From Nitratireductor aquimarinus (GTDB lineage: Bacteria; Pseudomonadota; Alphaproteobacteria; Rhizobiales; Rhizobiaceae): a stretch of DNA of 64,000 nucleotides. This document shows, in pieces, positions 1 to 64,000 of this stretch. The stretch's first letter is position 1. Each line of letters begins with the position of its first letter. The notes beneath the pieces are model-generated. The model was not told the origin of the DNA, ran no database searches, and was given only the letters and a program-made list of their open reading frames with translations. The position numbers were made by a program, and so were the translations under genes. The stretch spans positions 1-64,000 of the forward strand of contig NZ_JAFKDE010000009.1 of NCBI RefSeq assembly GCF_017255295.1, given 5' to 3'.

Positions 1-496
1 GTAGATCCCTCGTCCCTCCCTGCGCCAAGCAGAAAAGGGAAAAAGTGGACGACTTTTCAGCCGCCCGCAGCAGGACAATCCAGCCGCTACCGTGGTCTAG
101 TTTTCCACCGCCGTTCTCAATCTGATTGACTTCCGCCGGCAGAAGCGGCTCTGCCAGAGCCACGCGGTTCTGCACGTTGACGGTGGCGATATCCGGATCC
201 GTGCCGACCTCGAAGCTCACGGACAGGATGTACGTCCCGTCCGCGCCAGACGTCGACTGCATGTAGATCATGTCGTCGACACCGGTGACCTTGTCTTCGA
301 TGATCTGCGCAACCGTTTGCTCGGTCACTTCCGCACCCGCCCCAGGATAGCTGGCGATCACGGAAACCTGCGGCGGAACGATATCGGGAAACTGCTCGAC
401 GGGCATGCGCGCCAGAGCGAGCAGACCACTCAGGAAAAGAACGATCGATATGACCGCAGCGAGGCGCGGCCGGGAGATGAATACATTGGCAATCAT
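1..496 (-). CDS. RND efflux transporter permease, N-terminal part (runs off left edge)
   Basis: Inner-membrane proton-driven pump of a tripartite AcrB/MexB-type multidrug efflux system; only about 165 N-terminal residues are inside the window. ATG at 496 lies 3 bp past the stop of the adaptor gene, so the two are one operon. The protein begins MIANVFISRPRLAAV, with a first membrane helix at about residues 10-28, then PVEQFPDIVPP and a porter-domain stretch with GADGTYILSVSFEVG and VQNRV, all typical of the family. From about residue 125 (below position 125) the match to the usual family pattern becomes poor, although the frame stays open to the edge. The family is about 1030-1050 residues long, so most of the gene is outside. 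Confidence 0.88.
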   Translation of the reverse strand, partial: MIANVFISRPRLAAVISIVLFLSGLLALARMPVEQFPDIVPPQVSVIASYPGAGAEVTEQTVAQIIEDKVTGVDDMIYMQSTSGADGTYILSVSFEVGTDPDIATVNVQNRVALAEPLLPAEVNQIENGGGKLDHGSGWIVLLRAAEKSSTFSLFCLAQGGTRDL

Positions 497-499
497 GGA

Positions 500-1654
500 T
501 CAGCTCCCCGAAGCTAAAGCTGCATCCACCACAATTCCTGGCCGAACCTTGTTCAGACCATCCGTGATCACATTCTCACCCTCTGTGACCCCCGTTCTGA
601 TAACGGAACGCCCGCCAACGGTTCGATCGATCTCGACCCTGCGCTGCTCGACGACATTCTCGCCATTCACGACCATCACATAGGTGCCGCTCAGATCGTG
701 AAGCACGGAGCGCTGATCCACAGTGAGCTGGGGTTCCGGCTCGCTTGACGCGAGAACGACGCGAACCAGTTCCTGATCCAGCAAAACGCCATCGGCATTG
801 TCAAAGCGCGCGCGGAGATTGATCGAGTCCGTGCCGGGACTGACCGTGCTTTCAATGAAGTCGAGATCTCCCGGCAGCGAATACTCCGACCCGTTTGCGA
901 GCACCAGGTTTACAGACGCTTTGGTGCTGGCTTCCCCTGCCTGAACGCGCTCGGAATAGTCACGATAGATCGCGGTTGGCACGGGAAAGATAACGTGGAT
1001 CGGATCGAGCTGCGTGAGCGCGACAAGGGGGCCGCCCTCAGGACCGATGAGCGCACCTTCATCAACTGTTGCAGCGCTAAGACGCCCCGCAAAAGGCGCT
1101 TCCACACTGGTGTAAGAGAGATTGAGCTCCGCCCGCTCCAGAGCCGCACGCGCCCGAATGAGCGCGCCATCGGCATTGCCGAGATTTGCAATGGCGTTGT
1201 CCAGCATGGCCTGCGACGTGGCCTGCCGCTTGACCAGTTCCGCCTGCCGCTCCCTTTCAAGCTCGGCAGACTTTTGCAGCGCCTCTGCAGACCGCACAGC
1301 GCCTTCCGCTTCTTTAACGGCGGCGGCATAAAGGTCATCATCAATCTGGAAAAGGATATCGCCCTTGTTCACCCGATCACCCGGCTGAAAATCGATGCTC
1401 TCCAGGGTTCCGGCGACACGCGGCCTGATGGCCACACGCTTCTCCGCCTCAAGGCGACCGTTGAAGACAGCGGTCTCCCCGACATCCACCAATGCAACGG
1501 GTTCCACGACCACCGCCGGCGGCGGCATGTCCTGAGCGACCGAGTTTGCAGAACCGCCCATCAGGAACAGCGCGGAAAGGAGCAATGCCCCCGTTGCGTT
1601 GCGCCCTCTGTCAAACCTCAGACCGGACACGCGACTGCTGCGGTTTCTGGACAT
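500..1654 (-). CDS. RND efflux periplasmic adaptor (membrane fusion protein, AcrA/MexA type)
   Basis: 384-residue adaptor that links the RND pump to an outer-membrane channel. An N-terminal signal segment (hydrophobic around residues 22-40, then SVAQD) is followed by the split lipoyl/barrel-sandwich halves (VAIRPRVAGTLESIDFQPGDRV near 75-96 and LSYTSVEAPFAGRLS near 180-195). They are separated by an alpha-hairpin rich in Ala, Glu and Arg (about residues 110-170). A beta-barrel and membrane-proximal domain make up the C-terminus. ATG at 1654 is preceded by GGAGGGG. The permease follows after 3 bp. No TetR-type regulator or outer-membrane channel gene is visible on this side. Substrate cannot be inferred. 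Confidence 0.93.
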   Translation of the reverse strand: MSRNRSSRVSGLRFDRGRNATGALLLSALFLMGGSANSVAQDMPPPAVVVEPVALVDVGETAVFNGRLEAEKRVAIRPRVAGTLESIDFQPGDRVNKGDILFQIDDDLYAAAVKEAEGAVRSAEALQKSAELERERQAELVKRQATSQAMLDNAIANLGNADGALIRARAALERAELNLSYTSVEAPFAGRLSAATVDEGALIGPEGGPLVALTQLDPIHVIFPVPTAIYRDYSERVQAGEASTKASVNLVLANGSEYSLPGDLDFIESTVSPGTDSINLRARFDNADGVLLDQELVRVVLASSEPEPQLTVDQRSVLHDLSGTYVMVVNGENVVEQRRVEIDRTVGGRSVIRTGVTEGENVITDGLNKVRPGIVVDAALASGS

Positions 1655-2236
1655 CTAACCCCTCCCTCCGGCCTGAACCGGTGCCACCCCAAGGCGCAAC
1701 ACGGTTTCGCTAATATAAACGGCTAATTAAACAATATACGGCGCAACCTCAGAGTCCAGAGGATGCGCAATTTTGCTTTCCCTGATCGCTGGCGACGATC
1801 ACCGCGCGCTCATCGGCAAGCGTGAAAGCCAACTCATCATGCATGCATACATGCGGTTCATCTCATGCACGGGGATGCACCGCACAGCATCCGTCCGGTC
1901 CGGGCCGTTACATGAAGCCCACGTCCAGAGCTTTGATGCAACGTGCCCCGCCTCGCCGGAGCGGCATCTCGCTTTTCAACCTGACCGACCACGACCGCAC
2001 CACCCAGGTTCGCACAATCGGTCTCGCATCGATGAGAAACGATGGCGCGGAGAAGTGAGAAGGCGTAAGATGCGGCCTGTTCACTGATCCGGGCCCAGGC
2101 CGCCAGCGCGGTCATTTCGAGGTTCTCACTTTGCATTTCCATTCCGGGGAATGTCTTCGCATCAAATACGCCTTGCCGGACCCTGCGGACGGTCTTGACC
2201 GCACAGGCACATTTTTCGCGTCAGGGCGACGGTGGC
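1655..2236. other. Intergenic region, 0.58 kb, with efflux promoter area
   Basis: No gene is convincing here. Short open frames exist on both strands, but none has a good start, a recognisable product or clear codon bias. The left end (about 1711-1742) is AT-rich and probably holds the leftward promoter of the efflux operon. The right end would hold the promoter of the acetyltransferase operon. Confidence 0.5.
1712..1741 (-). promoter_or_regulatory. AT-rich repeat upstream of efflux operon, possible operator
   Basis: On the minus strand CCGTATATT and CCGTTTATATT occur about 21 bp apart (two helical turns), some 60-90 bp upstream of the adaptor ATG. This is a plausible regulator/promoter element in otherwise GC-rich DNA. 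The cognate regulator is not in the window. Confidence 0.35.
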
Positions 2237-2713
2237 ATGCCGTTTGATATTCGAACGCCACATGCGCGCGACCTCGAAGCGCTGCTTGCGATTGAGAATG
2301 CAGCGTTCCCCGGCGACAGGCTGTCGCGCCGCTCCTTGAGACGCCTGATGGAGGCGAAGAGCGCCGTCATCTGTGCGGCCGAGGAAGACGGGCGCATCAT
2401 TGGCTATGCGCTGGCATTGACGCGGCGCACCAGCACCATTGCGCGGCTTTATTCCATCGCGGTTGATCCTGCCGAAAGCGGCAGGAGCGTGGCGGCGGCT
2501 CTGCTTCTGGAACTCGAACGCCGGGTGCTGGACAGGGGCCTACGCGCGGTGCGGCTGGAAGTGCGGGAAGACAATGAAGGGGCGATCCGGCTCTATCAGC
2601 GCGCCGGCTATCACCCATTCGGCCGATACGAGAATTACTATCAAGACGGCATGAGCGCGCTTCGTTACGAAAAGGCGTTACGCGCTTTCAACACGGAGAG
2701 CGGCCCCAGATGA
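2237..2713 (+). CDS. GNAT family N-acetyltransferase
   Basis: 158-residue single-domain GNAT. Beta-strand/acetyl-CoA region: ARLYSIAVDP followed by AESGRSVAAALLLELERRV (about residues 76-106), a variant of the R/Q-x-x-G-x-A loop. It is followed by LRAVRLEVREDNEGAIRLYQRAGY, the usual C-terminal motif. ATG at 2237 has a GGCGACGG stretch just upstream and fits the family start; an in-frame TTG at 2195 would add 14 unconserved residues. The stop overlaps the start of the ATP-grasp gene by 4 bp (ATGA), implying translational coupling and a shared pathway. RimI-like protein acetylation is an alternative, but the coupling favours acetylation of an amino acid or peptide made or used by the ligase. 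Confidence 0.85.
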   Translation: MPFDIRTPHARDLEALLAIENAAFPGDRLSRRSLRRLMEAKSAVICAAEEDGRIIGYALALTRRTSTIARLYSIAVDPAESGRSVAAALLLELERRVLDRGLRAVRLEVREDNEGAIRLYQRAGYHPFGRYENYYQDGMSALRYEKALRAFNTESGPR

Positions 2714-4161
2714 GTTGGGTCATCCTGACAGGCAAGAAAGGCGACCTCGACGAGACCGCCACCCCTTACAAGATCATCACCAATCGCGATTACCTGGCGC
2801 ATCCAGCCCTGTTTCGGGGCCAGCGGCCGAAAATCATCAACCTGTCGTCCAGCTACGCCTATCAGAGCCGCGGATATTATGCATCGCTGCTGGCGAGCTC
2901 TCGCGGCCATCGCGTCATTCCCTCGGTCGAAACCATGATCGACCTGTCGGCGCGCAAACTCTATGAAAACGCACTTCCCGAACTGGAGCAGGCGCTCAAT
3001 CGCTGCCGGGCGGAGACAGGCGGCGTCTTTCCTGCAAGCGTCAGCGTGTTCTTTGGCATTGGTCCCGACAGGGGCTGGGAGCGGTTTGCAAAACTCCTGT
3101 TCGACTGGTTTCGCGCCCCCGCGCTCGAAGTCGCCATCAAGGACGGAGAATGGGCGACGATCACGCGCATCGGCTTTCGCCCGCTATCGCGCATGAGCGC
3201 GGCGGAGAAAGAACGCTTCACCGCCTCCCTGCACAGCTATACCAGCCGGCAGTGGCGCGACAGCCGCACCCGCGTTCCGGCACGCTACAGTTTCGCAACG
3301 CTGATCGACCCGCGCGAGGAACTGCCGCCATCGAGCGTGGCCTCGCTGAAGCACTGGTCGCGCATTGCTGCCCGGATGGGAGTGGAGGTGGAGCCGATCA
3401 CCCGGAAGGACCTGCCGCGGCTGGCAAATTTCGACGCCCTTTTCATCCGCGAGACAACGTCCATCTCCAACCACACATATCGGTTTGCACGCCGCGCGCA
3501 GCAGGAAGGGATGCCGGTCATCGACGATCCTCTCTCGATGATCCGCTGCACCAACAAGGTCTACCTGAACGAGCTGATGGCAACGCACCGCGTGGCGGTT
3601 CCGCCGACCGTGATGATTGCCGGCGCCGCCGATCTTGAACGCGCGGCTGACCTGCTGGGTTTTCCGCTGGTGCTCAAAACGCCGGACAGCTCGTTTTCGC
3701 GCGGCGTGAAGAAGGCCTCGAACATGGCCGAATTGAAAACACTGGCGATGAAATGGCTGGAAGATTCCGATCTTCTCATCGCGCAGAAATTCCTGCCGAC
3801 CGCGTTTGACTGGCGCATCGGGGTTCTCGATGGCGAGCCCCTCTTCTCCGTGCAGTATCTCATGGCGAAGAAGCACTGGCAGATCGTCAATCACGAGCGG
3901 CAGGGACGTCCCGACGAAGGGGGCTTCCGCTCGTTCCGACTGACCGAAACACCGGCTGACGTTCTCGATACCGCAGTGCGCGCCGCCCGCTGCATCGGAA
4001 GCGGCCTCTACGGCGTCGACATCAAGGCGACACCGGAGGGCATTCACGTCATCGAGGTCAACGACAATCCCAATCTGGATCACGGCTGCGAGGATGCCGG
4101 AGAGAAAGACGAAGTCTGGACCCGTCTGACACAGTGGTTCATCGACCGGCTGGAGCGCTGA
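2710..4161 (+). CDS. RimK-like ATP-grasp ligase with RLAN-type N-terminal domain
   Basis: 483 residues. The N-terminal ~200 residues match the RimK-like ATP-grasp N-terminal (RLAN) type of domain (SYAYQSRGYYASLLASSRGHRVIP near the start). The C-terminal half is an ATP-grasp: the nucleotide-binding segment LVLKTPDSSFSRGVKKAS, the QKFLPTAFDWRIGVLDG strands and the metal-binding VIEVNDNPNLDHG near residue 450. ATP-grasp ligases of this type join a carboxylate to an amine (often Glu or another amino acid) through an acylphosphate. The gene begins inside the end of the GNAT gene. The substrate is unknown; ribosomal protein S6 modification (true RimK) is unlikely because RimK is ~300 residues and lacks this N-terminal domain. 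A strong hairpin follows at 4181-4206. Confidence 0.85.
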   Translation: MSWVILTGKKGDLDETATPYKIITNRDYLAHPALFRGQRPKIINLSSSYAYQSRGYYASLLASSRGHRVIPSVETMIDLSARKLYENALPELEQALNRCRAETGGVFPASVSVFFGIGPDRGWERFAKLLFDWFRAPALEVAIKDGEWATITRIGFRPLSRMSAAEKERFTASLHSYTSRQWRDSRTRVPARYSFATLIDPREELPPSSVASLKHWSRIAARMGVEVEPITRKDLPRLANFDALFIRETTSISNHTYRFARRAQQEGMPVIDDPLSMIRCTNKVYLNELMATHRVAVPPTVMIAGAADLERAADLLGFPLVLKTPDSSFSRGVKKASNMAELKTLAMKWLEDSDLLIAQKFLPTAFDWRIGVLDGEPLFSVQYLMAKKHWQIVNHERQGRPDEGGFRSFRLTETPADVLDTAVRAARCIGSGLYGVDIKATPEGIHVIEVNDNPNLDHGCEDAGEKDEVWTRLTQWFIDRLER

Positions 4162-4180
4162 AAACTTTTCTCCGGCCAAA

Positions 4181-4212
4181 AACCTGCCCGACTGGCCGGG
4201 CAGGTTGTTTTG
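4181..4212. terminator. Bidirectional intrinsic terminator
   Basis: Perfect 10-bp stem AACCTGCCCG / CGGGCAGGTT with a 6-nt loop. It is followed by a T-rich tract on the plus strand and by TTTTT on the minus strand. It lies between the converging ATP-grasp and dioxygenase genes. Confidence 0.85.
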
Positions 4213-4253
4213 ACGCCCACGCCCGGTAAGGGGCTCGGGCAGCCGGGGGCGCG

Positions 4254-5926
<1,673 letters not shown>

Positions 5927-6036
5927 TTGCTGTCGTTCCTGGCTGGCATGCAGTTTGGAAACCGCCCGAGATGGCGGAAGATGCTGCCAACACAATCCTG
6001 AACTGGCCGCGAAACCAAACGCATTGCGCCGAATTG

Positions 6037-6057
6037 GATATTCAAAAAATCTATATC
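6037..6057. promoter_or_regulatory. LysR-type operator (T-N11-A)
   Basis: GATAT-N11-ATATC is a perfect 5-bp dyad with the T-N11-A spacing of LysR boxes. It lies in the 182-bp divergent region between the DapA-family gene and nadX, 52 bp before the nadX start. The LysR gene two steps downstream is the obvious candidate regulator. Confidence 0.65.
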
Positions 6058-6108
6058 AAGGCCGCGTGCATTTACTTTATACGTGATCACTGGTTTCAGG
6101 AGGCTTGG

Positions 6109-6891
6109 ATGAAGATCGGCATAATCGGCGACGGTGCAATCGGACGGTATGTGCGCCGGCAACTTGATGAACGCGGGATCACAACCAGTATCCTGATGGT
6201 GCGCCCGGCGCGCCTGGACGAGGCCACCGATGACGGGATTCTCCGTGTGGCCAGCGTCGAGACGTTGCCGGCGGATGTCGATCTGATGGTCGATTGCGCG
6301 GGACACGCGGCGCTGAGCGAACACGGCCCCGCAATACTCCGCAGTGGCCGCGATCTGGTGACCGTGTCGCTTGGCGCACTGGCTGACACCGCCCTGCTGC
6401 GGGCACTGGAAACCGCCGGCGCGCAGGGCTCTGCCCGGCTTCATCTTGCAAGCGGTGCGATTGGCGCGCTCGACTGCCTTCAGGCGGCGTCGGTTGGCGG
6501 GCTGGATGCCGTCACCTATGTCGGAAGGAAACCGCCATTGGGGTGGAAGGGATCGCCCGCCGAAAACGTGCTCGACCTCGATGCGCTTCAAAGCGCCGGG
6601 ATCCATTTCGAGGGAACGGCAGGCGAGGCAGCGATGCGCTACCCGAAGAATGCCAATGTGGCAGCCGCAGTGGCGATTGCCGGGCTCGGTTTCGAAGCCA
6701 CGAAGGTCAGGCTCATTGCCGACCCGGCAGTGTCCGCCAACATTCACGAGGTTCACGCCGAGGGTGGCTTCGGACAGTTTTCCTTCCACATCGAGGGCCG
6801 CGCGCTGCCTGACAATCCCCGTAGCTCAGCCCTTGCCGCCATGAGCGTCGTGGCCGCGATCATGCGGCAGCGGCAGACCGTTACGCTCTAG
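6109..6891 (+). CDS. nadX: L-aspartate dehydrogenase
   Basis: 260 residues. An N-terminal Rossmann motif (KIGIIGDGAIGRYVRRQL) binds NAD(P). Further family segments are VDLMVDCAGHAAL, DLVTVSLGALAD, LHLASGAIGALD, TYVGRKPPLGWKG, YPKNANVAAA and the catalytic region SANIHEVHAEGGFG. The enzyme oxidises L-aspartate to iminoaspartate or works reductively on oxaloacetate. ATG at 6109 has AGGAGG at ideal spacing. The LysR gene begins 17 bp downstream. In NAD synthesis it would supply NadA, but its neighbours (ring-cleavage dioxygenase, aldehyde dehydrogenase, DapA-like lyase) suggest a catabolic use here. Confidence 0.9.
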   Translation: MKIGIIGDGAIGRYVRRQLDERGITTSILMVRPARLDEATDDGILRVASVETLPADVDLMVDCAGHAALSEHGPAILRSGRDLVTVSLGALADTALLRALETAGAQGSARLHLASGAIGALDCLQAASVGGLDAVTYVGRKPPLGWKGSPAENVLDLDALQSAGIHFEGTAGEAAMRYPKNANVAAAVAIAGLGFEATKVRLIADPAVSANIHEVHAEGGFGQFSFHIEGRALPDNPRSSALAAMSVVAAIMRQRQTVTL

Positions 6892-6908
6892 GCAGGGAGG
6901 CGAGTCTC

Positions 6909-7853
6909 GTGATCACGCGTCATTCCCGCATCGTCGAGCGCGCTTTGACCCGCCTGAAGCTGCGTCAGCTCCGGCTTCTCATCGCTGTGGGACAACACGG
7001 CAACATCCAGAACGCGGCGCGCCATCTGGGCATCTCGCAGCCCGCCGCCACCAAGATGATTCAGGACCTGGAACTCGACTTCGAGGTGAAGCTCTTCGAG
7101 CGCACAAATCGCGGCGTGGTTCCGACCGTTTTCGGCGCATCGCTGATACGGCACGGCAAGCTGATCTTCGCGCAGGTTTCAAACGCCGCGCAGGAACTCG
7201 ATGATCTGAACGAGGGCAACAGCGGGCGCGTCGTGGTCGGCACGCTTTTGGCAGCCTCGCCGACCCTCCTGCCCTTCGCCATCGAGAAGCTGTTGCAGGA
7301 ACGGCCCAAAGTGGCGATCAAGATCGTCGAGGGCACCAACGAAGTTCTCATGCCCGCACTGCTCTCCGGCGAGATCGACATGGTGGTCGGTCGCCTGCCC
7401 AGCCACAGGCATCGCTCAAAGGTCGAGCAGGAAAAGTTCTTCGATGAACGCGTCGTGGCCGTGACCGGGACACAGCATCCGCTGGCGCAGCAGAGTTCCG
7501 TCACCTTCGAGCAGCTCATGCCCTTCGGCTGGATACTCCCGCCGCTTGAGACGACCCTGCGGCGGCAGACAGATCAGTATTTCGTGCGGCAGGGGCAATA
7601 CACCCCGCCCACGGCCATCGAGTCGATCTCCTACCTCGCCAACCGCACATTGCTGCAAACGCATGATTTCGTCGGCCTCATGCCAGCCCATGTGGCGTCA
7701 CTCGACATCGAACACGGGCTTCTGGCCCGCATCGACTGGGCCGTTCCCTTCGGCGCCGGTCCGGTGGGCGTTTCGCACCGCGGCGAGCAAAGCCTTTCGC
7801 CCGCAGGCGCCGCCTTTCTGAACGTTCTGCGAAAGGTGGCCACGGATATCTGA
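6909..7853 (+). CDS. LysR-family transcriptional regulator
   Basis: 314 residues with an N-terminal winged HTH (LKLRQLRLLIAVGQHGNIQNAARHLGISQPAATKMI, residues ~16-51) and a periplasmic-binding-protein-like effector domain (about 100-300). GTG start at 6909 with AGGGAGG upstream. It is co-directional with nadX (17-bp gap) and 116 bp before the aldehyde dehydrogenase gene, and probably controls both divergent units through the T-N11-A box at 6037-6057. The inducer is likely an intermediate of the pathway and cannot be named. Confidence 0.92.
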   Translation: MITRHSRIVERALTRLKLRQLRLLIAVGQHGNIQNAARHLGISQPAATKMIQDLELDFEVKLFERTNRGVVPTVFGASLIRHGKLIFAQVSNAAQELDDLNEGNSGRVVVGTLLAASPTLLPFAIEKLLQERPKVAIKIVEGTNEVLMPALLSGEIDMVVGRLPSHRHRSKVEQEKFFDERVVAVTGTQHPLAQQSSVTFEQLMPFGWILPPLETTLRRQTDQYFVRQGQYTPPTAIESISYLANRTLLQTHDFVGLMPAHVASLDIEHGLLARIDWAVPFGAGPVGVSHRGEQSLSPAGAAFLNVLRKVATDI

Positions 7854-7886
7854 GCGCTGGCCGGCAGACGCCTGCTATCACGCAAT

Positions 7887-7896
7887 CGGATATCCG
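7887..7896. promoter_or_regulatory. Palindrome upstream of the aldehyde dehydrogenase gene
   Basis: CGGATATCCG is fully self-complementary and contains the same GATAT/ATATC half-sites as the LysR box at 6037-6057, but fused rather than 11 bp apart. It lies 74 bp before the ALDH start and is a candidate second regulator site. Confidence 0.35.
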
Positions 7897-7969
7897 TATT
7901 TGGTCAATTTCCTTGAGAACATACCTGCCCGAATGAGACCTTTGCCCCGAAATACAGTCTTACGAGGGC

Positions 7970-9409
7970 ATGATGAGCACCTATCCGGAACTACACCTCT
8001 ATATCGGTGGAGAGTGGCGCAAAACGGCAGATGACCTTCCGGTCGTGAACCCCGCAACCGAACAGGAAATCGGCCGATTGCCGCATGCCGACATTGCCGA
8101 TCTGGACGATGCGCTGGCCGCCGCGCAGGAGGGCTTCCGCGTGTGGAGCCGGACCGCGCCCAGAGACCGTGCGGACATCATTCTCAGGGCCTCCGCGCTC
8201 ATGCGCGAGCGGCAGGAAGAGATCGCACAGTCGATCACCGCCGAACATGGAAAGCCGCTCTCTCAGGCGCGGCTGGAAGTCATTCGTGGCTGCGAGTTCC
8301 TGGAGTGGGATGCGGGCGAGGCAGTGCGCACCTATGGCCGTGTCATCCCGTCTGCTCCGGGCGTGCGCTACATGGTTCATCACCAGCCCATCGGCGTGGT
8401 TGCCGGTCTTTCGCCGTGGAATTTTCCGATGAGCCAGCCGGCGCGGAAGGTTGCAGGCGCGCTCGCCTCGGGGTGCTCGATCATCCTCAAGGCTGCGGAA
8501 GAGACGCCGGCCGGCGCGCTGCACATCGCCCGCGCGTTTCATGATGCCGGCCTTCCCAAAGGCGTTTTGAACCTCGTCTTCGGCACGCCCGCCATGATTT
8601 CCGATCACCTTATCCGGCACGACGCGGTGCGGCTTGTCGCCTTCACCGGATCGACGGCGGTGGGCAGGCAGCTGACGACGCTCGCCTCCGAACACATGAC
8701 CCCGGTGCTGATGGAGCTCGGCGGGCACGCGCCCGTGATCGTCTGCGAAGACACGGATGTGCAGAAGGCCGCGATCAGCGGTGCAGTTCGCAAGATGCGC
8801 AATGCCGGACAGGTCTGCACGTCGCCCACGCGCTTCTTCGTGCATGAAAGCATCTTCGACGAATATGCCGATGCCTTCGTGAAACGCGCTGCTCAAACCT
8901 TGGTTGGAAACGGCGTCGAGCCGGGTGTCGAAATGGGGCCGCTGGCCAATGAGCGCCGCCTCCCCGCGCTCAGTGCTCTGGTCGAGGACGCCCGCGCCAG
9001 GGGCGCCGAGGTGCGCACCGGCGGCGCACGCATGAGCAATGCCGGGTATTTCTTCCAGCCGACCGTGCTGGTGAACGTCCCCGACGATGCCAGGGTAATG
9101 CAGGAAGAACCGTTCGGCCCGCTGGCCGTCATCAATCCGGTAAGCTCGCTGGACGAGGCGATTGAGAAGGCCAACTCGGTGCCTTACGGCCTCGCAGCCT
9201 ATGGCTTCACCAACCGCGCCGACTATATCGACCGCATGACCGACGGCGTGGAGGCGGGCAACCTCTCCTTCAACACGCTGGAGGCCTCCTTGCCGGAAAC
9301 CCCGTTCGGCGGCGTGAAGTCCAGCGGCTATGGCCGCGAAGGCGGCACCGAGGGCCTGCACAACTACATGGTCGTCAAGAACGTGTCGCACAGCATGACG
9401 ATTGTTTGA
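7970..9409 (+). CDS. NAD(P)-dependent aldehyde dehydrogenase
   Basis: 479 residues, complete ALDH superfamily enzyme of the succinate-semialdehyde dehydrogenase-like branch. Seen: GLSPWNFPM (cofactor loop), FTGSTAVGRQL, the general base Glu in LMELGGHAP (about residue 249), the catalytic Cys in AGQVCTSPTR (about 283), EEPFGP and the C-terminal PFGGVKSSGYGREGG. It oxidises an aldehyde to the acid. In this cluster a muconate-type semialdehyde or succinate semialdehyde is plausible, but the substrate is inferred only from context. Start at 7970 (a second ATG lies at 7973) after ACGAGGGC. Confidence 0.93.
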   Translation: MMSTYPELHLYIGGEWRKTADDLPVVNPATEQEIGRLPHADIADLDDALAAAQEGFRVWSRTAPRDRADIILRASALMRERQEEIAQSITAEHGKPLSQARLEVIRGCEFLEWDAGEAVRTYGRVIPSAPGVRYMVHHQPIGVVAGLSPWNFPMSQPARKVAGALASGCSIILKAAEETPAGALHIARAFHDAGLPKGVLNLVFGTPAMISDHLIRHDAVRLVAFTGSTAVGRQLTTLASEHMTPVLMELGGHAPVIVCEDTDVQKAAISGAVRKMRNAGQVCTSPTRFFVHESIFDEYADAFVKRAAQTLVGNGVEPGVEMGPLANERRLPALSALVEDARARGAEVRTGGARMSNAGYFFQPTVLVNVPDDARVMQEEPFGPLAVINPVSSLDEAIEKANSVPYGLAAYGFTNRADYIDRMTDGVEAGNLSFNTLEASLPETPFGGVKSSGYGREGGTEGLHNYMVVKNVSHSMTIV

Positions 9410-9513
9410 TCCGGGTGCGGGTGCGCGCCGCCAACCATGCGCGCACCCGCCAATCCCACGGCTCCTCACCCGCCGATATCCACTTTCCCCTCAGGCCCGC
9501 GACTTTCCACCGG

Positions 9514-9545
9514 CTGTCAAATCACCGTCGCACGCCTCCGCTAGG
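9514..9545 (+). promoter_or_regulatory. PHO box and -10 region of phoX
   Basis: Heptamers CTGTCAA and CCGTCGC are separated by 4 bp (consensus CTGTCAT-N4-CTGTCAT; 6/7 and 4/7 matches). CCGCTAGG begins 7 bp after the second heptamer, the same register as at phnG and phnC. Located 62-93 bp before the phoX start. Confidence 0.6.
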
Positions 9546-9606
9546 AGTCTGGGCATTTGCCGAGACAGGTCGGCTCGGTCCAGCACAAAGCCAGAGGAAT
9601 GCCGTC

Positions 9607-11487
9607 ATGAAAAAGCAGGATATCGTCAATCTCTCCTGGGATGAATTCGATGAAATGCGCGATCCCCGCCCCGATGCCAATGGCTTCGATGCGGTTGTCG
9701 AGCGCGCCATTTCGCGCCGTGGCTTTCTGGGCGGCGTGCTTGCCTTCGGCTCTGCCGCAGCCGTGATGGGGAGTGGAGTTCTCTCCTCCACCACCTCCGC
9801 AAAGGCGCAAGTCTCGGCCTTCGCGTTCGAGCCGATTGGCATCGCCACCGACCACGACATTCACGTCCCGAAAGGCTACGCCTGGAAGACGCTGGTGCGC
9901 TGGGGCGATCCGCTTTTCAAGGAAGCCGAGGGCGCCTATTCGCCGGAAACGGGCGTGTCCGTCGACATGTCCGACAAGGTGTTCGGTGAGAACACCGACG
10001 GCATGGAAACCTTTGTCGATGGCGACAAGACGATCCTCGCGATCAATTCGGAATATGTGAATCCGAAGATCAACCTGCCGGCCGCCTCCGAAGGCATGCC
10101 GCAGAACGCCGATGAAGTGCGTCTTCTCAAGAACATGCAGGGCGTCACCGTGCTCGAGATCGCCGACAGCGGCGACGGCTATGAAGTCGTGCTCGACAGC
10201 CCCTACAACCGTCGCATCACCCATGAAACGCAGATGACGATGGACGGCCCCGCCGCCGGCTCCGATCTGGTCAAGACCAACGCAGATCCTGAAGGCGTTT
10301 CGCCCAAGGGCACGATGAACAATTGCGGCTCCGGCAAGACGCTCTGGGGCACCTATCTGACCTGCGAAGAAAACTTCAATGGCTATTTCGGTACGACCGC
10401 CAAGCGTGAAGCCACCGAAGGAGAAAAGCGCTACGGCATCGGCGGCGAAGGCCGTTACGCCTACGAAAAGTTTGAAGAGCGCTTCGACCTCGCAAAAGAG
10501 CCCAACGAGCCGAACCGCCATGGCTGGGTCACGGAAATCAACCCGCGCGACCCGTCCTCCACCCCGGTCAAGCATACGGCGCTCGGCCGCTTCAAGCACG
10601 AGAACGCCGAGATGGTGCAGGCCGCCGACGGTCGCATCGTGGTCTATATGGGCGACGACGAGCGCGGCGAGTTCATCTATAAATATGTCTCCGACAAGAG
10701 TTGGGCCGAAGGCCAGCCGACCGATGGCCTGCTGTCGAACGGCACGCTGTATGTCGCAAAGTTCAATGACGACATGACCGGCGAGTGGCTGCCGCTGACC
10801 CCGGAAAGCACGGGCATGGAACTGGCGGACATTCTGGTGTTCTCGCGCATGGCGGGCTCCAAGGTCGGCGCGACCACCATGGACCGCCCCGAATGGGTTG
10901 CCGCAAACCCGCTGCGCGTGGAGGTGTATTGCGCTCTCACCAACAACAAGAACCGTGGCGTGAAGGCCAATGCCGGCGGTGATGAACAGCCGGTGGGCGG
11001 CCCCAACCCGCGCGAGACAAACAATTACGGTCAGATCGTGCGCTGGCGCCCGGCTGGCGAAGACCATGGCGCAGACGGCTTCACCTGGGATCTCTACGTC
11101 ATGGCCGGCAACCCGACCGTCTACGACAACGTCTATGCCGGCTCGGAAAACGTCAACGAAGGCAACATGTTCAACTCGCCCGACGGCATGGCCTTCTCCT
11201 CCGATGGCATGCTGTGGATCCAGACCGACGGCGACGACAGCAATGAAGGCGAGTTCGCTGGCCAGGGCAACAACCAGATGCTGGTCGGCAATCCCGAAAC
11301 CGGCGAGATCGCCCGCTTCCTGACCGCGCCGAACGGCGCGGAAGTGACCGGCCTCAGCTGGTCGCCGGACGGCAAGGTCGCCTTTGTCGGCATCCAGCAT
11401 CCGGGCGGCAACTGGCCGGACGGAAACGGCAAGCCGCGCTCGGCGGTCATCGCGGTCTGGCGCGAAGATGGCCAGGCCATCGGCTGA
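9607..11487 (+). CDS. phoX: PhoX family alkaline phosphatase, Tat-exported
   Basis: 626 residues. A twin-arginine signal (SRRGFLGGVLAFGSAAAVMG, about residues 36-56) and a cleavage region ending AKAQ mark it for folded export to the periplasm. The rest is a PhoX/DUF839 beta-propeller, including NNCGSGKTLWGTYLTCEEN, TPVKHTALGRFKHENAEM, YMGDDERGEFIYKYVS and SPDGMAFSSDGMLWIQTDGDD. PhoX enzymes are Ca/Fe-dependent phosphomonoesterases that release phosphate from organic esters. ATG at 9607 is chosen because the N-terminus then matches the family; the upstream in-frame extension crosses the promoter. A PHO box lies upstream and a terminator follows. Confidence 0.93.
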   Translation: MKKQDIVNLSWDEFDEMRDPRPDANGFDAVVERAISRRGFLGGVLAFGSAAAVMGSGVLSSTTSAKAQVSAFAFEPIGIATDHDIHVPKGYAWKTLVRWGDPLFKEAEGAYSPETGVSVDMSDKVFGENTDGMETFVDGDKTILAINSEYVNPKINLPAASEGMPQNADEVRLLKNMQGVTVLEIADSGDGYEVVLDSPYNRRITHETQMTMDGPAAGSDLVKTNADPEGVSPKGTMNNCGSGKTLWGTYLTCEENFNGYFGTTAKREATEGEKRYGIGGEGRYAYEKFEERFDLAKEPNEPNRHGWVTEINPRDPSSTPVKHTALGRFKHENAEMVQAADGRIVVYMGDDERGEFIYKYVSDKSWAEGQPTDGLLSNGTLYVAKFNDDMTGEWLPLTPESTGMELADILVFSRMAGSKVGATTMDRPEWVAANPLRVEVYCALTNNKNRGVKANAGGDEQPVGGPNPRETNNYGQIVRWRPAGEDHGADGFTWDLYVMAGNPTVYDNVYAGSENVNEGNMFNSPDGMAFSSDGMLWIQTDGDDSNEGEFAGQGNNQMLVGNPETGEIARFLTAPNGAEVTGLSWSPDGKVAFVGIQHPGGNWPDGNGKPRSAVIAVWREDGQAIG

Positions 11488-11508
11488 TTGCCCACCGCCG
11501 CAGATCAG

Positions 11509-11540
11509 AAAGGGGACGTCCTGCGGGGCGTCCCCTTTTG
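11509..11540 (+). terminator. Intrinsic terminator of phoX
   Basis: 10-bp stem AAAGGGGACG / CGTCCCCTTT with a 10-nt loop, followed by TTTTG, starting 21 bp after the phoX stop. Confidence 0.85.
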
Positions 11541-11715
11541 CATGCGGGGGCGAATTCGGAGATGGCGCACCATCCCGCTCACTCTCTTGACCCGCACAGC
11601 GGCCAGCCCTTTTCGTTTCAAAACGAGCCGTTTATGACGGCTTGACGCAGACACATTTCCACCCCACCTGTCAGCCGCCCCGCATAATGCAATTCACCAA
11701 CCGGATCACCACACC

Positions 11716-12513
11716 GTGCAAGCGCTCAAGAGCCTGATTGAATCCCGCCGTTTCGAGGCGGTCATCACCGTCCTCATCGTCATCAACGCCGTCACGCTCG
11801 GGCTCGAAACCTCAGAGCGCGCCATGGCCGCCCTTGGCCCGCTGCTGCTGACGATCGACCGGGCAATCCTCGGCGTCTTCGTGCTGGAACTCATGGCGCG
11901 CTTCGCGGTCTACCAGAAGAATTTCTTCCGCGATCCCTGGCGCATCTTCGATCTCTTGATCGTGGGCATCGCGCTGGTGCCGGCAACGGCCGGCCTCTCG
12001 GTGCTGCGCGCCCTGCGCATTCTGCGTGTGTTGCGGCTGGTCAGCATGGTGCCGTCGCTGCGCCGGGTCGTTGGCGGCCTTGTCGCGGCGCTGCCCGGCA
12101 TGGGCTCCATCATGCTGCTGCTCGGCCTCGTCTATTATGTGTTCGCCGTGATGGCGACGAAGCTTTTCGGCGCGTCCTTCCCCGACTGGTTCGGCACGAT
12201 CGGCCATTCGGCCTATTCGCTGTTCCAGATCATGACGCTGGAAAGCTGGTCGATGGGCATCGTGCGACCGGTGATGGAAGTCTATCCGCTTGCCTGGATG
12301 TTCTTCATCCCCTTCATCGTCTCCACCACCTTCACGGTGCTCAACCTCTTCATCGGTATCATCGTCTCGGCCATGCAGGCCGAGCATGATGAGGAAGCAT
12401 CGGCAGAGCGCACGGCGCTACAGGCCGAACAGGAAGTCATCCTCGATGAAATCCGCGCCCTGCGCAAAGAAGTGCAGGCGATGAATGCCGAGAAGCAGAA
12501 GGTGGAGCGCTGA
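11716..12513 (+). CDS. Voltage-gated sodium channel (NaChBac family)
   Basis: 265-residue single-domain channel that would form a homotetramer. It has six membrane segments. S4 carries regularly spaced arginines (RALRILRVLRLVSMVPSLRR, residues 98-117). The pore selectivity filter is TLESWSM (174-180), the canonical bacterial Nav signature (LESWS). A C-terminal charged helix (residues ~215-265) looks like the tetramerising coiled coil of BacNav channels. The start is GTG at 11716; the only nearby ATG (11687) is out of frame. The gene stands alone between phoX and dcd, and its stop lies inside a hairpin shared with dcd. The role (motility, pH or osmotic response) cannot be read from context. 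Confidence 0.93.
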   Translation: MQALKSLIESRRFEAVITVLIVINAVTLGLETSERAMAALGPLLLTIDRAILGVFVLELMARFAVYQKNFFRDPWRIFDLLIVGIALVPATAGLSVLRALRILRVLRLVSMVPSLRRVVGGLVAALPGMGSIMLLLGLVYYVFAVMATKLFGASFPDWFGTIGHSAYSLFQIMTLESWSMGIVRPVMEVYPLAWMFFIPFIVSTTFTVLNLFIGIIVSAMQAEHDEEASAERTALQAEQEVILDEIRALRKEVQAMNAEKQKVER

Positions 12514-12529
12514 TCGGAACGATCAGCGC
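12507..12529. terminator. Shared hairpin containing both stop codons
   Basis: Perfect 10-bp inverted repeat GCGCTGATCG / CGATCAGCGC with a 3-nt loop. The TGA stop codons of the channel gene (plus strand) and dcd (minus strand) both lie within the stem. No long T tract follows, so it may block convergent transcription or protect 3' ends rather than act as a classical terminator. Confidence 0.6.
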
Positions 12530-13614
12530 ATCCGGAAATGCTTGGAGAGCTTGAGCGACTGGCCCTGATAGTTTGACTTCAGGTCCGCGCCATAGAGCGC
12601 GCTCGGCCGCGACAGCATCCGCTCATAAACGAGCCGGCCAACGATCTGTCCATGTTCGAGAATGAACGGGACTTCGTGGCTGCGCACTTCCAGAACCGCG
12701 CGGCTGCCGGTTCCGCCTGCCGATGAATGGCCGAAGCCGGGATCGAAGAAGCCGGCATAGTGAACGCGGAATTCGCCCACCAGCGGATCGAAAGGCGTCA
12801 TCTCGGCGGCATGGAAGGGCGGCACATGCACCGCCTCCTGCGACACGAGAATATAGAACTCGTCCGGATCGAGAATCAGGCCGCCAGCGCCATCGCCGGT
12901 GAGCGGTTCCCAGAAATCGGCAACCTCGTGCTGGTCGCGCTTGTCCACGTCGATCAGCGCCGTGTGATGCTTCGCGCGGTAACCGATCAGCCCGTTGGCG
13001 TCGCCACTCAGATCCACTGAAAGCGCAATGCCGCCCTTGGTGATGTTCGGCTCTTCCGCCGCGACCAGCGTTTCACGCGCATGCAGGTCAGAAAGCGCGC
13101 TTTCATCAAGCAGCGCCTTGCCGGTGCGAAAGCGGATCTGCGACAGGCGCGAGCCGGTGCGCACAACGATGGGGAAGGTGCGCGGGCTCACTTCCATGTA
13201 GAGCGGGCCGGAATAGCCGGCGGGGATCTTGTCGAACTCCTGGCCATTGTCGGTCATCACGCGCGTGAAGATGTCGAGCCGGCCGGTCGAGCTTTTCGGA
13301 TTGGCGGAAGCCGAGATGCCATCCGGCAGGTCGAGCCCTTCCAGAAGCGGCACGATGTAAACACAGCCGGTTTCCAGAACCGCCCCCTCGCCCAGCTGGA
13401 TCTCGTGCAGCTTGAGCCGGTCGAGCTTTTCCGAAACGCGATGGTTGGGACCGGGCAGGAAGCTGGCGCGCACGCGATACGCCACAGCGCCAAGCCTGAG
13501 GTCGAGACTGGCCGGCTGGATCTGGTCAGGGTCCAGTGGGCGGGCCGAGGCCAGCGCCCCGTTGTCGAACAGTGCCGCGATGTCCTTGTCCGGCAGAATT
13601 CCCGCTTTTGCCAA
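12523..13614 (-). CDS. dcd: dCTP deaminase (2'-deoxycytidine 5'-triphosphate deaminase)
   Basis: 363-residue long-form alphaproteobacterial enzyme of the dUTPase/Dcd superfamily, with two related halves. Seen: LDPDQIQPASLDLRLG, ANPKSSTGRLDIFTRVMTD, a second-half AGFFDPGFGHSSAGGTGSRAVLEV and EHGQIVGRLVYERM. It deaminates dCTP to dUTP for dTMP synthesis. The start is TTG at 13614, placed 5 nt after AAGGAGAAGGGG; no ATG gives a sensible N-terminus and the longer frame runs into the riboswitch region. It is divergent from metZ. Confidence 0.88.
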   Translation of the reverse strand: MAKAGILPDKDIAALFDNGALASARPLDPDQIQPASLDLRLGAVAYRVRASFLPGPNHRVSEKLDRLKLHEIQLGEGAVLETGCVYIVPLLEGLDLPDGISASANPKSSTGRLDIFTRVMTDNGQEFDKIPAGYSGPLYMEVSPRTFPIVVRTGSRLSQIRFRTGKALLDESALSDLHARETLVAAEEPNITKGGIALSVDLSGDANGLIGYRAKHHTALIDVDKRDQHEVADFWEPLTGDGAGGLILDPDEFYILVSQEAVHVPPFHAAEMTPFDPLVGEFRVHYAGFFDPGFGHSSAGGTGSRAVLEVRSHEVPFILEHGQIVGRLVYERMLSRPSALYGADLKSNYQGQSLKLSKHFRMR

Positions 13615-13705
13615 CGCCCCTTCTCCTTGCACAGGGTTTAATTGAACGAGGTTTAGCGCCGCTTGTCGTTGACGCAAGGCGCTTGAGGGTCTAATGGACC
13701 TTTAT

Positions 13706-13762
13706 CCCGTGGTGATTTGGCCGGTCGGCTTGCAGCCACGTTAAAGAAGTCGCTAAAAGGCC
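13706..13762 (+). ncRNA. SAM-II riboswitch (metA motif)
   Basis: S-adenosylmethionine-sensing aptamer of alphaproteobacteria, upstream of metZ. The signature order is intact: CGTGG (13708-13712) pairs with CCACG (13736-13740), enclosing GATTTGG and GTCGGCTTGCAGC. The pseudoknot strand TTTGGC (13716-13721) is complementary to GCTAAA (13752-13757). It ends 65 bp before the metZ ATG. High SAM should reduce metZ expression. Confidence 0.95.
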
Positions 13763-13776
13763 GCGCTCGATGGACG

Positions 13777-13810
13777 AACCGGCATGCGACTTTTCGCGGC
13801 CGGTTTTTTT
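13777..13810 (+). terminator. Terminator hairpin in metZ leader, mutually exclusive with an upstream pairing
   Basis: AACCGGC (13777-13783) pairs with GCCGGTT (13799-13805), followed by a T tract to 13810: an intrinsic terminator shape 17 bp before the metZ ATG. The right arm overlaps CGCGGCC (13795-13801), which can instead pair with GGCCGCG (13759-13765), immediately 3' of the aptamer. The alternative pairings fit a SAM-dependent attenuator. Confidence 0.6.
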
Positions 13811-13826
13811 GTTGGGTAAAGAAGCG

Positions 13827-15017
13827 ATGACCGATCATTTCGAAGACAACTGGAAACCACAGACAGCCCTCGTGCATGGCGGGGTCACCCGCTCGCATTT
13901 CGGCGAGACCTCAGAAGCGCTCTATCTGACTCAGGGCTTCGTTTATGACAGCGCGGAAGCCGCCGAGGCGCGCTTCAAGGGCGAAGAGCCCGGTTTCGTT
14001 TACTCGCGCTATGCAAACCCCACCGTGGACATGTTCGAGCGCCGCATGTGTGCGCTGGAGGGTGCAGAAGAAGCCCGCGCCATGTCATCCGGCATGGCTG
14101 CCGTCACCGCCGCCCTTCTCTGTTCTCTCAAGGCGGGCGATCACGTGGTCGCCGGCCGCGCTTTGTTCGGCTCCTGTCGCTGGGTGGTCGAGACGCTGAT
14201 GCCGCGCTACGGCATCGAAACCACGCTGATCGATGGCGCAAAGCTTGAGAACTGGAAAGCCGCCGTGCGGCCCAACACCAGGCTGTTCTTCCTTGAAAGC
14301 CCCACCAACCCGACGCTGGAAGTGGCCGACATCGCCGGTGTCGCCGCACTTGCCAACGAAATCGGCGGGCGACTGGTGGTCGACAACGTGTTCGCCACGC
14401 CGCTCCTGCAAAAGCCGCTGGAGCTTGGCGCACACGTGGTCGTCTACTCCGCCACCAAGCATATTGACGGTCAGGGCCGTTGCCTTGGCGGCGTCGTGCT
14501 TTCGGACCGGGAGTGGGTGGACGAGCACCTGCAGGATTTCTTCCGTCACACCGGGCCGAGCCTCTCGCCGTTCAACGCCTGGACGCTGCTCAAGGGACTG
14601 GAGACACTGCCGCTGCGCGTGCGCCAGCAGACCGAGAGCGCCGGCCGCATCGCGGATCTGCTCGCCGGGCATCCGAAGATCGCACGCGTCATCTATCCCG
14701 GCCGCAAGGACCACCCGCAGGCCGACATCATCGCCAAACAGATGAAGGGTGGCTCGACGCTTCTCTGCGTCGAACTGAAGGGCGGCAAGAAGGAAGCCTT
14801 TGCGTTTGAGAATGCGCTGAAAATCTTCCAGATTTCCAACAATCTGGGCGACGCCAAGAGCCTTATCACGCATCCCGCCACGACGACGCACAAGAACCTG
14901 TCGGACGAGGCGCGCGCCGAGCTTGGCATTGGCGATGGCACGCTGCGCCTTTCGGTGGGCCTCGAAGACGGCGATGACCTTGTCGCCGATGTCGAGCGCG
15001 CGCTGGACGCGGTCTAA
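13827..15017 (+). CDS. metZ: O-succinylhomoserine sulfhydrylase
   Basis: 396-residue PLP enzyme of the Cys/Met metabolism gamma family. It makes homocysteine from O-succinylhomoserine and sulfide in methionine biosynthesis. Seen: YSRYANPTVDMFERRM, AMSSGMAAVTAAL, ESPTNPTLEVADI, VVDNVFATPLLQ and the PLP lysine in YSATKHIDGQGR. The C-terminus has SLGD-type ISNNLGDAKSLITHPATTTH, typical of MetZ. ATG at 13827 is chosen over the longer reading because that would pass through the terminator hairpin. Regulated by the SAM-II riboswitch just upstream. Confidence 0.94.
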   Translation: MTDHFEDNWKPQTALVHGGVTRSHFGETSEALYLTQGFVYDSAEAAEARFKGEEPGFVYSRYANPTVDMFERRMCALEGAEEARAMSSGMAAVTAALLCSLKAGDHVVAGRALFGSCRWVVETLMPRYGIETTLIDGAKLENWKAAVRPNTRLFFLESPTNPTLEVADIAGVAALANEIGGRLVVDNVFATPLLQKPLELGAHVVVYSATKHIDGQGRCLGGVVLSDREWVDEHLQDFFRHTGPSLSPFNAWTLLKGLETLPLRVRQQTESAGRIADLLAGHPKIARVIYPGRKDHPQADIIAKQMKGGSTLLCVELKGGKKEAFAFENALKIFQISNNLGDAKSLITHPATTTHKNLSDEARAELGIGDGTLRLSVGLEDGDDLVADVERALDAV

Positions 15018-15043
15018 ACCTCAGCCCCGCGCTCCGGGCCGGT

Positions 15044-15649
15044 TCAGCCGAACCGGCCTGCCGCCAGCACGATGCGCGACACGGTCGTGTAGAGCGTGAT
15101 GAGAGCAAAGGCGTAGGCAAAGATCGCGAACCATTGCGGGAAAAGGCACATGGCCACGAACACGGCCAGCGTCTCGCTGGCCTCGGCCAGCCCTGTGGTG
15201 AAGAACAGCGATTTCTCGCCCCGCGCCCTGCTCTTGAGACGGTGTTTTTCGGCCATCACCGCATAGGCGAGAAAGCTCGCCCCATTGACGTAGAACGCAA
15301 GAAGCAGCACCCCGCCGGCAATGGCGTTGGCTTCCGGATTTGCAATGATGAAGCCAAGCGGCACCGCGCCGTAGAAGGCGAAATCGAGCACAATGTCGAG
15401 ATAGCCGCCGAAATCTGTTTTGCCGTTGATGCGCGCCACAGCGCCATCCAGCCCGTCGCACAGCCGACTGGCGAGAATAAGCGCCAGTCCGGCCCAGTAC
15501 CCACCGAATGCGATGGCCGCCGCTGCCGCCAGCCCCAGAACCAGACCTGCATAAGTGATGGCGTTCGCGCGCACTCCCGCCGCCGCGAGCTGCGTCGCCA
15601 TGGCCGACAATCCGGGATCGATCTTTCGGTGCGCCCAACCGTCAAGCAT
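15044..15649 (-). CDS. CDP-alcohol phosphatidyltransferase family protein
   Basis: 201-residue integral membrane enzyme with the complete family motif D-G-x2-A-R-x8-G-x3-D-x3-D (DGLDGAVARINGKTDFGGYL, then D and D, about residues 64-90). It transfers a phosphoalcohol from a CDP-linked donor to an acceptor alcohol. It has about five hydrophobic helices. The substrate is not evident: it is shorter than PgsA/PssA consensus proteins and resembles the stand-alone YnjF-type members. ATG at 15649. It converges with metZ (26-bp gap) and is divergent from apaG. Confidence 0.88.
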   Translation of the reverse strand: MLDGWAHRKIDPGLSAMATQLAAAGVRANAITYAGLVLGLAAAAAIAFGGYWAGLALILASRLCDGLDGAVARINGKTDFGGYLDIVLDFAFYGAVPLGFIIANPEANAIAGGVLLLAFYVNGASFLAYAVMAEKHRLKSRARGEKSLFFTTGLAEASETLAVFVAMCLFPQWFAIFAYAFALITLYTTVSRIVLAAGRFG

Positions 15650-15724
15650 GTTTCACCACTGTTTCCCTGCTGAACGGCCCATGATTAGCGTCTTTCCTGC
15701 TCTCATGCCGCTCACAATGGCGTC

Positions 15725-15766
15725 ATGGGAACGTTATGGGGAGCGTCACTGGGGAGCATTACGGGG
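15725..15766. repeat. Degenerate short direct repeats upstream of apaG
   Basis: Consecutive units read ATGGGAACGTT, ATGGGGAGCGTC, ACTGGGGAGCATT and then ACGGGG: an 11-13 bp period in the divergent region between the CDP-alcohol transferase gene and apaG. Could be a G-rich protein-binding array; no known element is recognised. Confidence 0.35.
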
Positions 15767-15880
15767 CCTTCCTGAGCGAAGACGCCATGAGCTCTGCCGT
15801 AATTTCTGCTATAGTCGCGGTCTTTCATGAAGACGCGCAACGCGATGCTCGCGTGGCGCGTCCAGCAAGAGCTTGCCCCA

Positions 15881-16273
15881 ATGTATCGAACCGTCACCCA
15901 ATCCATCGAAGTGTGCGCCGAGCCCAGCTATCTGTCGTCCCAGTCGGACCCGGAAAGCCGTCATTTCGTCTGGGCCTATCGGATCACCATCACCAACCAT
16001 TCGCCCGAAACCGTTCAGGTGGTTTCGCGCTACTGGCACATCACCGATGAAACGGGACGGGTGCAGGAAGTGCGTGGCGAGGGCGTGGTCGGCGAACAGC
16101 CGGTGCTGCAGCCCGGCGACAGTTACACCTACACCTCCGGGTGCCCGCTTACGGCACCCTCGGGCATCATGGTCGGACGCTACACCATGCGCGGTCCGCA
16201 TGGTGCATTCTTCGATGTGGACATCCCGGCCTTTTCGCTCGACCTGCCGGGCGCGGCCGCACGGATCAACTGA
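15881..16273 (+). CDS. apaG: ApaG domain protein
   Basis: 130-residue fibronectin III-like protein of the ApaG family (linked to Co/Mg efflux or phosphoprotein-related functions in other bacteria; molecular role uncertain). Seen: [49 protein letters not shown] (in parts) and [21 protein letters not shown] at 15881 ([11 protein letters not shown]) matches the usual family start; an upstream ATG at 15827 would add 18 residues. Its end overlaps the end of hslO on the other strand by 8 bp. Confidence 0.92.
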
Positions 16274-17267
16274 AGTCGGCGGGGTCGAACACGTATTCCG
16301 TCGAGCAGAACTCGCAGGTCACACGGATGGAGCCTTCATCCGTGCTCTCAGCCAGCTCTTCCGGCGTAAAACCGTCCAGAACCGCCTTGATCTTGTCGCG
16401 CGAGCAGGAGCAGTCGTCCAGCACGTTCGTGCCTTCATAGACACGCACGCCATGCTCGTGGAACAGGCGATAGAGAAGCCGCTCCGATCCCACGGTGGGA
16501 TCGACCAGCTCGGTCATCTCGGCCGTGGAAAGCAGCATGCGCGCTTCCTGCCAGGCATCGTCTTCGGGATGCGTCGAGCCGTCATGGTTCTCGTCGCCGT
16601 CACCGCCGTGCAGATCCGCGCCACGCATGCGCTCATGCGAAGCCGGCAGGAACTGCAGGAGAACGCCACCCGCGCGCCAGTGTTCCTGGCCGCCATCGGC
16701 GCCCGGCAGAACCATCTTGGCCACGCCAAGCCGCACCTCGGTCGGGATCTGTTCGGACTGGCGGAAATAGGTCTTCGCCACGTCTTCGAGATTGGTGCCG
16801 TCGAGCTGAACGATGCCCTGATAGCGCTGCATGTCCGAGCCCTGATCCACCGTCAGAGCCAGAACGCCGGCACCGAGCAGATCTTCAGGCGAATCCTTGC
16901 CTGCTTCCACGGCTTCCGCCAGACGGTCCTCATCGAACCGCGCATAGGCGCGCACCGAGCTCGGCGTCGCGAAATCGGCAACCAGCATGTCCACCGGCCC
17001 GTCGGAACGGGTCTGAACGATGAACTTGCCCTCGAATTTGAGCGAGCTGCCCAGAAGCACCGTGAGCACGATCACTTCGGCAAGCAGCCGCGCCACCGGT
17101 TCGGGATAGGTGTGACGGGCGAGAATCTGGTCGAGCATCGGCCCGAGCTGGACCGCGCGGCCGCGCACATCCAGAGGCTCCACATCGAAGGGCACGACGT
17201 GATCGTCGCCGGCGAAGCCGAACTCGCCCAATTTTCTCGCTTCGCTCGTCACCGGGTTAAACACCAT
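16266..17267 (-). CDS. hslO: Redox-regulated chaperone Hsp33
   Basis: 333-residue holdase activated by oxidative unfolding. The zinc/redox switch is intact: CSCS near residue 290 and CEFC near 321, the CxC...CxxC tetracysteine centre. The N-terminal substrate-binding domain includes [20 protein letters not shown] and [18 protein letters not shown]. It carries an acidic, Asp/Gly/His-rich stretch ([17 protein letters not shown]) between the domains. It begins within the last 19 bp of argF, so argD-argF-hslO form a tightly packed unit. Confidence 0.95.
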
Positions 17268-18166
17268 GCAAGGACTGCTTTCTGTGCGTGAAGACGGTTT
17301 TCAGCCTCGTCAAACACCACTGAATGCGGGCCGTCAATAACCTCGTCGGTCACTTCTTCGCCGCGATGCGCCGGCAGGCAGTGCATGAACAGCGCGTCGG
17401 ACCTGGCGTGTTTCATCAGCGCTTCGTTCACCTGGTAGGGCATGAACACGTTGCCGCCGCGTGCGCGATGCTCCTGGCCCATCGAAACCCAGGTGTCCGT
17501 GACGACACAGTCGGCGTCCGCCACCGCTTCTTCTGCGGTCTTGGTGAAGGTGATGCGGCCACCATTGGCGCGCGCCCACTCGACATATTTCGCGTCCGGC
17601 TCGCTGCCCTTCGGCACCGCGATGTTGAGACGGAAATCCATGCGCGCCGATGCCTCGATGAGCGAGTGCAGAACATTGTTGCCGTCGCCGGTCCAGGCGA
17701 ACAGCTTGTCCTTCACCGGGCCGCGATGCTCCTCGAAGGTGAGGATATCGGCCATGATCTGACAGGGATGCGTATCATCGGTCAGGGCATTGATAACCGG
17801 GACCGTCGCATTTTCCGCCAGTTCCAGCAGGCGCTCATGCGCCGTGGTGCGGATCATGATGGCATCGACATAGCGCGACAGAACCTTCGCCGTGTCGGCG
17901 ATGGTTTCCGAGCGGCCAAGCTGCATCTCCGCGCCGGTCAGCATGATGGTCTCGCCACCCAGCTGACGCATGCCGACATCGAACGACACGCGGGTGCGCG
18001 TCGACGGCTTGTCGAAGATCATGGCAAGCGCCTTGCCCTCGAGCGGCTTCTCGCGCTCGCCGGCTTTCAGACGTTCCTTGCGCGCACGCGCATCGTCCAG
18101 CATGAAACGCAGGTCCTGCGCGTCCACGGTCGAAAGATCAATGAAGTGGCGAAGACCGCTGGCCAT
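17249..18166 (-). CDS. argF: Ornithine carbamoyltransferase
   Basis: 305-residue enzyme that makes citrulline from ornithine and carbamoyl phosphate in arginine synthesis. Seen: the carbamoyl-phosphate loop STRTR, the HPCQ motif in [12 protein letters not shown], the ornithine-binding region [11 protein letters not shown] and the catalytic HCLPA loop. ATG at 18166 has AGGGAG 6 nt upstream. An ATG at 18193 would overlap the end of argD by 8 bp and add 9 unconserved residues. Confidence 0.96.
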
Positions 18167-18185
18167 GCCCGTCTCCCTGGTTTTA

Positions 18186-19379
18186 TCAAGCATCGGCTTT
18201 TTCGGTCGCGTTCACCGCGGCAGCGGCATCGTGAATGCGCTTCACCGCCTCGCGAATTTCGTCTTCGGTCACGATCAATGGCGGCAACAGACGCAGCACA
18301 TTGTCGCCGGCCGGCACCACCAGCATCTTCTGGTCGCGCAGGGCGTCCAGAAGGCGCAGGTTCTGCACCTTGCATTTGATGCCGATCATCAGACCTTCAC
18401 CGCGAATACCCTCGATCACATCGGGGAACTCGTCGGCAACGGCGGCAAGCCCCTGCTTGAGCTGCAGGCCGCGCGCGGCGATGTTCTCGAGGAAACCGTC
18501 CTCCAGCACCACATCGAGCACAGCATTGCCGACCGCCATGGCGAGCGGATTGCCGCCAAATGTCGTGCCATGGGTGCCGGGCGTCATGCCCTTGGCAGCC
18601 TCGGCCGTGGCAAGGCAAGCGCCGAGCGGGAAACCGCCGCCAATGCCCTTGGCAACCGCCATCAGATCCGGCGTGATCTCGGCCCATTCATGGGCAAACA
18701 GCTTGCCCGTGCGCCCGACGCCGCTCTGCACCTCATCAAGGATGAGCAGCAGGCCATGCCGGTCGCAAAGCTCGCGCAGACGACGCATGAAGGCATTGGG
18801 AACCGGGCGCACACCGCCCTCACCCTGGATCGGCTCCACAAGGATAGCCGCCGTTTCCGGGCCGATTGCCTTTAAGAGCGCATCTTCGTCACCGAACGGC
18901 ACCTGATCGAAACCTTCGACCTTGGGGCCGAAACCTTCAAGATACTTCGCCTGTCCGCCGGCAGCGATGGTAGCGAGCGTGCGACCGTGGAACGCGCCCT
19001 CGAACGTGATGATACGGATACGCTCGGGCTGGCCGTTCACATGGTGATAGCGTCGCGCCGTCTTGATCGCGCATTCCAGCGCCTCTGCGCCCGAATTGGT
19101 GAAGAACACCTTCTCGGCAAAGCTGCTCTCTGCAAGGCGCTCGCCCAGACGGGCCTGACCGGGAATTTCATAGACATTGGAGACATGCCAGAGCTTGCCG
19201 GCCTGTTCCGTCAGCGCCTCTACGAGGTGCGGGTGCGCATGCCCCAGTGAATTGACGGCAATGCCGGCAGCGAAATCGAGATAACGCTCGCCATCAGCCG
19301 TTTCGATCCAGCAGCCCTCGCCGCGCTCGAATGCGAGGGGTTGACGGGCATAAGTTCCATAAAGCGCAGATTCACGCAT
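18186..19379 (-). CDS. argD: Acetylornithine aminotransferase
   Basis: 397-residue class III PLP aminotransferase of arginine biosynthesis, converting N-acetylglutamate semialdehyde to N-acetylornithine. Seen: [56 protein letters not shown], the PLP lysine in [16 protein letters not shown] and [16 protein letters not shown] at 19379 (an in-frame GTG lies 2 codons upstream) with GGAG upstream. First gene of the argD-argF-hslO unit. A strong hairpin with a T tract lies in its leader. Confidence 0.95.
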
Positions 19380-19445
19380 CCACACGGTCTCCGCTGAGCC
19401 TGAGAATTGGTTCCTGCCTCGCGCGGACGCGCGTGCAGAAGGGTG

Positions 19446-19473
19446 AAATCAAAATGCCGCCCCAAGGGCGGCA
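19446..19473 (-). terminator. Hairpin with T tract in argD leader (possible attenuator)
   Basis: On the minus strand TGCCGCCC-TTG-GGGCGGCA is followed by TTTTGATTT, about 65 bp upstream of the argD start. The shape is that of an intrinsic terminator in the leader of an arginine-biosynthetic operon. No antiterminator or leader peptide was identified. Confidence 0.5.
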
Positions 19474-19573
19474 CTACGGGATTTATCGGTTGTTTCCGCA
19501 TAAGTGTCAACGCACGCGGCACGACAGCCAGGTGACACCGAAAACCAGCAAATTGGGGAAAACCCTAAAAAGC

Positions 19574-19726
19574 GAATCAGCTTACGGTAAGGACTCTTGT
19601 CACGGAGTCAGACGATAAGGTAGTTTCTGGTCAAGCAAAAAGACTACATTTTGTGCGGCGGACCACTTCTACCATGATTATATGGTGCTCCCTCGGCTTT
19701 GGCTGAGCGAGACTGGATTCGGATTC
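19574..19726 (+). promoter_or_regulatory. Cluster of CcrM (GANTC) sites in the gcrA promoter
   Basis: GANTC occurs at 19574, 19592, 19605, 19716 and 19722, and once more just inside gcrA (19772): six in about 200 bp, against roughly one per 256 bp expected by chance. CcrM methylates GANTC, and GcrA activates transcription at methylated promoters in alphaproteobacteria. Confidence 0.7.
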
Positions 19727-19752
19727 CGCACGCTGGACAGGAGCGTGTCCCG

Positions 19753-20274
19753 ATGAACTGGACTGACGAAAGAGTCGAAACCTTAAAGAAACTTTGGGCG
19801 GAAGGACTGAGCGCAAGCCAGATCGCAGCCCAGCTTGGCGGCGTCAGCCGCAATGCCGTGATCGGCAAGGTGCACCGCCTCAAACTCTCCAGCCGCGGTC
19901 GCGCAACGAGCCCGCGCACGCGCCAGAAGAAGGCAGCCACCGCAGCGCCGACCACGACGACGACCACCACGCGTCGTCCGCGCGCCACGCGGCCGACCAC
20001 GGTGTCCATCGGCGCAACCGCGCTTCAGGCGCAGTTCGACCAGGAGCCGGTGGCCCAGACCTATATCCGTCCGGTTTCGGACGTGGTTGTGCCGATCTCG
20101 CGCAAGCTGGAGCTGGTGCAGCTCACCGAAACGACGTGCAAATGGCCGAACGGCGACCCGCTGTCGGAAGAGTTCAGCTTCTGCGGCAACGAAGCCGGCG
20201 AGAGCGGCCCCTACTGCGCCTACCATTCGCGCATCGCCTACCAGCCCGCTTCGGAGCGGCGCCGGGCGCGCTGA
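19753..20274 (+). CDS. gcrA: GcrA cell cycle regulator
   Basis: 173-residue sigma70-associated cell-cycle regulator. The N-terminal DNA-binding HTH is MNWTDERVETLKKLWAEG followed by SASQIAAQLGGVSRNAVIGKVHRL (residues 1-43). A Thr/Arg/Pro-rich linker (about 48-85) follows, then the C-terminal RNA-polymerase-binding region with TCKWPNGDP and the Cys/His segment FCGNEAGESGPYCAYHSRIAY. ATG at 19753 has GGAG upstream. It is preceded by clustered CcrM sites and followed by a strong terminator. Confidence 0.96.
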   Translation: MNWTDERVETLKKLWAEGLSASQIAAQLGGVSRNAVIGKVHRLKLSSRGRATSPRTRQKKAATAAPTTTTTTTRRPRATRPTTVSIGATALQAQFDQEPVAQTYIRPVSDVVVPISRKLELVQLTETTCKWPNGDPLSEEFSFCGNEAGESGPYCAYHSRIAYQPASERRRAR

Positions 20275-20300
20275 TCGCGAAAGACTTCTCCTCTGCACTA

Positions 20301-20333
20301 CCCGGCTCGCATCATGCGCAGCCGGGTTTTTCT
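20301..20333 (+). terminator. Intrinsic terminator of gcrA
   Basis: 7-bp stem CCCGGCT / AGCCGGG with a 12-nt loop, followed by TTTTTCTTT, 26 bp after the gcrA stop. Confidence 0.85.
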
Positions 20334-20435
20334 TTGCCTGAGTGAAATCTGAAGCACCGCACGGGCCGAGGGCGCGAGAAGCCCCTCGCCCTCGCCTCAA
20401 TCAACGGCTACCGGCTTGCTTGCCCGCTCTCGTGG

Positions 20436-21152
20436 CTAGTTTTCGGGCGCCGCGACAACCCGGTGGCTCTGATCTTCCTTTGGACGCTCGAGCGGTAACT
20501 GCCGGCCCGTCACGATGTGATGCACCGTTTCCGCGATATTGGTCGCATGGTCGCCGATGCGTTCGATGTTCTTGGCGCAGAACAGAAGATGGGTGCAGGC
20601 CGTGATGTTGCGCGGGTCTTCCATCATGTAGGTGAGCAGCTCCCGAAAGAGCGACGTGTACATGGCGTCGATTTCCTCATCCCGGTCGCGCACGAAACCG
20701 ATGCGCTCCACGGAACGGGAGGCATAGACATCGAGCACTTCCTTGAGCTGGGTCAGCGCCAGGCTCGCCAGCGCCTCCAGCCCGCGGAAAAGACGGATCG
20801 GCTGACTGCCCTCGGTCACCGCAACAACGCGCTTTGCGATGTTCTTGCCGAGATCGCCGATGCGCTCCAGATCCGATGAAATACGAATGGCGCCCACGAT
20901 CTCGCGCAAATCGTCGGCGACCGGCTGGCGCTTGCCGATGATGATGACGGCGCGTTCACCGATCTCCCGCTCCTTCTCATCAAGGAACAGATCATCCTCG
21001 ACCACCTTGCGGCCCAGTGCGGCATCCGACTGCACGAGCGCAGCGACGGATTCCGCCACCATGCGCTCAGCATAGCCACCCATGGCTGCAATCTGGTCCG
21101 ACAGATAGTTCAACTCATCGTCGAATGACCGCATCGTGTGCTGTGTCTGCAT
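20436..21152 (-). CDS. phoU: Phosphate signalling/transport regulator PhoU
   Basis: 238 residues forming two PhoU three-helix repeats. Each has the metal-binding pattern: ISSDLERIGDLGKNIAKRV (about 85-105) and CAKNIERIGDHATNIAE (about 190-206). PhoU restrains PhoR when phosphate is ample and affects Pst transport and polyphosphate. ATG at 21152 is preceded by AGAAGG. A PHO box lies 76-93 bp upstream. phoR is immediately upstream on the same strand, but the usual pstCAB genes between them and phoB after phoU are missing. Confidence 0.95.
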   Translation of the reverse strand: MQTQHTMRSFDDELNYLSDQIAAMGGYAERMVAESVAALVQSDAALGRKVVEDDLFLDEKEREIGERAVIIIGKRQPVADDLREIVGAIRISSDLERIGDLGKNIAKRVVAVTEGSQPIRLFRGLEALASLALTQLKEVLDVYASRSVERIGFVRDRDEEIDAMYTSLFRELLTYMMEDPRNITACTHLLFCAKNIERIGDHATNIAETVHHIVTGRQLPLERPKEDQSHRVVAAPEN

Positions 21153-21213
21153 GGTTTCAATCCTTCTCAGCCCGGCCTTCTCAGCCCGGTCGGCCTCGTT
21201 GCCTGCCATCCCT

Positions 21214-21245
21214 ACTAAGTTATTGTGATGGCGGTAAAATGAAAG
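21214..21245 (-). promoter_or_regulatory. PHO box and -10 region of phoU
   Basis: On the minus strand CTTTCAT-TTTA-CCGCCAT (21245 down to 21228) matches PHO-box heptamers at 6/7 and 5/7 with 11-bp pitch. TTAG lies 10 bp beyond the second heptamer, in the same register as at phoX, phnG and phnC. Confidence 0.55.
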
Positions 21246-21278
21246 TGGTGACGCAATCTGCGCCCGGACTGTTCTGCC

Positions 21279-22481
21279 TTACCCTGCCGGCGGCACGGGC
21301 GGGAAATGAACGGTGAACGAAGAGCCCTCTCCCGGCGCCGATTTCACGGAAAGCCGCGCATCGTGCCGCGTCAGAATGTGCTTCACGATGGAAAGGCCGA
21401 GGCCCGTCCCCTTCTGGATCCGGCTCGTTTCGATATCCACGCGATAGAAGCGCTCGGTGATGCGCGGGATGTGCTCTTCGGGAATGCCGGGACCGAAGTC
21501 GCGCACCGTGATCCGCACCTCATCCATCGGGCTTGCCTGCTCGGCCGATACGATAACACGCTCACCGTCACTGCCATATTTGCAGGCGTTTTCGATCAGG
21601 TTCTCGAAAACCTGAACAAGCTCATCGGAATGCCCTGCGATCAGCATCGGTTTGACACCGAGCTCCGAAACAAACTCGACATCATTCTCGCCGGCAATGT
21701 GACGCATGGACTCCATCACGCCCTTCACGAGCTCCACCACATCGAGTTGCGTGCTCGGCTTCTGATAGGGCTTCATCTCCAGCCGTGACAGCGACAGGAG
21801 ATCATCGATGAGCCGCGCCATGCGCTGCGTCTGGTTCTGCATGATCTGCAGGAACTTTTCCCGCGCCGCCGGGTCATCGCGGGCCGGGCCGCGCAGCGTT
21901 TCAATGAAGCCCGCAACGGAGGCCAGCGGCGTGCGCAGCTCATGGCTGGCATTGGCGATGAAGTCCGCCCGCATCCGGTCGATCCGGCGCGCTTCGCTCT
22001 GATCCTTGAAGAGCAGGACATAAAGGCCAGTATCATTGCCAATGCGGCTCGCTACCACCCGGTAGGCGCGCTCGACGGGCACCCGCTCCGCATAATTGAT
22101 CGCGACGGACTCCTCCGCACCCGAGATCACCTTGGCGACCAGCTCATGCATTTCAGGCGCACGGAATTTCAGGCGCAGCGACACGCTCTTCGACACAGGG
22201 CCGAACGCAAGATCAGCCGCCTCATTGGCATAGAGTATGCCGCCATTGCTGTCGAAGATGTACAGCGGGTCAAGCACCGCCGCCGCCAGATAGACGGCAG
22301 GCAATGAATTGATGTCGCCCTTCTTCGGGCGCGGCTTCTCGGCCTTGCCATTGCTGCGTGCGCCCGCAAAAAGGGCGCCAGCGGCTTTCAGGGCCGATCC
22401 GATACGAGCAACAAGACCGCGCTCAACGCCGTCCTGATTTTCCTGCCCATTGTTCTCATTCGCACTCATTACGAAGTCCAT
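21279..22481 (-). CDS. phoR: Phosphate-regulon type sensor histidine kinase (PhoR-like)
   Basis: 400 residues. An N-terminal ~60-residue charged segment is followed by a PAS domain (VLDPLYIFDSNGGILYANEAADLAF, about 68-170), then the HisKA dimerisation domain with the phospho-histidine in FIANASHELRTPLASVAGF, and the HATPase domain: ENLIENACKYGSDGERV (N box), DFGPGIPEEHIPRITERFY and GTGLGLSIVKHIL. No clear transmembrane helix is seen at the N-terminus, unlike classical PhoR with one or two. PhoR identity rests on phoU immediately downstream and on the PAS-HisKA-HATPase order. The response regulator PhoB is not in the window. Confidence 0.85.
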   Translation of the reverse strand: MDFVMSANENNGQENQDGVERGLVARIGSALKAAGALFAGARSNGKAEKPRPKKGDINSLPAVYLAAAVLDPLYIFDSNGGILYANEAADLAFGPVSKSVSLRLKFRAPEMHELVAKVISGAEESVAINYAERVPVERAYRVVASRIGNDTGLYVLLFKDQSEARRIDRMRADFIANASHELRTPLASVAGFIETLRGPARDDPAAREKFLQIMQNQTQRMARLIDDLLSLSRLEMKPYQKPSTQLDVVELVKGVMESMRHIAGENDVEFVSELGVKPMLIAGHSDELVQVFENLIENACKYGSDGERVIVSAEQASPMDEVRITVRDFGPGIPEEHIPRITERFYRVDIETSRIQKGTGLGLSIVKHILTRHDARLSVKSAPGEGSSFTVHFPPVPPAG

Positions 22482-22612
22482 TCCCGCGATCGTCAGGCAC
22501 GCCCGCTTCAGGGTCTCTTGTTATGAAGAAGAATTGTCATTCCGTCTTCACTGCTGGACCTTGTATCAAGCTGCAAATAGCATTGACACTCTCATGATTC
22601 AGGATCGGTTTT

Positions 22613-23512
22613 ATGAACAAGCCTTTGGAAAACCCTGCCCTCGAAAAAATCAAACCTTTCAAGCTCACGATTGCAGGCGAGGAAAGGACTTTCGACATTG
22701 ACGAACCGGACCTTCCTGACTGGGTCAAGGAGCGGGAACTCACAGCCGGCGGTTTTCCATATGACGAAAAAATGGACCGTGACGACTACGAAAAGCAGCT
22801 CGAAACGCTGCAGATCGAACTGGTAAAGCTGCAGGCATGGATGCAGAAAAGCGGCGCGCGGGTTATGGCGCTCTTCGAAGGGCGAGACGCTGCCGGCAAG
22901 GGCGGCACGATTGCGCGCATTCGCACCTATCTCAATCCGCGCAATGCCCGCAATGTCGCGCTGCCCAAGCCCACCGAGACGGAGCGCGGGCAGTGGTATT
23001 TCCAGCGTTACGTCACCCATTTCCCGACGAGCGGCGAATTGGTGACCTTCGACCGCTCCTGGTACAATCGCGGCGGCGTCGAGCCAGTGATGGGTTTCTG
23101 CACGCCCGAGCAGCATGAGCAGTTCCTGAACGAAGCGCCCGACTTCGAGCGGGCCATCGTCAATGACGGCATCCATTTCTTCAAATTCTGGCTGAACATC
23201 GGCCAGGAAACACAGCTTGAGCGCTTTCATGACCGTCGTCACAGCGCGCTCAAATACTGGAAATTCTCTCCCATGGACGTAGCCGGCATTCAAAAGTGGG
23301 ACGCGTACTCCCGCGCCCGCGACACCATGCTGGAACGCACCCACAGCGCCCACGCGCCCTGGACGGTGGTGCGCGCCAACGACAAGCGCCGGGCACGGTT
23401 GGCGGTCATTCGGCGCATATTGCTCGCCATCGCCTATGACGGGCGTGATCTCGACGCCATCGGCCCCGAAGACCAGCTCATCATCGGCACAGGTCCCGGC
23501 TTCCTGGATTAA
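22613..23512 (+). CDS. ppk2: Polyphosphate kinase 2
   Basis: 299 residues, P-loop kinase that transfers phosphate between polyphosphate and nucleotides. Seen: Walker A-type [13 protein letters not shown] (about 90-102), then [18 protein letters not shown], the Walker B region [18 protein letters not shown] and the lid arginines in [15 protein letters not shown]. Length fits single-domain PPK2. Divergent from phoR with a 131-bp intergenic region. Placement beside phoR/phoU fits phosphate storage or mobilisation. Whether it prefers ADP, GDP or AMP cannot be told. Confidence 0.95.
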
Positions 23513-23538
23513 CGGCCAGCTGCATTCAGGAACGGCAA

Positions 23539-23560
23539 TGTCGGGCGGAGACGCCCGACA
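23539..23560 (+). terminator. Hairpin after ppk2
   Basis: Perfect 9-bp stem TGTCGGGCG / CGCCCGACA with a 4-nt GAGA loop, 27 bp after the ppk2 stop; only a weak T run follows. Confidence 0.6.
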
Positions 23561-23640
23561 CACGACCTTTCGCCCCCTGCCTGAACGCCCGTTTCAAAAA
23601 CACCGCCGCAGCCAGGCTACGGCACACCGGCGCTTCAGGA

Positions 23641-25606
23641 TCACACCTGACGCTCCTGAACCTTTCCAACCGGCAAATGACCGCGGCTATGCCGCCTGTG
23701 CGGTGTTTTCTCCCAGTGATGCGGGGTCCAGTAGAGCTGCCAGATGCATCGCCATGCGGCCACCGACATCAGGCACCAATAGGCCGGCGTCCATACGATC
23801 CGCTTCCAGAAGGCGGGTCGCTCGGTCTTCTGCAAGGTCATCCAGCCGAGCAGCAGAAACGCACCATGCCCGAGAACCACGTTCACTATATCGATATAGA
23901 GCAGCGACTGCTGGAAGGCCTGAAACTCGCCGCCCAGCATCAGATAGACGATGACGCCGAATGCGGTCAGGAAGAAAAAGCCATAAGCCAGCGCCGAGAG
24001 CACCATCCCTGCGAACAGAACCTGCATGATCACGAAAGAACCCAGCCCCAGCTCGCGCGCGGTCAACTGCGGATTGCGCATATGGACGAGCCATGTCTGC
24101 GCCCACCCCTTGAACCAGCGCGTGCGCTGCGGCAGCCATGTGCGCACATCCGTGGGCGCATCTTCCTGCGTCGGGTTCCAGATGACGCTCGCACGATAGC
24201 CGAAGCGGCTGAGGCGCGCCCCGAGGTCGGCGTCCTCGGTGACATTGTAAGGGTCCCAGCCGCCCGTCGCTTCCAGCGCCACACGCCGGAAATGATTGGA
24301 AGTTCCACCCAGCGGAAGCATCAAGCCGGACCGCGCCAGCCATGGAAGGACCGCCCGAAACAGCGCAGCGTATTCCAGCGCGAACATTGCTGAAATCCAG
24401 CTCTCCCGACTGTTGGATATGGTCAGCGGCGCCTGTACACAGGCCAGCTTCTCGTCGGCAGTCTCGAAAGCGTTCCAGGCCTCCACCAGCTGGAACGGAT
24501 GCGGCCTGTCTTCCGCATCATAAAGCGCCACAAAATCGCCGGAGGTCATCGGCAGGGCGTAGGAAAGCGCTTTTGGCTTTGTGCGCGGCCCCCCCCGCCG
24601 GCACCTCAATCACTTCGATATAGGGGCGCAGCTCCTGCGCCCGAAGCGCTGCAAGCGTTTCATGGTCATCCGCCTCGCAGACCAGCTTGATTTCCAGCTT
24701 GGCGCGCGGCCACACGATCTTGCCAAGCGACATCAGAAGATCGGGAACGATCTCGGCTTCCTTGTAAAGCGCCACCAGAACCGAATAGACCGGCATGTCA
24801 GCCGGCCCGATCGTGGTGAAGCGCGGCCCCGGCGAACGTTTGATACCAAAACCGACAACCACCCGCAGCAAGACGCAGGAAAGGAACGCCAGCGAAAACG
24901 CGCCATGGAGCACCAGCAGCGTGGCAGAAGGCGCAAAGACGGCCGCAAAAAGCAGCGACACCACCGCAGCCCCGAGCGCCGCCCCCTGCCAGGCATTGAC
25001 CACAATGCGCGCCGACATCTCCGGTGCTTCCCTGAAAAGCCGCTCCGTGGCGACCCGCATCAGTCTGCCCCGCGAGCGCCTGGTGATCGCATCCCGCAAT
25101 GCGCTGGGCTGCACCACGCGAATGCGCTTCGATGCGCGCGGATACCGCTCCACGAAAGAGTGCAATGCGGGAATGTTGAGCTGGTCGGGCGCGATCAGGA
25201 CAACGGACTGCCCCCGCGCATCGACGGAAAGGCTGACCCGCGCGCCACCACGCTGCGCCAGCGCCGCCAGCCCCTGCCACCCACGCATGACAAGCGCGTC
25301 AGCATCGGGATTGGCCAGAAAGGCCAGCCCCAGATTGTCTGCCAGCGCCCGAAAAAGCGCATGTTCAGGCACCAGACCGGACGCAAGCAGCTCCGTCTGA
25401 AACGAAACGCCGGCAAGCTTCGCCCGCGCCTCAATGCCGTGCGCTTCCGCTTCGGTGATCGAAAGTGTCTTGAGAATGGGCAGCCAGTCAGCGGCTGGCG
25501 ATGGTGTTGTAGCGTCAGGCATTTCGCCTGCCCCACCAGAACGATCTGAACCAGATAAATGGCCAGAGGCCCGGTCTGTCTTTGATGTGTTCATCAGATG
25601 GTCCAT
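23641..25606 (-). pseudogene. Membrane glycosyltransferase family 2 with GspE-N-like domain, frameshifted at a G8 tract
   Basis: Two overlapping reading frames make one protein if a single G is removed from the eight-G run (plus-strand C's at 24589-24596): 1965 nt, 654 residues. Predicted order: a GspE/MshEN-like N-terminal domain (about 45-175, with GVSFQTELLASGLVPEHALFRAL), two membrane helices (about 200-250), a GT2 catalytic domain with ALYDAEDRPHP (DxD), VTEDADLGARL and the processive-type QRTRW motif, then several C-terminal helices. The family makes or exports polysaccharides. ATG at 25606 has AGGTGG upstream. It may be a true mutation, a phase-variable gene or a sequencing error; everything else in both halves looks intact. 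Confidence 0.8.
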
Positions 25607-25754
25607 GACAACCACCTAATTCAATGTGGACGCGTTGCTCTCGGCAAAACTGAAACTTCGTTTTCTATGAAATCCGGGCCCAAAAGGCCAAAATTCAAAA
25701 CACAGTAGCGATACGAAAACGCTCCCAACAATCGAACGATCCATTCACCTCACC

Positions 25755-25776
25755 ATTGAATGATTAATCCATCAAT
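25755..25776. promoter_or_regulatory. 22-bp imperfect dyad, possible lux-type box
   Basis: ATTGAATGATT followed directly by AATCCATCAAT; 9 of 11 positions are symmetric. It lies between the luxR-type gene and the glycosyltransferase, about 150 bp upstream of the latter. Size and symmetry fit a LuxR-family operator. Confidence 0.4.
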
Positions 25777-25855
25777 TCGATTTCCCCGCATTTCAGTCTG
25801 GATAAATCACCAATCACAGTCAACCAGAAATAGCACTCTGAAAGAAAGGCACGCC

Positions 25856-26746
25856 CTAGTCGAAGACGCCGCAGCGAATGGCTTCGGCAACCGCATGCAC
25901 GCGATTGGCTGCACCTAGCTTTGTCTTGGCATTCAGCAGGTGTTTTTCCGCCGTATGCTCGGAAATACCGAGTATCTGCGAAACCTCCCATTCGGATTTT
26001 CCGAAAGCCGCCCATTCGAGACATTCTTTCTCTCTCGGCGTCAGGCGCGGCGCTTCCCCGAGGCGATAAAGCGTGTGACCGGGACCAAGCTTTCTCTTGG
26101 CCTGCTCGATGTGATGCGTGACCTCGTCATGATCGATGCACAACCGCTCGGAGATTTCACAATGAGAGCGACCACGGGCGGCGAGCTGAAGGCATTCCTT
26201 TTCAAGCATGTCCAGGTCGCCATATCGATCCGCGCCGCGCAATCCGAGCGCATGGGCAACGGCACAGGTTGCCGCGAAAGAGACGACACCGAGATCCTTC
26301 TTGGAAAGCTCGGCCTCTTCCCCTCCGAAAGACATGATGATCTGGCTGCCTTCGAGGGTAGGAAAAGACATCGCAATGCCGTCAACCAGCTTGAACCCCT
26401 TGGCCTCGCTCATCATTTTCGATGTCTGACGGGTTTCCTCGACATCATTCAGGATATCGCGCCACAAAACGGCATTTCCGCTTTCGCGGACATGTTTTAC
26501 GATCGGGTCATGAAAAATGTATCCGCGCGAGACATATCGGTCGATCCATTCCTGGGGCCAGCTGCTCAGAACGAGGTGCCCAACCTGATCTCCGGGTGCG
26601 GCTCCTCTGGGCGGCAGCGTCCCCGCACACACCGTATGCAGCCCGAAACGCTGCGTAAAAGCGATCAGGACGTTGCAAATCGCCGCCGGTGTCTGCGCCT
26701 TCTGGATAGCGTCAACAAAAACCCGCGTTTCCCGGAAATCACCCAT
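25856..26746 (-). CDS. LuxR-family regulator with autoinducer-binding domain and duplicated HTH
   Basis: 296 residues. The N-terminal autoinducer-binding-type domain (about 10-165) keeps family positions: WPQEWIDRYVSRGYIFHDPIV (Trp, Tyr, Asp-Pro, in part) and VLWRDI. The C-terminal LuxR HTH is canonical: LTPREKECLEWAAFGKSEWEVSQILGISEHTAEKHL (in parts, about 230-270). Just before it, LEKECLQLAARGRSHCEISERL with HIEQAKRKLG looks like a second, degenerate copy of the same HTH. ATG at 26746 follows CAGGGACAGG; a GTG lies seven codons upstream. No LuxI synthase is in the window, so it is a candidate solo receptor. Confidence 0.85.
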   Translation of the reverse strand: MGDFRETRVFVDAIQKAQTPAAICNVLIAFTQRFGLHTVCAGTLPPRGAAPGDQVGHLVLSSWPQEWIDRYVSRGYIFHDPIVKHVRESGNAVLWRDILNDVEETRQTSKMMSEAKGFKLVDGIAMSFPTLEGSQIIMSFGGEEAELSKKDLGVVSFAATCAVAHALGLRGADRYGDLDMLEKECLQLAARGRSHCEISERLCIDHDEVTHHIEQAKRKLGPGHTLYRLGEAPRLTPREKECLEWAAFGKSEWEVSQILGISEHTAEKHLLNAKTKLGAANRVHAVAEAIRCGVFD

Positions 26747-26841
26747 ACATGCCTGTCCCTGCCCCACATTCCTCGCGACTCACCCCCAGAATGCGGACAA
26801 TTCGCCTTTGTCTTAAACAATAAAGCCTATCGGTAATAACA

Positions 26842-26856
26842 ATGGAATTGTTCCAT
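26842..26856. promoter_or_regulatory. Palindrome in the luxR / binding-protein divergent promoter
   Basis: ATGGAA-TTG-TTCCAT, a perfect 6-bp dyad in AT-rich DNA, 54 bp upstream of the binding-protein gene and about 100 bp upstream of the LuxR gene. Candidate operator for one or both. Confidence 0.45.
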
Positions 26857-26909
26857 AGACAAAAAAAATCAGTAGAAGCAACAAAACATAATTCGTCGGC
26901 TACTATTCT

Positions 26910-27758
26910 ATGAGAAAAATGCTGCACCGCAACAAGGCAATCCTTGCAATCATTTTGACGCTTGCATCAATACCTGCAGCGGCAGAAGAAGCGACGCCAC
27001 CAGCCTTCACGGATCCAAAGCAGCAGCTGTCAAAACCGGATATTTCATCGCTTTCCAGACTGCGTTTTCTCACAACGGTCGATTTTTATCCGTTCAATTA
27101 TCTGGACGAGGAAAACCGGATCAGTGGCGTTCACATCGATCTCGTTCGACAGATATGCGGCGTGCTCGGCATCTCGGAACGATGCCAGATACAGGCGCTG
27201 CCATGGAATGAAATCGGTCCGGCGATTGAAAACAGTCGCGCCGAAGCCGTCATCGCCGGACTGGCGATCACCGAGGAGAACCGCGAGCGCTATCTTTTCT
27301 CGCGCCCCTATCTGCGTTTTCCGGCAAGGCTTGTGACGCTTCGCTCGGCCCCTCTGGCCGAACCGCTCCATGAAGCGCTGAAGGGCAAGCGCATCGGCGT
27401 CATGGATGAAACCGCCCACGAACTCATGCTGCGCGACCTTTTCACGGAGGTGCAAAGCGTCGTCTACACGCGAAACGACTGGCTCCACGAAGATCTGAAA
27501 TCCGGGAAGATCGATGGCATATTCGGCGACGGGGTGAAGCTGGGCTATTGGCTGGCGAGCAGGGATGCGCAGGACTGCTGCGTCTTTTCCGGAGGCGCCT
27601 ATTTCGCACCCGAATATCTCGGTCAGGGCCTTGCCGTGGCGGTTCCGAAGGACATGCCGCAACTCGTCGAAGCCATCGACTTCGCATTGCAGAGCATGAA
27701 TGCGACCGGCGGCTTCACCCACACCTATCTGCGATACTTCCCGGTCGACTTCTACTAG
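26910..27758 (+). CDS. Periplasmic solute-binding protein, family 3
   Basis: 282 residues with a signal peptide (KAILAIILTLASIPAAAEE, cleavage near residue 26) and the bacterial extracellular solute-binding family 3 fold: LRFLTTVDFYPFNYLDEENRISGVHIDLVRQI (in parts), WNEIGPAIENSRAEAVIAGLAITEENRERYLFSRPYL (in parts) and GKRIGVMDETAHE. Such proteins bind amino acids or related small polar ligands. No permease or ATPase gene is adjacent, so it may serve a distant transporter or a sensor. It is divergent from the LuxR-type gene with a palindrome between them. Confidence 0.88.
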   Translation: MRKMLHRNKAILAIILTLASIPAAAEEATPPAFTDPKQQLSKPDISSLSRLRFLTTVDFYPFNYLDEENRISGVHIDLVRQICGVLGISERCQIQALPWNEIGPAIENSRAEAVIAGLAITEENRERYLFSRPYLRFPARLVTLRSAPLAEPLHEALKGKRIGVMDETAHELMLRDLFTEVQSVVYTRNDWLHEDLKSGKIDGIFGDGVKLGYWLASRDAQDCCVFSGGAYFAPEYLGQGLAVAVPKDMPQLVEAIDFALQSMNATGGFTHTYLRYFPVDFY

Positions 27759-27772
27759 GGGTGCATTGTGAT

Positions 27773-28594
27773 CTAACGTCGGCGAAGGCTGCGGAACGGC
27801 AGCACCAGCATCCACACGAGCTGCGCCGTGAAACTGCCGCGATAGTCCGACAGGCCGATCTCGATGTCGTCATGCCCGCGCTTCGGCTGCGCGATATAGG
27901 TGCCGAAAAGGCGATCCCAGAACGGAAAATTGAACCCGTAATTGGAATCCGTCTCCCGCCTTATGGTCGAGTGATGCACGCGGTGCATGTCCGGCGTCAC
28001 CAGCACAAGACGCAGGATCCGGTCGAGACCGAGCGGGATTTTCACATTGGAATGGTTGAACATGGCCGTGCCGTTGAGCACGATCTCAAACAGGAGAACG
28101 GCCAGAACCGGCGCGCCCAGCAGCACCACGATCGCCGCTTTCCAGAGCATGGAGACGACAATCTCCAGCGGATGGAAGCGCAGCCCCGTGGTCACGTCGA
28201 AACCATTGTCGGCGTGGTGCATGCGGTGGATGCGCCATAGAAGCGGGATCTTGTGGCTTGCCACATGCTCCAGCCAAACGGCGAAATCCAGAATGATGAA
28301 TGAGATGACGCCGGCAAGAAGCGGATGGACGCCAAGGGCATGAAAAAGCCCCCAGCCCTCCGCCTCGGCCCACATGGCGGCCCCCACGGCGGCGGCGGGA
28401 AACACCACCCGCATCATCGCAGACGAGATCAACACCATTGAAAGATTGGCAAACCATCGGCGCGATTTCAGCGCGCCGACCATTTCGGGTCGCTCGAGCC
28501 GCGGCGACCACAACTCGTAAAGCGCCATGATCGAAAAGATGCCGACAAAGGCGAAGAGGCGGATGGCCGCTTCGGAGAAGAGAAAAGAAGTCAT
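27773..28594 (-). CDS. Sterol desaturase / fatty acid hydroxylase superfamily protein
   Basis: 273-residue membrane di-iron enzyme. The histidine clusters of the superfamily are present: LEHVASHKIPLLWRIHRMHHAD and FNHSNV, and DMHRVHHSTIRRETDSNYG. There are about four hydrophobic helices (5-25, 48-75, 85-110, 150-175). Members hydroxylate or desaturate lipids such as sterols, fatty acids or ornithine lipids. The substrate here is unknown. Its 3' end converges with the binding-protein gene (14-bp gap); the TerB gene is 62 bp upstream on the same strand. Confidence 0.9.
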   Translation of the reverse strand: MTSFLFSEAAIRLFAFVGIFSIMALYELWSPRLERPEMVGALKSRRWFANLSMVLISSAMMRVVFPAAAVGAAMWAEAEGWGLFHALGVHPLLAGVISFIILDFAVWLEHVASHKIPLLWRIHRMHHADNGFDVTTGLRFHPLEIVVSMLWKAAIVVLLGAPVLAVLLFEIVLNGTAMFNHSNVKIPLGLDRILRLVLVTPDMHRVHHSTIRRETDSNYGFNFPFWDRLFGTYIAQPKRGHDDIEIGLSDYRGSFTAQLVWMLVLPFRSLRRR

Positions 28595-28656
28595 GCCGCC
28601 ATTATTCCGTAGCGCCGTTCAAACGCCAGTCACATGCGCTTGAACGGCCATATGTG

Positions 28657-29070
28657 TCAGCCGAGCGCCCGCTTGCGCGCCTGCGCCGTGCGCTCGATGG
28701 CGGCGGCGACCAGCGGCTCCAGATGCAGCCTGCTGCGCACGATGTGCAGCAGGCGCTTTTCTTCCGGTTCCACATGCCGGTCTGCTGCGACAACCTCGAC
28801 AGCCAGCGCATAGGCGGTGTCGTGCAGCCTGGCAGGCACGGTGTCGCGCACGGCGTTCAGAATACGCTCAAGCCCGTCATCTTCCTGAAGGATCTGCTGG
28901 CACTGCCGCGCCACCTCGATAATCCGGTTGTCGTCGAACTCCTGAAAAACCGGCCAGGAGCGGATCGTGTCGCCGATAATGGCAAGTTCCGCATCGGTCA
29001 TGTCGCGGTCGGCGGCCGACATGACGACCATCAGGTAAATCAGGGCTTCGTGGGCGGACGGCTGCGCCAT
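28657..29070 (-). CDS. TerB-family protein
   Basis: 137-residue all-helical TerB-like domain: LIYLMVVMSAADRDMTDAELAII and LAVEVVAADRHVEPEEKRLL show the two characteristic helix pairs with acidic metal-binding positions. TerB-like domains occur in tellurite resistance and membrane-stress systems; stand-alone alphaproteobacterial members have no assigned function. ATG at 29070 has GGAG upstream; the longer frame adds 18 residues that look non-coding. Confidence 0.82.
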   Translation of the reverse strand: MAQPSAHEALIYLMVVMSAADRDMTDAELAIIGDTIRSWPVFQEFDDNRIIEVARQCQQILQEDDGLERILNAVRDTVPARLHDTAYALAVEVVAADRHVEPEEKRLLHIVRSRLHLEPLVAAAIERTAQARKRALG

Positions 29071-29216
29071 CTTGTTCTCCGCTATCACAATAAGGGAGCC
29101 TGAAAGTAGGTAGCCGGGCGTCATGCCGCAATGAAAAATCGTCGCTTCGATTGACGCACCGGCTGAGCCGCCTTACAGGCTTGGCCCTTGATCGAAACGA
29201 AATTCTGGAAAGCGAC

Positions 29217-30875
29217 ATGACGACGGCAAGCCAGGACGCGCTTGAATTGACGCCCGAAGTGATTGAGGCCGCAGCCGAGAGCAAGGCGTGGCCCTTCGAA
29301 GAGGCGCGCAAAATCGTCAAACGCTACGAAGGCGGCTTCCCCGAAACCGTGCTCTTCGAGACGGGCTACGGCCCCTCGGGCCTGCCGCATATCGGCACTT
29401 TCGGCGAAGTGGCCCGCACCTCCATGGTGCGCCATGCCTTCCGCGTGCTCACCGAAGACAGGATCAAGACCAAGATCCTGTGCTTCTCCGATGACATGGA
29501 CGGCCTGCGCAAGGTGCCGGACAATGTGCCCAACAAGGAGATGCTGCGAACGCATCTGGGCAAGCCGCTGACAAAGGTGCCGGACCCGTTCTCCAACGAA
29601 TACCCATCCTTCGGCGCGGCCAACAATGCGCGGCTTCGCGCGTTCCTCGACCGGTTCGGCTTCGACTACGAGTTCGCCTCCTCGACCGAGTACTACGCCG
29701 CCGGCCGCTTCGACGAAATGCTGCTCACCATGCTCGAGCGCTACGATGCGGTGATGGACATCATGCTGCCATCGCTGCGTGAGGAGCGCGCGCAGACCTA
29801 TTCGCCCTTCCTGCCCATCCACCCGAAGACGGGCGTGGTGATGCAGGTCGCTCTGGAAGAGCGCAAGCTCGACGCAGGCAGCATTGTCTGGCGCGATCCC
29901 GAAAGCGGCGAATTGTTCGAGACGCCCGTGACCGGCGGCCACTGCAAGCTGCAGTGGAAGCCCGACTGGGCCATGCGCTGGGCCGCGCTGGACGTCGATT
30001 ACGAAATGTCCGGCAAGGATCTGATCGACAGCGTCAAGCTGGCAGCGCAGATCTGCGCAGCACTTGGCAAGAAGCCGCCGGAAGGCTTCAACTACGAACT
30101 GTTCCTGGACGAGAACGGCCAGAAGATCTCCAAGTCCAAGGGCAATGGCCTGACCATCGACGAGTGGCTCGCCTATGCCCCGACCGAGAGCCTCTCGCTT
30201 TACATGTTCCAGAAGCCGAAAGCGGCCAAGAAGCTCTATTTCGACGTGATCCCGCGCGCGGTGGACGAGTATTACACCTTCCTGTCGGCCTATGACCGTC
30301 AGGACTGGAAGAACCGTCTGGGCAACCCGGTCTGGCACATCCATGACGGCACACCGCCGGAAATCGAACTGCCGGTGCCGTTTGCGCTGCTGCTCAATCT
30401 GGTCAGCGCCTCCAACGCGCAGAACACGGACGTTCTGTGGGGCTTCATCTCGCGCTATGCGCCCGGCGTCACGCCGCAGACGCATCCCGAGCTGGACCGT
30501 CTCACCGGCTATGCGCTGCGTTACTTCGAGGATTTCGTGAAGCCGTCCAAGGCGTTCCGCGCGCCCGACGAGGTCGAGCGCGAGGCGCTTGCCGGCATCA
30601 ACGAAGCCCTTGGCGCACTGCCGGCCGACGCCGATGGCGAAGCCATCCAGAACGCCATTCTGGATGTGGCGCGCGGCATCGAGCGGTATCAGGATCACAA
30701 GCGCAAGAGCCCGAATGGCGGGCCGGGTGTCTCGGTCGCCTTCTTCCAGATGCTCTATCAGGTGCTTCTGGGCCAGGAACGCGGCCCCCGCTTCGGTTCC
30801 TTCGCAGCGCTTTACGGCATCGCCGAAACGCGCGGCCTCATCACTGCCGCGCTCAACGACGAGCTGTCGGCCTGA
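29217..30875 (+). CDS. lysS: Lysyl-tRNA synthetase, class I
   Basis: 552-residue class I LysRS, the archaeal-type enzyme also used by many alphaproteobacteria instead of class II. The HIGH motif appears as [13 protein letters not shown] (about residues 51-63) and KMSKS as KISKSKG (about 302-308). A C-terminal helical anticodon-binding domain follows. It charges tRNA-Lys. ATG at 29217; the upstream in-frame start gives 22 unlikely residues. Terminator-like hairpin downstream at 30885-30935. Confidence 0.96.
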
Positions 30876-30884
30876 CAAACGGAT

Positions 30885-30935
30885 CTGGCCTTTTCGCGCT
30901 CCCTGAGTCGCGCTTCTTGAGCGGGAAGAGGCCAG
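30885..30935. terminator. Long hairpin between lysS and the SNase-like gene
   Basis: CTGGCCT (30885-30891) pairs with AGGCCAG (30929-30935). The flanks inside (TTCGCGCTC against GAGCGGGAA) continue the pairing with one mismatch. It lies between converging genes. Confidence 0.6.
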
Positions 30936-30953
30936 TCCCTTCAAGATCTCGGA

Positions 30954-31574
30954 TTACGAGCCGGAAGGCCCGCCGCTGAATATGCCCTTGCCGGCATTGC
31001 GGGCCGCCTTCGCCTCTTCGGCGTAAGGGCCATCTGGGCTTGCGAGCGCCCAGCCATTTTCCACCAGCCAGCTGCCCACATCGTAACCGGCGAGCGAACA
31101 GCGCATCGGCGCATCGCTCTCATTATCGGAAGCAGCTTCGCCCGCCGCCCCGCCTTCCGCATGGCACTCCAGCGCGCGCCCGCGAAGCCAATAGCGAAAC
31201 GCCGTGCGCGCCCGCTTGCCGCAAAGCCAGGCCCCGCCGCTGCTCGCATCACAGGACTGGTCCGCGCCGATGACGCGGATGCCGGCAATCGTGATGGTGC
31301 GTCCTTCGGATTCGAACATGCCCGCCGCAATGGCGACAGGCCGATAATAGAGCGTGTCCTGCGGCTTGGGCTCGGGAGCGGGGCCTGCAAGCACGCTGAG
31401 CGGCTCGCGGGGCTGCGCCCGTTCAAGCCCGGTGGAATCGATCAGCGGCGGCGCGACAAGCTCCGGCGCGATGACACGCGGCTGCCGGCGCTCCTGCGCC
31501 TGCGCGGAACCGGGCGTCAGGAGTGCAGCAGCGCCAGAAAGAAGCGCCAGTGAAAGAACGCCTGCCCTCTTCAT
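30954..31574 (-). CDS. Secreted thermonuclease (SNase)-like protein
   Basis: 206 residues with a signal peptide (KRAGVLSLALLSGAAALLTP, cleavage after AQA near residue 27). A Pro/Glu-rich spacer is followed by an SNase-like OB fold at about 95-200: TITIAGIRVIGADQSC, GKRARTAFRYWLRGRALEC, then MRCSLAGYDVGSWLVENGWAL and EEAKAARNAGKGIF. The usual catalytic trio (Arg, Glu, Arg) is only partly recognisable: the first Arg and the Glu are not in place, so nuclease activity is doubtful. Its ATG overlaps the stop of the S24 repressor by 1 bp, indicating one transcript. Confidence 0.75.
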   Translation of the reverse strand: MKRAGVLSLALLSGAAALLTPGSAQAQERRQPRVIAPELVAPPLIDSTGLERAQPREPLSVLAGPAPEPKPQDTLYYRPVAIAAGMFESEGRTITIAGIRVIGADQSCDASSGGAWLCGKRARTAFRYWLRGRALECHAEGGAAGEAASDNESDAPMRCSLAGYDVGSWLVENGWALASPDGPYAEEAKAARNAGKGIFSGGPSGS

Positions 31575-32221
31575 TACTGGCTCGCCCACACGATACGCGC
31601 CATCCATTCCATCTGCGCTATCTCGATCACACGATTGGGATGTTCGGGGTTCAGCGAAAGCAGTTCGACCTGCTCGCTCGTCTGCCGCAGCAGAACCTTG
31701 GCCATGACCTCGCCGCCCGCCGTCTTGACCACCACACGATCGCCACGCCGTAAGCGGGCCGTGGGATCGACGATCAGCGTGTCGCCGTCACGATAGAGCG
31801 GCATCATGGATTCACCCTGCACCTGAAGCGCATAAGCGCCTTCGCGCGCCGCGCCCGGCAAATCCACCTGCTCCCAGCCCTCGCCGAGCGGGAACCCGGC
31901 ATCGTCGAAGAAACCGCCGGCGCCCGCCTGCGCAAAGCCGATCAGAGGCACGCTGGACGGTGGATTTCCATAAGGTTCGGTGGGCCTAGCGTCACGCTGC
32001 AGAAGCGCAAAGAACTCCGACAGCGTCGTGCCCGTGGCAAGCATGATCTTCGACAGGGATTCGGTTGACGGCCAGCGCGGGCGTCCATCGGCTGAAAGGC
32101 GCTTCGACTTGTTGAAGGCAGTCGAATCCAGGCCTGCCTTCCGGGCCAGACCGGAGGCGGAAAGCGAGTGACGCGCCGCCAGCGCGTCTATGGCTGCCCA
32201 GACCTTGTCGTGCGAAAGCAC
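31574..32221 (-). CDS. S24/LexA-like repressor with HTH
   Basis: 215 residues. An N-terminal HTH (IDALAARHSLSASGLARKAG, then LDSTAFNKSKR) is followed by a C-terminal S24 peptidase-like domain with the serine in QVQGESMMPLYRDGDTLIV and the lysine in GEVMAKVLL, the dyad of LexA/CI-type autoproteolysis. An Ala-Gly or Cys-Gly cleavage site is not obvious (AQAGAGGF near residue 95 is possible). GTG at 32221 is favoured: GGAAGG is 9 nt upstream, whereas the ATG at 32230 directly abuts it. A perfect dyad lies 27 bp upstream of the start. Co-transcribed with the SNase-like gene. Confidence 0.85.
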   Translation of the reverse strand: MLSHDKVWAAIDALAARHSLSASGLARKAGLDSTAFNKSKRLSADGRPRWPSTESLSKIMLATGTTLSEFFALLQRDARPTEPYGNPPSSVPLIGFAQAGAGGFFDDAGFPLGEGWEQVDLPGAAREGAYALQVQGESMMPLYRDGDTLIVDPTARLRRGDRVVVKTAGGEVMAKVLLRQTSEQVELLSLNPEHPNRVIEIAQMEWMARIVWASQ

Positions 32222-32247
32222 GCGACACATCCTTCCGGTATCAAAGG

Positions 32248-32267
32248 GACAGGAAAATATACCTGTC
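32248..32267. promoter_or_regulatory. Inverted-repeat operator of the S24 repressor
   Basis: GACAGG-N8-CCTGTC: perfect 6-bp half-sites with an AT-rich spacer, flanked by AAAG/CTTT, 27 bp upstream of the repressor start. This is the layout expected for autoregulation. Confidence 0.65.
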
Positions 32268-32408
32268 TTTTGCTTTTAGCGCCGGCGGCAGGGCTTGTCC
32301 ACAAACCCATGCTTGCCGCCACACGCGCCACACCCGCAAATTAAGCCGACTTACTATCAAGTGACATTGCGGGCTTCCCTGCACCATGCAGGGGGCATCA
32401 CGTCACGG

Positions 32409-32993
32409 TCAGCGCGGAGCGCGCTTGGCCAGAATACGCTGCAGTGTGCGGCGATGCATGTTCAAACGCCGCGCCGTTTCCGAAACGTTGCGGTCGCACA
32501 TCTCGTAAACCCGCTGGATATGCTCCCAGCGCACGCGGTCGGCGGACATCGGATTTTCCGGCGGCGCAACCTTTTCGCCCGACTGCCGCGTCAGGGCGGC
32601 GTAGATGTCGTCGGCATCGGCAGGCTTTGCCAGATAATCGACAGCGCCAAGTTTCACCGCCGTCACGGCCGTGGCGATGTTGCCATAACCGGTCAGAATG
32701 ACCGTCCGCGCATCCTTGCGCTTTTCACGGATGGTGGCCACCACGTCGAGGCCATTGCCATCGGCAAGGCGCATGTCGACCACGGCGAAAGCCGGCGGCG
32801 TGGCCCTTGCGCGCGCAACGGCTTCTTCCACGCTCTCGGCCGTTTCCACCGTGAAACCACGGCTTTCCATCGCCCGCGCCAGACGCGTCAGAAAGGGTTT
32901 GTCATCGTCAACGATGAGAAGGGAGCGGTCTTCGCCCAGAGCGGCGTCCGGGTCTTCCACGGTGTCGCTTGTCATATCCAACACGTTCAGCAC
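32409..32993 (-). CDS. actR: Response regulator ActR (RegA/PrrA family)
   Basis: 194 residues. Receiver domain with the phospho-acceptor Asp in FAVVDMRLADGNGLDVV, the acidic pocket in LLIVDDDKPFL, and Thr/Lys in VILTGYGN and DYLAKPAD. A C-terminal Fis-type HTH ends in CDRNVSETARRLNMHRRTLQRIL, nearly invariant in RegA/ActR. Global redox/pH response regulator. GTG at 32993 has GGAAGAG upstream; an ATG at 32975 is an alternative. It lies 35 bp downstream of actS. Confidence 0.94.
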   Translation of the reverse strand: MLNVLDMTSDTVEDPDAALGEDRSLLIVDDDKPFLTRLARAMESRGFTVETAESVEEAVARARATPPAFAVVDMRLADGNGLDVVATIREKRKDARTVILTGYGNIATAVTAVKLGAVDYLAKPADADDIYAALTRQSGEKVAPPENPMSADRVRWEHIQRVYEMCDRNVSETARRLNMHRRTLQRILAKRAPR

Positions 32994-33028
32994 GTTACTC
33001 TTCCTAGAATCTTTCTAGCCTAAATCTG

Positions 33029-34363
33029 TCAGCTTTCCAATTTAGGACTATTTTCGCCCATTTCCAGATTGTTATCCGGAGCAACAAATACGGCTCTGGG
33101 CCAGATAACCTCGGCATAAGCGCCTTTTCCGCTTTCGGCGAGGTTACCAAAACGAATCTGTGCGCCCGAGCGCTCAAGCAGCGTCTTGGCGATGAACAGA
33201 CCAAGCCCGAGCCCGCCGCCACTGCTGGAGCCCGGCGCGCGCTTGGACATATAGGGTTCGCCGATCCGGTCAAGGATTTCAGCCGGGAAGCCGTGTCCGT
33301 CATCGATCACCAGAAGGCCGACCTTGTAGGAATCCCAGTGCCAGCGGATCGTCACGCTCTCTTTCGCGAAGTCGACCGCGTTCTCGACCAGATTGCCAAG
33401 CCCGTAGATCACACCGGGATTGCGCCGCCCCACGGGCTCCGGCCCGTCGGTCACGCCGGGCTCCAGGCGGATATCGATGCCGAAATCGCGATGCGGGGCC
33501 GCCGTTTCCTCGATCAGCGAGGTGAAGGGCTGCCGCGCCATATGCGCCTCGCCCTCCGATGACAGGCTTGTGAGCTGGCGCAGGATCTCGCGGCAGCGCT
33601 CGCTCTGGGTGCGCAGGAGCGTCACATCTTCGCTGAAGCGGTCGTCATTGCCGAGCGCACGCTCCATCTCGCGCGCCACCAGCGCAATGGTGGCAAGCGG
33701 GGTGCCGAGTTCATGCGCGGCGGCAGCAGCCAGACCATCGAGCGCCGAAATATGCTGTTCGCGCTGCAGCACGAGTTCGGTGGCGGCGAGCGCATTGGCC
33801 AGAAGCCGCGCCTCCTTCGCCACCCGGTAGGCATAAACACCCGTAAACGCGATACTCGACACCACGGCGATCCACACGCCGATGATGTAGATCAGGGGCA
33901 TCACCAGCTCCGTCCCCGGGAACCAGGGAAGCGGGCGATGGAACACGGCGAGCGCCGTTGTCAGCGCCACCACCAGAAAGCCAAGAAGCGCAGTCCAGCG
34001 CAACGGCAGCGATGTGGCCGAGATCACCACCGGCACCGTCATCAAAAGCGAGAACGGGTTGGTGAGACCGCCCGTCATGTAGAGCAGGCCCGCCAGCTGA
34101 AACGCATCGAATGTAAGAATGCCGAGAGCGGGCAGCGGCGCAAGCCGGTGCGCCACGGAATATCTGAGCGCCAGATGCACGTTGAGCCAGGCGGATGCCG
34201 CGATCAGCGCAAAGCACATGCCCACCGGCAGCGGGAAGTCAAGCCCGAAGGCGACAACGATCACCGCCGCGCTCTGACCGATGATCGCCAGCCAGCGCAG
34301 CTTGATGAGCGTGTTGAGCCGCAGGCCGTGGCTCGGATCGTGTGCCCTGATATCCTCAAGCAT
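33029..34363 (-). CDS. actS: Redox sensor histidine kinase ActS (RegB/PrrB family)
   Basis: 444 residues. Six membrane helices (about 20-190) include the quinone-binding signature GGLTNPFSLLM. The H-box is AAAAHELGTPLATIAL (the RegB-specific form), and the redox-active cysteine is in QSERCREILRQL. The HATPase domain has NLVENAVDFA, IDDGHGFP and GGGLGLGLFIAKTLLE. It senses the redox state of the quinone pool and phosphorylates ActR. ATG at 34363 (MLEDIRAHD) fits the family; the frame extends another 33 codons without resemblance. Confidence 0.94.
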   Translation of the reverse strand: MLEDIRAHDPSHGLRLNTLIKLRWLAIIGQSAAVIVVAFGLDFPLPVGMCFALIAASAWLNVHLALRYSVAHRLAPLPALGILTFDAFQLAGLLYMTGGLTNPFSLLMTVPVVISATSLPLRWTALLGFLVVALTTALAVFHRPLPWFPGTELVMPLIYIIGVWIAVVSSIAFTGVYAYRVAKEARLLANALAATELVLQREQHISALDGLAAAAAHELGTPLATIALVAREMERALGNDDRFSEDVTLLRTQSERCREILRQLTSLSSEGEAHMARQPFTSLIEETAAPHRDFGIDIRLEPGVTDGPEPVGRRNPGVIYGLGNLVENAVDFAKESVTIRWHWDSYKVGLLVIDDGHGFPAEILDRIGEPYMSKRAPGSSSGGGLGLGLFIAKTLLERSGAQIRFGNLAESGKGAYAEVIWPRAVFVAPDNNLEMGENSPKLES

Positions 34364-34401
34364 GGCGGCGTTATGGGGGAAGTCCGCCCGCACTCCAAGG
34401 A

Positions 34402-36861
34402 TTATTTTTTGCGCGGTTTGGCGCGATGTGTCGCGGCTGCGTTCGCCGGATCTTCCGGCCAAACATGCTTGGGGTAGCGCCCGCGCATGTCAGCGCGCAC
34501 ATCCGCCCACGATCCGGCCCAGAAGCCCGGCAGGTCCCGGGTAGTCTGGATTGGCCGGTGCGCCGGCGACAGAAGCTCCAGCTTGAGCGGAATGCCATCG
34601 GCCACCGTCGGGTGTTCGGTCAGGCCGAAAAGCTCCTGCACGCGGATCGCCAGAACCGGCCCCTCCGCCTCATAGCGAATGGGCACATGGCTGCCCGAAG
34701 GCGCGTCGTAATGGCTGGGCGCCATCTTGCCGATGCGCCTTTGAAACTCGTGCGGCACCAATGCAGTCAGCCCTTCGCGCAGGATGTGCGGCGCCAGTCT
34801 GGAAAGCGACGCCTCGCCGGTGAGAAAGGGCAGAAGCCACTCATCCAGCCGGTCGAGAAGCGCCTCGTCGGACATGTCCGGCCATGGATCGCCCTTCGCC
34901 GCATGAAGCCAGGCAAGCTTGCCCCGAAGCGCCTTCGCCTCCCTGTCCCATGGCAGGAGCGACAGCCCGTTTGCCCGAACGGCGTCGATCACCGCGCGGT
35001 CGGCGGCAGCGCCCGATGGCGGCGGCAAAACCTGCTCGGCCAGCACCAGCGCGCCCAGCCGGCGCACCCGTCGTTGCCTGAGCGTGCCCGCGCTCCGGTC
35101 AAAGCGTGTCTCGGTAACCTCCTCGATCAGATGTCCGAGTGCCGCCACGATCTCTTCTTCGTCAATCGCCGCTGCCGAGGCGATGCGCGCATTCTGCGCC
35201 CGCCCCTGCAGATCGGCGACGACCAGAAAGGCGCTGCCGGCAAGCCGCTCCTCCGGGGCAAGCACGCCGCCACGACCATTCGCCATGACGAAATGCCCAT
35301 GTGCGCCCCGCGCCTTTGCAACGCGGTCGGGCCAGGCGTTGATGAGCAGAGCGCCCGCATGCGGCGCATCGCCGGCGCGTTCGCCACCGGCAGACCTGGC
35401 AAGCCGCGCGGCCAGTCGGCGCGCCTGTTCCGCCCGCGCACCCCGCTCCCTGCGGAAGCGCTGCAACCGGTCGTCCAGATCGGCAGACCGGCCACCCAGC
35501 CCGCGCTCCGAAAGGAGTACGGCGAGTTCGGCTGCGGCCAGCGCGTGACCATCTTCCGCCGCGCGCGCCACCATATGCGCCAGCCGCACCGGCAGGGCGA
35601 GCCTGCGCATCGCTTCGCCCGCCGCCGTCAACCGCCCCGCCTCGTCCAGCGCCTCAAGCCGCTGCAAGAGGCTGCGCGCCTCGGCAACCGCCGCAGCCGG
35701 CGGCGCGTCGAGAAAGGAAAGAGAAGCCGGGTCGCTCACGCCGAAGGCAGCGCAGTCGAGCAGCAGGCCCGACAGATCCGCCTCCAGAATTTCCGGCGGC
35801 GTGAAGGCGGGCAGCGCCGCCGTCTGTTCCGCCCGCCAGAGCCGAAGCGCAATGCCCGGCGCGGTGCGCCCCGCGCGACCCGCCCGCTGATCGGCGGAAG
35901 CGCGCGAAACGCGCACCGTTTCAAGCCGCGTCAGCCCCGTTGAGGGCTCGAATTTCGGCAGCCGCGACAGGCCGCTGTCGATCACCACGCGCACGCCGTC
36001 AATGGTAACCGAGGTTTCCGCAATGGCCGTCGCCAGAACCACCTTGCGCCGCCCCGCATCCGCCGGGCGGATGGCCGCATCCTGCGCCCGCCCGTCGAGA
36101 CCGCCATAAAGCGGCGTGATGTCCACATCGGCGGGCAGCCGTTCGGCAAGACGCTCCGCCGTTCGCTCGATCTCGCGCTGACCGGGCAGGAAGGCGAGCA
36201 CGCTGCCCTCCTCCTCCGCCAGAACCGTGCGCACCGCCCGCGCCATCGTTTCCTCGATGGCCTCGCCGGCGGGCCGTTCCGCATGGCGCAGCTCGACGGG
36301 AAAGCTCCGCCCCTCGCTTTCGATCACCGGCGCATCGCCAAGAAGCGCCGCCACCCGCGCGCCGTCAAGCGTGGCCGACATGACCAGAAGCCGCAGGTCC
36401 GGCCGCAATGCGGCCTGCGCATCGAGCGCCAGCGCCAGCGCGAAATCGCCATCGAGCGAGCGTTCGTGAAACTCGTCAAACAGCACCGCTGCGATGCCGG
36501 AAAGCTCCGGGTCATCAACGATCATGCGCGCGAGAACGCCTTCCGTCACCACGAGAATGCGCGTTCTGGCGGAGACCTTTCGCTCCATGCGCATGGCGTA
36601 GCCGACGGTCTCGCCCGGCTCCTCGCCAAGGATTGCCGCCATGCGCCGGGCCGCAGCCCGCGCGGCAAGCCGGCGCGGCTCCAGAAGCACGATGCGACCG
36701 CGCGACGCCCATTCGGCGTCCAGAAGCGCGAGCGGCGCAAGCGTCGTCTTGCCCGCTCCCGGCGGTGCGACCAGCACCGCCTTGCCCTGCGTCTCCAGCG
36801 CCGCGCTCAGCACTGGCAGCACTTCCGTTACCGGAAGATCGGGGAGTTTCGGTCTCTCCAT
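34402..36861 (-). CDS. hrpB: ATP-dependent helicase HrpB
   Basis: 819-residue DEAH/RHA-family helicase. Walker A VAPPGAGKTTLAPLAL (about 32-47), the DEAH-type box as VLFDEFHERSLDGDFAL, motif III VMSATLDG, motif V/VI VVLATAIAETSVTIDGV and QRAGRAGRTAPGIALRLW, and the HrpB-specific C-terminal domain ending near ERLAGSAFLVVADLQG and HRPIQTTRDLPGFW. RNA or DNA substrate unknown; function in these bacteria undefined. ATG at 36861 overlaps the stop of the upstream ABC ATPase gene (TGATG), so it is translationally linked to the transporter genes. Confidence 0.94.
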   Translation of the reverse strand: MERPKLPDLPVTEVLPVLSAALETQGKAVLVAPPGAGKTTLAPLALLDAEWASRGRIVLLEPRRLAARAAARRMAAILGEEPGETVGYAMRMERKVSARTRILVVTEGVLARMIVDDPELSGIAAVLFDEFHERSLDGDFALALALDAQAALRPDLRLLVMSATLDGARVAALLGDAPVIESEGRSFPVELRHAERPAGEAIEETMARAVRTVLAEEEGSVLAFLPGQREIERTAERLAERLPADVDITPLYGGLDGRAQDAAIRPADAGRRKVVLATAIAETSVTIDGVRVVIDSGLSRLPKFEPSTGLTRLETVRVSRASADQRAGRAGRTAPGIALRLWRAEQTAALPAFTPPEILEADLSGLLLDCAAFGVSDPASLSFLDAPPAAAVAEARSLLQRLEALDEAGRLTAAGEAMRRLALPVRLAHMVARAAEDGHALAAAELAVLLSERGLGGRSADLDDRLQRFRRERGARAEQARRLAARLARSAGGERAGDAPHAGALLINAWPDRVAKARGAHGHFVMANGRGGVLAPEERLAGSAFLVVADLQGRAQNARIASAAAIDEEEIVAALGHLIEEVTETRFDRSAGTLRQRRVRRLGALVLAEQVLPPPSGAAADRAVIDAVRANGLSLLPWDREAKALRGKLAWLHAAKGDPWPDMSDEALLDRLDEWLLPFLTGEASLSRLAPHILREGLTALVPHEFQRRIGKMAPSHYDAPSGSHVPIRYEAEGPVLAIRVQELFGLTEHPTVADGIPLKLELLSPAHRPIQTTRDLPGFWAGSWADVRADMRGRYPKHVWPEDPANAAATHRAKPRKK

Positions 36862-37523
36862 CACGCGCCAATCCGCACGATGTCGCCGCCGGCGGCCTCC
36901 GCGTCAGCCTCGTCATGCGTCACCAGAAGCACCGGCAGCCCGCTATCGCACGCCTTGGAGAACACCAGTTCGCGGGTCTGTGCACGCAATTCAGCATCAA
37001 GCTTGGAAAAGGGCTCATCCAGAAGCAGGGCGCGCGGCGAAGAGGCCAGCACACGCGCCAGCGCCACACGCGCCTTCTGCCCGCCCGACAGCGTTGCCGG
37101 ATCGCGCGCCTCGAGCCCCGCAAGGCCCACGCCCTCAAGCGCCTGTGCGACACGCGCCGCCCGCGCCGCGCGGCCGCGCACCGCCTCCGGCAGCGCGAAC
37201 ATCAGATTGCCGCCCACACTCATATGCGGAAACAGAAGCGGATCCTGAAAAAGCACGCCCACATGCCGGTCTTCAGGCTTCAGCGCCGTTACCTCGGTTC
37301 CATCGACGAAAACCCTGCCACGCGCCGAAAACACCGGATCGAGAAACCCGCCAATATAGGCGAGCAGCGTGGATTTTCCCGCACCAGACGGCCCCATGAC
37401 CGTCAGCACCCCGCCGGGCGCAACCCGTCTGGTCAGCGAAACGATCTCGCGCCCTTCAAGGGCAATCGTCACCCGGTCGATGAAGAGTCCGGCTTCCGTC
37501 AAATCCCGTGTCCGTTCAAACAT
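36861..37523 (-). CDS. ynjD: ABC transporter ATPase, YnjD type
   Basis: 220-residue ABC ATPase: Walker [15 protein letters not shown]-loop VGVLFQDPLLFP, signature TLSGGQKARVALARVL, Walker B ALLLDEPFSKLD and the H-loop VLLVTHDEADA. It begins 8 bp inside the end of the permease gene. With the double-length permease and the binding protein upstream it forms an ynjBCD-type importer. The ligand is not established (thiamine-related compounds have been proposed for relatives). Confidence 0.9.
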   Translation of the reverse strand: MFERTRDLTEAGLFIDRVTIALEGREIVSLTRRVAPGGVLTVMGPSGAGKSTLLAYIGGFLDPVFSARGRVFVDGTEVTALKPEDRHVGVLFQDPLLFPHMSVGGNLMFALPEAVRGRAARAARVAQALEGVGLAGLEARDPATLSGGQKARVALARVLASSPRALLLDEPFSKLDAELRAQTRELVFSKACDSGLPVLLVTHDEADAEAAGGDIVRIGA

Positions 37524-39195
37524 GCATGTCGCGATACCGGCGGAATATCAGCGCCGGTACGATTGTGGCAACGGCAAAGCCGGCGGCCGGCAGCACCATC
37601 TGCATGAAGGCATAGATGCCGATCACGCGGCGATTGCCACCCGAGGCGAGCGCCACCGCCTCTGTGGTTATCGTCGTCAGCCGCCCCGCGCCGATCAGCA
37701 CCGTGGGCAGATAGAGCCCCACTGACACCGAAAAGCCGATGGCCGCAACGGCAAGAAGCGGCCGCGCCAGCATCGGCAGGCGGATCTGAAAGAACCGCCG
37801 CACCGGCCCCTTGCCGAGCCCCGCCGCAATCTGGTCGTAGCGCCGGTCGAAGGCCCGCCAGGGGTCTTTCAGGGCGAGCCAGGCATAGGGCAACACGAAG
37901 ACGAGATGCGCGAAGACGAGCGCCGCCAGCGTCGCCTCCACACCGGTCAGGATGAAGAGAAGCTGGAGCCCGAACAGGAACGCCACCTGCGGCACCAGAA
38001 GCGGCAGATAGAGAAGCGCCAGCGCGCCCCGCCCCGGCGGATGCCCCATCTCATCCTCCCGCACGAAACACAATATGGCGATCACCGCCGCAACGAATGT
38101 GGAGATGAACGCCACGAACAGCGTGGTTGCCAGCGGCTCCACCAGATTGGGCAGAACCCGCATCCAGTTGCGCAGATCGAAGCGCGCCGGCAGCAGGTCG
38201 GGATATTGCCAGAGGCCCGCCACCGACCACAGGCCGAGCGCCACAAGCCCGGCAAAGATTGCGCAGGCAGACACAAGCATCGCGGCCAGCGCGCCCCAGC
38301 GCAGAACACGGTCACGCCGAAAGCGCCGCCCGGCGCAGGAAAACCGGTCGCGCAGCCGCGCGCCGAGCTTCTCGAAGCCGATCCAGATCAGGATTGCGGC
38401 GGCCGTGACGCCCAGTTGAAGCACCGCCCCCGCCGACGCCAGAAAGCGCATGGAGAGGTCGGGATCGTTCATCCAGTCGACCAGCCGAACCGCCAGCGGC
38501 GCGGGCGTGGTCGGGCCCAGAATGGCGGCCACATCCACCACCGATGTGGCAAAGGCGATGACCGCGAAAACCGGCAGACGGATCTGCGGATAGATCGACG
38601 GCCAGAGGCCGAACACGAAACCGGAGATGCGCCCATATCCCATTGACGCAATGAGTGCCCGCATGCGCGCCGGCTTCACCTGCGGCAGTGCGGCCAGCGT
38701 GACGAGAAGCAGGAACGGGATTTCCTTCACGATCAGGCCCGCCATCATCGACAGGCCGAACGGATCATGCACGATCAGGAGGTCGGGCGGGCGCTCCCAG
38801 CCGGTCAGCCCCGGCGAGATCAGCCGCGCGATCATGCCCGATGGCGCGATGAGAAAGGCGAGCGCGAAGGCGCTGGCCGCGTGCGGCACGGAAAGCAGCG
38901 GCGAAATCAGATGCTGGATGCGTGCAAAGTGCCGCGTGCCGCCCCAGGCGGCGGTGAAAAGCATCACCACCGCAAGCGAGATCGCCGCCGTCGCAAGCCC
39001 GCTGACGAGGCTCATCAGCGCCGACATGAAAATGGCCGGCTCGGAAAACAGCATGGCGAAGGGCGCAAGCCCGAACTCCATGCCACCCAGCGCCGGCAGA
39101 TAGCCGAAGGCCGGCAACAATGTGCCGGCCAGCCCGAACGCGACCGGAACGGTCAGAAGCCCGATGGCGAGAAAGGGACCGAGGCGCGTCAGCAT
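37516..39195 (-). CDS. ynjC: ABC transporter permease, YnjC type (fused double permease)
   Basis: 559 residues with about twelve membrane helices in two BPD_transp_1-like halves. The two EAA-type cytoplasmic loops are around MRALIASMGYGRISGFVFGLWPSI (in part, first half) and RRYDQIAAGLGKGPVRRFFQIRLP (in part, second half). One chain thus supplies both permease subunits. ATG at 39195, 21 bp after the binding-protein gene. Confidence 0.9.
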   Translation of the reverse strand: MLTRLGPFLAIGLLTVPVAFGLAGTLLPAFGYLPALGGMEFGLAPFAMLFSEPAIFMSALMSLVSGLATAAISLAVVMLFTAAWGGTRHFARIQHLISPLLSVPHAASAFALAFLIAPSGMIARLISPGLTGWERPPDLLIVHDPFGLSMMAGLIVKEIPFLLLVTLAALPQVKPARMRALIASMGYGRISGFVFGLWPSIYPQIRLPVFAVIAFATSVVDVAAILGPTTPAPLAVRLVDWMNDPDLSMRFLASAGAVLQLGVTAAAILIWIGFEKLGARLRDRFSCAGRRFRRDRVLRWGALAAMLVSACAIFAGLVALGLWSVAGLWQYPDLLPARFDLRNWMRVLPNLVEPLATTLFVAFISTFVAAVIAILCFVREDEMGHPPGRGALALLYLPLLVPQVAFLFGLQLLFILTGVEATLAALVFAHLVFVLPYAWLALKDPWRAFDRRYDQIAAGLGKGPVRRFFQIRLPMLARPLLAVAAIGFSVSVGLYLPTVLIGAGRLTTITTEAVALASGGNRRVIGIYAFMQMVLPAAGFAVATIVPALIFRRYRDMHV

Positions 39196-39216
39196 CAGGC
39201 TGGTCCCATGCCTTGG

Positions 39217-40443
39217 CTAATTTCCAACCCCATAGCGCCGTTTCCACTCGGTTTCGATGCGCTCCATCCAGCTCGGATGCGGCTCGTCCAGCGCCGGGCC
39301 GAGTTCGTCGGGCCGCAGCGTTGCGACGCCGAGATCGATGGCGTCGAAGCGGGCGCGGTCATCCACATCCAGCCTGTCGAGCGCGAGCACCGTCGGATCG
39401 CCCCAGATGGCTGGATCCTGCTTGCGCGCCTGTGCCTCGGGCGACATCAGGAAATTGGCAGCGACCAGCGCCCCCGCCTTTGCCGAAGCATTGTAGGGGA
39501 TGGTCAGGAAGTGGGTGTTGGCCAGCGTGCCGCCGGGAAAGGTGAAGGAACGCACCGTGTCCGGCAGCTCGCCATTGGCAATGGCGTTCGAGGCTTCAGC
39601 CGGATTGAAGGCGAAGATGATGTCGAGTTCGGAATCGGCCAGAAGCTGCTTCATCGCCGGGTAATTCTGCGGATAGGCACGGCCGGAGCGCCACATGGCC
39701 GGGTTCAGCGCATCGAGATAGTCGAAAAGCGGCTTTGCCACCTGGTCGAACGCACTTTCATCGACCGGTTTTTGCAACACTGCCGGGTCTTCGACCGTTT
39801 CGGCCAGAACCTGCTTCAGGAAGGAAGAGCCGATGAAATCCGGCGGCTGCGGATAGGAGAAGCGGCCGGGGTTTTCCTGCGCCCATTTCAACAGCCCGTC
39901 GGCATCCTGCGGCAGGTCTTCCACATGGATGCGCGCGGTGTCGTAGAAGAAGACAAGTTTCGCCATGCCCCACGGGCTTTCCAGCCCTTCCACCGGCACG
40001 GTGAAGTCGGTGCGGATGGTCGGCTTGTTCTCGACATCCACAAAGGCCCAGTTCGGCAGTTTTTCCGCCCAGCCCGGCGAGAGGATCAGCCCCTGTTGCT
40101 TCATGGCGGCAAAGTTCTCGCCATTGATCCAGATGAGATCGACCGTTCCGCCCGCATCGCGACCGGCGGCCTTTTCCGCCACCACGGTGGCGACCGCGCT
40201 TGCCGTATCCTCAAGCTTCACATGTCTGAGCGTGACGCCGTAGCGTTCTTTCAGCGCGTCACCCGCCCACTCGATGTAATCGTTGATGTTCTGCGAACCG
40301 CCCCAGGCGTTGAAATAGACCGTTTCGCCACGCGCATCCTTCAGAACCGCATCCCAGTTCGAGGGATCGGGCTGCGTCGTATCGGCGGCGGCTGAAACCG
40401 CGCCAATGGCCAGAAGTGCAGTCGAAAATAGCAGTGCGCGCAA
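39217..40443 (-). CDS. ynjB: ABC transporter substrate-binding protein, YnjB type
   Basis: 408 residues with a signal peptide (LLFSTALLAIGAVSAAAD). The mature protein matches the YnjB pattern: WDAVLKDARGETVYFNAWGG, GGTVDLIWINGENFAAMK, LPNWAFVDVENKP, ESPWGMAKLVFFYD and PGRFSYPQPPDFIGSSFLKQ. It is the first gene of the ynjBCD-hrpB unit. The start is TTG at 40443, seven nt after AAGGGG; no upstream ATG or GTG fits better. Confidence 0.9.
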   Translation of the reverse strand: MRALLFSTALLAIGAVSAAADTTQPDPSNWDAVLKDARGETVYFNAWGGSQNINDYIEWAGDALKERYGVTLRHVKLEDTASAVATVVAEKAAGRDAGGTVDLIWINGENFAAMKQQGLILSPGWAEKLPNWAFVDVENKPTIRTDFTVPVEGLESPWGMAKLVFFYDTARIHVEDLPQDADGLLKWAQENPGRFSYPQPPDFIGSSFLKQVLAETVEDPAVLQKPVDESAFDQVAKPLFDYLDALNPAMWRSGRAYPQNYPAMKQLLADSELDIIFAFNPAEASNAIANGELPDTVRSFTFPGGTLANTHFLTIPYNASAKAGALVAANFLMSPEAQARKQDPAIWGDPTVLALDRLDVDDRARFDAIDLGVATLRPDELGPALDEPHPSWMERIETEWKRRYGVGN

Positions 40444-40565
40444 GCGAAACCCCTTTTGCCCTTGTTTGAAACCCGTTGGGATAGAGCACGTCAGGGCGGA
40501 TCAAATCAACGCAAACCACCTCGCGTTGCGGTCACTTCGCGGTGAGTTGTGGGTGATGTGCGCTC

Positions 40566-41330
40566 TCAGCCGGTCTCGTCCGCGCCGGGTATGTGCAACT
40601 CGATACGGTCGGCGGCAAAGCGGGTCTCGGAATACTGCACGGGCTGTCCCTGCGCATCCACATTGATGGCAATGGTCACCAGAACGATCGCGCCGGGCGA
40701 AAGCTGCAGGTCTTTCAGATCGCCCGCTTCTGCGTGCCGGGCTGTTACAGTGGTGTTGTGGCGCAGATAATCGGCAAGGCCCAGTTCCCGGAACGAGGCC
40801 GTGATCGAGCGCGTTCGCGAAAAAATTTCCGCCATGCCCGCAAAGCGCTCCGCATCAAACCAGCCACGGGCGCGGGAAACGGGCCGTCCATCGGCATGCG
40901 AAAGCGTCTCCAGCCGGATCACCGGCGCGCCGGGCGAAAGACACAACGCCTTTGCAACATCAAGGCTCGCGGGCTCCACCGCATGATCGAGCAGATCGGC
41001 GGCGAGCCCGCGCGACTGCCCCGCCAGCCCTTCCGAAAAACGCGTACGGCTGCGGATGGGATAGGCCAGCCGCCTGCGTCCTTCGACAAAGGTGCCGCGC
41101 CCCTGCTCTGCGCGTAAAACGCCTTCCTGCACAAGCGCCGCAATCGCCGTGCGCACCGTGTGCCGGTTGACGCCAAAGCGCTCCGCAAGCGCCACTTCCG
41201 GCGGCATGCGCCCTCCCTGCCCCAGAAGACCTTCACTGATCTCGCGCCGCATGCGGTCGGCGATCTGCCGCCAGAGCGCAACGCCGCTGCGCCGCTCGAT
41301 CACCGCTTCCTTTTTCTTCGCCTGCGCCAA
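40566..41330 (-). CDS. phnF: Phosphonate-operon repressor PhnF (GntR/HutC family)
   Basis: 254 residues. N-terminal GntR winged HTH (LWRQIADRMRREISEG, then MPPEVALAERFGVNRHTVRTAIAAL, about 20-75) and a C-terminal UTRA/chorismate-lyase-like effector domain (RTRFSEGLAGQSRGL and following). It is divergent from phnG, and the inverted repeat at 41406-41425 is a suitable operator. The start is uncertain: TTG at 41330 is used; GTG at 41303, directly after AGGAAGCG, is an alternative. Confidence 0.9.
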   Translation of the reverse strand: MAQAKKKEAVIERRSGVALWRQIADRMRREISEGLLGQGGRMPPEVALAERFGVNRHTVRTAIAALVQEGVLRAEQGRGTFVEGRRRLAYPIRSRTRFSEGLAGQSRGLAADLLDHAVEPASLDVAKALCLSPGAPVIRLETLSHADGRPVSRARGWFDAERFAGMAEIFSRTRSITASFRELGLADYLRHNTTVTARHAEAGDLKDLQLSPGAIVLVTIAINVDAQGQPVQYSETRFAADRIELHIPGADETG

Positions 41331-41352
41331 AATCCCGTTCTCCCCGGCTGCG

Positions 41353-41397
41353 CTGTCATCAACGCGTCATGGACACCCGTTAGGCAAAACCCATAAT
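41353..41397 (+). promoter_or_regulatory. PHO box and core promoter of phnG operon
   Basis: CTGTCAT-CAAC-GCGTCAT (41353-41370): first heptamer 7/7, second 5/7, 11-bp pitch. CCGTTAGG starts 7 bp later (41377). An AT-rich CATAAT follows at 41392-41397. Confidence 0.75.
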
Positions 41398-41405
41398 ATG
41401 TTTGG

Positions 41406-41425
41406 TTGTCTAGAACAATAGACAA
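41406..41425. promoter_or_regulatory. Probable PhnF operator
   Basis: TTGTCTA-N6-TAGACAA, perfect 7-bp inverted repeat, 26 bp upstream of the phnG start in the phnF/phnG divergent region. Position and symmetry fit repression of phnG (and phnF) by PhnF. Confidence 0.7.
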
Positions 41426-41450
41426 ATTGGCGAACAAGGAAGGAGACATC

Positions 41451-41918
41451 ATGGTCTCACGACAGGAAAGACAGGCGGTCACCGAGCGGCGGCGCGAAGC
41501 AATGGCGGTGCTGGCCATGGCGAGCGGCGCCGATCTCATGCAGCTCTGGAACGAAGCCGGGCTGCCCGACGAGGCCGAAACGCTGCGCGGACCTGAAACC
41601 GGCCTTGTGACCGTTCGCGGCCGCATGGGCGGCGGCGGCGCGCCGTTCAACTTCGGCGAAGCCACCGTCACGCGCGCCACCGTCAAGCTTCCCGGCGGCG
41701 AGGTTGGCCACGCCTATGCGCTTGGCCGCGAGAAAATGAAGGTGCGGGTTGCCGCCCTCATCGACGCGCTGCGCCAGCAACCTGACCTTGAAGCCCGGAT
41801 CGAGGAAAAGATCCTCGCACCGCTGCGCGCCCGCCGCATCGAGGCTGACGCGATCCGTCGCGCCGAAACGGCAGCCACCAAGGTCGACTTCTTCACCATG
41901 GTTCGCGGAGAGGACTGA
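41451..41918 (+). CDS. phnG: Phosphonate C-P lyase subunit PhnG
   Basis: 155 residues. PhnG is part of the PhnGHIJK core complex and with PhnI, H and L attaches alkylphosphonate to ribose. Seen: RREAMAVLAMASGADLMQLWNEA, PETGLVTVRGRMGGGGAPFNFGEATVTRATV (in parts) and GHAYALGREKMKVRVAALIDAL. ATG at 41451 with AAGGAGG at ideal spacing. The stop overlaps the phnH start by 1 bp (TGATG). Confidence 0.96.
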   Translation: MVSRQERQAVTERRREAMAVLAMASGADLMQLWNEAGLPDEAETLRGPETGLVTVRGRMGGGGAPFNFGEATVTRATVKLPGGEVGHAYALGREKMKVRVAALIDALRQQPDLEARIEEKILAPLRARRIEADAIRRAETAATKVDFFTMVRGED

Positions 41919-42529
41919 TGACGCTCGATTCCATCGCCATCGAAGGCGGTTTCCAGAACCCGGTCTTCGACGCCCAGACCATTTTCCGCGCCGTCATGCA
42001 GGCCATGGCCGAGCCCGGCACGATCCATAAGGGCATTGCGCTCGCCAAACCGCCCGCACCGCTGACGCCGGAGGCCGCAGCCGTCGCGCTGGCGCTTTGC
42101 GATCAGGACACGCCGATCTGGCTCGACCCCGCGCTTGCGGGCGATGAGGCGGTCCGCGCCTGGCTCGCCTTCCACACCGGCGCGCCGCTCGCCAACACGC
42201 CGGCCGATGCGCATTTCATCCTGGCGGCTGATCCCGAGCACCTGATCGGGCTGGAGAACTTTGCCCAGGGCTCGCAGGAATATCCCGACCGCTCGGCCAC
42301 ACTCGTTCTTCAGGTGAACGACCTTTCCGGCGGCGAGGAACTGGTTCTCGACGGCCCCGGCATCGAAAACGAGGCACGCCTCGCGCCCCGTCCCATGCCG
42401 CGTCATTTCACCCGCCAGTGGGCGCAGAACCACGCCCGCTTTCCGCGCGGTATCGACCTGATCCTGGTCAGCCGCGAGGGCCTTGCGGCCCTGCCCCGCT
42501 CCACCCGCATTACCAGCCAGGAGGCCTGA
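41918..42529 (+). CDS. phnH: Phosphonate C-P lyase subunit PhnH
   Basis: 203 residues. PhnH belongs to the C-P lyase core complex. Family features: GGFQNPVFDAQTIFRAVMQAMAEPG at the N-terminus, TPIWLDPAL, and the C-terminal NHARFPRGIDLILVS. Overlaps phnG by 1 bp; phnI starts 3 bp after its stop. Confidence 0.95.
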   Translation: MTLDSIAIEGGFQNPVFDAQTIFRAVMQAMAEPGTIHKGIALAKPPAPLTPEAAAVALALCDQDTPIWLDPALAGDEAVRAWLAFHTGAPLANTPADAHFILAADPEHLIGLENFAQGSQEYPDRSATLVLQVNDLSGGEELVLDGPGIENEARLAPRPMPRHFTRQWAQNHARFPRGIDLILVSREGLAALPRSTRITSQEA

Positions 42530-42532
42530 GCC

Positions 42533-43648
42533 ATGTATGTAGCCGTCAAGGGCGGCGAAGCCGCCATCCAGAACGCGCACCGGCTTCTGGCCGACCGTCG
42601 CCGCGGCGACCGCAACCTGCCCGCCATCACGCTCGAACAGATCGCCAGCCAGCTTTCGCTTGCCGTCGACCGCGTCATGTCCGAGGGCTCGCTTTACGAC
42701 ACCGGCCTCGCGGCACTTGCCGTCAAGCAGGCGCGCGGCGACATGATCGAGGCGATCTTCCTTCTGCGCGCCTACCGCACCACCCTGCCGCGCTTCGGCT
42801 ATACGCGCCCCGTCGACACGGCAGCGATGCTGGTCGAGCGGCGCGTCTCCGCCACCTACAAGGATCTGCCCGGCGGGCAGCTTCTCGGCCCCACCTTCGA
42901 CTACACGCACCGTCTGCTTGACCCGGAACTGGCCGAAGACGCCGAACCGGCAGCGCCCGAGGCGCGCAGCGAGGCCGAAGAAGCCATGCCGCGCGTGTCC
43001 GACATTCTCGCCAATGAAGGCCTGATCGAGGAAGACGGCTCCCTGCCGGAAGACCGTGAGCCCGGCGACATCACCCGCGAGCCGCCGGAGTTTCCCATGG
43101 AGCGCGACCAGCGCCTTCAGGCCCTGTCGCGTGGCGACGAGGGGTTCCTTCTGGCGCTCGGCTATTCCACCCAGCGCGGCTATGGCCGCAACCACCCCTT
43201 CGCCGGCGAGATCCGCATTGGCGAGGTGGATGTGGAGATCGACGTGCCGGAACTCGACTTCCCGCTCACGCTCGGCCGCATCCGCGTCACCGAGTGCCAG
43301 ATGGTCAACCAGTTCAAGGGCTCGCAGAAAGTGCCGCCGCAGTTCACCCGCGGCTACGGGCTGGTGTTCGGCCAGTCGGAACGCAAGGCCATGGCCATGT
43401 CGCTGTGCGACCGGGCGCTGCGCGCCAACGAGCTGGATGAAGACATCACCGCACCGGCGCAGGACGAGGAGTTCGTCATTTCGCACTGTGACAACGTGCA
43501 GGCGACCGGCTTCGTCGAGCACCTGAAGCTGCCGCACTATGTCGACTTCCAGGCCGAGCTCGGTCTGGTCCGCCAGATGCGCCGCGAATACGAGGAGCGC
43601 CGCGAGGGCGCAGCCGCAGACACCGAGCGCCGGGAGGCCGCCGAATGA
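42533..43648 (+). CDS. phnI: Phosphonate C-P lyase subunit PhnI
   Basis: 371 residues. PhnI is the nucleosidase-like catalytic subunit that, with G, H and L, exchanges the adenine of ATP for methylphosphonate, giving ribose 1-methylphosphonate 5-triphosphate. Seen: MYVAVKGGEAAIQNAHRLLA at the start, QARGDMIEAIFLLRAYRTTLPRFGYT (in parts), SDILANEGLI, and the C-terminal GYGLVFGQSERKAMAMSLCDRAL. Overlaps the phnJ start by 4 bp. Confidence 0.96.
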   Translation: MYVAVKGGEAAIQNAHRLLADRRRGDRNLPAITLEQIASQLSLAVDRVMSEGSLYDTGLAALAVKQARGDMIEAIFLLRAYRTTLPRFGYTRPVDTAAMLVERRVSATYKDLPGGQLLGPTFDYTHRLLDPELAEDAEPAAPEARSEAEEAMPRVSDILANEGLIEEDGSLPEDREPGDITREPPEFPMERDQRLQALSRGDEGFLLALGYSTQRGYGRNHPFAGEIRIGEVDVEIDVPELDFPLTLGRIRVTECQMVNQFKGSQKVPPQFTRGYGLVFGQSERKAMAMSLCDRALRANELDEDITAPAQDEEFVISHCDNVQATGFVEHLKLPHYVDFQAELGLVRQMRREYEERREGAAADTERREAAE

Positions 43649-44532
43649 ACGCCCACACCGACAACATCGCCCAGTACAATTTCGCCTATCTGGACGAGCA
43701 GACGAAGCGCATGATCCGCCGCGCGATCCTCAAGGCCATCGCCATTCCCGGCTATCAGGTACCCTTCGCCAGCCGCGAAATGCCGATGCCCTATGGCTGG
43801 GGCACCGGCGGTGTGCAGGTCACCGCATCGGTGATCGGAACCGACGATGTGCTCAAGGTCATCGACCAGGGCGCGGATGACACCACCAATGCCGTCTCCA
43901 TCCGCGCCTTCTTCCAGAAGGTCGCCAATGTGGAGGTAACCACCCACACCGCCGACGCCACCATCATCCAGACGCGCCACCGCATCCCCGAGGAACCGCT
44001 GAATGCCGGTCAGGTGCTCGTCTATCAGGTGCCGATCCCCGAGCCACTGCGCTTCCTCGAGCCACGCGAGACCGAGACGCGCAAGATGCATGCGCTTGAG
44101 GAATACGGCCTCATGCATGTGAAGCTCTACGAGGACATCGCCCAGCACGGCCACATCGCCACAACCTTCGCCTACCCGGTCAAGGTCGAGGGGCGTTACG
44201 TGATGGACCCCTCGCCGACGCCGAAATTCGACAATCCGAAAATGCACATGTCGAAGGCGCTCCAGCTTTTCGGCGCAGGCCGCGAAAAGCGCATCTATGC
44301 CGTTCCGCCCTACACGCGGGTCGAAAGCCTCGACTTCGAGGATCATCCCTTCGAGGTGCAGACCTTCGATGAGCCCTGCGCGCTGTGCGGCGGCACGGAT
44401 GTCTATCTCGACGAAGTGGTTCTCGATGATCGCGGCGGGCGCATGTTCGTCTGCTCCGACACCGACAATTGCGAGGCGCGCCGCGCCGAAGGCCATCGCG
44501 GACATCTGTCCGGCGAAGAGGCTGCAACGTGA
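43645..44532 (+). CDS. phnJ: C-P lyase radical SAM enzyme PhnJ
   Basis: 295 residues. PhnJ cleaves the C-P bond by glycyl/thiyl radical chemistry, giving a 1,2-cyclic ribose phosphate and the alkane. The cysteines for the [4Fe-4S] cluster and catalysis are in CALCGG and FVCSDTDNC near the C-terminus (about residues 239-273). Other family segments: NFAYLDEQTKRMIRRAILKA, PYGWGTGGVQVTASVIG and DGARRI-type HEEYGLMHVKLYEDIA (here ALEEYGLMHVKLYEDIA). Overlaps phnI by 4 bp. A 127-bp gap with a palindromic repeat precedes phnK. Confidence 0.96.
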   Translation: MNAHTDNIAQYNFAYLDEQTKRMIRRAILKAIAIPGYQVPFASREMPMPYGWGTGGVQVTASVIGTDDVLKVIDQGADDTTNAVSIRAFFQKVANVEVTTHTADATIIQTRHRIPEEPLNAGQVLVYQVPIPEPLRFLEPRETETRKMHALEEYGLMHVKLYEDIAQHGHIATTFAYPVKVEGRYVMDPSPTPKFDNPKMHMSKALQLFGAGREKRIYAVPPYTRVESLDFEDHPFEVQTFDEPCALCGGTDVYLDEVVLDDRGGRMFVCSDTDNCEARRAEGHRGHLSGEEAAT

Positions 44533-44577
44533 GAAACGACAGCGCATCGATGACAGCGCCCGGATCGCGGCCCTCCT

Positions 44578-44603
44578 CCTTCTCCCCGTCGGCGGGGAGA
44601 AGG
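44578..44603. repeat. Palindromic repeat between phnJ and phnK
   Basis: CCTTCTCCCC-N6-GGGGAGAAGG, a perfect 10-bp dyad, within a longer GC-rich unit (about 44571-44626) of the kind scattered between genes in Rhizobiales genomes. It is the only such copy in this window. In the transcript it would form a strong stem inside the phn operon. Confidence 0.65.
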
Positions 44604-44659
44604 CGTCGGCAGGCGGATGAGGGGCTGCGCAAACTTTTGAAAATTCGCGGAGAAATCCA

Positions 44660-45436
44660 ATGACTGACGAACCGCTGCTTCGCGTTCGCTCCATCTCGAA
44701 ATTTTACGGCAACCGTATCGGCTGCAACGACATCTCCTTCGACCTGTGGCCGGGCGAGGTTCTGGCCGTGGTGGGCGAGTCCGGCTCGGGCAAGACCACC
44801 CTCCTGAACTGCCTCTCCACCCGCCTCCTGCCGACCTCCGGCACCGTGTCCTACCGCATGCGCGACGGGGCCTTCCACGACCTCTACCGCATGAGCGAAG
44901 CCGAACGCCGCTTCCTGATGCGCACCGACTGGGGCTTCGTGCACCAGAACCCCTCCGACGGTCTGCGCATGACGGTTTCCGCCGGCGCGAATGTCGGCGA
45001 GCGGCTGATGGCCGTGGGCCAGCGCCACTATGGCGACATCCGCGCCACCGCCACCGACTGGCTCGGCCGTGTGGAGATCTCCAGCGACCGCATCGACGAC
45101 CAGCCGCGCGCCTTTTCCGGCGGCATGCGCCAGCGCCTGCAAATCGCCCGCAACCTCGTCACCGGCCCGCGCCTCGTCTTCATGGATGAGCCGACCGGCG
45201 GTCTCGACGTGTCGGTGCAGGCCCGCCTGCTCGATCTCCTGCGCGGCCTCGTTCACGAACTTGGCCTGTCCGCCATCGTCGTTACCCACGACCTCGCGGT
45301 CGCCCGCCTTCTCTCCCACCGCATGATCGTCATGAAGGACGGTCACGTGGTCGAAAGCGGCCTCACCGACCGGGTGCTCGACGATCCGCAGGCGCCCTAC
45401 ACCCAGCTTCTCGTTTCCTCCATCCTGCAGGTGTGA
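44660..45436 (+). CDS. phnK: C-P lyase ABC ATPase subunit PhnK
   Basis: 258-residue ABC-type ATPase that binds the PhnGHIJ core rather than a transporter. Walker A VVGESGSGKTTLL, Q-loop WGFVHQNPSDGLRM, signature AFSGGMRQRLQIARNL, Walker B LVFMDEPTGGLDVSVQ, H-loop VVTHDLAVA. It lies 127 bp after phnJ; phnL follows at once. Confidence 0.95.
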   Translation: MTDEPLLRVRSISKFYGNRIGCNDISFDLWPGEVLAVVGESGSGKTTLLNCLSTRLLPTSGTVSYRMRDGAFHDLYRMSEAERRFLMRTDWGFVHQNPSDGLRMTVSAGANVGERLMAVGQRHYGDIRATATDWLGRVEISSDRIDDQPRAFSGGMRQRLQIARNLVTGPRLVFMDEPTGGLDVSVQARLLDLLRGLVHELGLSAIVVTHDLAVARLLSHRMIVMKDGHVVESGLTDRVLDDPQAPYTQLLVSSILQV

Positions 45437-45438
45437 TC

Positions 45439-46146
45439 ATGGCAACGCCCCTCGTCGTCTCCGAAGTCTGCAAGAGCTTCACCATGCATCTCCAGGGCGG
45501 CATCCGCCTGCCCGTGGTGTCCGATGTCTCCTTCTCGCTCTCCGCCGGCGAATGCGCCGTGCTTGGCGGCCCCTCGGGCGCCGGCAAGAGCTCCATCCTC
45601 AAGATGATCTATGGCAGCTACGCCATCGACACCGGTCAGGTGATCGTCAGCCATGACGGCAATCTGGTGAACCTCGCCACCGCCGATCCGCGCACCGTCA
45701 TCGCCATCCGCCGCGACACGATTGGCTATGTCAGCCAGTTCCTGCGCGCCGTGCCGCGCGTTTCCGCGCGCGACGTTGTAGCCGAACCGCTCATCGCGCG
45801 CGGCGAAGTTCTGGAAACCGCCCGCGGCAGGGCCGAGATGCTGCTCGAGCGCCTCAACCTGCCCGAGCGCCTGTGGGATCTGCCGCCCGCCACCTTCTCC
45901 GGCGGCGAGCAGCAGCGCGTGAACATCGCCCGCGGCTTCATCACCGACCACCCCGTTCTGCTGCTCGATGAACCGACCGCTTCGCTCGACAAGGCAAACC
46001 GCGAAATCGTGGTTTCCATGATCGACGAGAAGAAGAAGGCGGGCGTCGCCCTTCTCGGCATCTTCCACGATCAGGATGTGCGCGAGATCGTCGCCGACCG
46101 CATCATCGACGTCACCGACTTCGCACCAGGCAGGAAAGCGGCATGA
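45439..46146 (+). CDS. phnL: C-P lyase ABC ATPase subunit PhnL
   Basis: 235-residue ABC ATPase required with PhnGHI for ribosylation of phosphonate. Walker [35 protein letters not shown], signature [16 protein letters not shown], Walker [32 protein letters not shown] at 45439 is used; a GTG at 45433 overlapping phnK is possible. Overlaps the next gene by 4 bp. Confidence 0.95.
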
Positions 46147-46757
46147 AACAGCTCTCGGAAAAGCCGGCCATTCACCCCACCGCAAAGGTCGTAGAATCCA
46201 CGCTCGGCCGCTACACCGAAATCGGCGAGCGGTCCCGCGTGCAGGAAACGGCGTTCGGCGACTACTCATACATGACGCAGGATTGCAGCGTCTGGTGCGC
46301 GCAGATCGGCAAGTTCTCCAACATCGCCGCCGCCGTGCGCATCAACGCCACGAACCACCCCACATGGCGGCCGACCCTGCACCATTTCACCTACCGCTCC
46401 GGCGATTACTGGCCGGATGCCGAGCATGACGCCCAGTTCTTCGAATGGCGGCGGGAGAATATGGTGCGGATCGGTCACGACACATGGCTTGGCCATGGCT
46501 GCACGATCCTGCCCGGCGTCACCGTCGGCGATGGTGCGGTGATCGGCGCAGGCGCGGTCGTGTCGAAGGATGTCGCGCCCTACACGATTGTCGGCGGTGT
46601 TCCCGCCCGCCCGATCCGCGAGCGTTTCGACCGCAAAACCGCCGAGCGCTATCAGGCGCTTGCCTGGTGGGACTGGGACCATGACCGGCTGCGCGCCGCA
46701 CTGGACGACTTCCGCTCGCTGAACGCGGAGGAATTCCTGGAAAAGCACGGCGGCTAA
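46143..46757 (+). CDS. Phosphonate-operon hexapeptide-repeat acetyltransferase
   Basis: 204 residues, left-handed beta-helix acyltransferase: imperfect hexapeptide repeats at about 15-75 and 105-150 ([20 protein letters not shown], then [33 protein letters not shown] in parts) with the catalytic-type His regions [12 protein letters not shown]. This DapH/GlmU-like family recurs in C-P lyase operons; it may acetylate aminoalkylphosphonates before cleavage, as GNAT-type PhnO does in E. coli, but that is inference. Its ATG overlaps the phnL stop. Confidence 0.9.
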
Positions 46758-46758
46758 A

Positions 46759-46877
46759 GCAATTCCAGGAAAAGCGGGAACCGGTTTTCCGTCCGGAATT
46801 GCGTAAAAGAAGATCCGATTTATTGATGGAGCATCGGAGAAACCGGAAGCCGGTTATCGCTTTCCGGTCCGATGCTC
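46759..46877. repeat. RIME-like intergenic mosaic element (two palindromes)
   Basis: Palindrome 1 has outer arms GCAATTCC (46759-46766) and GGAATTGC (46795-46802). Palindrome 2 has GAGCATCGG (46829-46837) and CCGATGCTC (46869-46877). Both contain inner ACCGG/CCGGT-type pairing. The 119-bp size and two-palindrome layout fit the RIME elements described from rhizobia. It starts 2 bp after the acetyltransferase stop and may double as the operon terminator. Confidence 0.65.
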
Positions 46878-46919
46878 TCATCGCCGCGCCAACGGGTCGC
46901 AGTTTTCCCTGAATATGAT

Positions 46920-46963
46920 TGTCATGTTTTTATTGACAGGAACGCCCGTCCGCGTGTTCTATG
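46920..46963 (+). promoter_or_regulatory. Promoter of bfd-bfr with TGTCA dyad
   Basis: TTGACA (46933-46938) and TTCTAT (46957-46962), 18 bp apart, form a fair sigma70-type promoter. The -35 overlaps a dyad TGTCA-N9-TGACA (46920-46938), a possible iron- or redox-regulator site. No canonical Irr or RirA box is recognised. Confidence 0.45.
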
Positions 46964-47174
46964 CGCCTGCATCTGCGCGATGCGTCCATGGTGTTGGGGC
47001 CTTTAACCCTTTCGATCGCAGGACGTCTGTCGTCGCCCGCAAGCCCTGCCTGCCACAAAACCTGCCGGCAGTCTTTCGCTGATACGGGCGCGTTTTCCGA
47101 CACACTCCGGCACGAAGGTTCAACCCTTGCCTGTGGGCTTGACCTTGCAAAGCCACGGAGCGTTTGACGTCGCC

Positions 47175-47489
47175 ATGCTCGTCTGTCAGTGCAACCTGAT
47201 CACCCAGAAAGAGGTCGAGGACACCATCGTTTCGATGCTGGACGAAGACCCCTGGCAGCTCATCGTGCCGGCCAAGGTCTATCACACGCTTTCCAAACGA
47301 GGTCGCTGTTGCGGCTGCTTCCCAAATGTGGTGGAAACGATCATCCGTGTAACGGAAGAATACCACCACCGTCACGCCGAAAGCGAAGGCGCTGAAGTCG
47401 TGACATATCTTGACCAGGTTCGCGCCCTGCGCGAGCGCTACGGGAGCAGGTTTAATGAAAGGCGACAAAAAGGTTATCGAGCGGCTTAA
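47175..47489 (+). CDS. bfd: Bacterioferritin-associated ferredoxin
   Basis: 104 residues; the N-terminal 60 form the BFD-like [2Fe-2S] domain with four cysteines (LVCQCN near residue 4 and GRCCGC near 45, with [12 protein letters not shown] and VVETI). Bfd reduces the iron core of bacterioferritin to release Fe(II). It is longer than the E. coli protein by a ~40-residue basic tail. ATG at 47175 fits the family start; the frame extends upstream without resemblance. Its last 35 bp overlap bfr. Confidence 0.92.
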
Positions 47490-47940
47490 CGAAGCCCTCA
47501 CCCATGAACTCGGGGCGGTCAACCAGTACTGGCTGCACTATCGCCTTCTGGAAGACTGGGGCTTCACCAAACTGGCGAAGAAGGAACGCGAGGAATCCAT
47601 CGAGGAGATGCACCACGCCGACAAGCTGGTCGAGCGCATCATCTTCCTTGAAGGTCATCCCAACCTGCAGGTCGTTGGACCGCTGCGCATCGGCCAGAAC
47701 CTCAAAGAGGTTCTCGAAGCCGATCTGGCTGGCGAGCACGATGCCCGCAAGCTGTACAAAGAGGCCCGCGACGACTGTAACGCCGCCGGCGACTACGTAT
47801 CCATGAAACTGTTTGAAGAGCTTCTGGCCGATGAGGAAGGCCATATCGACTTCCTCGAAACCCAGCTTGAGCTTCTTGAGACCATCGGCGAGGCCAAATA
47901 CGGCCAGCTGAACGCCGGCTCTGCCGACGAAGCCGAGTAA
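47455..47940 (+). CDS. bfr: Bacterioferritin
   Basis: 161-residue iron-storage subunit (24-mer cage). Haem-ligand methionine and ferroxidase ligands are intact: Glu in [14 protein letters not shown], Glu-Glu-Met-His-His in [16 protein letters not shown], and [18 protein letters not shown] at 47455 ([15 protein letters not shown]) with GGAGCAGG upstream matches the family start and lies inside bfd, indicating coupled translation of store and releasing ferredoxin. Confidence 0.95.
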
Positions 47941-47950
47941 TCTGGCTTAG

Positions 47951-47984
47951 GAATGGCCGGTCGAGCACCCGCTCCCGGCCATTC
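47951..47984. terminator. Hairpin between bfr and the methyltransferase gene
   Basis: Perfect 10-bp stem GAATGGCCGG / CCGGCCATTC with a 14-nt loop, between converging genes; no T tract. Confidence 0.6.
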
Positions 47985-47995
47985 CACTCCCGTGA

Positions 47996-48970
47996 TCAAT
48001 GCGCTCTTGGCCGCTGTTTTGCACCCGGAACGAGCGCCGCATCGCCCAGCTTGCGCGCCGCCCCGGTTCGCTCCGCCACCACGATCAGCCCTTCTATGGG
48101 CTCACCGCGATCCATCCGGATCGCCGCCTTCTCCAAAAGGACCGGCTCGAACCCCGCTTCCGCCAGCGCTGCACGCAGATGCGGCTCGGAATGGGCATAA
48201 CGGCGCGAGGCGCGCAGCACCATTGCCTCCGGCCCCGCGTGATGTTCGACCGAGAAGACGAAGAGCGCTCCCGGCGCAAGCGACGCGCCCGCCGTCGCAA
48301 AAAGCCGCTCCAGCGCGCCCAGATACATGAACACATCGGCCGCCGTCACCAGGTCGGCCCTGCGCGGCAGGGTCGAAAGTGCTGCCAGATCGGCCCGCTC
48401 CAGACGGTCGTATATGTGCTTTCCCCCGGCCCGCTTCAGCATCTCGGCGGAGATATCGAGCCCTTCCAGAAAGCTCACGCGGGATCGCAGGCGCTCGCCC
48501 ATGAGGCCGGTGCCGCAGCCAAGATCGACCGCATGGGCAAAGCTGTCGCGACCAAGGCGCAGAAGCGCCTCTTCCAGCAATTGCGGCACGCGGTAGCCAA
48601 GCTTGTCCACCAGCGAAGCGTCGAAGGTTTCGGCATATTGATCGAACAGCGTTTCGACAAAGGCGGAAGGAGCGGCTTCAAGACCGTCCAGCGCGCCATG
48701 CAGCTCAAGCTTGAGCGCCGCGCCCAGCCTGTCTTCGCGATCAAGCCGCAGCACCGTGCGCCAGGCGTCCACCGCCGCCGCGATCTCGCCGGCCTCGGCC
48801 AGCATCTCGCCATGTCGATAATGCCCTGCGATCCAGTCCGGCGCGAGTTCCAGCGCCTCGCCCATCAGGCCGGCTGCCGCTGCAAACTCCCCGTTTTCCA
48901 GCAACATCTCGGCGTACTCCGCCCGGCGATCGGCCAGGAGGTTACCCGAGGTGAAGATGAATGGGTTCAT
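47996..48970 (-). CDS. TPR-containing class I SAM-dependent methyltransferase
   Basis: 324 residues. The N-terminal third has tetratricopeptide-like helices (MLLENGEFAAAAGLMGEALELAPDWIAGHYRHGEMLAEAGE, in parts, about 20-75). The rest is a Rossmann methyltransferase with motif I AVDLGCGTGLMGERL (about 145), LEGLDISAEMLKRA and ADLVTAADVFMYLGAL. The combination resembles small-molecule or protein methyltransferases of unknown substrate. ATG at 48970; divergent from the exonuclease gene. Confidence 0.88.
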   Translation of the reverse strand: MNPFIFTSGNLLADRRAEYAEMLLENGEFAAAAGLMGEALELAPDWIAGHYRHGEMLAEAGEIAAAVDAWRTVLRLDREDRLGAALKLELHGALDGLEAAPSAFVETLFDQYAETFDASLVDKLGYRVPQLLEEALLRLGRDSFAHAVDLGCGTGLMGERLRSRVSFLEGLDISAEMLKRAGGKHIYDRLERADLAALSTLPRRADLVTAADVFMYLGALERLFATAGASLAPGALFVFSVEHHAGPEAMVLRASRRYAHSEPHLRAALAEAGFEPVLLEKAAIRMDRGEPIEGLIVVAERTGAARKLGDAALVPGAKQRPRAH

Positions 48971-49097
48971 ACAGTTTGAATTTTTCCGGGGTGCCCTGGG
49001 TCAGGACCCACGCGGGCGGTGGGCGTTTATGCTCCCGGAAATCTCTCCTGACAAGCATATCTTTCACCATCAGAAAAAAATCCTATCTTGTGGTTCC

Positions 49098-50108
49098 ATG
49101 AAGCCGCACGATCTGCTCCACCCGCGTCCGGCAGGGCTTTATTGCCCGCCCGGCGATTTCTACATCGATCCCGTTCGCCCGGTGGAGCGGGCGCTCATCA
49201 CGCATGGCCATGCCGACCACGCCCGCGCGGGCCATCGCCACGTGCTGGCGACAGGGCAGACACTCGACATCATGGAGCTGCGCTACGGCGCGGATTTTGC
49301 CGAAAGCCGGCAGGCCCTTGCCTATGGCGAGAAGCTTTCCATCGATGGTGTCACCGTCTCGTTTCACCCCGCAGGCCATGTGCTCGGCTCGGCGCAGATC
49401 GCGGTCGAGGCCAACGGGCTGCGCATCGTCGCCTCCGGCGACTACAAGCGCCATCCAGACGCCACCTGCGCACCATTCGAGCCGGTGCGCTGCGATGTCT
49501 TCATCACCGAAGCGACCTTCGGGCTCCCCGTCTTCGTCCATCCCGATCCGCTGAACGAGATCCGCAGGCTGACCGCCTCGCTTGCCCAGTTCCCCGAGCG
49601 CGCCCACATTGTCGGCGCCTATTCGCTCGGCAAGGCGCAGCGCGTCATCGGGCTCCTGCGCGCTGCTGGCCATGATGCGCCGATCCTCATTCACGGCGCA
49701 CTGGCCAAGCTCTGCAACTACTATCAGGGTCAGGGCATCAAGCTCGGCGAACTCGCCCCGGCCACCGACGAGGAAGGCATTGTCGATCGCGGCGCGGGCC
49801 AGATCATCGTCGCCCCGCCTTCGGTTTTCGGCGAACGCTGGACGCGCCGTTTCGCCGACCCGCTCAATGTCTTCGCCTCCGGCTGGATGCGCATTCGCCA
49901 GCGCGCCAGACAGCGCGGCGTCGAGCTTCCGCTGATCCTGTCCGACCATGCCGACTGGAACGAACTCACCGCCACCATCCGCGAAACGGAGGCGGGCGAA
50001 GTGTGGGTGACCCATGGGCGCGAAGAAGCCATCGTGCGCTGGTGCGAGCTGAACGGCATCGCCGCGCGCCCGCTCAACCTTGTCGGCTATGAAGACGAGG
50101 CCGAATGA
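49098..50108 (+). CDS. Ligase-associated DNA exonuclease (metallo-beta-lactamase/beta-CASP family)
   Basis: 336-residue nuclease of the beta-CASP group. Metal-binding HxHxDH motif as ITHGHADHARAGH (about 37-49), a second His in FHPAGHVLGSAQI, Asp in VASGDYKRHPD, and the beta-CASP SDHADW and VTHGREEA segments. This family travels with an ATP-dependent DNA ligase and is thought to act in DNA repair. ATG at 49098 fits the family start (MKPHDLLHPRPAGLYCP). Its stop overlaps the ligase ATG by 4 bp. Confidence 0.9.
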   Translation: MKPHDLLHPRPAGLYCPPGDFYIDPVRPVERALITHGHADHARAGHRHVLATGQTLDIMELRYGADFAESRQALAYGEKLSIDGVTVSFHPAGHVLGSAQIAVEANGLRIVASGDYKRHPDATCAPFEPVRCDVFITEATFGLPVFVHPDPLNEIRRLTASLAQFPERAHIVGAYSLGKAQRVIGLLRAAGHDAPILIHGALAKLCNYYQGQGIKLGELAPATDEEGIVDRGAGQIIVAPPSVFGERWTRRFADPLNVFASGWMRIRQRARQRGVELPLILSDHADWNELTATIRETEAGEVWVTHGREEAIVRWCELNGIAARPLNLVGYEDEAE

Positions 50109-51706
50109 TGCAGCGTTTCGCCGATCTCCTCGACCGTCTCGTCCTCACACCGTCGCGCAATGGCAAGCTGCGGCTTCTGGCGGATTATTTCCGCACCGTG
50201 CCCGATCCCGACCGGGGCTACGCGCTGGCCGCACTCACGGGCGGTCTGGATTTTCCGGCGGTCAAACCCGCCATGCTGCGCACCCTGATTTCCGAGCGCA
50301 TGGATGAGGTGCTTTTCGCCTATTCCTACGATTATGTGGGCGATCTCGCCGAAACCATTTCGCTGGTCTGGCCCGCCTCCCACGACAGTGAGACCCCGCC
50401 GCCGGCGCTCTCCGAGATCGTCGAAACCCTCGCAAGGCTTGGCCGCGCCGAAGCGCCAACGGTCATTGCAGGCCTGCTCGACCGGCTCGACCCTTCCGCC
50501 CGTTTCGCGCTCATCAAACTGGCGACCGGGGGCTTGCGGATCGGCGTTTCGGCGCGGCTTGCCAAACAGGCGCTTGCCGCCTTTGGCGACAGGGATGTGG
50601 GTGAGATCGAAGAACTCTGGCACGGGCTCGAACCGCCCTATGAAACGCTTTTCGCCTGGCTTGAGGGCAAGGCCGAAAAGCCGGTCAGCGCCGCACGGGC
50701 GCTGTACCGCCCGGTCATGCTCGCCCACCCGGTCGGCGAGGGCGATCTCGAAAAACTCGATCCGGGCGACTATGCCGCCGAATGGAAGTGGGACGGCATC
50801 CGTGTGCAGGCGGCGTGCGAAGACGGTGTGAAACGGCTTTATTCGCGCACGGGCGACGATATTTCCGGCGCATTTCCCGATCTTTTGGCGGAATTCGATG
50901 CCGAAATGACGCTGGATGGAGAACTTCTGGTCGGAAATCCGGGCCTCAAAACCGGCACGTTTTCAGATCTGCAACAGCGCCTGAATCGCAAGACGGTCTC
51001 GAAGAAGATGCTCGCCGAATACCCCGTTTTTCTGCGCTGCTACGATCTTCTCCAGATCGGCGATGATGATCTGCGCGCCCTGCCCTTTGCCGAGCGGCGC
51101 GCCATTCTGCAAAACGAACTGCCGGCGCTTTCAGAACACCGGTTCGACCTGTCTCCCATGGTCGGCTTTTCAGGCTGGGAGGAGCTTGAGGAAAAGCGCC
51201 GCAATCCGCCGCATCCCGTCATCGAAGGGGTGATGCTGAAACGGCGCGATTCCGCCTATGTGCCGGGTCGCCCAAAGGGGCCGTGGTTCAAATGGAAGCG
51301 CGATCCGTTCACCGTCGATGCGGTCCTGATGTACGCCCAGCGCGGCCATGGAAAACGGTCAAGCTATTATTCGGACTATACATTCGGCGTCTGGAGAGGC
51401 CCGGACGACGCACCCGAACTGGTGCCGGTCGGCAAGGCCTATTTCGGCTTTACCGATGAAGAACTGAAGCTGATCGACAAATATGTGCGCGACAACACGG
51501 TGGAGCGTTTCGGCCCCGTGCGCTCGGTGCGCGCGGAGCCCGGCCATGGCCTCGTTCTCGAAGTCGCCTTTGAAGGGCTGAACCGCTCGACGCGCCACAA
51601 ATCGGGCGTCGCCATGCGCTTTCCACGCATCTCGCGCCTGCGCTGGGACAAGCCGGCGGCCGAGGCCGACCGGCTGGAAACCCTTATGGCGCTTTTGGCG
51701 GACTAG
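50105..51706 (+). CDS. ATP-dependent DNA ligase
   Basis: 533 residues. An N-terminal ligase-associated helical domain (about 1-190) is followed by the nucleotidyltransferase domain with the adenylated lysine in EWKWDGIRVQ (about residue 228) and motifs RLYSRTGDDISGAFPDL, DGELLVG, EGVMLKRRDSAYVPGRPKGPWFKWKRDP (in parts). A C-terminal OB fold ends near FPRISRLRWDKPA. Class of the helicase/exonuclease-linked repair ligases. ATG at 50105 or 50108. The helicase and phosphoesterase partners usually seen with it are absent. Confidence 0.94.
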   Translation: MMQRFADLLDRLVLTPSRNGKLRLLADYFRTVPDPDRGYALAALTGGLDFPAVKPAMLRTLISERMDEVLFAYSYDYVGDLAETISLVWPASHDSETPPPALSEIVETLARLGRAEAPTVIAGLLDRLDPSARFALIKLATGGLRIGVSARLAKQALAAFGDRDVGEIEELWHGLEPPYETLFAWLEGKAEKPVSAARALYRPVMLAHPVGEGDLEKLDPGDYAAEWKWDGIRVQAACEDGVKRLYSRTGDDISGAFPDLLAEFDAEMTLDGELLVGNPGLKTGTFSDLQQRLNRKTVSKKMLAEYPVFLRCYDLLQIGDDDLRALPFAERRAILQNELPALSEHRFDLSPMVGFSGWEELEEKRRNPPHPVIEGVMLKRRDSAYVPGRPKGPWFKWKRDPFTVDAVLMYAQRGHGKRSSYYSDYTFGVWRGPDDAPELVPVGKAYFGFTDEELKLIDKYVRDNTVERFGPVRSVRAEPGHGLVLEVAFEGLNRSTRHKSGVAMRFPRISRLRWDKPAAEADRLETLMALLAD

Positions 51707-51713
51707 CGGGCAG

Positions 51714-52871
51714 TCACTGCGTTGCGACCGCTGCCCGGATCGCGAAGATGTCGAGCGCCTTGCCGCCGCCCGTCACATCGGGAACGATGGTGATTGTGCC
51801 GCCGCCATTGGGCCGCTCATCCGGCAGCGTGACCTCGAACAGATAATCCGCCCGTGAGGGGCCAACCACATAGCGGGTGCGTCCGCAGCCGCCGAGCGCG
51901 CCGAAATTGCACGACAGCGAAAGCTGCGTTTCCTCGCCATCCTGCGAACGCGCCTCAATGCTGAAGATCGCGCTGCGGCCTGCCAGCGTTTCGAGAATGC
52001 CCTGCCCCACATCGAAGGTGACGCCGGCATTGCCCGCCGTGCTGATGCGCAGGAACACACGATCATCATTGCGCATGACATCCACATTGCCGCCATTGGA
52101 CGCGGCGACCGTCGTCGGGTCGGTCGGATCGAACACGGTGATCCACTCGCCCGCAGCGCGGCTTGTGCCCGATGCGCCCTGCGTGCCCGTGGTCTCGTCG
52201 CTGCCCGTCGAGAACTCTTCTTCCTCAAGCGCCAGCGGCGGATTGGGAACGCTGGTGTCGCGTTCGGCGCTGGACATCAGGATGCCACTGGAAAACGTCC
52301 ACCAGAGCCCCATGGCGACAAAGGCCACCAGGGTCGCCACGAGAAACAGCATGGCGTAGGGGCGGCGCTGCCTTGGCAGGGCCGCGCGAATGCGGCGCTT
52401 GGTTTCCGCATCCGACGGCTGGTCGGGTGCGGAAGGCCGGTCTGCGCGGTCGATCTGCGGCGTGAAATCGCTTTCGGCGCGCCGCACTTGTGCGCGACGC
52501 GGCTCGGGCGCCACTTGGGGCGCCACCTCGGGCGTCACCTGAGGCGAAGGCGCCTGACGCGGCGCGGGCCTCGGCTCCTGCCGCTGTGGCGCTTCGGGTT
52601 CCGGCGCGGCCGGGCGACGGGGCGCGGCTGCGGGAACGAATTCCGTTTCGATTTCGGTGATCGTCGCCTTCAGGTTCTCACGCCGGGCGAGTTTCGCCTC
52701 GTCCGAGAGATCCTCGCGTGCCTCAAGCGTGCGCTCCAGCGCGGCAAACGCCGAGCGGTAGACCTTCTCACGAAAGGACCGCTTGTCTGCGTCGCCCTTT
52801 TCGAACGCCTTTCTTATGGCTTTTTCTATTGCGTCCAAGGCTGGCTGCCCTCTTTGCCTGCTTTGCCCCAT
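51714..52871 (-). CDS. Single-pass membrane protein of unknown function
   Basis: 385 residues, no family recognised. The N-terminal helical, charged region (about 8-75; LDAIEKAIRKAFEKGDADKRS) is followed by a long Pro/Ala/Gln/Arg-rich linker (about 80-165). Next comes a membrane helix (PYAMLFLVATLVAFVAMGLWW, about 172-192), then an exported C-terminal domain rich in beta-strand pattern (about 230-385) with two cysteines (LSCNFGALGGCG). The N-terminus would be cytoplasmic. ATG at 52871 is chosen over a longer frame; no good ribosome-binding site is seen. It converges with the ligase gene (7-bp gap) and is divergent from the aminotransferase. Confidence 0.7.
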   Translation of the reverse strand: MGQSRQRGQPALDAIEKAIRKAFEKGDADKRSFREKVYRSAFAALERTLEAREDLSDEAKLARRENLKATITEIETEFVPAAAPRRPAAPEPEAPQRQEPRPAPRQAPSPQVTPEVAPQVAPEPRRAQVRRAESDFTPQIDRADRPSAPDQPSDAETKRRIRAALPRQRRPYAMLFLVATLVAFVAMGLWWTFSSGILMSSAERDTSVPNPPLALEEEEFSTGSDETTGTQGASGTSRAAGEWITVFDPTDPTTVAASNGGNVDVMRNDDRVFLRISTAGNAGVTFDVGQGILETLAGRSAIFSIEARSQDGEETQLSLSCNFGALGGCGRTRYVVGPSRADYLFEVTLPDERPNGGGTITIVPDVTGGGKALDIFAIRAAVATQ

Positions 52872-52992
52872 GGTTAACCGTTGGTGAGTATGCAATCAAC
52901 GGTGATAACAAGGTGTGAACAATCCATCCTTCCGGCGCGACGCGCGGAAAACGGTTCACAAACCGCTCAAAACAAGGCCGGAGGAGACTGAA

Positions 52993-54135
52993 ATGCGTGA
53001 TTTCGCGCTCGAAGTTCATTTTTCCCGCTGGGAGTTCAATGCCCGGCATCACATGACCGCTTCGGACATGGAGAGCATGACGCTCGGCGAACTGACGCAG
53101 ATGGCAGGGCCGGCGGCGCGCGAACAGCTCGACAGTCTCTGGCTCGGCTACACGGAAACCTGGGGCGCGCCTGATCTGCGCGAGGCCATCGCCGCCACCT
53201 ATGACGGACTTTCCGCCAGCAACATTCTCTGCTTCGCCGGGGCGGAGGAAGGCATCTACGCCGCCATGCGGGTGATGCTCACGCCCGACGACCACGCCAT
53301 CGTCTCGGTGCCCAACTATCAGGCGGCCGAGACCGTGCCGCTCGGCCTGTGCGCCGTTACCGGCGTGCCGCTTCTGGAAGACAAGAACTGGCGGCTCGAC
53401 CTCGACGCAGTGCGCGCCGCGATCCGCCCCAACACAAAGCTCATTTCCGTCAACCTGCCCAACAACCCGACCGGCGCGCTGATGCCGCAGGACGATTTTG
53501 CGGAACTGGTGGAGATCTGCCGCGCGCATGATCTCTATCTTTTCAGCGACGAGGTCTATCGGCTTCTGGAGCGCGACGAGAGCAAGCGCCTGCCGCAGGC
53601 CGCCGAGATCTATGAGAAAGGCATCTCGCTCAATGTGATGTCCAAGGCCTACGGCCTGCCGGGCCTGCGCATTGGCTGGATCGCCAGCCCGGACACGGCG
53701 CTCCTGCTGAAATTCGAGCGCTACAAGCACTACCTCTCGATCTGCAATTCCGCTCCCAGCGAGCGTCTGGCGGTGATGGCGCTTTCGGTGAGCGACCGCA
53801 TTCTTGAGCGAAACCGCGCGCTGATTGCCGAAAACCTGGAGAAGATGGACGCGTTCTTCGCCGACCATGCCGACCTGTTCGACTGGACACGGCCCGATGG
53901 CGGCTGCGTGGCCTATCCGCGTTACAGGGGCGCCGACGGCGTGGAAGCCTTCTGCCGCGATCTGGTCGAAGAGCAGGGCGTGCTGCTTCTGCCCGCCTCG
54001 GTCTATCACTCGGAGCTGATGGATGCGCCGGCCGGACGCTTCCGCATCGGCTTTGGCCGCCGGGGCATCGACGCGGGACTGACCGCGATGCGGGCCTTTC
54101 TCGAACGCCGTCACAACGGTGTTGCGGCCGGGTGA
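52993..54135 (+). CDS. Class I/II PLP-dependent aminotransferase
   Basis: 380 residues. Fold type I aminotransferase: SVPNYQAAETVPLG, VNLPNNPTGALMPQDDF (substrate/PLP Asn), LYLFSDEVYRLLERDE, and the PLP lysine in NVMSKAYGLPGLRIGW. C-terminal Arg in FRIGFGRRG may bind the substrate carboxylate. ATG at 52993 with GGAGGAG upstream; the 78-bp in-frame extension lacks conservation. Substrate unknown. A nitronate monooxygenase gene follows after 137 bp. Confidence 0.9.
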   Translation: MRDFALEVHFSRWEFNARHHMTASDMESMTLGELTQMAGPAAREQLDSLWLGYTETWGAPDLREAIAATYDGLSASNILCFAGAEEGIYAAMRVMLTPDDHAIVSVPNYQAAETVPLGLCAVTGVPLLEDKNWRLDLDAVRAAIRPNTKLISVNLPNNPTGALMPQDDFAELVEICRAHDLYLFSDEVYRLLERDESKRLPQAAEIYEKGISLNVMSKAYGLPGLRIGWIASPDTALLLKFERYKHYLSICNSAPSERLAVMALSVSDRILERNRALIAENLEKMDAFFADHADLFDWTRPDGGCVAYPRYRGADGVEAFCRDLVEEQGVLLLPASVYHSELMDAPAGRFRIGFGRRGIDAGLTAMRAFLERRHNGVAAG

Positions 54136-54235
54136 GGAGACGCCCGGCGCAAAAAATGCGACAAGGGTTCCCGGGACGCTTCGGGAGCCCGCAAGATCAA
54201 GGGTTCCCAACAAGGGGTGAGATGCTGTAGAAGTT

Positions 54236-54257
54236 TTGACGTTTACGAATACGTCAA
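54236..54257. promoter_or_regulatory. Inverted repeat before the nitronate monooxygenase gene
   Basis: TTGACGT-N8-ACGTCAA, perfect 7-bp arms, directly before the GAGGAG ribosome-binding site and 15 bp from the ATG. It overlaps a possible -35 (TTGACG) and looks like a repressor operator. Confidence 0.55.
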
Positions 54258-54272
54258 TTGAGGAGATAGCCA

Positions 54273-55229
54273 ATGGCGCTTCCGGCCGTTTTCGACAAAT
54301 TGCGTTTGCCCGTGGTCGGCGCGCCTCTGTTCATCATCTCGCATCCGCCGCTGGTGGTGGCGCAGTGCAAGGCCGGCGTGGTGGGCTCGTTTCCCGCGCT
54401 CAACGCCCGCCCCAAGGAGCAGCTCGACGAGTGGCTTTCGCAGATCACCGAAGAACTGGCTGCGCATGACGCACAGAACCCGGATCGTCCCTCCGCCCCC
54501 TTCGCGGTCAACCAGATCGTTCACCGGTCCAATGACCGGCTGGAGCATGACCTGAGGGTCTGCGTGGACCACAAGGTGCCAATCGTCATCACCTCGCTGG
54601 GCGCGGTCGAGGAAGTGAACCAGGCCGTCCACTCCTATGGCGGCATCGTGCTGCACGACATCATTCACGACCGCCATGCGCGCAAGGCGATCGAAAAGGG
54701 CGCTGACGGGCTGATCGCGGTTGCAACCGGGGCCGGCGGCCATGCAGGCACGCTCTCGCCCTTCGCGCTGGTGCAGGAAATCCGTCAGTGGTTTGACGGG
54801 CCGCTGCTTCTCTCGGGCGCCATCGCCAATGGCGGCGCGGTTCTGGGCGCTCAGGCCATGGGCGCGGACCTCGCCTATATCGGCTCACCCTTCATCGCCA
54901 CCCATGAGGCGCGCGCCAGCGACGACTACAAGGAGATGATCGTCTCTTCGCGCGCAGCCGACATCGTCTATTCCAACCTGTTCACCGGCGTGCACGGCAA
55001 CTATCTGAAGGGGTCCATCGTCAACGCCGGCATGGATCCCGACAACCTGCCGGAAGCCGACCCGTCGAAGATGAATTTCGCCAGCGCCGACGCAAAGGCC
55101 TGGCGCGACATCTGGGGCAGCGGACAGGGTGTCGGCGCGGTGAGCGAGATCACCGGCGCAGGCGCGCTGGTGGACCGGCTTGCGGCAGAATATGCCGCCG
55201 CAAAGGACCGGCTCTGCACACCGCGCTGA
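54273..55229 (+). CDS. Nitronate monooxygenase
   Basis: 318-residue FMN-dependent TIM-barrel enzyme that oxidises alkyl nitronates (for example propionate 3-nitronate). Seen: LPVVGAPLFIISHPPLVVAQ with CKAGVVGSFPALNAR, PFAVNQIVHRSNDR, the FMN phosphate loop ATGAGGHAGTLSPFALV with the catalytic His, and SGAIANGGAVLGAQAMGADLAYIGSPF (in parts). ATG at 54273 preceded by GAGGAG. A related 2-nitropropane-dioxygenase role is the same family. Confidence 0.92.
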   Translation: MALPAVFDKLRLPVVGAPLFIISHPPLVVAQCKAGVVGSFPALNARPKEQLDEWLSQITEELAAHDAQNPDRPSAPFAVNQIVHRSNDRLEHDLRVCVDHKVPIVITSLGAVEEVNQAVHSYGGIVLHDIIHDRHARKAIEKGADGLIAVATGAGGHAGTLSPFALVQEIRQWFDGPLLLSGAIANGGAVLGAQAMGADLAYIGSPFIATHEARASDDYKEMIVSSRAADIVYSNLFTGVHGNYLKGSIVNAGMDPDNLPEADPSKMNFASADAKAWRDIWGSGQGVGAVSEITGAGALVDRLAAEYAAAKDRLCTPR

Positions 55230-55238
55230 GACCAGATC

Positions 55239-55257
55239 CTGATCTTGGAGAGATCAG
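55239..55257. terminator. Hairpin between nitronate monooxygenase and marR genes
   Basis: CTGATCT-N5-AGATCAG, perfect 7-bp stem, overlapping the marR stop codon; lies between converging genes and lacks a T tract. Confidence 0.5.
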
Positions 55258-55700
55258 CCGTCGTCGCTCAGACTGTCCTGTAGCGACGAGACGATCTTCT
55301 CGAGCAACGCCAGATAGTGCGCGCGCTCCGCATCGGTGAGGGTTTCGAGCGCGAGGCCGTTCACAGCACCAACCGCCTGCCTGACACGCACCGCCTTTTC
55401 CATCGCATCCGGGGTCAACCCGATCAGCCGGCTGCGCCGGTCTTCCGGGTCGGCCCGTCTCTCGATCAGACCATCGCGCTCCATTCGCAACAGCGTTGCC
55501 GCCATGGTCGGCTGCTCGATGCCGGCGCTTTTCGTGAGCGCCTTCTGCGATAGCCAGGCTCCCTCACCCAGCGCGAAGAACACCGGCAGCATGCCGCTGG
55601 TCACGCCGATGTCCCTCAAATTGCGGTCGATGGCGCGCGCGAAAAGCCGCGCTGCCCAGTTCGTCATATAGCCTGCAGATCGTTCACGCCTGAAAGTCAT
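55254..55700 (-). CDS. MarR-family transcriptional regulator
   Basis: 148 residues with the MarR winged HTH: LSQKALTKSAGIEQPTMAATLLRMERDGLIERRADPEDRRSRLIGLT (in parts, about 50-100), including the DPEDRRSRLI wing, flanked by dimerisation helices. ATG at 55700. It is divergent from the cytochrome b561 gene. The 75-bp intergenic region carries a 20-bp tandem repeat that is almost certainly its operator. Confidence 0.93.
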   Translation of the reverse strand: MTFRRERSAGYMTNWAARLFARAIDRNLRDIGVTSGMLPVFFALGEGAWLSQKALTKSAGIEQPTMAATLLRMERDGLIERRADPEDRRSRLIGLTPDAMEKAVRVRQAVGAVNGLALETLTDAERAHYLALLEKIVSSLQDSLSDDG

Positions 55701-55740
55701 TTATATAGCTTGCTATCCATTTATATTGCATGCTATGTAT
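55701..55740. promoter_or_regulatory. Tandem 20-bp operator repeats between marR and cytochrome b561
   Basis: Two adjacent 20-bp units (55701-55720 and 55721-55740) agree at 16 of 20 positions and share TTATAT, GC and TGCTAT. Each contains a near-palindromic core: ATAGCTTGCTAT and ATTGCATGCTAT. The first unit begins right at the marR start. Spacing of two helical turns fits cooperative binding of two MarR dimers. Confidence 0.7.
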
Positions 55741-55775
55741 ATTGCATCGACGGTATCCCCGCAAGGAGAAGGACC

Positions 55776-56312
55776 ATGCGCTGGAAAAGCTCTGATGACC
55801 GCTATGGAGCGGTTGCGATTGCCATTCACTGGACAACGGCCGCGGCCATTGTCGGCATTCTGGCCTCCGGTTTTCAGGCGGCAGACGCGATGGAGGCGGC
55901 AGACAGGCTCGCGCTTCTGCGCATCCATGCCACGCTTGGCATCTTCGTTGTGCTTTTGACGCTGATGCGGATCGGCTGGTGGTGGCTGGGCGATGCCAAA
56001 CCGGCCGATGCCGCCGGCACGCCGCGCTGGCAGGCGCGAGCCGCGCATATCGTGCACGGCCTGCTTTACGTGATCATTCTTGGCATGGGAGCCAGCGGCA
56101 TCGGCATGCTGGCGCTCTCCGGCGCGGGCGCGACCCTTTTTGCAGGCGCCACGACGCCGCTGCCGGACTTCACCACCTATCTGCCGCGCGCGCCGCATGG
56201 TCTGGGAAGCCGGCTTCTGATCGCGCTTCTGGCATTCCACACCGCCGCCGCGCTCTACCACCATTTCGTCATGCGCGGCGGGCTTCTTGGGCGCATGGGG
56301 CTGGGGCGCTAA
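55776..56312 (+). CDS. Cytochrome b561 family protein
   Basis: 178-residue di-haem membrane protein with four helices. Candidate haem-ligand histidines: AIAIHWTTAAA (helix 1), LLRIHATLGIF (helix 2), AAHIVHGLLYVII (helix 3) and LLAFHTAAALYHHFV (helix 4). Prokaryotic b561s oxidise ubiquinol and can reduce superoxide or periplasmic partners. ATG at 55776 with AAGGAGAAGG upstream. Expected to be repressed by the divergent MarR protein. Confidence 0.92.
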   Translation: MRWKSSDDRYGAVAIAIHWTTAAAIVGILASGFQAADAMEAADRLALLRIHATLGIFVVLLTLMRIGWWWLGDAKPADAAGTPRWQARAAHIVHGLLYVIILGMGASGIGMLALSGAGATLFAGATTPLPDFTTYLPRAPHGLGSRLLIALLAFHTAAALYHHFVMRGGLLGRMGLGR

Positions 56313-56363
56313 CGCCCCGCTCACACGCCGCCGGCCAGAACGCACCGGCGATGGCAAAGGCGT

Positions 56364-56783
56364 TTAACCCGGCAGGCCCTCCAGCCGGGTTACCTCATCC
56401 AGCCCGTCATCCCAGTTGGCGCGGCTGGAAAGACAGATATGCGCGTTCGGGCGAATATCGACCGGTGTGTCGAGGCTGCCCGCAGGCACGACGAGAAGTG
56501 CGCCATCCATCTGGATGCCTGGAACTGCCGAGCCGCATTCGCTGCAGAAGCTTTTTTCATGCCGGCTTTCGGGCACCCGGTAAGTCTTGATCCGGTCTTC
56601 TCCTGACAGCCAGGTGATCTTCGCCACGGTGGAGAATAGATTGGCTGCATGCGCCGACCCGGTATCCTTGCGGCAACGGGAGCAGTGACAAAGAAAGAAG
56701 CTCTCGAACGGGCCGGAAATCTTAAATTTGACTGCCCCGCACTGGCAGGAACCCTCGTTCTTCTGGGTCATATACTCACTCAT
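56364..56783 (-). CDS. GFA family (glutathione-dependent formaldehyde-activating enzyme-like) protein
   Basis: 139-residue zinc-binding protein of the GFA/CENP-V fold. Cysteine sets: SCQCGAV, FLCHCSRCRKDTGS and CSECGS, as in the family. The original formaldehyde-glutathione role is disputed and most members are uncharacterised. ATG at 56783 is used; ATG at 56771 is an alternative. It converges with the b561 gene and is divergent from phnC. Confidence 0.88.
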   Translation of the reverse strand: MSEYMTQKNEGSCQCGAVKFKISGPFESFFLCHCSRCRKDTGSAHAANLFSTVAKITWLSGEDRIKTYRVPESRHEKSFCSECGSAVPGIQMDGALLVVPAGSLDTPVDIRPNAHICLSSRANWDDGLDEVTRLEGLPG

Positions 56784-56903
56784 CTCTTTTTGAAGCGGCC
56801 GTGTCTCTATCACAAAGCGCCCGTGCGCGCATCCAGATGCACGCCGACCGCATGAGCGGCCATCGCCCCAGGGCGGCTCCGGCGCTTCAATCGCTGCTGT
56901 GCG

Positions 56904-56957
56904 CTGTCAGAAAACCGTCATCTCTTCGACATGCAGGTTTCATCCGCACCCGTTAGG
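56904..56957 (+). promoter_or_regulatory. Tandem PHO boxes and -10 region of phnC operon
   Basis: Four heptamers at exact 11-bp pitch: CTGTCAG (56904), CCGTCAT (56915), TCGACAT (56926), GTTTCAT (56937), matching CTGTCAT at 6, 6, 4 and 5 of 7. CCGTTAGG begins 7 bp after the last, as at phnG. The phnC start is 66 bp further on. Confidence 0.75.
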
Positions 56958-57023
56958 CGAATGACCAACAAGGGCGACAAGCCCACGGAAGAGCCGCAAC
57001 AAGGCGCTTAACGGGAAGAGCAC

Positions 57024-57866
57024 ATGCTTGAAATTCGTCAGGTCACCCGTCGTTTCGGGCCAAACACGGCCGTGCGCGACGTGGAACTGAAAATCGAACA
57101 GGGCCAGATGGTCGGTGTCATCGGTCGCTCAGGCGCTGGCAAATCGACGCTTCTGCGCATGATCAACCGCCTGATCGATCCGTCCGAAGGATCGATCTTC
57201 TTTCAGGGCAGGGAAGTCTCGGCGCTGAAAGGCGCGGAACTGCGTCGCTGGCAGCGCGACTGCGCGATGATCTTCCAGCAGTTCAACCTGGTGCCGCGCC
57301 TCGACGTGCTCACCAATGTTCTGCTTGGCAGGCTCAACCACCGCTCCACGGTGCTCAACCTGCTCAACATGTTCACGCGGGAAGAGCGCATTCAGGCGAT
57401 TGCAGCGCTTGAGCGCCTCGACATCGCCCAGACGGCGCTGCAGCGCGCCGGCACGCTTTCCGGCGGCCAGCAGCAACGTGTGGCGATTGCCCGTGCGCTC
57501 ATGCAGGAGCCGAAGGTGATCCTCGCCGACGAGCCGATCGCTTCGCTCGATCCGCTCAACGCCAAGGTGGTGATGGATTCGCTCGCCGACATCAACGCCC
57601 GCGAAGGCATCACCGTCATCACCAATCTGCACACGCTCGACACGGCGCGCGCCTATTGCAACCGCATCGTCGGCATGGCCAAGGGCGCGGTGGTTTTCGA
57701 CGGCCCGCCCGAGGCGCTGACCAGCGAAGCGGTGCGCACCATTTATGGCGGCGAGGAAGGCGCGGAACTTTCCGAAGCCATCACCTCCACCAGCATCAAT
57801 GTTCCGGCTCCGCAGCCGGCAAGGAAATCGACCGGTCAGGCTCAACCGGCACTCGCCGCCGTCTGA
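57024..57866 (+). CDS. phnC: Phosphonate ABC transporter ATPase PhnC
   Basis: 280 residues. Walker [21 protein letters not shown]-loop [21 protein letters not shown] (in part), signature [16 protein letters not shown], Walker [17 protein letters not shown], and [22 protein letters not shown], the PhnC-type form of the H-loop. It powers import of phosphonates by PhnCDE. ATG at 57024 with GGGAAGAG upstream. It leads the phnCDE1E2-DUF1045-MN operon under a tandem PHO box. Confidence 0.95.
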
Positions 57867-57950
57867 TCCACGGGATCGTCTCGCCCGCGTAACGGGCTCC
57901 ACCTGCTTGAAACCCCGCCGGCAAGGCCGGCACCCAAATGGAGAGACATC

Positions 57951-58859
57951 ATGTTCAAGAAAGCTCTTATGGGCGCCGTTGCGCTCACCGCGATCATGGT
58001 TGGCGGCGCACAGGCCGAAGATCTGAAAGAGTTCCGCATCGGCATTCTCGGCGGCGAAAACGAAGCCGACCGCCTGCGCAATTTCTCCTGCATCGTCGAC
58101 AAGCTCCCCGAGGTTCTGGGCGTCGAGAAGGTCGCCCTGTTCCCGGCTGCCGACTATGACGGCGTGATCCAGGGCCTGCTGGGCGGCACGCTCGACTATG
58201 CCGAGCTCGGCGCTTCGGGCTATGCAAAGGTCTATCTGGAAGATCCGGAGGCCGTTGAGCCGATCCTCACCACGGTGCAGACCGACGGCTCGACCGGCTA
58301 TCACTCGATCATGGTGGCCCGCAAGGATTCCGGCATCGCAACGCTGGAAGACATGAAGGGCAAGAAGCTCGGCTTCGCCGATCCGGACTCCACCTCCGGC
58401 TACCTCGTTCCTGCTGTCACGCTGCCCAAGGCAGTCAACGCTTCGGTTGAAGAGTTCTTTGGCGAGACCGGCTTCGGCGGCGGCCACGAGAACCTGGTTC
58501 TTGAAGTCGTGAAGGGCACGTTCGACGCCGGCACGACCTGGGCTTCGGGCGTTGGCGAGTTCTCCGACGGCTACACTTCCGGCAACCTGCACAAGATGGT
58601 CGAGAAGGGCATTCTCGACATGGACGATCTGGTTGAGCTCTGGAAGTCCCCGCTGATCCCGAACGGTCCGGTCGTGGTTCGCACCTCCATGGACGCCGAC
58701 ATGAAGAACAAGTTCAAAACCTTCATGATGGAAATGCCGGAAGCCGATCCGGAGTGCTTCGCAGCCATCCAGGGCGGCGACTACAAGGGCTACACCGAAG
58801 TGACGCCGGCATTCTACGAGCCGATCATCGACGCCCGTCGCTCCAAGATCGGTTCCTGA
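57951..58859 (+). CDS. phnD: Phosphonate-binding periplasmic protein PhnD
   Basis: 302 residues with a signal peptide (FKKALMGAVALTAIMVGGAQ, cleavage near AQA-ED). PhnD-type segments: FRIGILGGENEADRLRNFSC, LLGGTLDYAELGASGYAKVY, LEDMKGKKLGFADPDSTSGYL and TFDAGTTWASGVGEF. It captures phosphonates such as 2-aminoethylphosphonate in the periplasm. ATG at 57951 with GGAGAGA upstream. A strong stem follows at 58881-58904. Confidence 0.95.
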   Translation: MFKKALMGAVALTAIMVGGAQAEDLKEFRIGILGGENEADRLRNFSCIVDKLPEVLGVEKVALFPAADYDGVIQGLLGGTLDYAELGASGYAKVYLEDPEAVEPILTTVQTDGSTGYHSIMVARKDSGIATLEDMKGKKLGFADPDSTSGYLVPAVTLPKAVNASVEEFFGETGFGGGHENLVLEVVKGTFDAGTTWASGVGEFSDGYTSGNLHKMVEKGILDMDDLVELWKSPLIPNGPVVVRTSMDADMKNKFKTFMMEMPEADPECFAAIQGGDYKGYTEVTPAFYEPIIDARRSKIGS

Positions 58860-58880
58860 TCCCTTTCCCGCAATCTGACG

Positions 58881-58904
58881 CGCCGCCGGCCTGTGCCGGC
58901 GGCG
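58881..58904 (+). other. mRNA stem between phnD and phnE
   Basis: Perfect 10-bp stem CGCCGCCGGC / GCCGGCGGCG with a CTGT loop, between the binding-protein gene and the permease gene. No T tract follows. Such stems commonly protect the 3' end of the binding-protein transcript so that it outnumbers the permeases. Confidence 0.65.
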
Positions 58905-58926
58905 TTGTCGCACAGGCGTGCCAAAC

Positions 58927-59895
58927 ATGACAGCAACGACCCATTCCCCGCTTCTTTCCGAAGCCGGCCAGGCCGTGGAGCGCCACTGGCGCGAACTGGC
59001 CGGACGCCGTCGTCTCTACACCATTGGCGGCATCGTGTTCATGGTTCTCGCCATGAGCGGTTCGCTCTGGTTTGCCAATGAATCGAACGCCGGCAAGTTC
59101 TTCGACCGACTGCCCTATCTGTTCGATTTCGTGGGACAGATGATGCCGCGCGATGGCTGGGAAATCTGGCGCGCCCTGTTCGACCTGCCCTCGCCCTATG
59201 ACGATGGCAGCCTGAAATACAATTATCCCGACGGGCGGATCTATCTCACCGAGACGCTCTATCTGCCCGAATATTTCTACAAGATGCTGGAGACCATCAA
59301 CATTGCGCTGGTTTCCACGCTGATCGGCTTCGGCCTTGGCTTCGTTCTGTGCTTCCTGGCCGCATCGAACCTGACGACGCGGCGCTGGCTGCGCTTCTTC
59401 GTGCGCCGTTTCATGGAAGTGCTGCGCGCCTTCCCCGAGATCGTGATCGCCGGCTTCTTTCTGGCCGTGCTGACCATCGGGGCAGTGCCCGCCATCATCG
59501 CGGTGTCGATCCACACGGTCGGCGCGCTTGGCAAGATGTTCTTCGAAGTGGTCGAGAACGCCGACATGAAGGCCGAGGAAGGCCTGCGCGCCGCCGGTGC
59601 CAACTGGGTGGAGCGCGTCTGGTTCTCCATCGTACCGCAGGTCATGCCCAACTTCCTGAGCTACGCACTGCTGCGTCTGGAAATCAACGTGCGCGCCTCC
59701 ACCATCATCGGCGCGGTCGGCGGCGGCGGCATCGGCGAGGCGCTGCGCCTCTCGATCAGCCGCACGCATGAAGCCAAGACGCTCGCCATCATCCTTCTTC
59801 TGTTCTGCACCATCGTCGCGGTCGACCAGCTTTCGGCCTGGCTGCGCGGCCGCATTGTCGGCAAGCAGGCATTCGAATTCGGCCGGGGAGGCTGA
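58927..59895 (+). CDS. phnE: Phosphonate ABC transporter permease PhnE (first copy)
   Basis: 322-residue inner-membrane permease. The BPD_transp_1 domain is about residues 115-315 with the EAA loop in EEGLRAAGANWVERVWFSIVPQVMPNFLSY (in parts). The C-terminal RASTIIGAVGGGGIGEALRLSIS is the PhnE-type ending. First helix about 38-55, followed by a ~65-residue periplasmic segment. ATG at 58927 is used (a GTG lies three codons upstream). Confidence 0.94.
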   Translation: MTATTHSPLLSEAGQAVERHWRELAGRRRLYTIGGIVFMVLAMSGSLWFANESNAGKFFDRLPYLFDFVGQMMPRDGWEIWRALFDLPSPYDDGSLKYNYPDGRIYLTETLYLPEYFYKMLETINIALVSTLIGFGLGFVLCFLAASNLTTRRWLRFFVRRFMEVLRAFPEIVIAGFFLAVLTIGAVPAIIAVSIHTVGALGKMFFEVVENADMKAEEGLRAAGANWVERVWFSIVPQVMPNFLSYALLRLEINVRASTIIGAVGGGGIGEALRLSISRTHEAKTLAIILLLFCTIVAVDQLSAWLRGRIVGKQAFEFGRGG

Positions 59896-59897
59896 TC

Positions 59898-61454
59898 ATG
59901 ACCGAGATCGAAGCCAACGCCATCGCCGCGCGCCACGCGGATGTGTTTCACCGTCCGCTGATGGAGCGCCTGCGCGGCGTGATCATCATCACCGCCATCG
60001 CCCTCTACATGGTCTTCGCCTGGTGGTTCTTCGCCATCGGGCAGGTCATCTCCAACGGCAACTGGGACATTGCGGGCAGCTATCTGGCCGACTGGGTTTC
60101 CTATGAAATCCGCCCGGACATCGAATATGACGGCGATGCGCTGGATGTTTCCTTTCCGCGCTTCTCGCCGCTCGGCAGCGACCCAAGGCCGGAATGGCTG
60201 ACGACCGAGACCGCCATGGTCGAACGCCGCGTGGCGGCAAGCGCTGCGGCGGGCAACGCCACGGGCGGCGCGACCAGCGGAGCCGGTTTCCTCGGCTCGC
60301 TCGACGCCGAACCGGCCAAGAAGGAAGACGGTGGTTTTCTGGGCGCGATGGCCCCCTCTTCCACCACCACGGAAAGCCCCGGGACCGAGGCGGAAGCTGC
60401 GCCGCAGGCTCCCGCGACGACGCGTGAGGAAGCCGTGGTCAGCGCCGACATCTCCTTCGGCGGCGACACGCATATCCGCGTTCAGCCGGGCTTCGTGACC
60501 GTGACCCACAGGGGCGAAACGCTGGAACTCGACATCGAGGAGCGCGTCAGCGTCAATGCACGCGGACCGCTGCCCGAGTGGGCAAGCCAGCGCGCGCCGG
60601 GCGCGAAGGTGATCGTACGCTTCGGATTTGCCGGACGCGCCGAGATCGAGGATGACGAAGTGAAAGTGCGCCGCCGTTTCATCGGCTGGGAGAACTTCTT
60701 CTTCGACACCCGCTCGCCCTATTGGGACATGTCGGCCGGCGAGGTTCTGGGAACGATCTTCTTCGGCGACCGCATCGAGGCGGACCGCTCCAACCTGTCG
60801 CTCGCCTGGAACAATTTCGTCAACAATGCCGACTGGCAGCATGGCGATGTGTGGCTGAAGCTGCTGCAGACCATCGTCATGGCCTTCGCCGGCACGGTGC
60901 TGGCGTCGATGCTGGCCTTCCCGCTGGCCTTTGCCGCAGCCCGCAACATCATGCCCAACCGGGTCGTCAATCAGGTGCTCAAGCGCTTCTTCGACTTCCT
61001 GCGCTCGGTGGACATGCTGATCTGGGCGCTGTTCTTCACCCGCGCCTTCGGGCCGGGACCGCTGGCCGGTATCTCGGCGATCTTCTTCACCGACACCGGC
61101 ACGTTCGGCAAGCTCTACTCGGAAGCGCTGGAGAACATCGACGACAAGCAGCGCGAGGGTGTGCGCTCCGTCGGCGCGGCCCCTGCTTCGGTCCAGCGCT
61201 ATGGCGTGGTGCCGCAGGTTCTGCCGGTCTTTTTGAGCCAGGCGCTCTATTTCTGGGAGTCCAACACCCGCTCCGCCACCATCATCGGCGCCGTTGGCGC
61301 CGGCGGCATCGGCCTCAAGCTCTGGGAAGCGATGCGCACCAATCAGGACTGGGAAAACGTGGCCTACATGGTCATCCTGATCCTGCTTGTCGTATTCGTC
61401 TTCGACAACATCTCCAACCTTCTGCGTCAGCGTCTGATCGGCAGGCAGCCGTGA
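59898..61454 (+). CDS. phnE2: Phosphonate ABC transporter permease PhnE (second copy) with large periplasmic insert
   Basis: 518 residues. One helix (about 27-50), then ~270 residues outside the membrane: an acidic segment, a low-complexity Ala/Gly/Thr/Pro stretch (about 112-180) and a beta-rich part (VVSADISFGGDTHIRVQPGFV onward, in part). The BPD_transp_1 permease domain follows at about 320-510, with EALENIDDKQREGVRSVGAA as the EAA loop and RSATIIGAVGAGGIGLKLWEA near the end. It pairs with the first PhnE as a heterodimeric pore. The insert is roughly 200 residues beyond the usual PhnE layout. Starts 2 bp after phnE. Confidence 0.92.
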   Translation: MTEIEANAIAARHADVFHRPLMERLRGVIIITAIALYMVFAWWFFAIGQVISNGNWDIAGSYLADWVSYEIRPDIEYDGDALDVSFPRFSPLGSDPRPEWLTTETAMVERRVAASAAAGNATGGATSGAGFLGSLDAEPAKKEDGGFLGAMAPSSTTTESPGTEAEAAPQAPATTREEAVVSADISFGGDTHIRVQPGFVTVTHRGETLELDIEERVSVNARGPLPEWASQRAPGAKVIVRFGFAGRAEIEDDEVKVRRRFIGWENFFFDTRSPYWDMSAGEVLGTIFFGDRIEADRSNLSLAWNNFVNNADWQHGDVWLKLLQTIVMAFAGTVLASMLAFPLAFAAARNIMPNRVVNQVLKRFFDFLRSVDMLIWALFFTRAFGPGPLAGISAIFFTDTGTFGKLYSEALENIDDKQREGVRSVGAAPASVQRYGVVPQVLPVFLSQALYFWESNTRSATIIGAVGAGGIGLKLWEAMRTNQDWENVAYMVILILLVVFVFDNISNLLRQRLIGRQP

Positions 61455-61563
61455 AGAGGATGACGCAGGGGAAATTGGCTGCTAGCCTTCGCGGTCCTTT
61501 TGAGGGATTCGTTAACCTGTCACACAAATCGCCTATTGCATCGCTTTCGGCGAGGATATGCTC

Positions 61564-62271
61564 ATGCGCTACGCAATCTACTTCACACCCGAAAAAGACG
61601 ACCCGCTGACGCGGGCCGCCGCACGCTGGCTCGGCCGGGACGCCTTTACGGGCCAGTCCATCGCGCCCGTGGAGGCAGGCCCCTTCTCTGCTGCGGAGAT
61701 TTCCTTTCACACCGCAGCCGCGCGCCGCTACGGCTTCCATGCAACGTTGAAGGCCCCGTTCCATCTGGCGGAGGGTCAGAGCGAACAGAGCCTGATCGCC
61801 GCGCTGGCGGAATTCTGCGAGCGCACGGAGCCCGTGATCATTCCGCGTGCGGTTGTGCGTCGTCTCGACGGTTTCTTTGCGCTGGTGCCCGAGGACCGCT
61901 CCCCACGGCTGGATGCGCTGGCCGGCAACATCGTGGAGGCGTTCGAGCCCTTCCGCGCGCCGCTGACCCAGGAAGAGCTGGAGCGCCGCAACCCCGAGGG
62001 CCTGTCGCCCAGCCAGCTCAAGAACCTCTACAAATGGGGCTACCCCCACGTGTTTGAAGCATTCCGCTTCCACATGACGCTGACCGGCCGCGTGCCGCAG
62101 GCAGAAGCTGTCCGCATGGAGCGCGCCATAGACGCCTTCTTCGGGCCGCTTTTGTCGGAACCATTGGAAATCGGCTCGCTGGCGCTGTTCATCGAGCCTG
62201 AGCCGGGCGCACCCTTTCAGGTGAGATACTCCCACGCGCTCGGCTGGAACAAGACAAGAAAGACCGCCTGA
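61564..62271 (+). CDS. DUF1045 phosphonate-operon protein, 2H phosphoesterase type
   Basis: 235 residues. Two HxT motifs, YGFHATLKAPFHL (about residues 59-71) and FRFHMTLTGRVP (about 165-176), mark the 2H phosphoesterase superfamily, whose members open cyclic phosphates. This family (DUF1045) is known from C-P lyase operons. It sits between the transporter genes and phnM, and no phnP is seen; opening the 1,2-cyclic ribose phosphate made by PhnJ would be a fitting role (inference). ATG at 61564 is favoured over 61558 because GAGG is 8 nt upstream and the protein then begins MRYAIYFTP. Confidence 0.88.
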   Translation: MRYAIYFTPEKDDPLTRAAARWLGRDAFTGQSIAPVEAGPFSAAEISFHTAAARRYGFHATLKAPFHLAEGQSEQSLIAALAEFCERTEPVIIPRAVVRRLDGFFALVPEDRSPRLDALAGNIVEAFEPFRAPLTQEELERRNPEGLSPSQLKNLYKWGYPHVFEAFRFHMTLTGRVPQAEAVRMERAIDAFFGPLLSEPLEIGSLALFIEPEPGAPFQVRYSHALGWNKTRKTA

Positions 62272-62273
62272 TA

Positions 62274-63413
62274 ATGACGCAAGAACTGGTTTTAAGAAAC
62301 GCCCGCATCGTGCTGCCCGATGAGGTGATCGAAGGCAGCGTGGTGATCCGCGACGGGCGCATCGTCGACATTGCCGCCGGCAATGCATCCATCGGCGAGG
62401 ACATGGAAGGCGACTACCTGCTGCCGGGCCTTGTCGAGCTGCACACCGACCATCTGGAACGCCACTACGCCCCGCGCCCGAAAGTGCGCTGGAACCCCAT
62501 CGCATCGGTGCTGGCGCATGACGCGCAGATCGCCGCTTCGGGCATCACCACCGTGTTTGACGCGCTGCGCATCGGCCTCGACGAGGACAGCAATCTCGGC
62601 GCGGATGAAATGCGCGAACTGGGCAACGCCATCGAGAACAGCGTGGAGGCCGGCCGCCTGCGCGCCGATCACTTCCTGCATCTGCGCTGCGAGGTTTCCG
62701 CACCCGATTGCCTGGAAGGGTTCGAGCTCTTCAAGAACGACAACCGCGTGAAACTCGCCTCGCTGATGGACCATTCGCCGGGCCAGCGTCAGTTCACCAG
62801 CATCGACACCTACAAAGTCTACTACATGAACAAGACGGGCATGACGGAAGAGGATTTCCGCGAGTTCTGCGAAAAGCGCGTTGCGCAGTCGCAGACCTAT
62901 TCCAGCCGTCACCGCAACGCCATCTCCGACATCTGCCGCGAGCAGGGCATCATTCTGGCGAGCCATGACGACGCCACCATGGAGCATGTGGACGAGGCGG
63001 CGACGCAGGGCGTTCGCGTGGCCGAGTTCCCGACCACACAGGAAGCGGCAACCGCCTCGCGCGACGCCGGCATGCAGGTGCTGATGGGCGCGCCCAATGT
63101 GGTGCGCGGCGGCTCGCACTCCGGCAATGTCTCCGCCCGCAGCCTGGCCGAGGGCAACACGCTCGATATCCTGTCTTCCGACTACATTCCCTTCAGCCTC
63201 GTTCAGGCCGCTTTCGCGCTGGGCGAGACCGTGGACCACATCTCGCTGCCGCAGGCCGTTGCCATGGTTTCCAAGAACCCGGCAGAGGCCGTGGGTCTCG
63301 ATGACCGCGGCATTCTCGAACAGGGCCGCCGCGGCGACGTGATCCGCGTGCGGGTGGACGAGCATGTTCCGATCGTGCGTTCGGTCTGGCGCGAGGGGGC
63401 GCGGGTGGCATGA
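62274..63413 (+). CDS. phnM: Alpha-D-ribose 1-methylphosphonate 5-triphosphate diphosphatase PhnM
   Basis: 379-residue amidohydrolase-superfamily enzyme that removes pyrophosphate from ribose 1-methylphosphonate 5-triphosphate before C-P cleavage. Metal-site motif LVELHTDHLERHYAPRP (about 46-62), then ASGITTVFDAL, LLRCEV-type FLHLRCEVSAPD, LASHDDATMEHV with metal-binding His/Asp, and LSSDYIPFSLVQAAF near the end. ATG at 62274, 2 bp after the DUF1045 stop; overlaps phnN by 4 bp. Confidence 0.95.
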   Translation: MTQELVLRNARIVLPDEVIEGSVVIRDGRIVDIAAGNASIGEDMEGDYLLPGLVELHTDHLERHYAPRPKVRWNPIASVLAHDAQIAASGITTVFDALRIGLDEDSNLGADEMRELGNAIENSVEAGRLRADHFLHLRCEVSAPDCLEGFELFKNDNRVKLASLMDHSPGQRQFTSIDTYKVYYMNKTGMTEEDFREFCEKRVAQSQTYSSRHRNAISDICREQGIILASHDDATMEHVDEAATQGVRVAEFPTTQEAATASRDAGMQVLMGAPNVVRGGSHSGNVSARSLAEGNTLDILSSDYIPFSLVQAAFALGETVDHISLPQAVAMVSKNPAEAVGLDDRGILEQGRRGDVIRVRVDEHVPIVRSVWREGARVA

Positions 63414-64000
63414 GGGCATCGGCCACGCTGGAGCGTGTCATCGACGAGCAGGACGTCCCGATCCGCCATGGCGTATTCATCGCCGTCGCCGGTCCTTCGG
63501 GGGCCGGCAAGGACTCTGTGATGGACTATGCGCGCCAGCGGCTCGGGCCGCAGGACAGCGACGTGACCTTTGTGCGTCGTGTCATCACCCGTGAGATGGA
63601 CGGCGCAGGCGAGGCCCATGACTGCCTGACGCGCGCCGATTTCGATGAAGCCGAGGCAAAGGGCGCATTCGCCGTGAGCTGGGAAGCGAACGGACTGAAA
63701 TACGGCCTGCCGGCAAGCGTGGATGACATTGTGCGCGACGGGCATGTGGCCGTGGCCAACGTGTCGCGCGCCGTCATTCCGCTCCTGCGCGAGCGCTATG
63801 GCAATGTGGTCGCCGTGATCGTGACCGCCGCCCGCGACGTGCTGGCCGAGCGGCTTTCGAGCCGTGGCCGCGAAACCCGCGAAGAGGTTCTGGCGCGGCT
63901 CGAACGGGCGCACGCAAAGGAACTGACCGTCGAAGGCGCAACCGTGATCGACAATTCCGGCACGCTGGAAGAAGCGGGCGAGCGGTTTCAGGACGTTCTG
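63410..64000 (+). CDS. phnN: Ribose 1,5-bisphosphokinase PhnN, truncated by the right edge
   Basis: 197 residues visible, open at the window edge. A guanylate-kinase-like P-loop (VAGPSGAGKDSVMDYARQRL, about 26-45), followed by VRRVITREMDGAGEAHDCL, FAVSWEANGLKYGLPASVDD and VVAVIVTAARDVLAERLSSRGRE (in parts), matches PhnN. It phosphorylates ribose 1,5-bisphosphate to PRPP, the last step of the C-P lyase pathway. ATG at 63410 overlaps the phnM stop (ATGA). Family length is about 185-200 residues, so only the last few codons are likely missing. Confidence 0.93.
   Translation, partial: MRASATLERVIDEQDVPIRHGVFIAVAGPSGAGKDSVMDYARQRLGPQDSDVTFVRRVITREMDGAGEAHDCLTRADFDEAEAKGAFAVSWEANGLKYGLPASVDDIVRDGHVAVANVSRAVIPLLRERYGNVVAVIVTAARDVLAERLSSRGRETREEVLARLERAHAKELTVEGATVIDNSGTLEEAGERFQDVL

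Follow-up and report, generated by a model that had tools for sequence, protein, structure and literature searches.

Four promoters in the window, by which is meant the whole 64-kb stretch of Nitratireductor aquimarinus DNA analysed here, precede phosphate-starvation genes (phoX, phoU, phnG and phnC, all assigned by family searches), and they raise the question of what kind of -10 element follows a PHO box in this lineage and how strictly the two are spaced. The original prediction held that a YTAG tetramer stands in one register behind the box at all four sites, and that the -10 of these PhoB-dependent promoters may be of a TAG type. The shared register was confirmed at 4 of 4 sites. Heptamers resembling CTGTCAT are present at each as direct repeats at an 11-bp pitch, YTAG occupies bases 10–13 past the last of them with 9 bp between, and its TA begins after a gap of exactly 10 bp, the predicted "10 bp" being a count that includes the first base of YTAG. 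The longer string CCG(C/T)TAGG, said to start from base 7 after the box, was likewise seen at phoX, phnG and phnC.

On the forward strand, the phoX box (9514..9531, CTGTCAA-ATCA-CCGTCGC, heptamers at 9514 and 9525) aligned with those of seven further genus loci, and is followed by CTAG at 9541 and a putative -10 hexamer TAGGAG (9542..9547, with C at -13 and G at -14). The gene (9607..11487 with the start codon as read here) encodes an alkaline phosphatase PhoX according to Pfam (family PhoX, E = 5.9e-164 when the longer ORF, 9406-11487, was searched), while an NCBIfam search of its product returned no match. On the reverse strand, the phoU box (21228..21245, CTTTCAT-TTTA-CCGCCAT, heptamers at 21245 and 21234) is on register in 10/10 genus loci, with TTAG at 21218, a putative -10 hexamer TAGTAG (21212..21217) and phoU itself at 20436..21152 (NCBIfam TIGR02135, E = 5.3e-66). 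phoU lies behind a phoR-like kinase gene (21279-22481, same strand), whose best match was TIGR02966 (PhoR, E = 2.4e-94) at 316.1 bits, below the family cut-off of 334.2.

The two phosphonate promoters are also on the forward strand. The phnG box (41353..41370, CTGTCAT-CAAC-GCGTCAT, heptamers at 41353 and 41364) aligned in 10/10 genus loci, and TTAG at 41380 leads into a putative -10 hexamer TAGGCA (41381..41386) before phnG (41451..41918; NCBIfam TIGR03293, E = 1.7e-44). At phnC, four heptamers (CTGTCAG, CCGTCAT, TCGACAT and GTTTCAT, at 56904, 56915, 56926 and 56937) form an array over 56904..56943, followed by TTAG at 56953, kept as TTAG in 10/10 genus loci, a putative -10 hexamer TAGGCG (56954..56959) and phnC at 57024..57866 (NCBIfam TIGR02315, E = 6.8e-98). 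When read at a 17-bp spacer before the TA, none of the four window sites carries a TTGACA-like -35; the hexamers there are AAATCA (phoX), ATTTTA (phoU), ATCAAC (phnG) and ATGCAG (phnC). The original prediction did not list another YTAG, at 33015 in the window, which is on register behind a weak box and is probably due to chance.

Over both strands, the window contains 49 copies of YTAG, and the rate is higher in upstream regions (134 in 50,130 positions). If the upstream rate is used and each site is allowed ten alternative box phases, with 31 offsets open to the tetramer, a chance agreement of all four sites has P ~1.6e-5, a rough value that assumes independence. The heptamers had been picked by eye, and the boxes of phoX and phoU are weak (13.5 and 14 on our own scale), which would favor a fortuitous alignment of four poorly defined boxes; however, the register held within the genus and recurred across genes and genera when boxes were called blind to the -10, so that chance deserves hardly any credence.

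In the genus, own genome included, the TA was kept in 48/48 promoters of five genes (phoX, phoU, phnG, phnC and pstS). Because the distance from box to TA is unchanged in 10/10 phoU and 8/8 phoX loci, the weak boxes of these two genes look real, as had been proposed. For the wider comparison, boxes were called first without any downstream sequence, and the TA offsets from 0 to 29 were tallied afterwards. TA stood at offset 10 in 74/100 called Pho upstream regions of the five genes, compared with at most 13 at any other offset. Outside the genus, the corresponding numbers were 38/63 and at most 9, with 16/27 on register for pstS, 5/8 for phnC, 11/16 for phnG, 4/9 for phoX and 2/3 for phoU; the other 25 of the 63 called boxes had no TA at offset 10. 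Among 73 further phnG upstream regions, a Mesorhizobium-rich set, 72 had the TA on register.

The box calls were specific, as 100/170 regions gave one on the forward strand vs. 6/170 on the reverse strand and 1/147 in the -700..-400 interval (one locus was mis-oriented in these controls). No box reached the threshold in 70/170 regions, including all eight genus phoX loci, whose top dimers score 11–13.5 and in 2/8 differ from the aligned box. These counts cover 20 of the 28 pstS matches without a fetched locus (8 being omitted), only up to 30 retained loci for each of the other genes, and, in one further search, the 80 best of 575 confirmed places; none of the binomial P values takes common descent into account.

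If another heptamer followed at the 11-bp pitch, its base 7 would coincide with the T, so the TA might be only the last base of a further degenerate PhoB heptamer plus the following A. The other six heptamer positions do not bear this out. In the further phnG loci, C1, T2, G3, T4, C5 and A6 were found at frequencies of 0.27, 0.00, 0.34, 0.04, 0.05 and 0.29 against 1.00 for T7, and outside the genus at 0.27, 0.19, 0.32, 0.29, 0.25 and 0.14 against 0.68; moreover, a pyrimidine precedes the TA in 59/74 cases, where the heptamer has A. An additional PhoB subsite is thus very improbable.

The own genome was also scanned. The combined motif (box+N9+YTA) matched 12 times, and its reversed pattern 3 times. 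Among the 12 are phnG and phoU and also sites outside the window set of four, where the register stands before pstS, a second phnC (phnC2), a phnF (phnF2) and the gene of a class I aldolase. A search with exact heptamers, a 10-bp gap and YTAG gave no match in the same genome, the pattern being too strict and its gap one base too long. The box-only scan with at most two mismatches found 29 matches vs. 5 with the reversed pattern; TA lay at offset 10 in 2/29 directly and in 4/29 when counted from the last heptamer, which adds pstS and phnC; gene context was viewed for 18 of the 29. No on-register TA was seen at the boxes before two frames read by eye, without a family search, as polyphosphate kinase and 5'-nucleotidase.

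The second part of the original prediction, a TAG-type -10 in the PhoB promoters of this lineage, was not supported, as the TA is conserved and the third base is loose. G was the third base in 28/48 genus promoters, namely in 10/10 for phnG and for phnC, 5/10 for phoU, 3/8 for phoX and 0/10 for pstS. A dedicated element in which this G is read specifically would fit the own genome, where YTAG is found at 7/8 on-register promoters of named genes (phoX, phoU, phnG, phnC, phnC2, phnF2 and aldolase, but not pstS), or at 7/10 once two more sites on register (ATAC and TTAA), neither of them before a recognised Pho gene, are counted. It would also fit the on-register G in 38/74 called regions, compared with 307/1399 (22%) when every TA of these upstream regions is counted, and in 30/72 further phnG loci. 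However, pstS has TTAT in 10/10 genus loci, phoX has C in four, A in one and G in three of its eight loci, and phoU is split into G5, C3, A1 and T1 among its ten. Outside the genus, the 38 on-register sites gave G14, A11, T11 and C2, a weak G excess (P ~0.03) among related sequences. These results indicated a mild third-base preference for G that is strongest in this genome, and they make specific reading of a TAG quite unlikely. The flanking CCG...GG was not general among the genus or wider loci compared. Among the 74 on-register TAs, G was found at -14 in 36 and a pyrimidine at -13 in 59, while T at -7 was scarce (6/38 outside the genus, 2/36 in the genus and 0/72 in the further phnG loci).

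For phnG, a competing -10 lies downstream: (C/T)ATAAT at 41392-41397 with TGGACA at 41370-41375 and a 16-bp spacer, of which YTAG would be a mere part. The string (C/T/A)ATAATATG is found in 10/10 genus loci, and many of the Mesorhizobium loci also have TATAAT. However, TATAAT was not seen in the inspected phnG regions of Rhizobium, Brucella, Tardiphaga or Phyllobacterium, which almost all keep the register TA (the exception being one Phyllobacterium locus), and a downstream element gives no account of phoX, phoU, phnC or pstS. That it is the working -10 of phnG in place of the register TA is unlikely, if a little less so than a specifically read TAG; the two could both be usable, as two promoters.

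Taken together, the comparisons point to ordinary PhoB-dependent sigma70 promoters, in which the box replaces the -35 and a degenerate (G)YTA of the alphaproteobacterial kind serves as the -10; we give this reading a probability of about 0.87. Phosphorylated PhoB would bind head-to-tail on the heptamers at their 11-bp pitch, and the last heptamer pair would sit in the -35 position and hold sigma region 4, recruitment being modeled on E. coli. RNA polymerase may then engage, also by analogy with E. coli, a -10 whose T(-12)A(-11) starts exactly 10 bp past the box, and the predicted YTAG would correspond to -13 to -10 of this element. Such a -10 element would have a fixed TA, commonly a pyrimidine before it, a loose third base with a mild G preference and usually no T at -7. 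Transcription is expected to start ~5–8 bp after the hexamer and to be induced by phosphate limitation.

A stronger version is possible but rather doubtful: PhoB-bound polymerase of Hyphomicrobiales may use a truncated -10, in which selection acts on (G)YTA (-14 to -11), T(-7) is nearly absent and third-base G is favored, so that these promoters would rely more on the activator than those of E. coli do and would have no activity in the absence of PhoB. As a housekeeping yardstick for the third base, 587 kb of the collected loci (mostly coding, by estimate) were scanned from TTGAC anchors and showed no peak of TA where one was expected; in the genome, CTTGAC-N17-YTANNW matched 5 times vs. 58 for the reversed pattern. 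Since neither scan gave a usable signal, no difference between Pho and housekeeping -10 elements is claimed.

The register leaves the picture of PhoB action unchanged, and can be used as a simple and sharp criterion for finding PhoB promoters in the genomes of alphaproteobacteria; it supports the weak phoX and phoU boxes and adds the class I fructose-bisphosphate aldolase gene and a second phosphonate locus as candidates. Resemblance to a box alone proves nothing, because the PHO-like box that precedes the rosR promoter P1 of R. leguminosarum was found inactive in phosphate control (PMC3131613). That the distance between box and -10 is fixed in Pho promoters of alphaproteobacteria was not stated in the accessible portions of the literature searched, most subscription journals being outside its scope.

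In Sinorhizobium meliloti, PhoB promoters (those of phoC, phoX and pstS) carry a box of similar type. In S. meliloti SM11, the box of the phnC homologue, called phoC, is followed on register by ATATGGC, and in this one promoter examined the geometry is no different from that in the window. PMC3616915 describes S. meliloti PhoB promoters as having a "poor" -35 and places 16/33 boxes 22–25 nt upstream of start sites. The sigma70 -10 is called poorly conserved in the S. meliloti start-site paper, a housekeeping promoter of that species is quoted as CTTGAC-N17-CTATAT (PMC2573895), and the Caulobacter RpoD -10 consensus is GCTANAWC, with its third base open (PMC8144410). Like these alphaproteobacterial housekeeping elements, the Pho elements tend to have a TA preceded by a pyrimidine (-13) or by G at -14; they resemble the upstream half of GCTANAWC, whereas the window bases -9 to -7 depart from AWC.

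In E. coli, a 10-bp spacing from box to -10 is the rule, and the sequences examined here partly bear it out. Its phoA, pstS and phoE promoters have, as here, two heptamers at an 11-bp pitch replacing the -35, and in K-12 phoA (TTATAGT) and phoE (TTAAAAA, with a box scoring only 12.5 on our own scale) TA stands at offset 10, as it does at pstS if the first dimer is read. Exceptions are phoB, with TA at 12, phoH, with none at 10, and phnC and ugpB, which are not cleanly phased. E. coli phoA has the better hexamer (TATAGT), while window hexamers such as TAGGCA and TAGGAG are without T at -7. The 10-bp distance is not a new rule, the same arrangement being found at E. coli phoA and phoE.

At the four Pho promoters of the window, before phoX, phoU, phnG and phnC, the last CTGTCAT-like heptamer of the PHO box is followed in 4/4 cases by nine bases and then YTAG, that is, by a 10-bp gap when counted to the TA (hereafter offset 10, or on register); the phnC register was measured from heptamer 4 of 4. 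The coordinates and motifs from which the original prediction had derived a fixed register were correct on re-reading of the sequence. YTAG is scarce in the window, with 49 occurrences on both strands of 64 kb, and four that share a phase exceed chance expectation even when the choice of boxes by eye is generously allowed for (P about 1.6e-5). The window carries phoX, a phoR-like kinase gene (scoring below the curated PhoR cut-off) followed by phoU, the pair phnG and phnH, and phnC. A fifth on-register YTAG, which together with its weak box (CTAGCCT-AAAT-CTGTCAG) lies at 33015-33045 (plus strand), coincides with the 3′ terminus of a histidine kinase frame on the minus strand and is probably due to chance.

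The register was then assayed with boxes called first. Upstream regions of 300 bp (170 regions of phnG, phnC, phoX, phoU and pstS from 60 genomes, the own genome included) were scored with a plain CTGTCAT dimer and shifted to the last heptamer, and the downstream dinucleotides were counted only afterwards. A box reached the threshold in 100 of the 170 regions, the other 70 being dropped, and TA stood at offset 10 in 74 of these 100, while every other offset had at most 13. Outside the genus, the counts were 38/63 and at most 9, respectively. The peak persisted over thresholds 12 to 16 (95/140 down to 23/28) and with the top dimer only (61/99), and the control regions were nearly box-free (reverse strand, 6/170; −700 to −400, 1/147). 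Further, among the best 80 of 575 confirmed phnG places, reduced to 73 by removing 3 duplicates and 4 low scores, TA was on register in 72/73, although this set is rich in Mesorhizobium and does not represent 73 independent cases; its second-best TA offset (37/73) is due to the TATAAT/operator block downstream.

The proposed genome-wide scan, run as box + N9 + YTA with ≤3 mismatches over 4.57 Mb, supported enrichment of the combined motif before phosphate genes, giving 12 matches vs. 3 for the reversed pattern. Eight of the 12 had an exact TA: phnG, phoU, pstS (whose protein best matched the PstS family TIGR02136, below cut-off), phnC2, phnF2, a class I aldolase gene, C8:81210 and C19:30912 (contig:position). 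The frame downstream of C8:81210 resembles a metallo-hydrolase, with an HLHPDH motif that we take to be metallo-hydrolase-like, and no recognised gene accompanies C19:30912. The phoX and phnC promoters of the window were missing because their last dimers, with 4 and 5 mismatches, exceed the limit. Of box-only matches, 25/29 lacked an on-register TA; two such boxes, before frames read by eye as polyphosphate kinase (L210) and 5′-nucleotidase (L145), may act differently or be chance.

A second phosphonate locus, on contig C19 (5904-13309), includes a phnC and a phnF of its own (phnC2, phnF2), each preceded by a putative on-register Pho promoter. Another putative one, with TTAGGG, lies at 163902-163931 of contig C5; the first base of its box is 105 bp upstream of the start of the class I fructose-bisphosphate aldolase gene. 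Two phoU-like matches per genome were found in 10/10 genus genomes, here at 20436-21152, behind the phoR-like gene, and at 325202-325891 of contig C7, downstream of pstS.

To evaluate conservation in the genus, the upstream sequences of the own genome were aligned with those from up to nine other species. For two loci of phoX and one of phnC, the position was taken from this alignment because the automatic top dimer fell elsewhere. The TA position was kept in 8/8 phoX, 10/10 phoU, 10/10 phnG, 10/10 phnC and 10/10 pstS loci, while the third base, next to the TA, was G in 3/8, 5/10, 10/10, 10/10 and 0/10, respectively. The constrained pair in the genus is thus TA, and the following G is promoter-specific.

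Upstream of the phnG start codon and past the PHO box, 41370-41425 holds TGGACA-N16-CATAAT as well as an inverted repeat at 41406-41425, TTGTCTAGAACAATAGACAA. Both this repeat and the ATAATATG block are conserved in 10/10 genus loci with few changes. The repeat looks like a candidate operator of a GntR/UTRA regulator such as that encoded divergently at 40566-41330 (minus strand; Pfam GntR and UTRA), and the arrangement suggests a second promoter under local repression.

On-register third bases outside the genus were G14 A11 T11 C2 (n=38), and those of the further phnG loci (from the best 80 of 575 places) G30 T16 A13 C13, with T at −7, the last hexamer base, in 6/38 and 0/72, respectively. Against the baseline of G after any TA in the same upstream regions (307/1399), G is therefore modestly preferred. 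The own genome shows the strongest preference, with YTAG in 7/8 on-register promoters before named genes, namely phoX, phoU, phnG, phnC, phnC2 (TTAGCC), phnF2 (CTAGAA) and the aldolase gene (TTAGGG), the exception being pstS (TTATTC); the share is 7/10 once the two on-register sites without a recognised Pho gene are included. The TAG-type −10 proposed for the lineage reflects this local G bias and is not a rule for the lineage, with G in 14/38 outside the genus.

Among all 74 on-register sites, G preceded the TA at −14 in 36 and a pyrimidine at −13 in 59, which agrees with the 5′ half of the −10 consensus for Caulobacter RpoD, GCTANAWC, in which the third base is open (PMC8144410). In E. coli K-12, TA stands at offset 10 in phoA and phoE, as at the window promoters, and also in pstS if the first dimer is used, whereas phoB (TA at 12) and phoH (none at 10) differ, and phnC and ugpB show no clean phasing. 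This likeness to known Pho promoters, those of E. coli among them, argues that, as judged from sequence, the window promoters are ordinary examples of a class of promoter that is already known.
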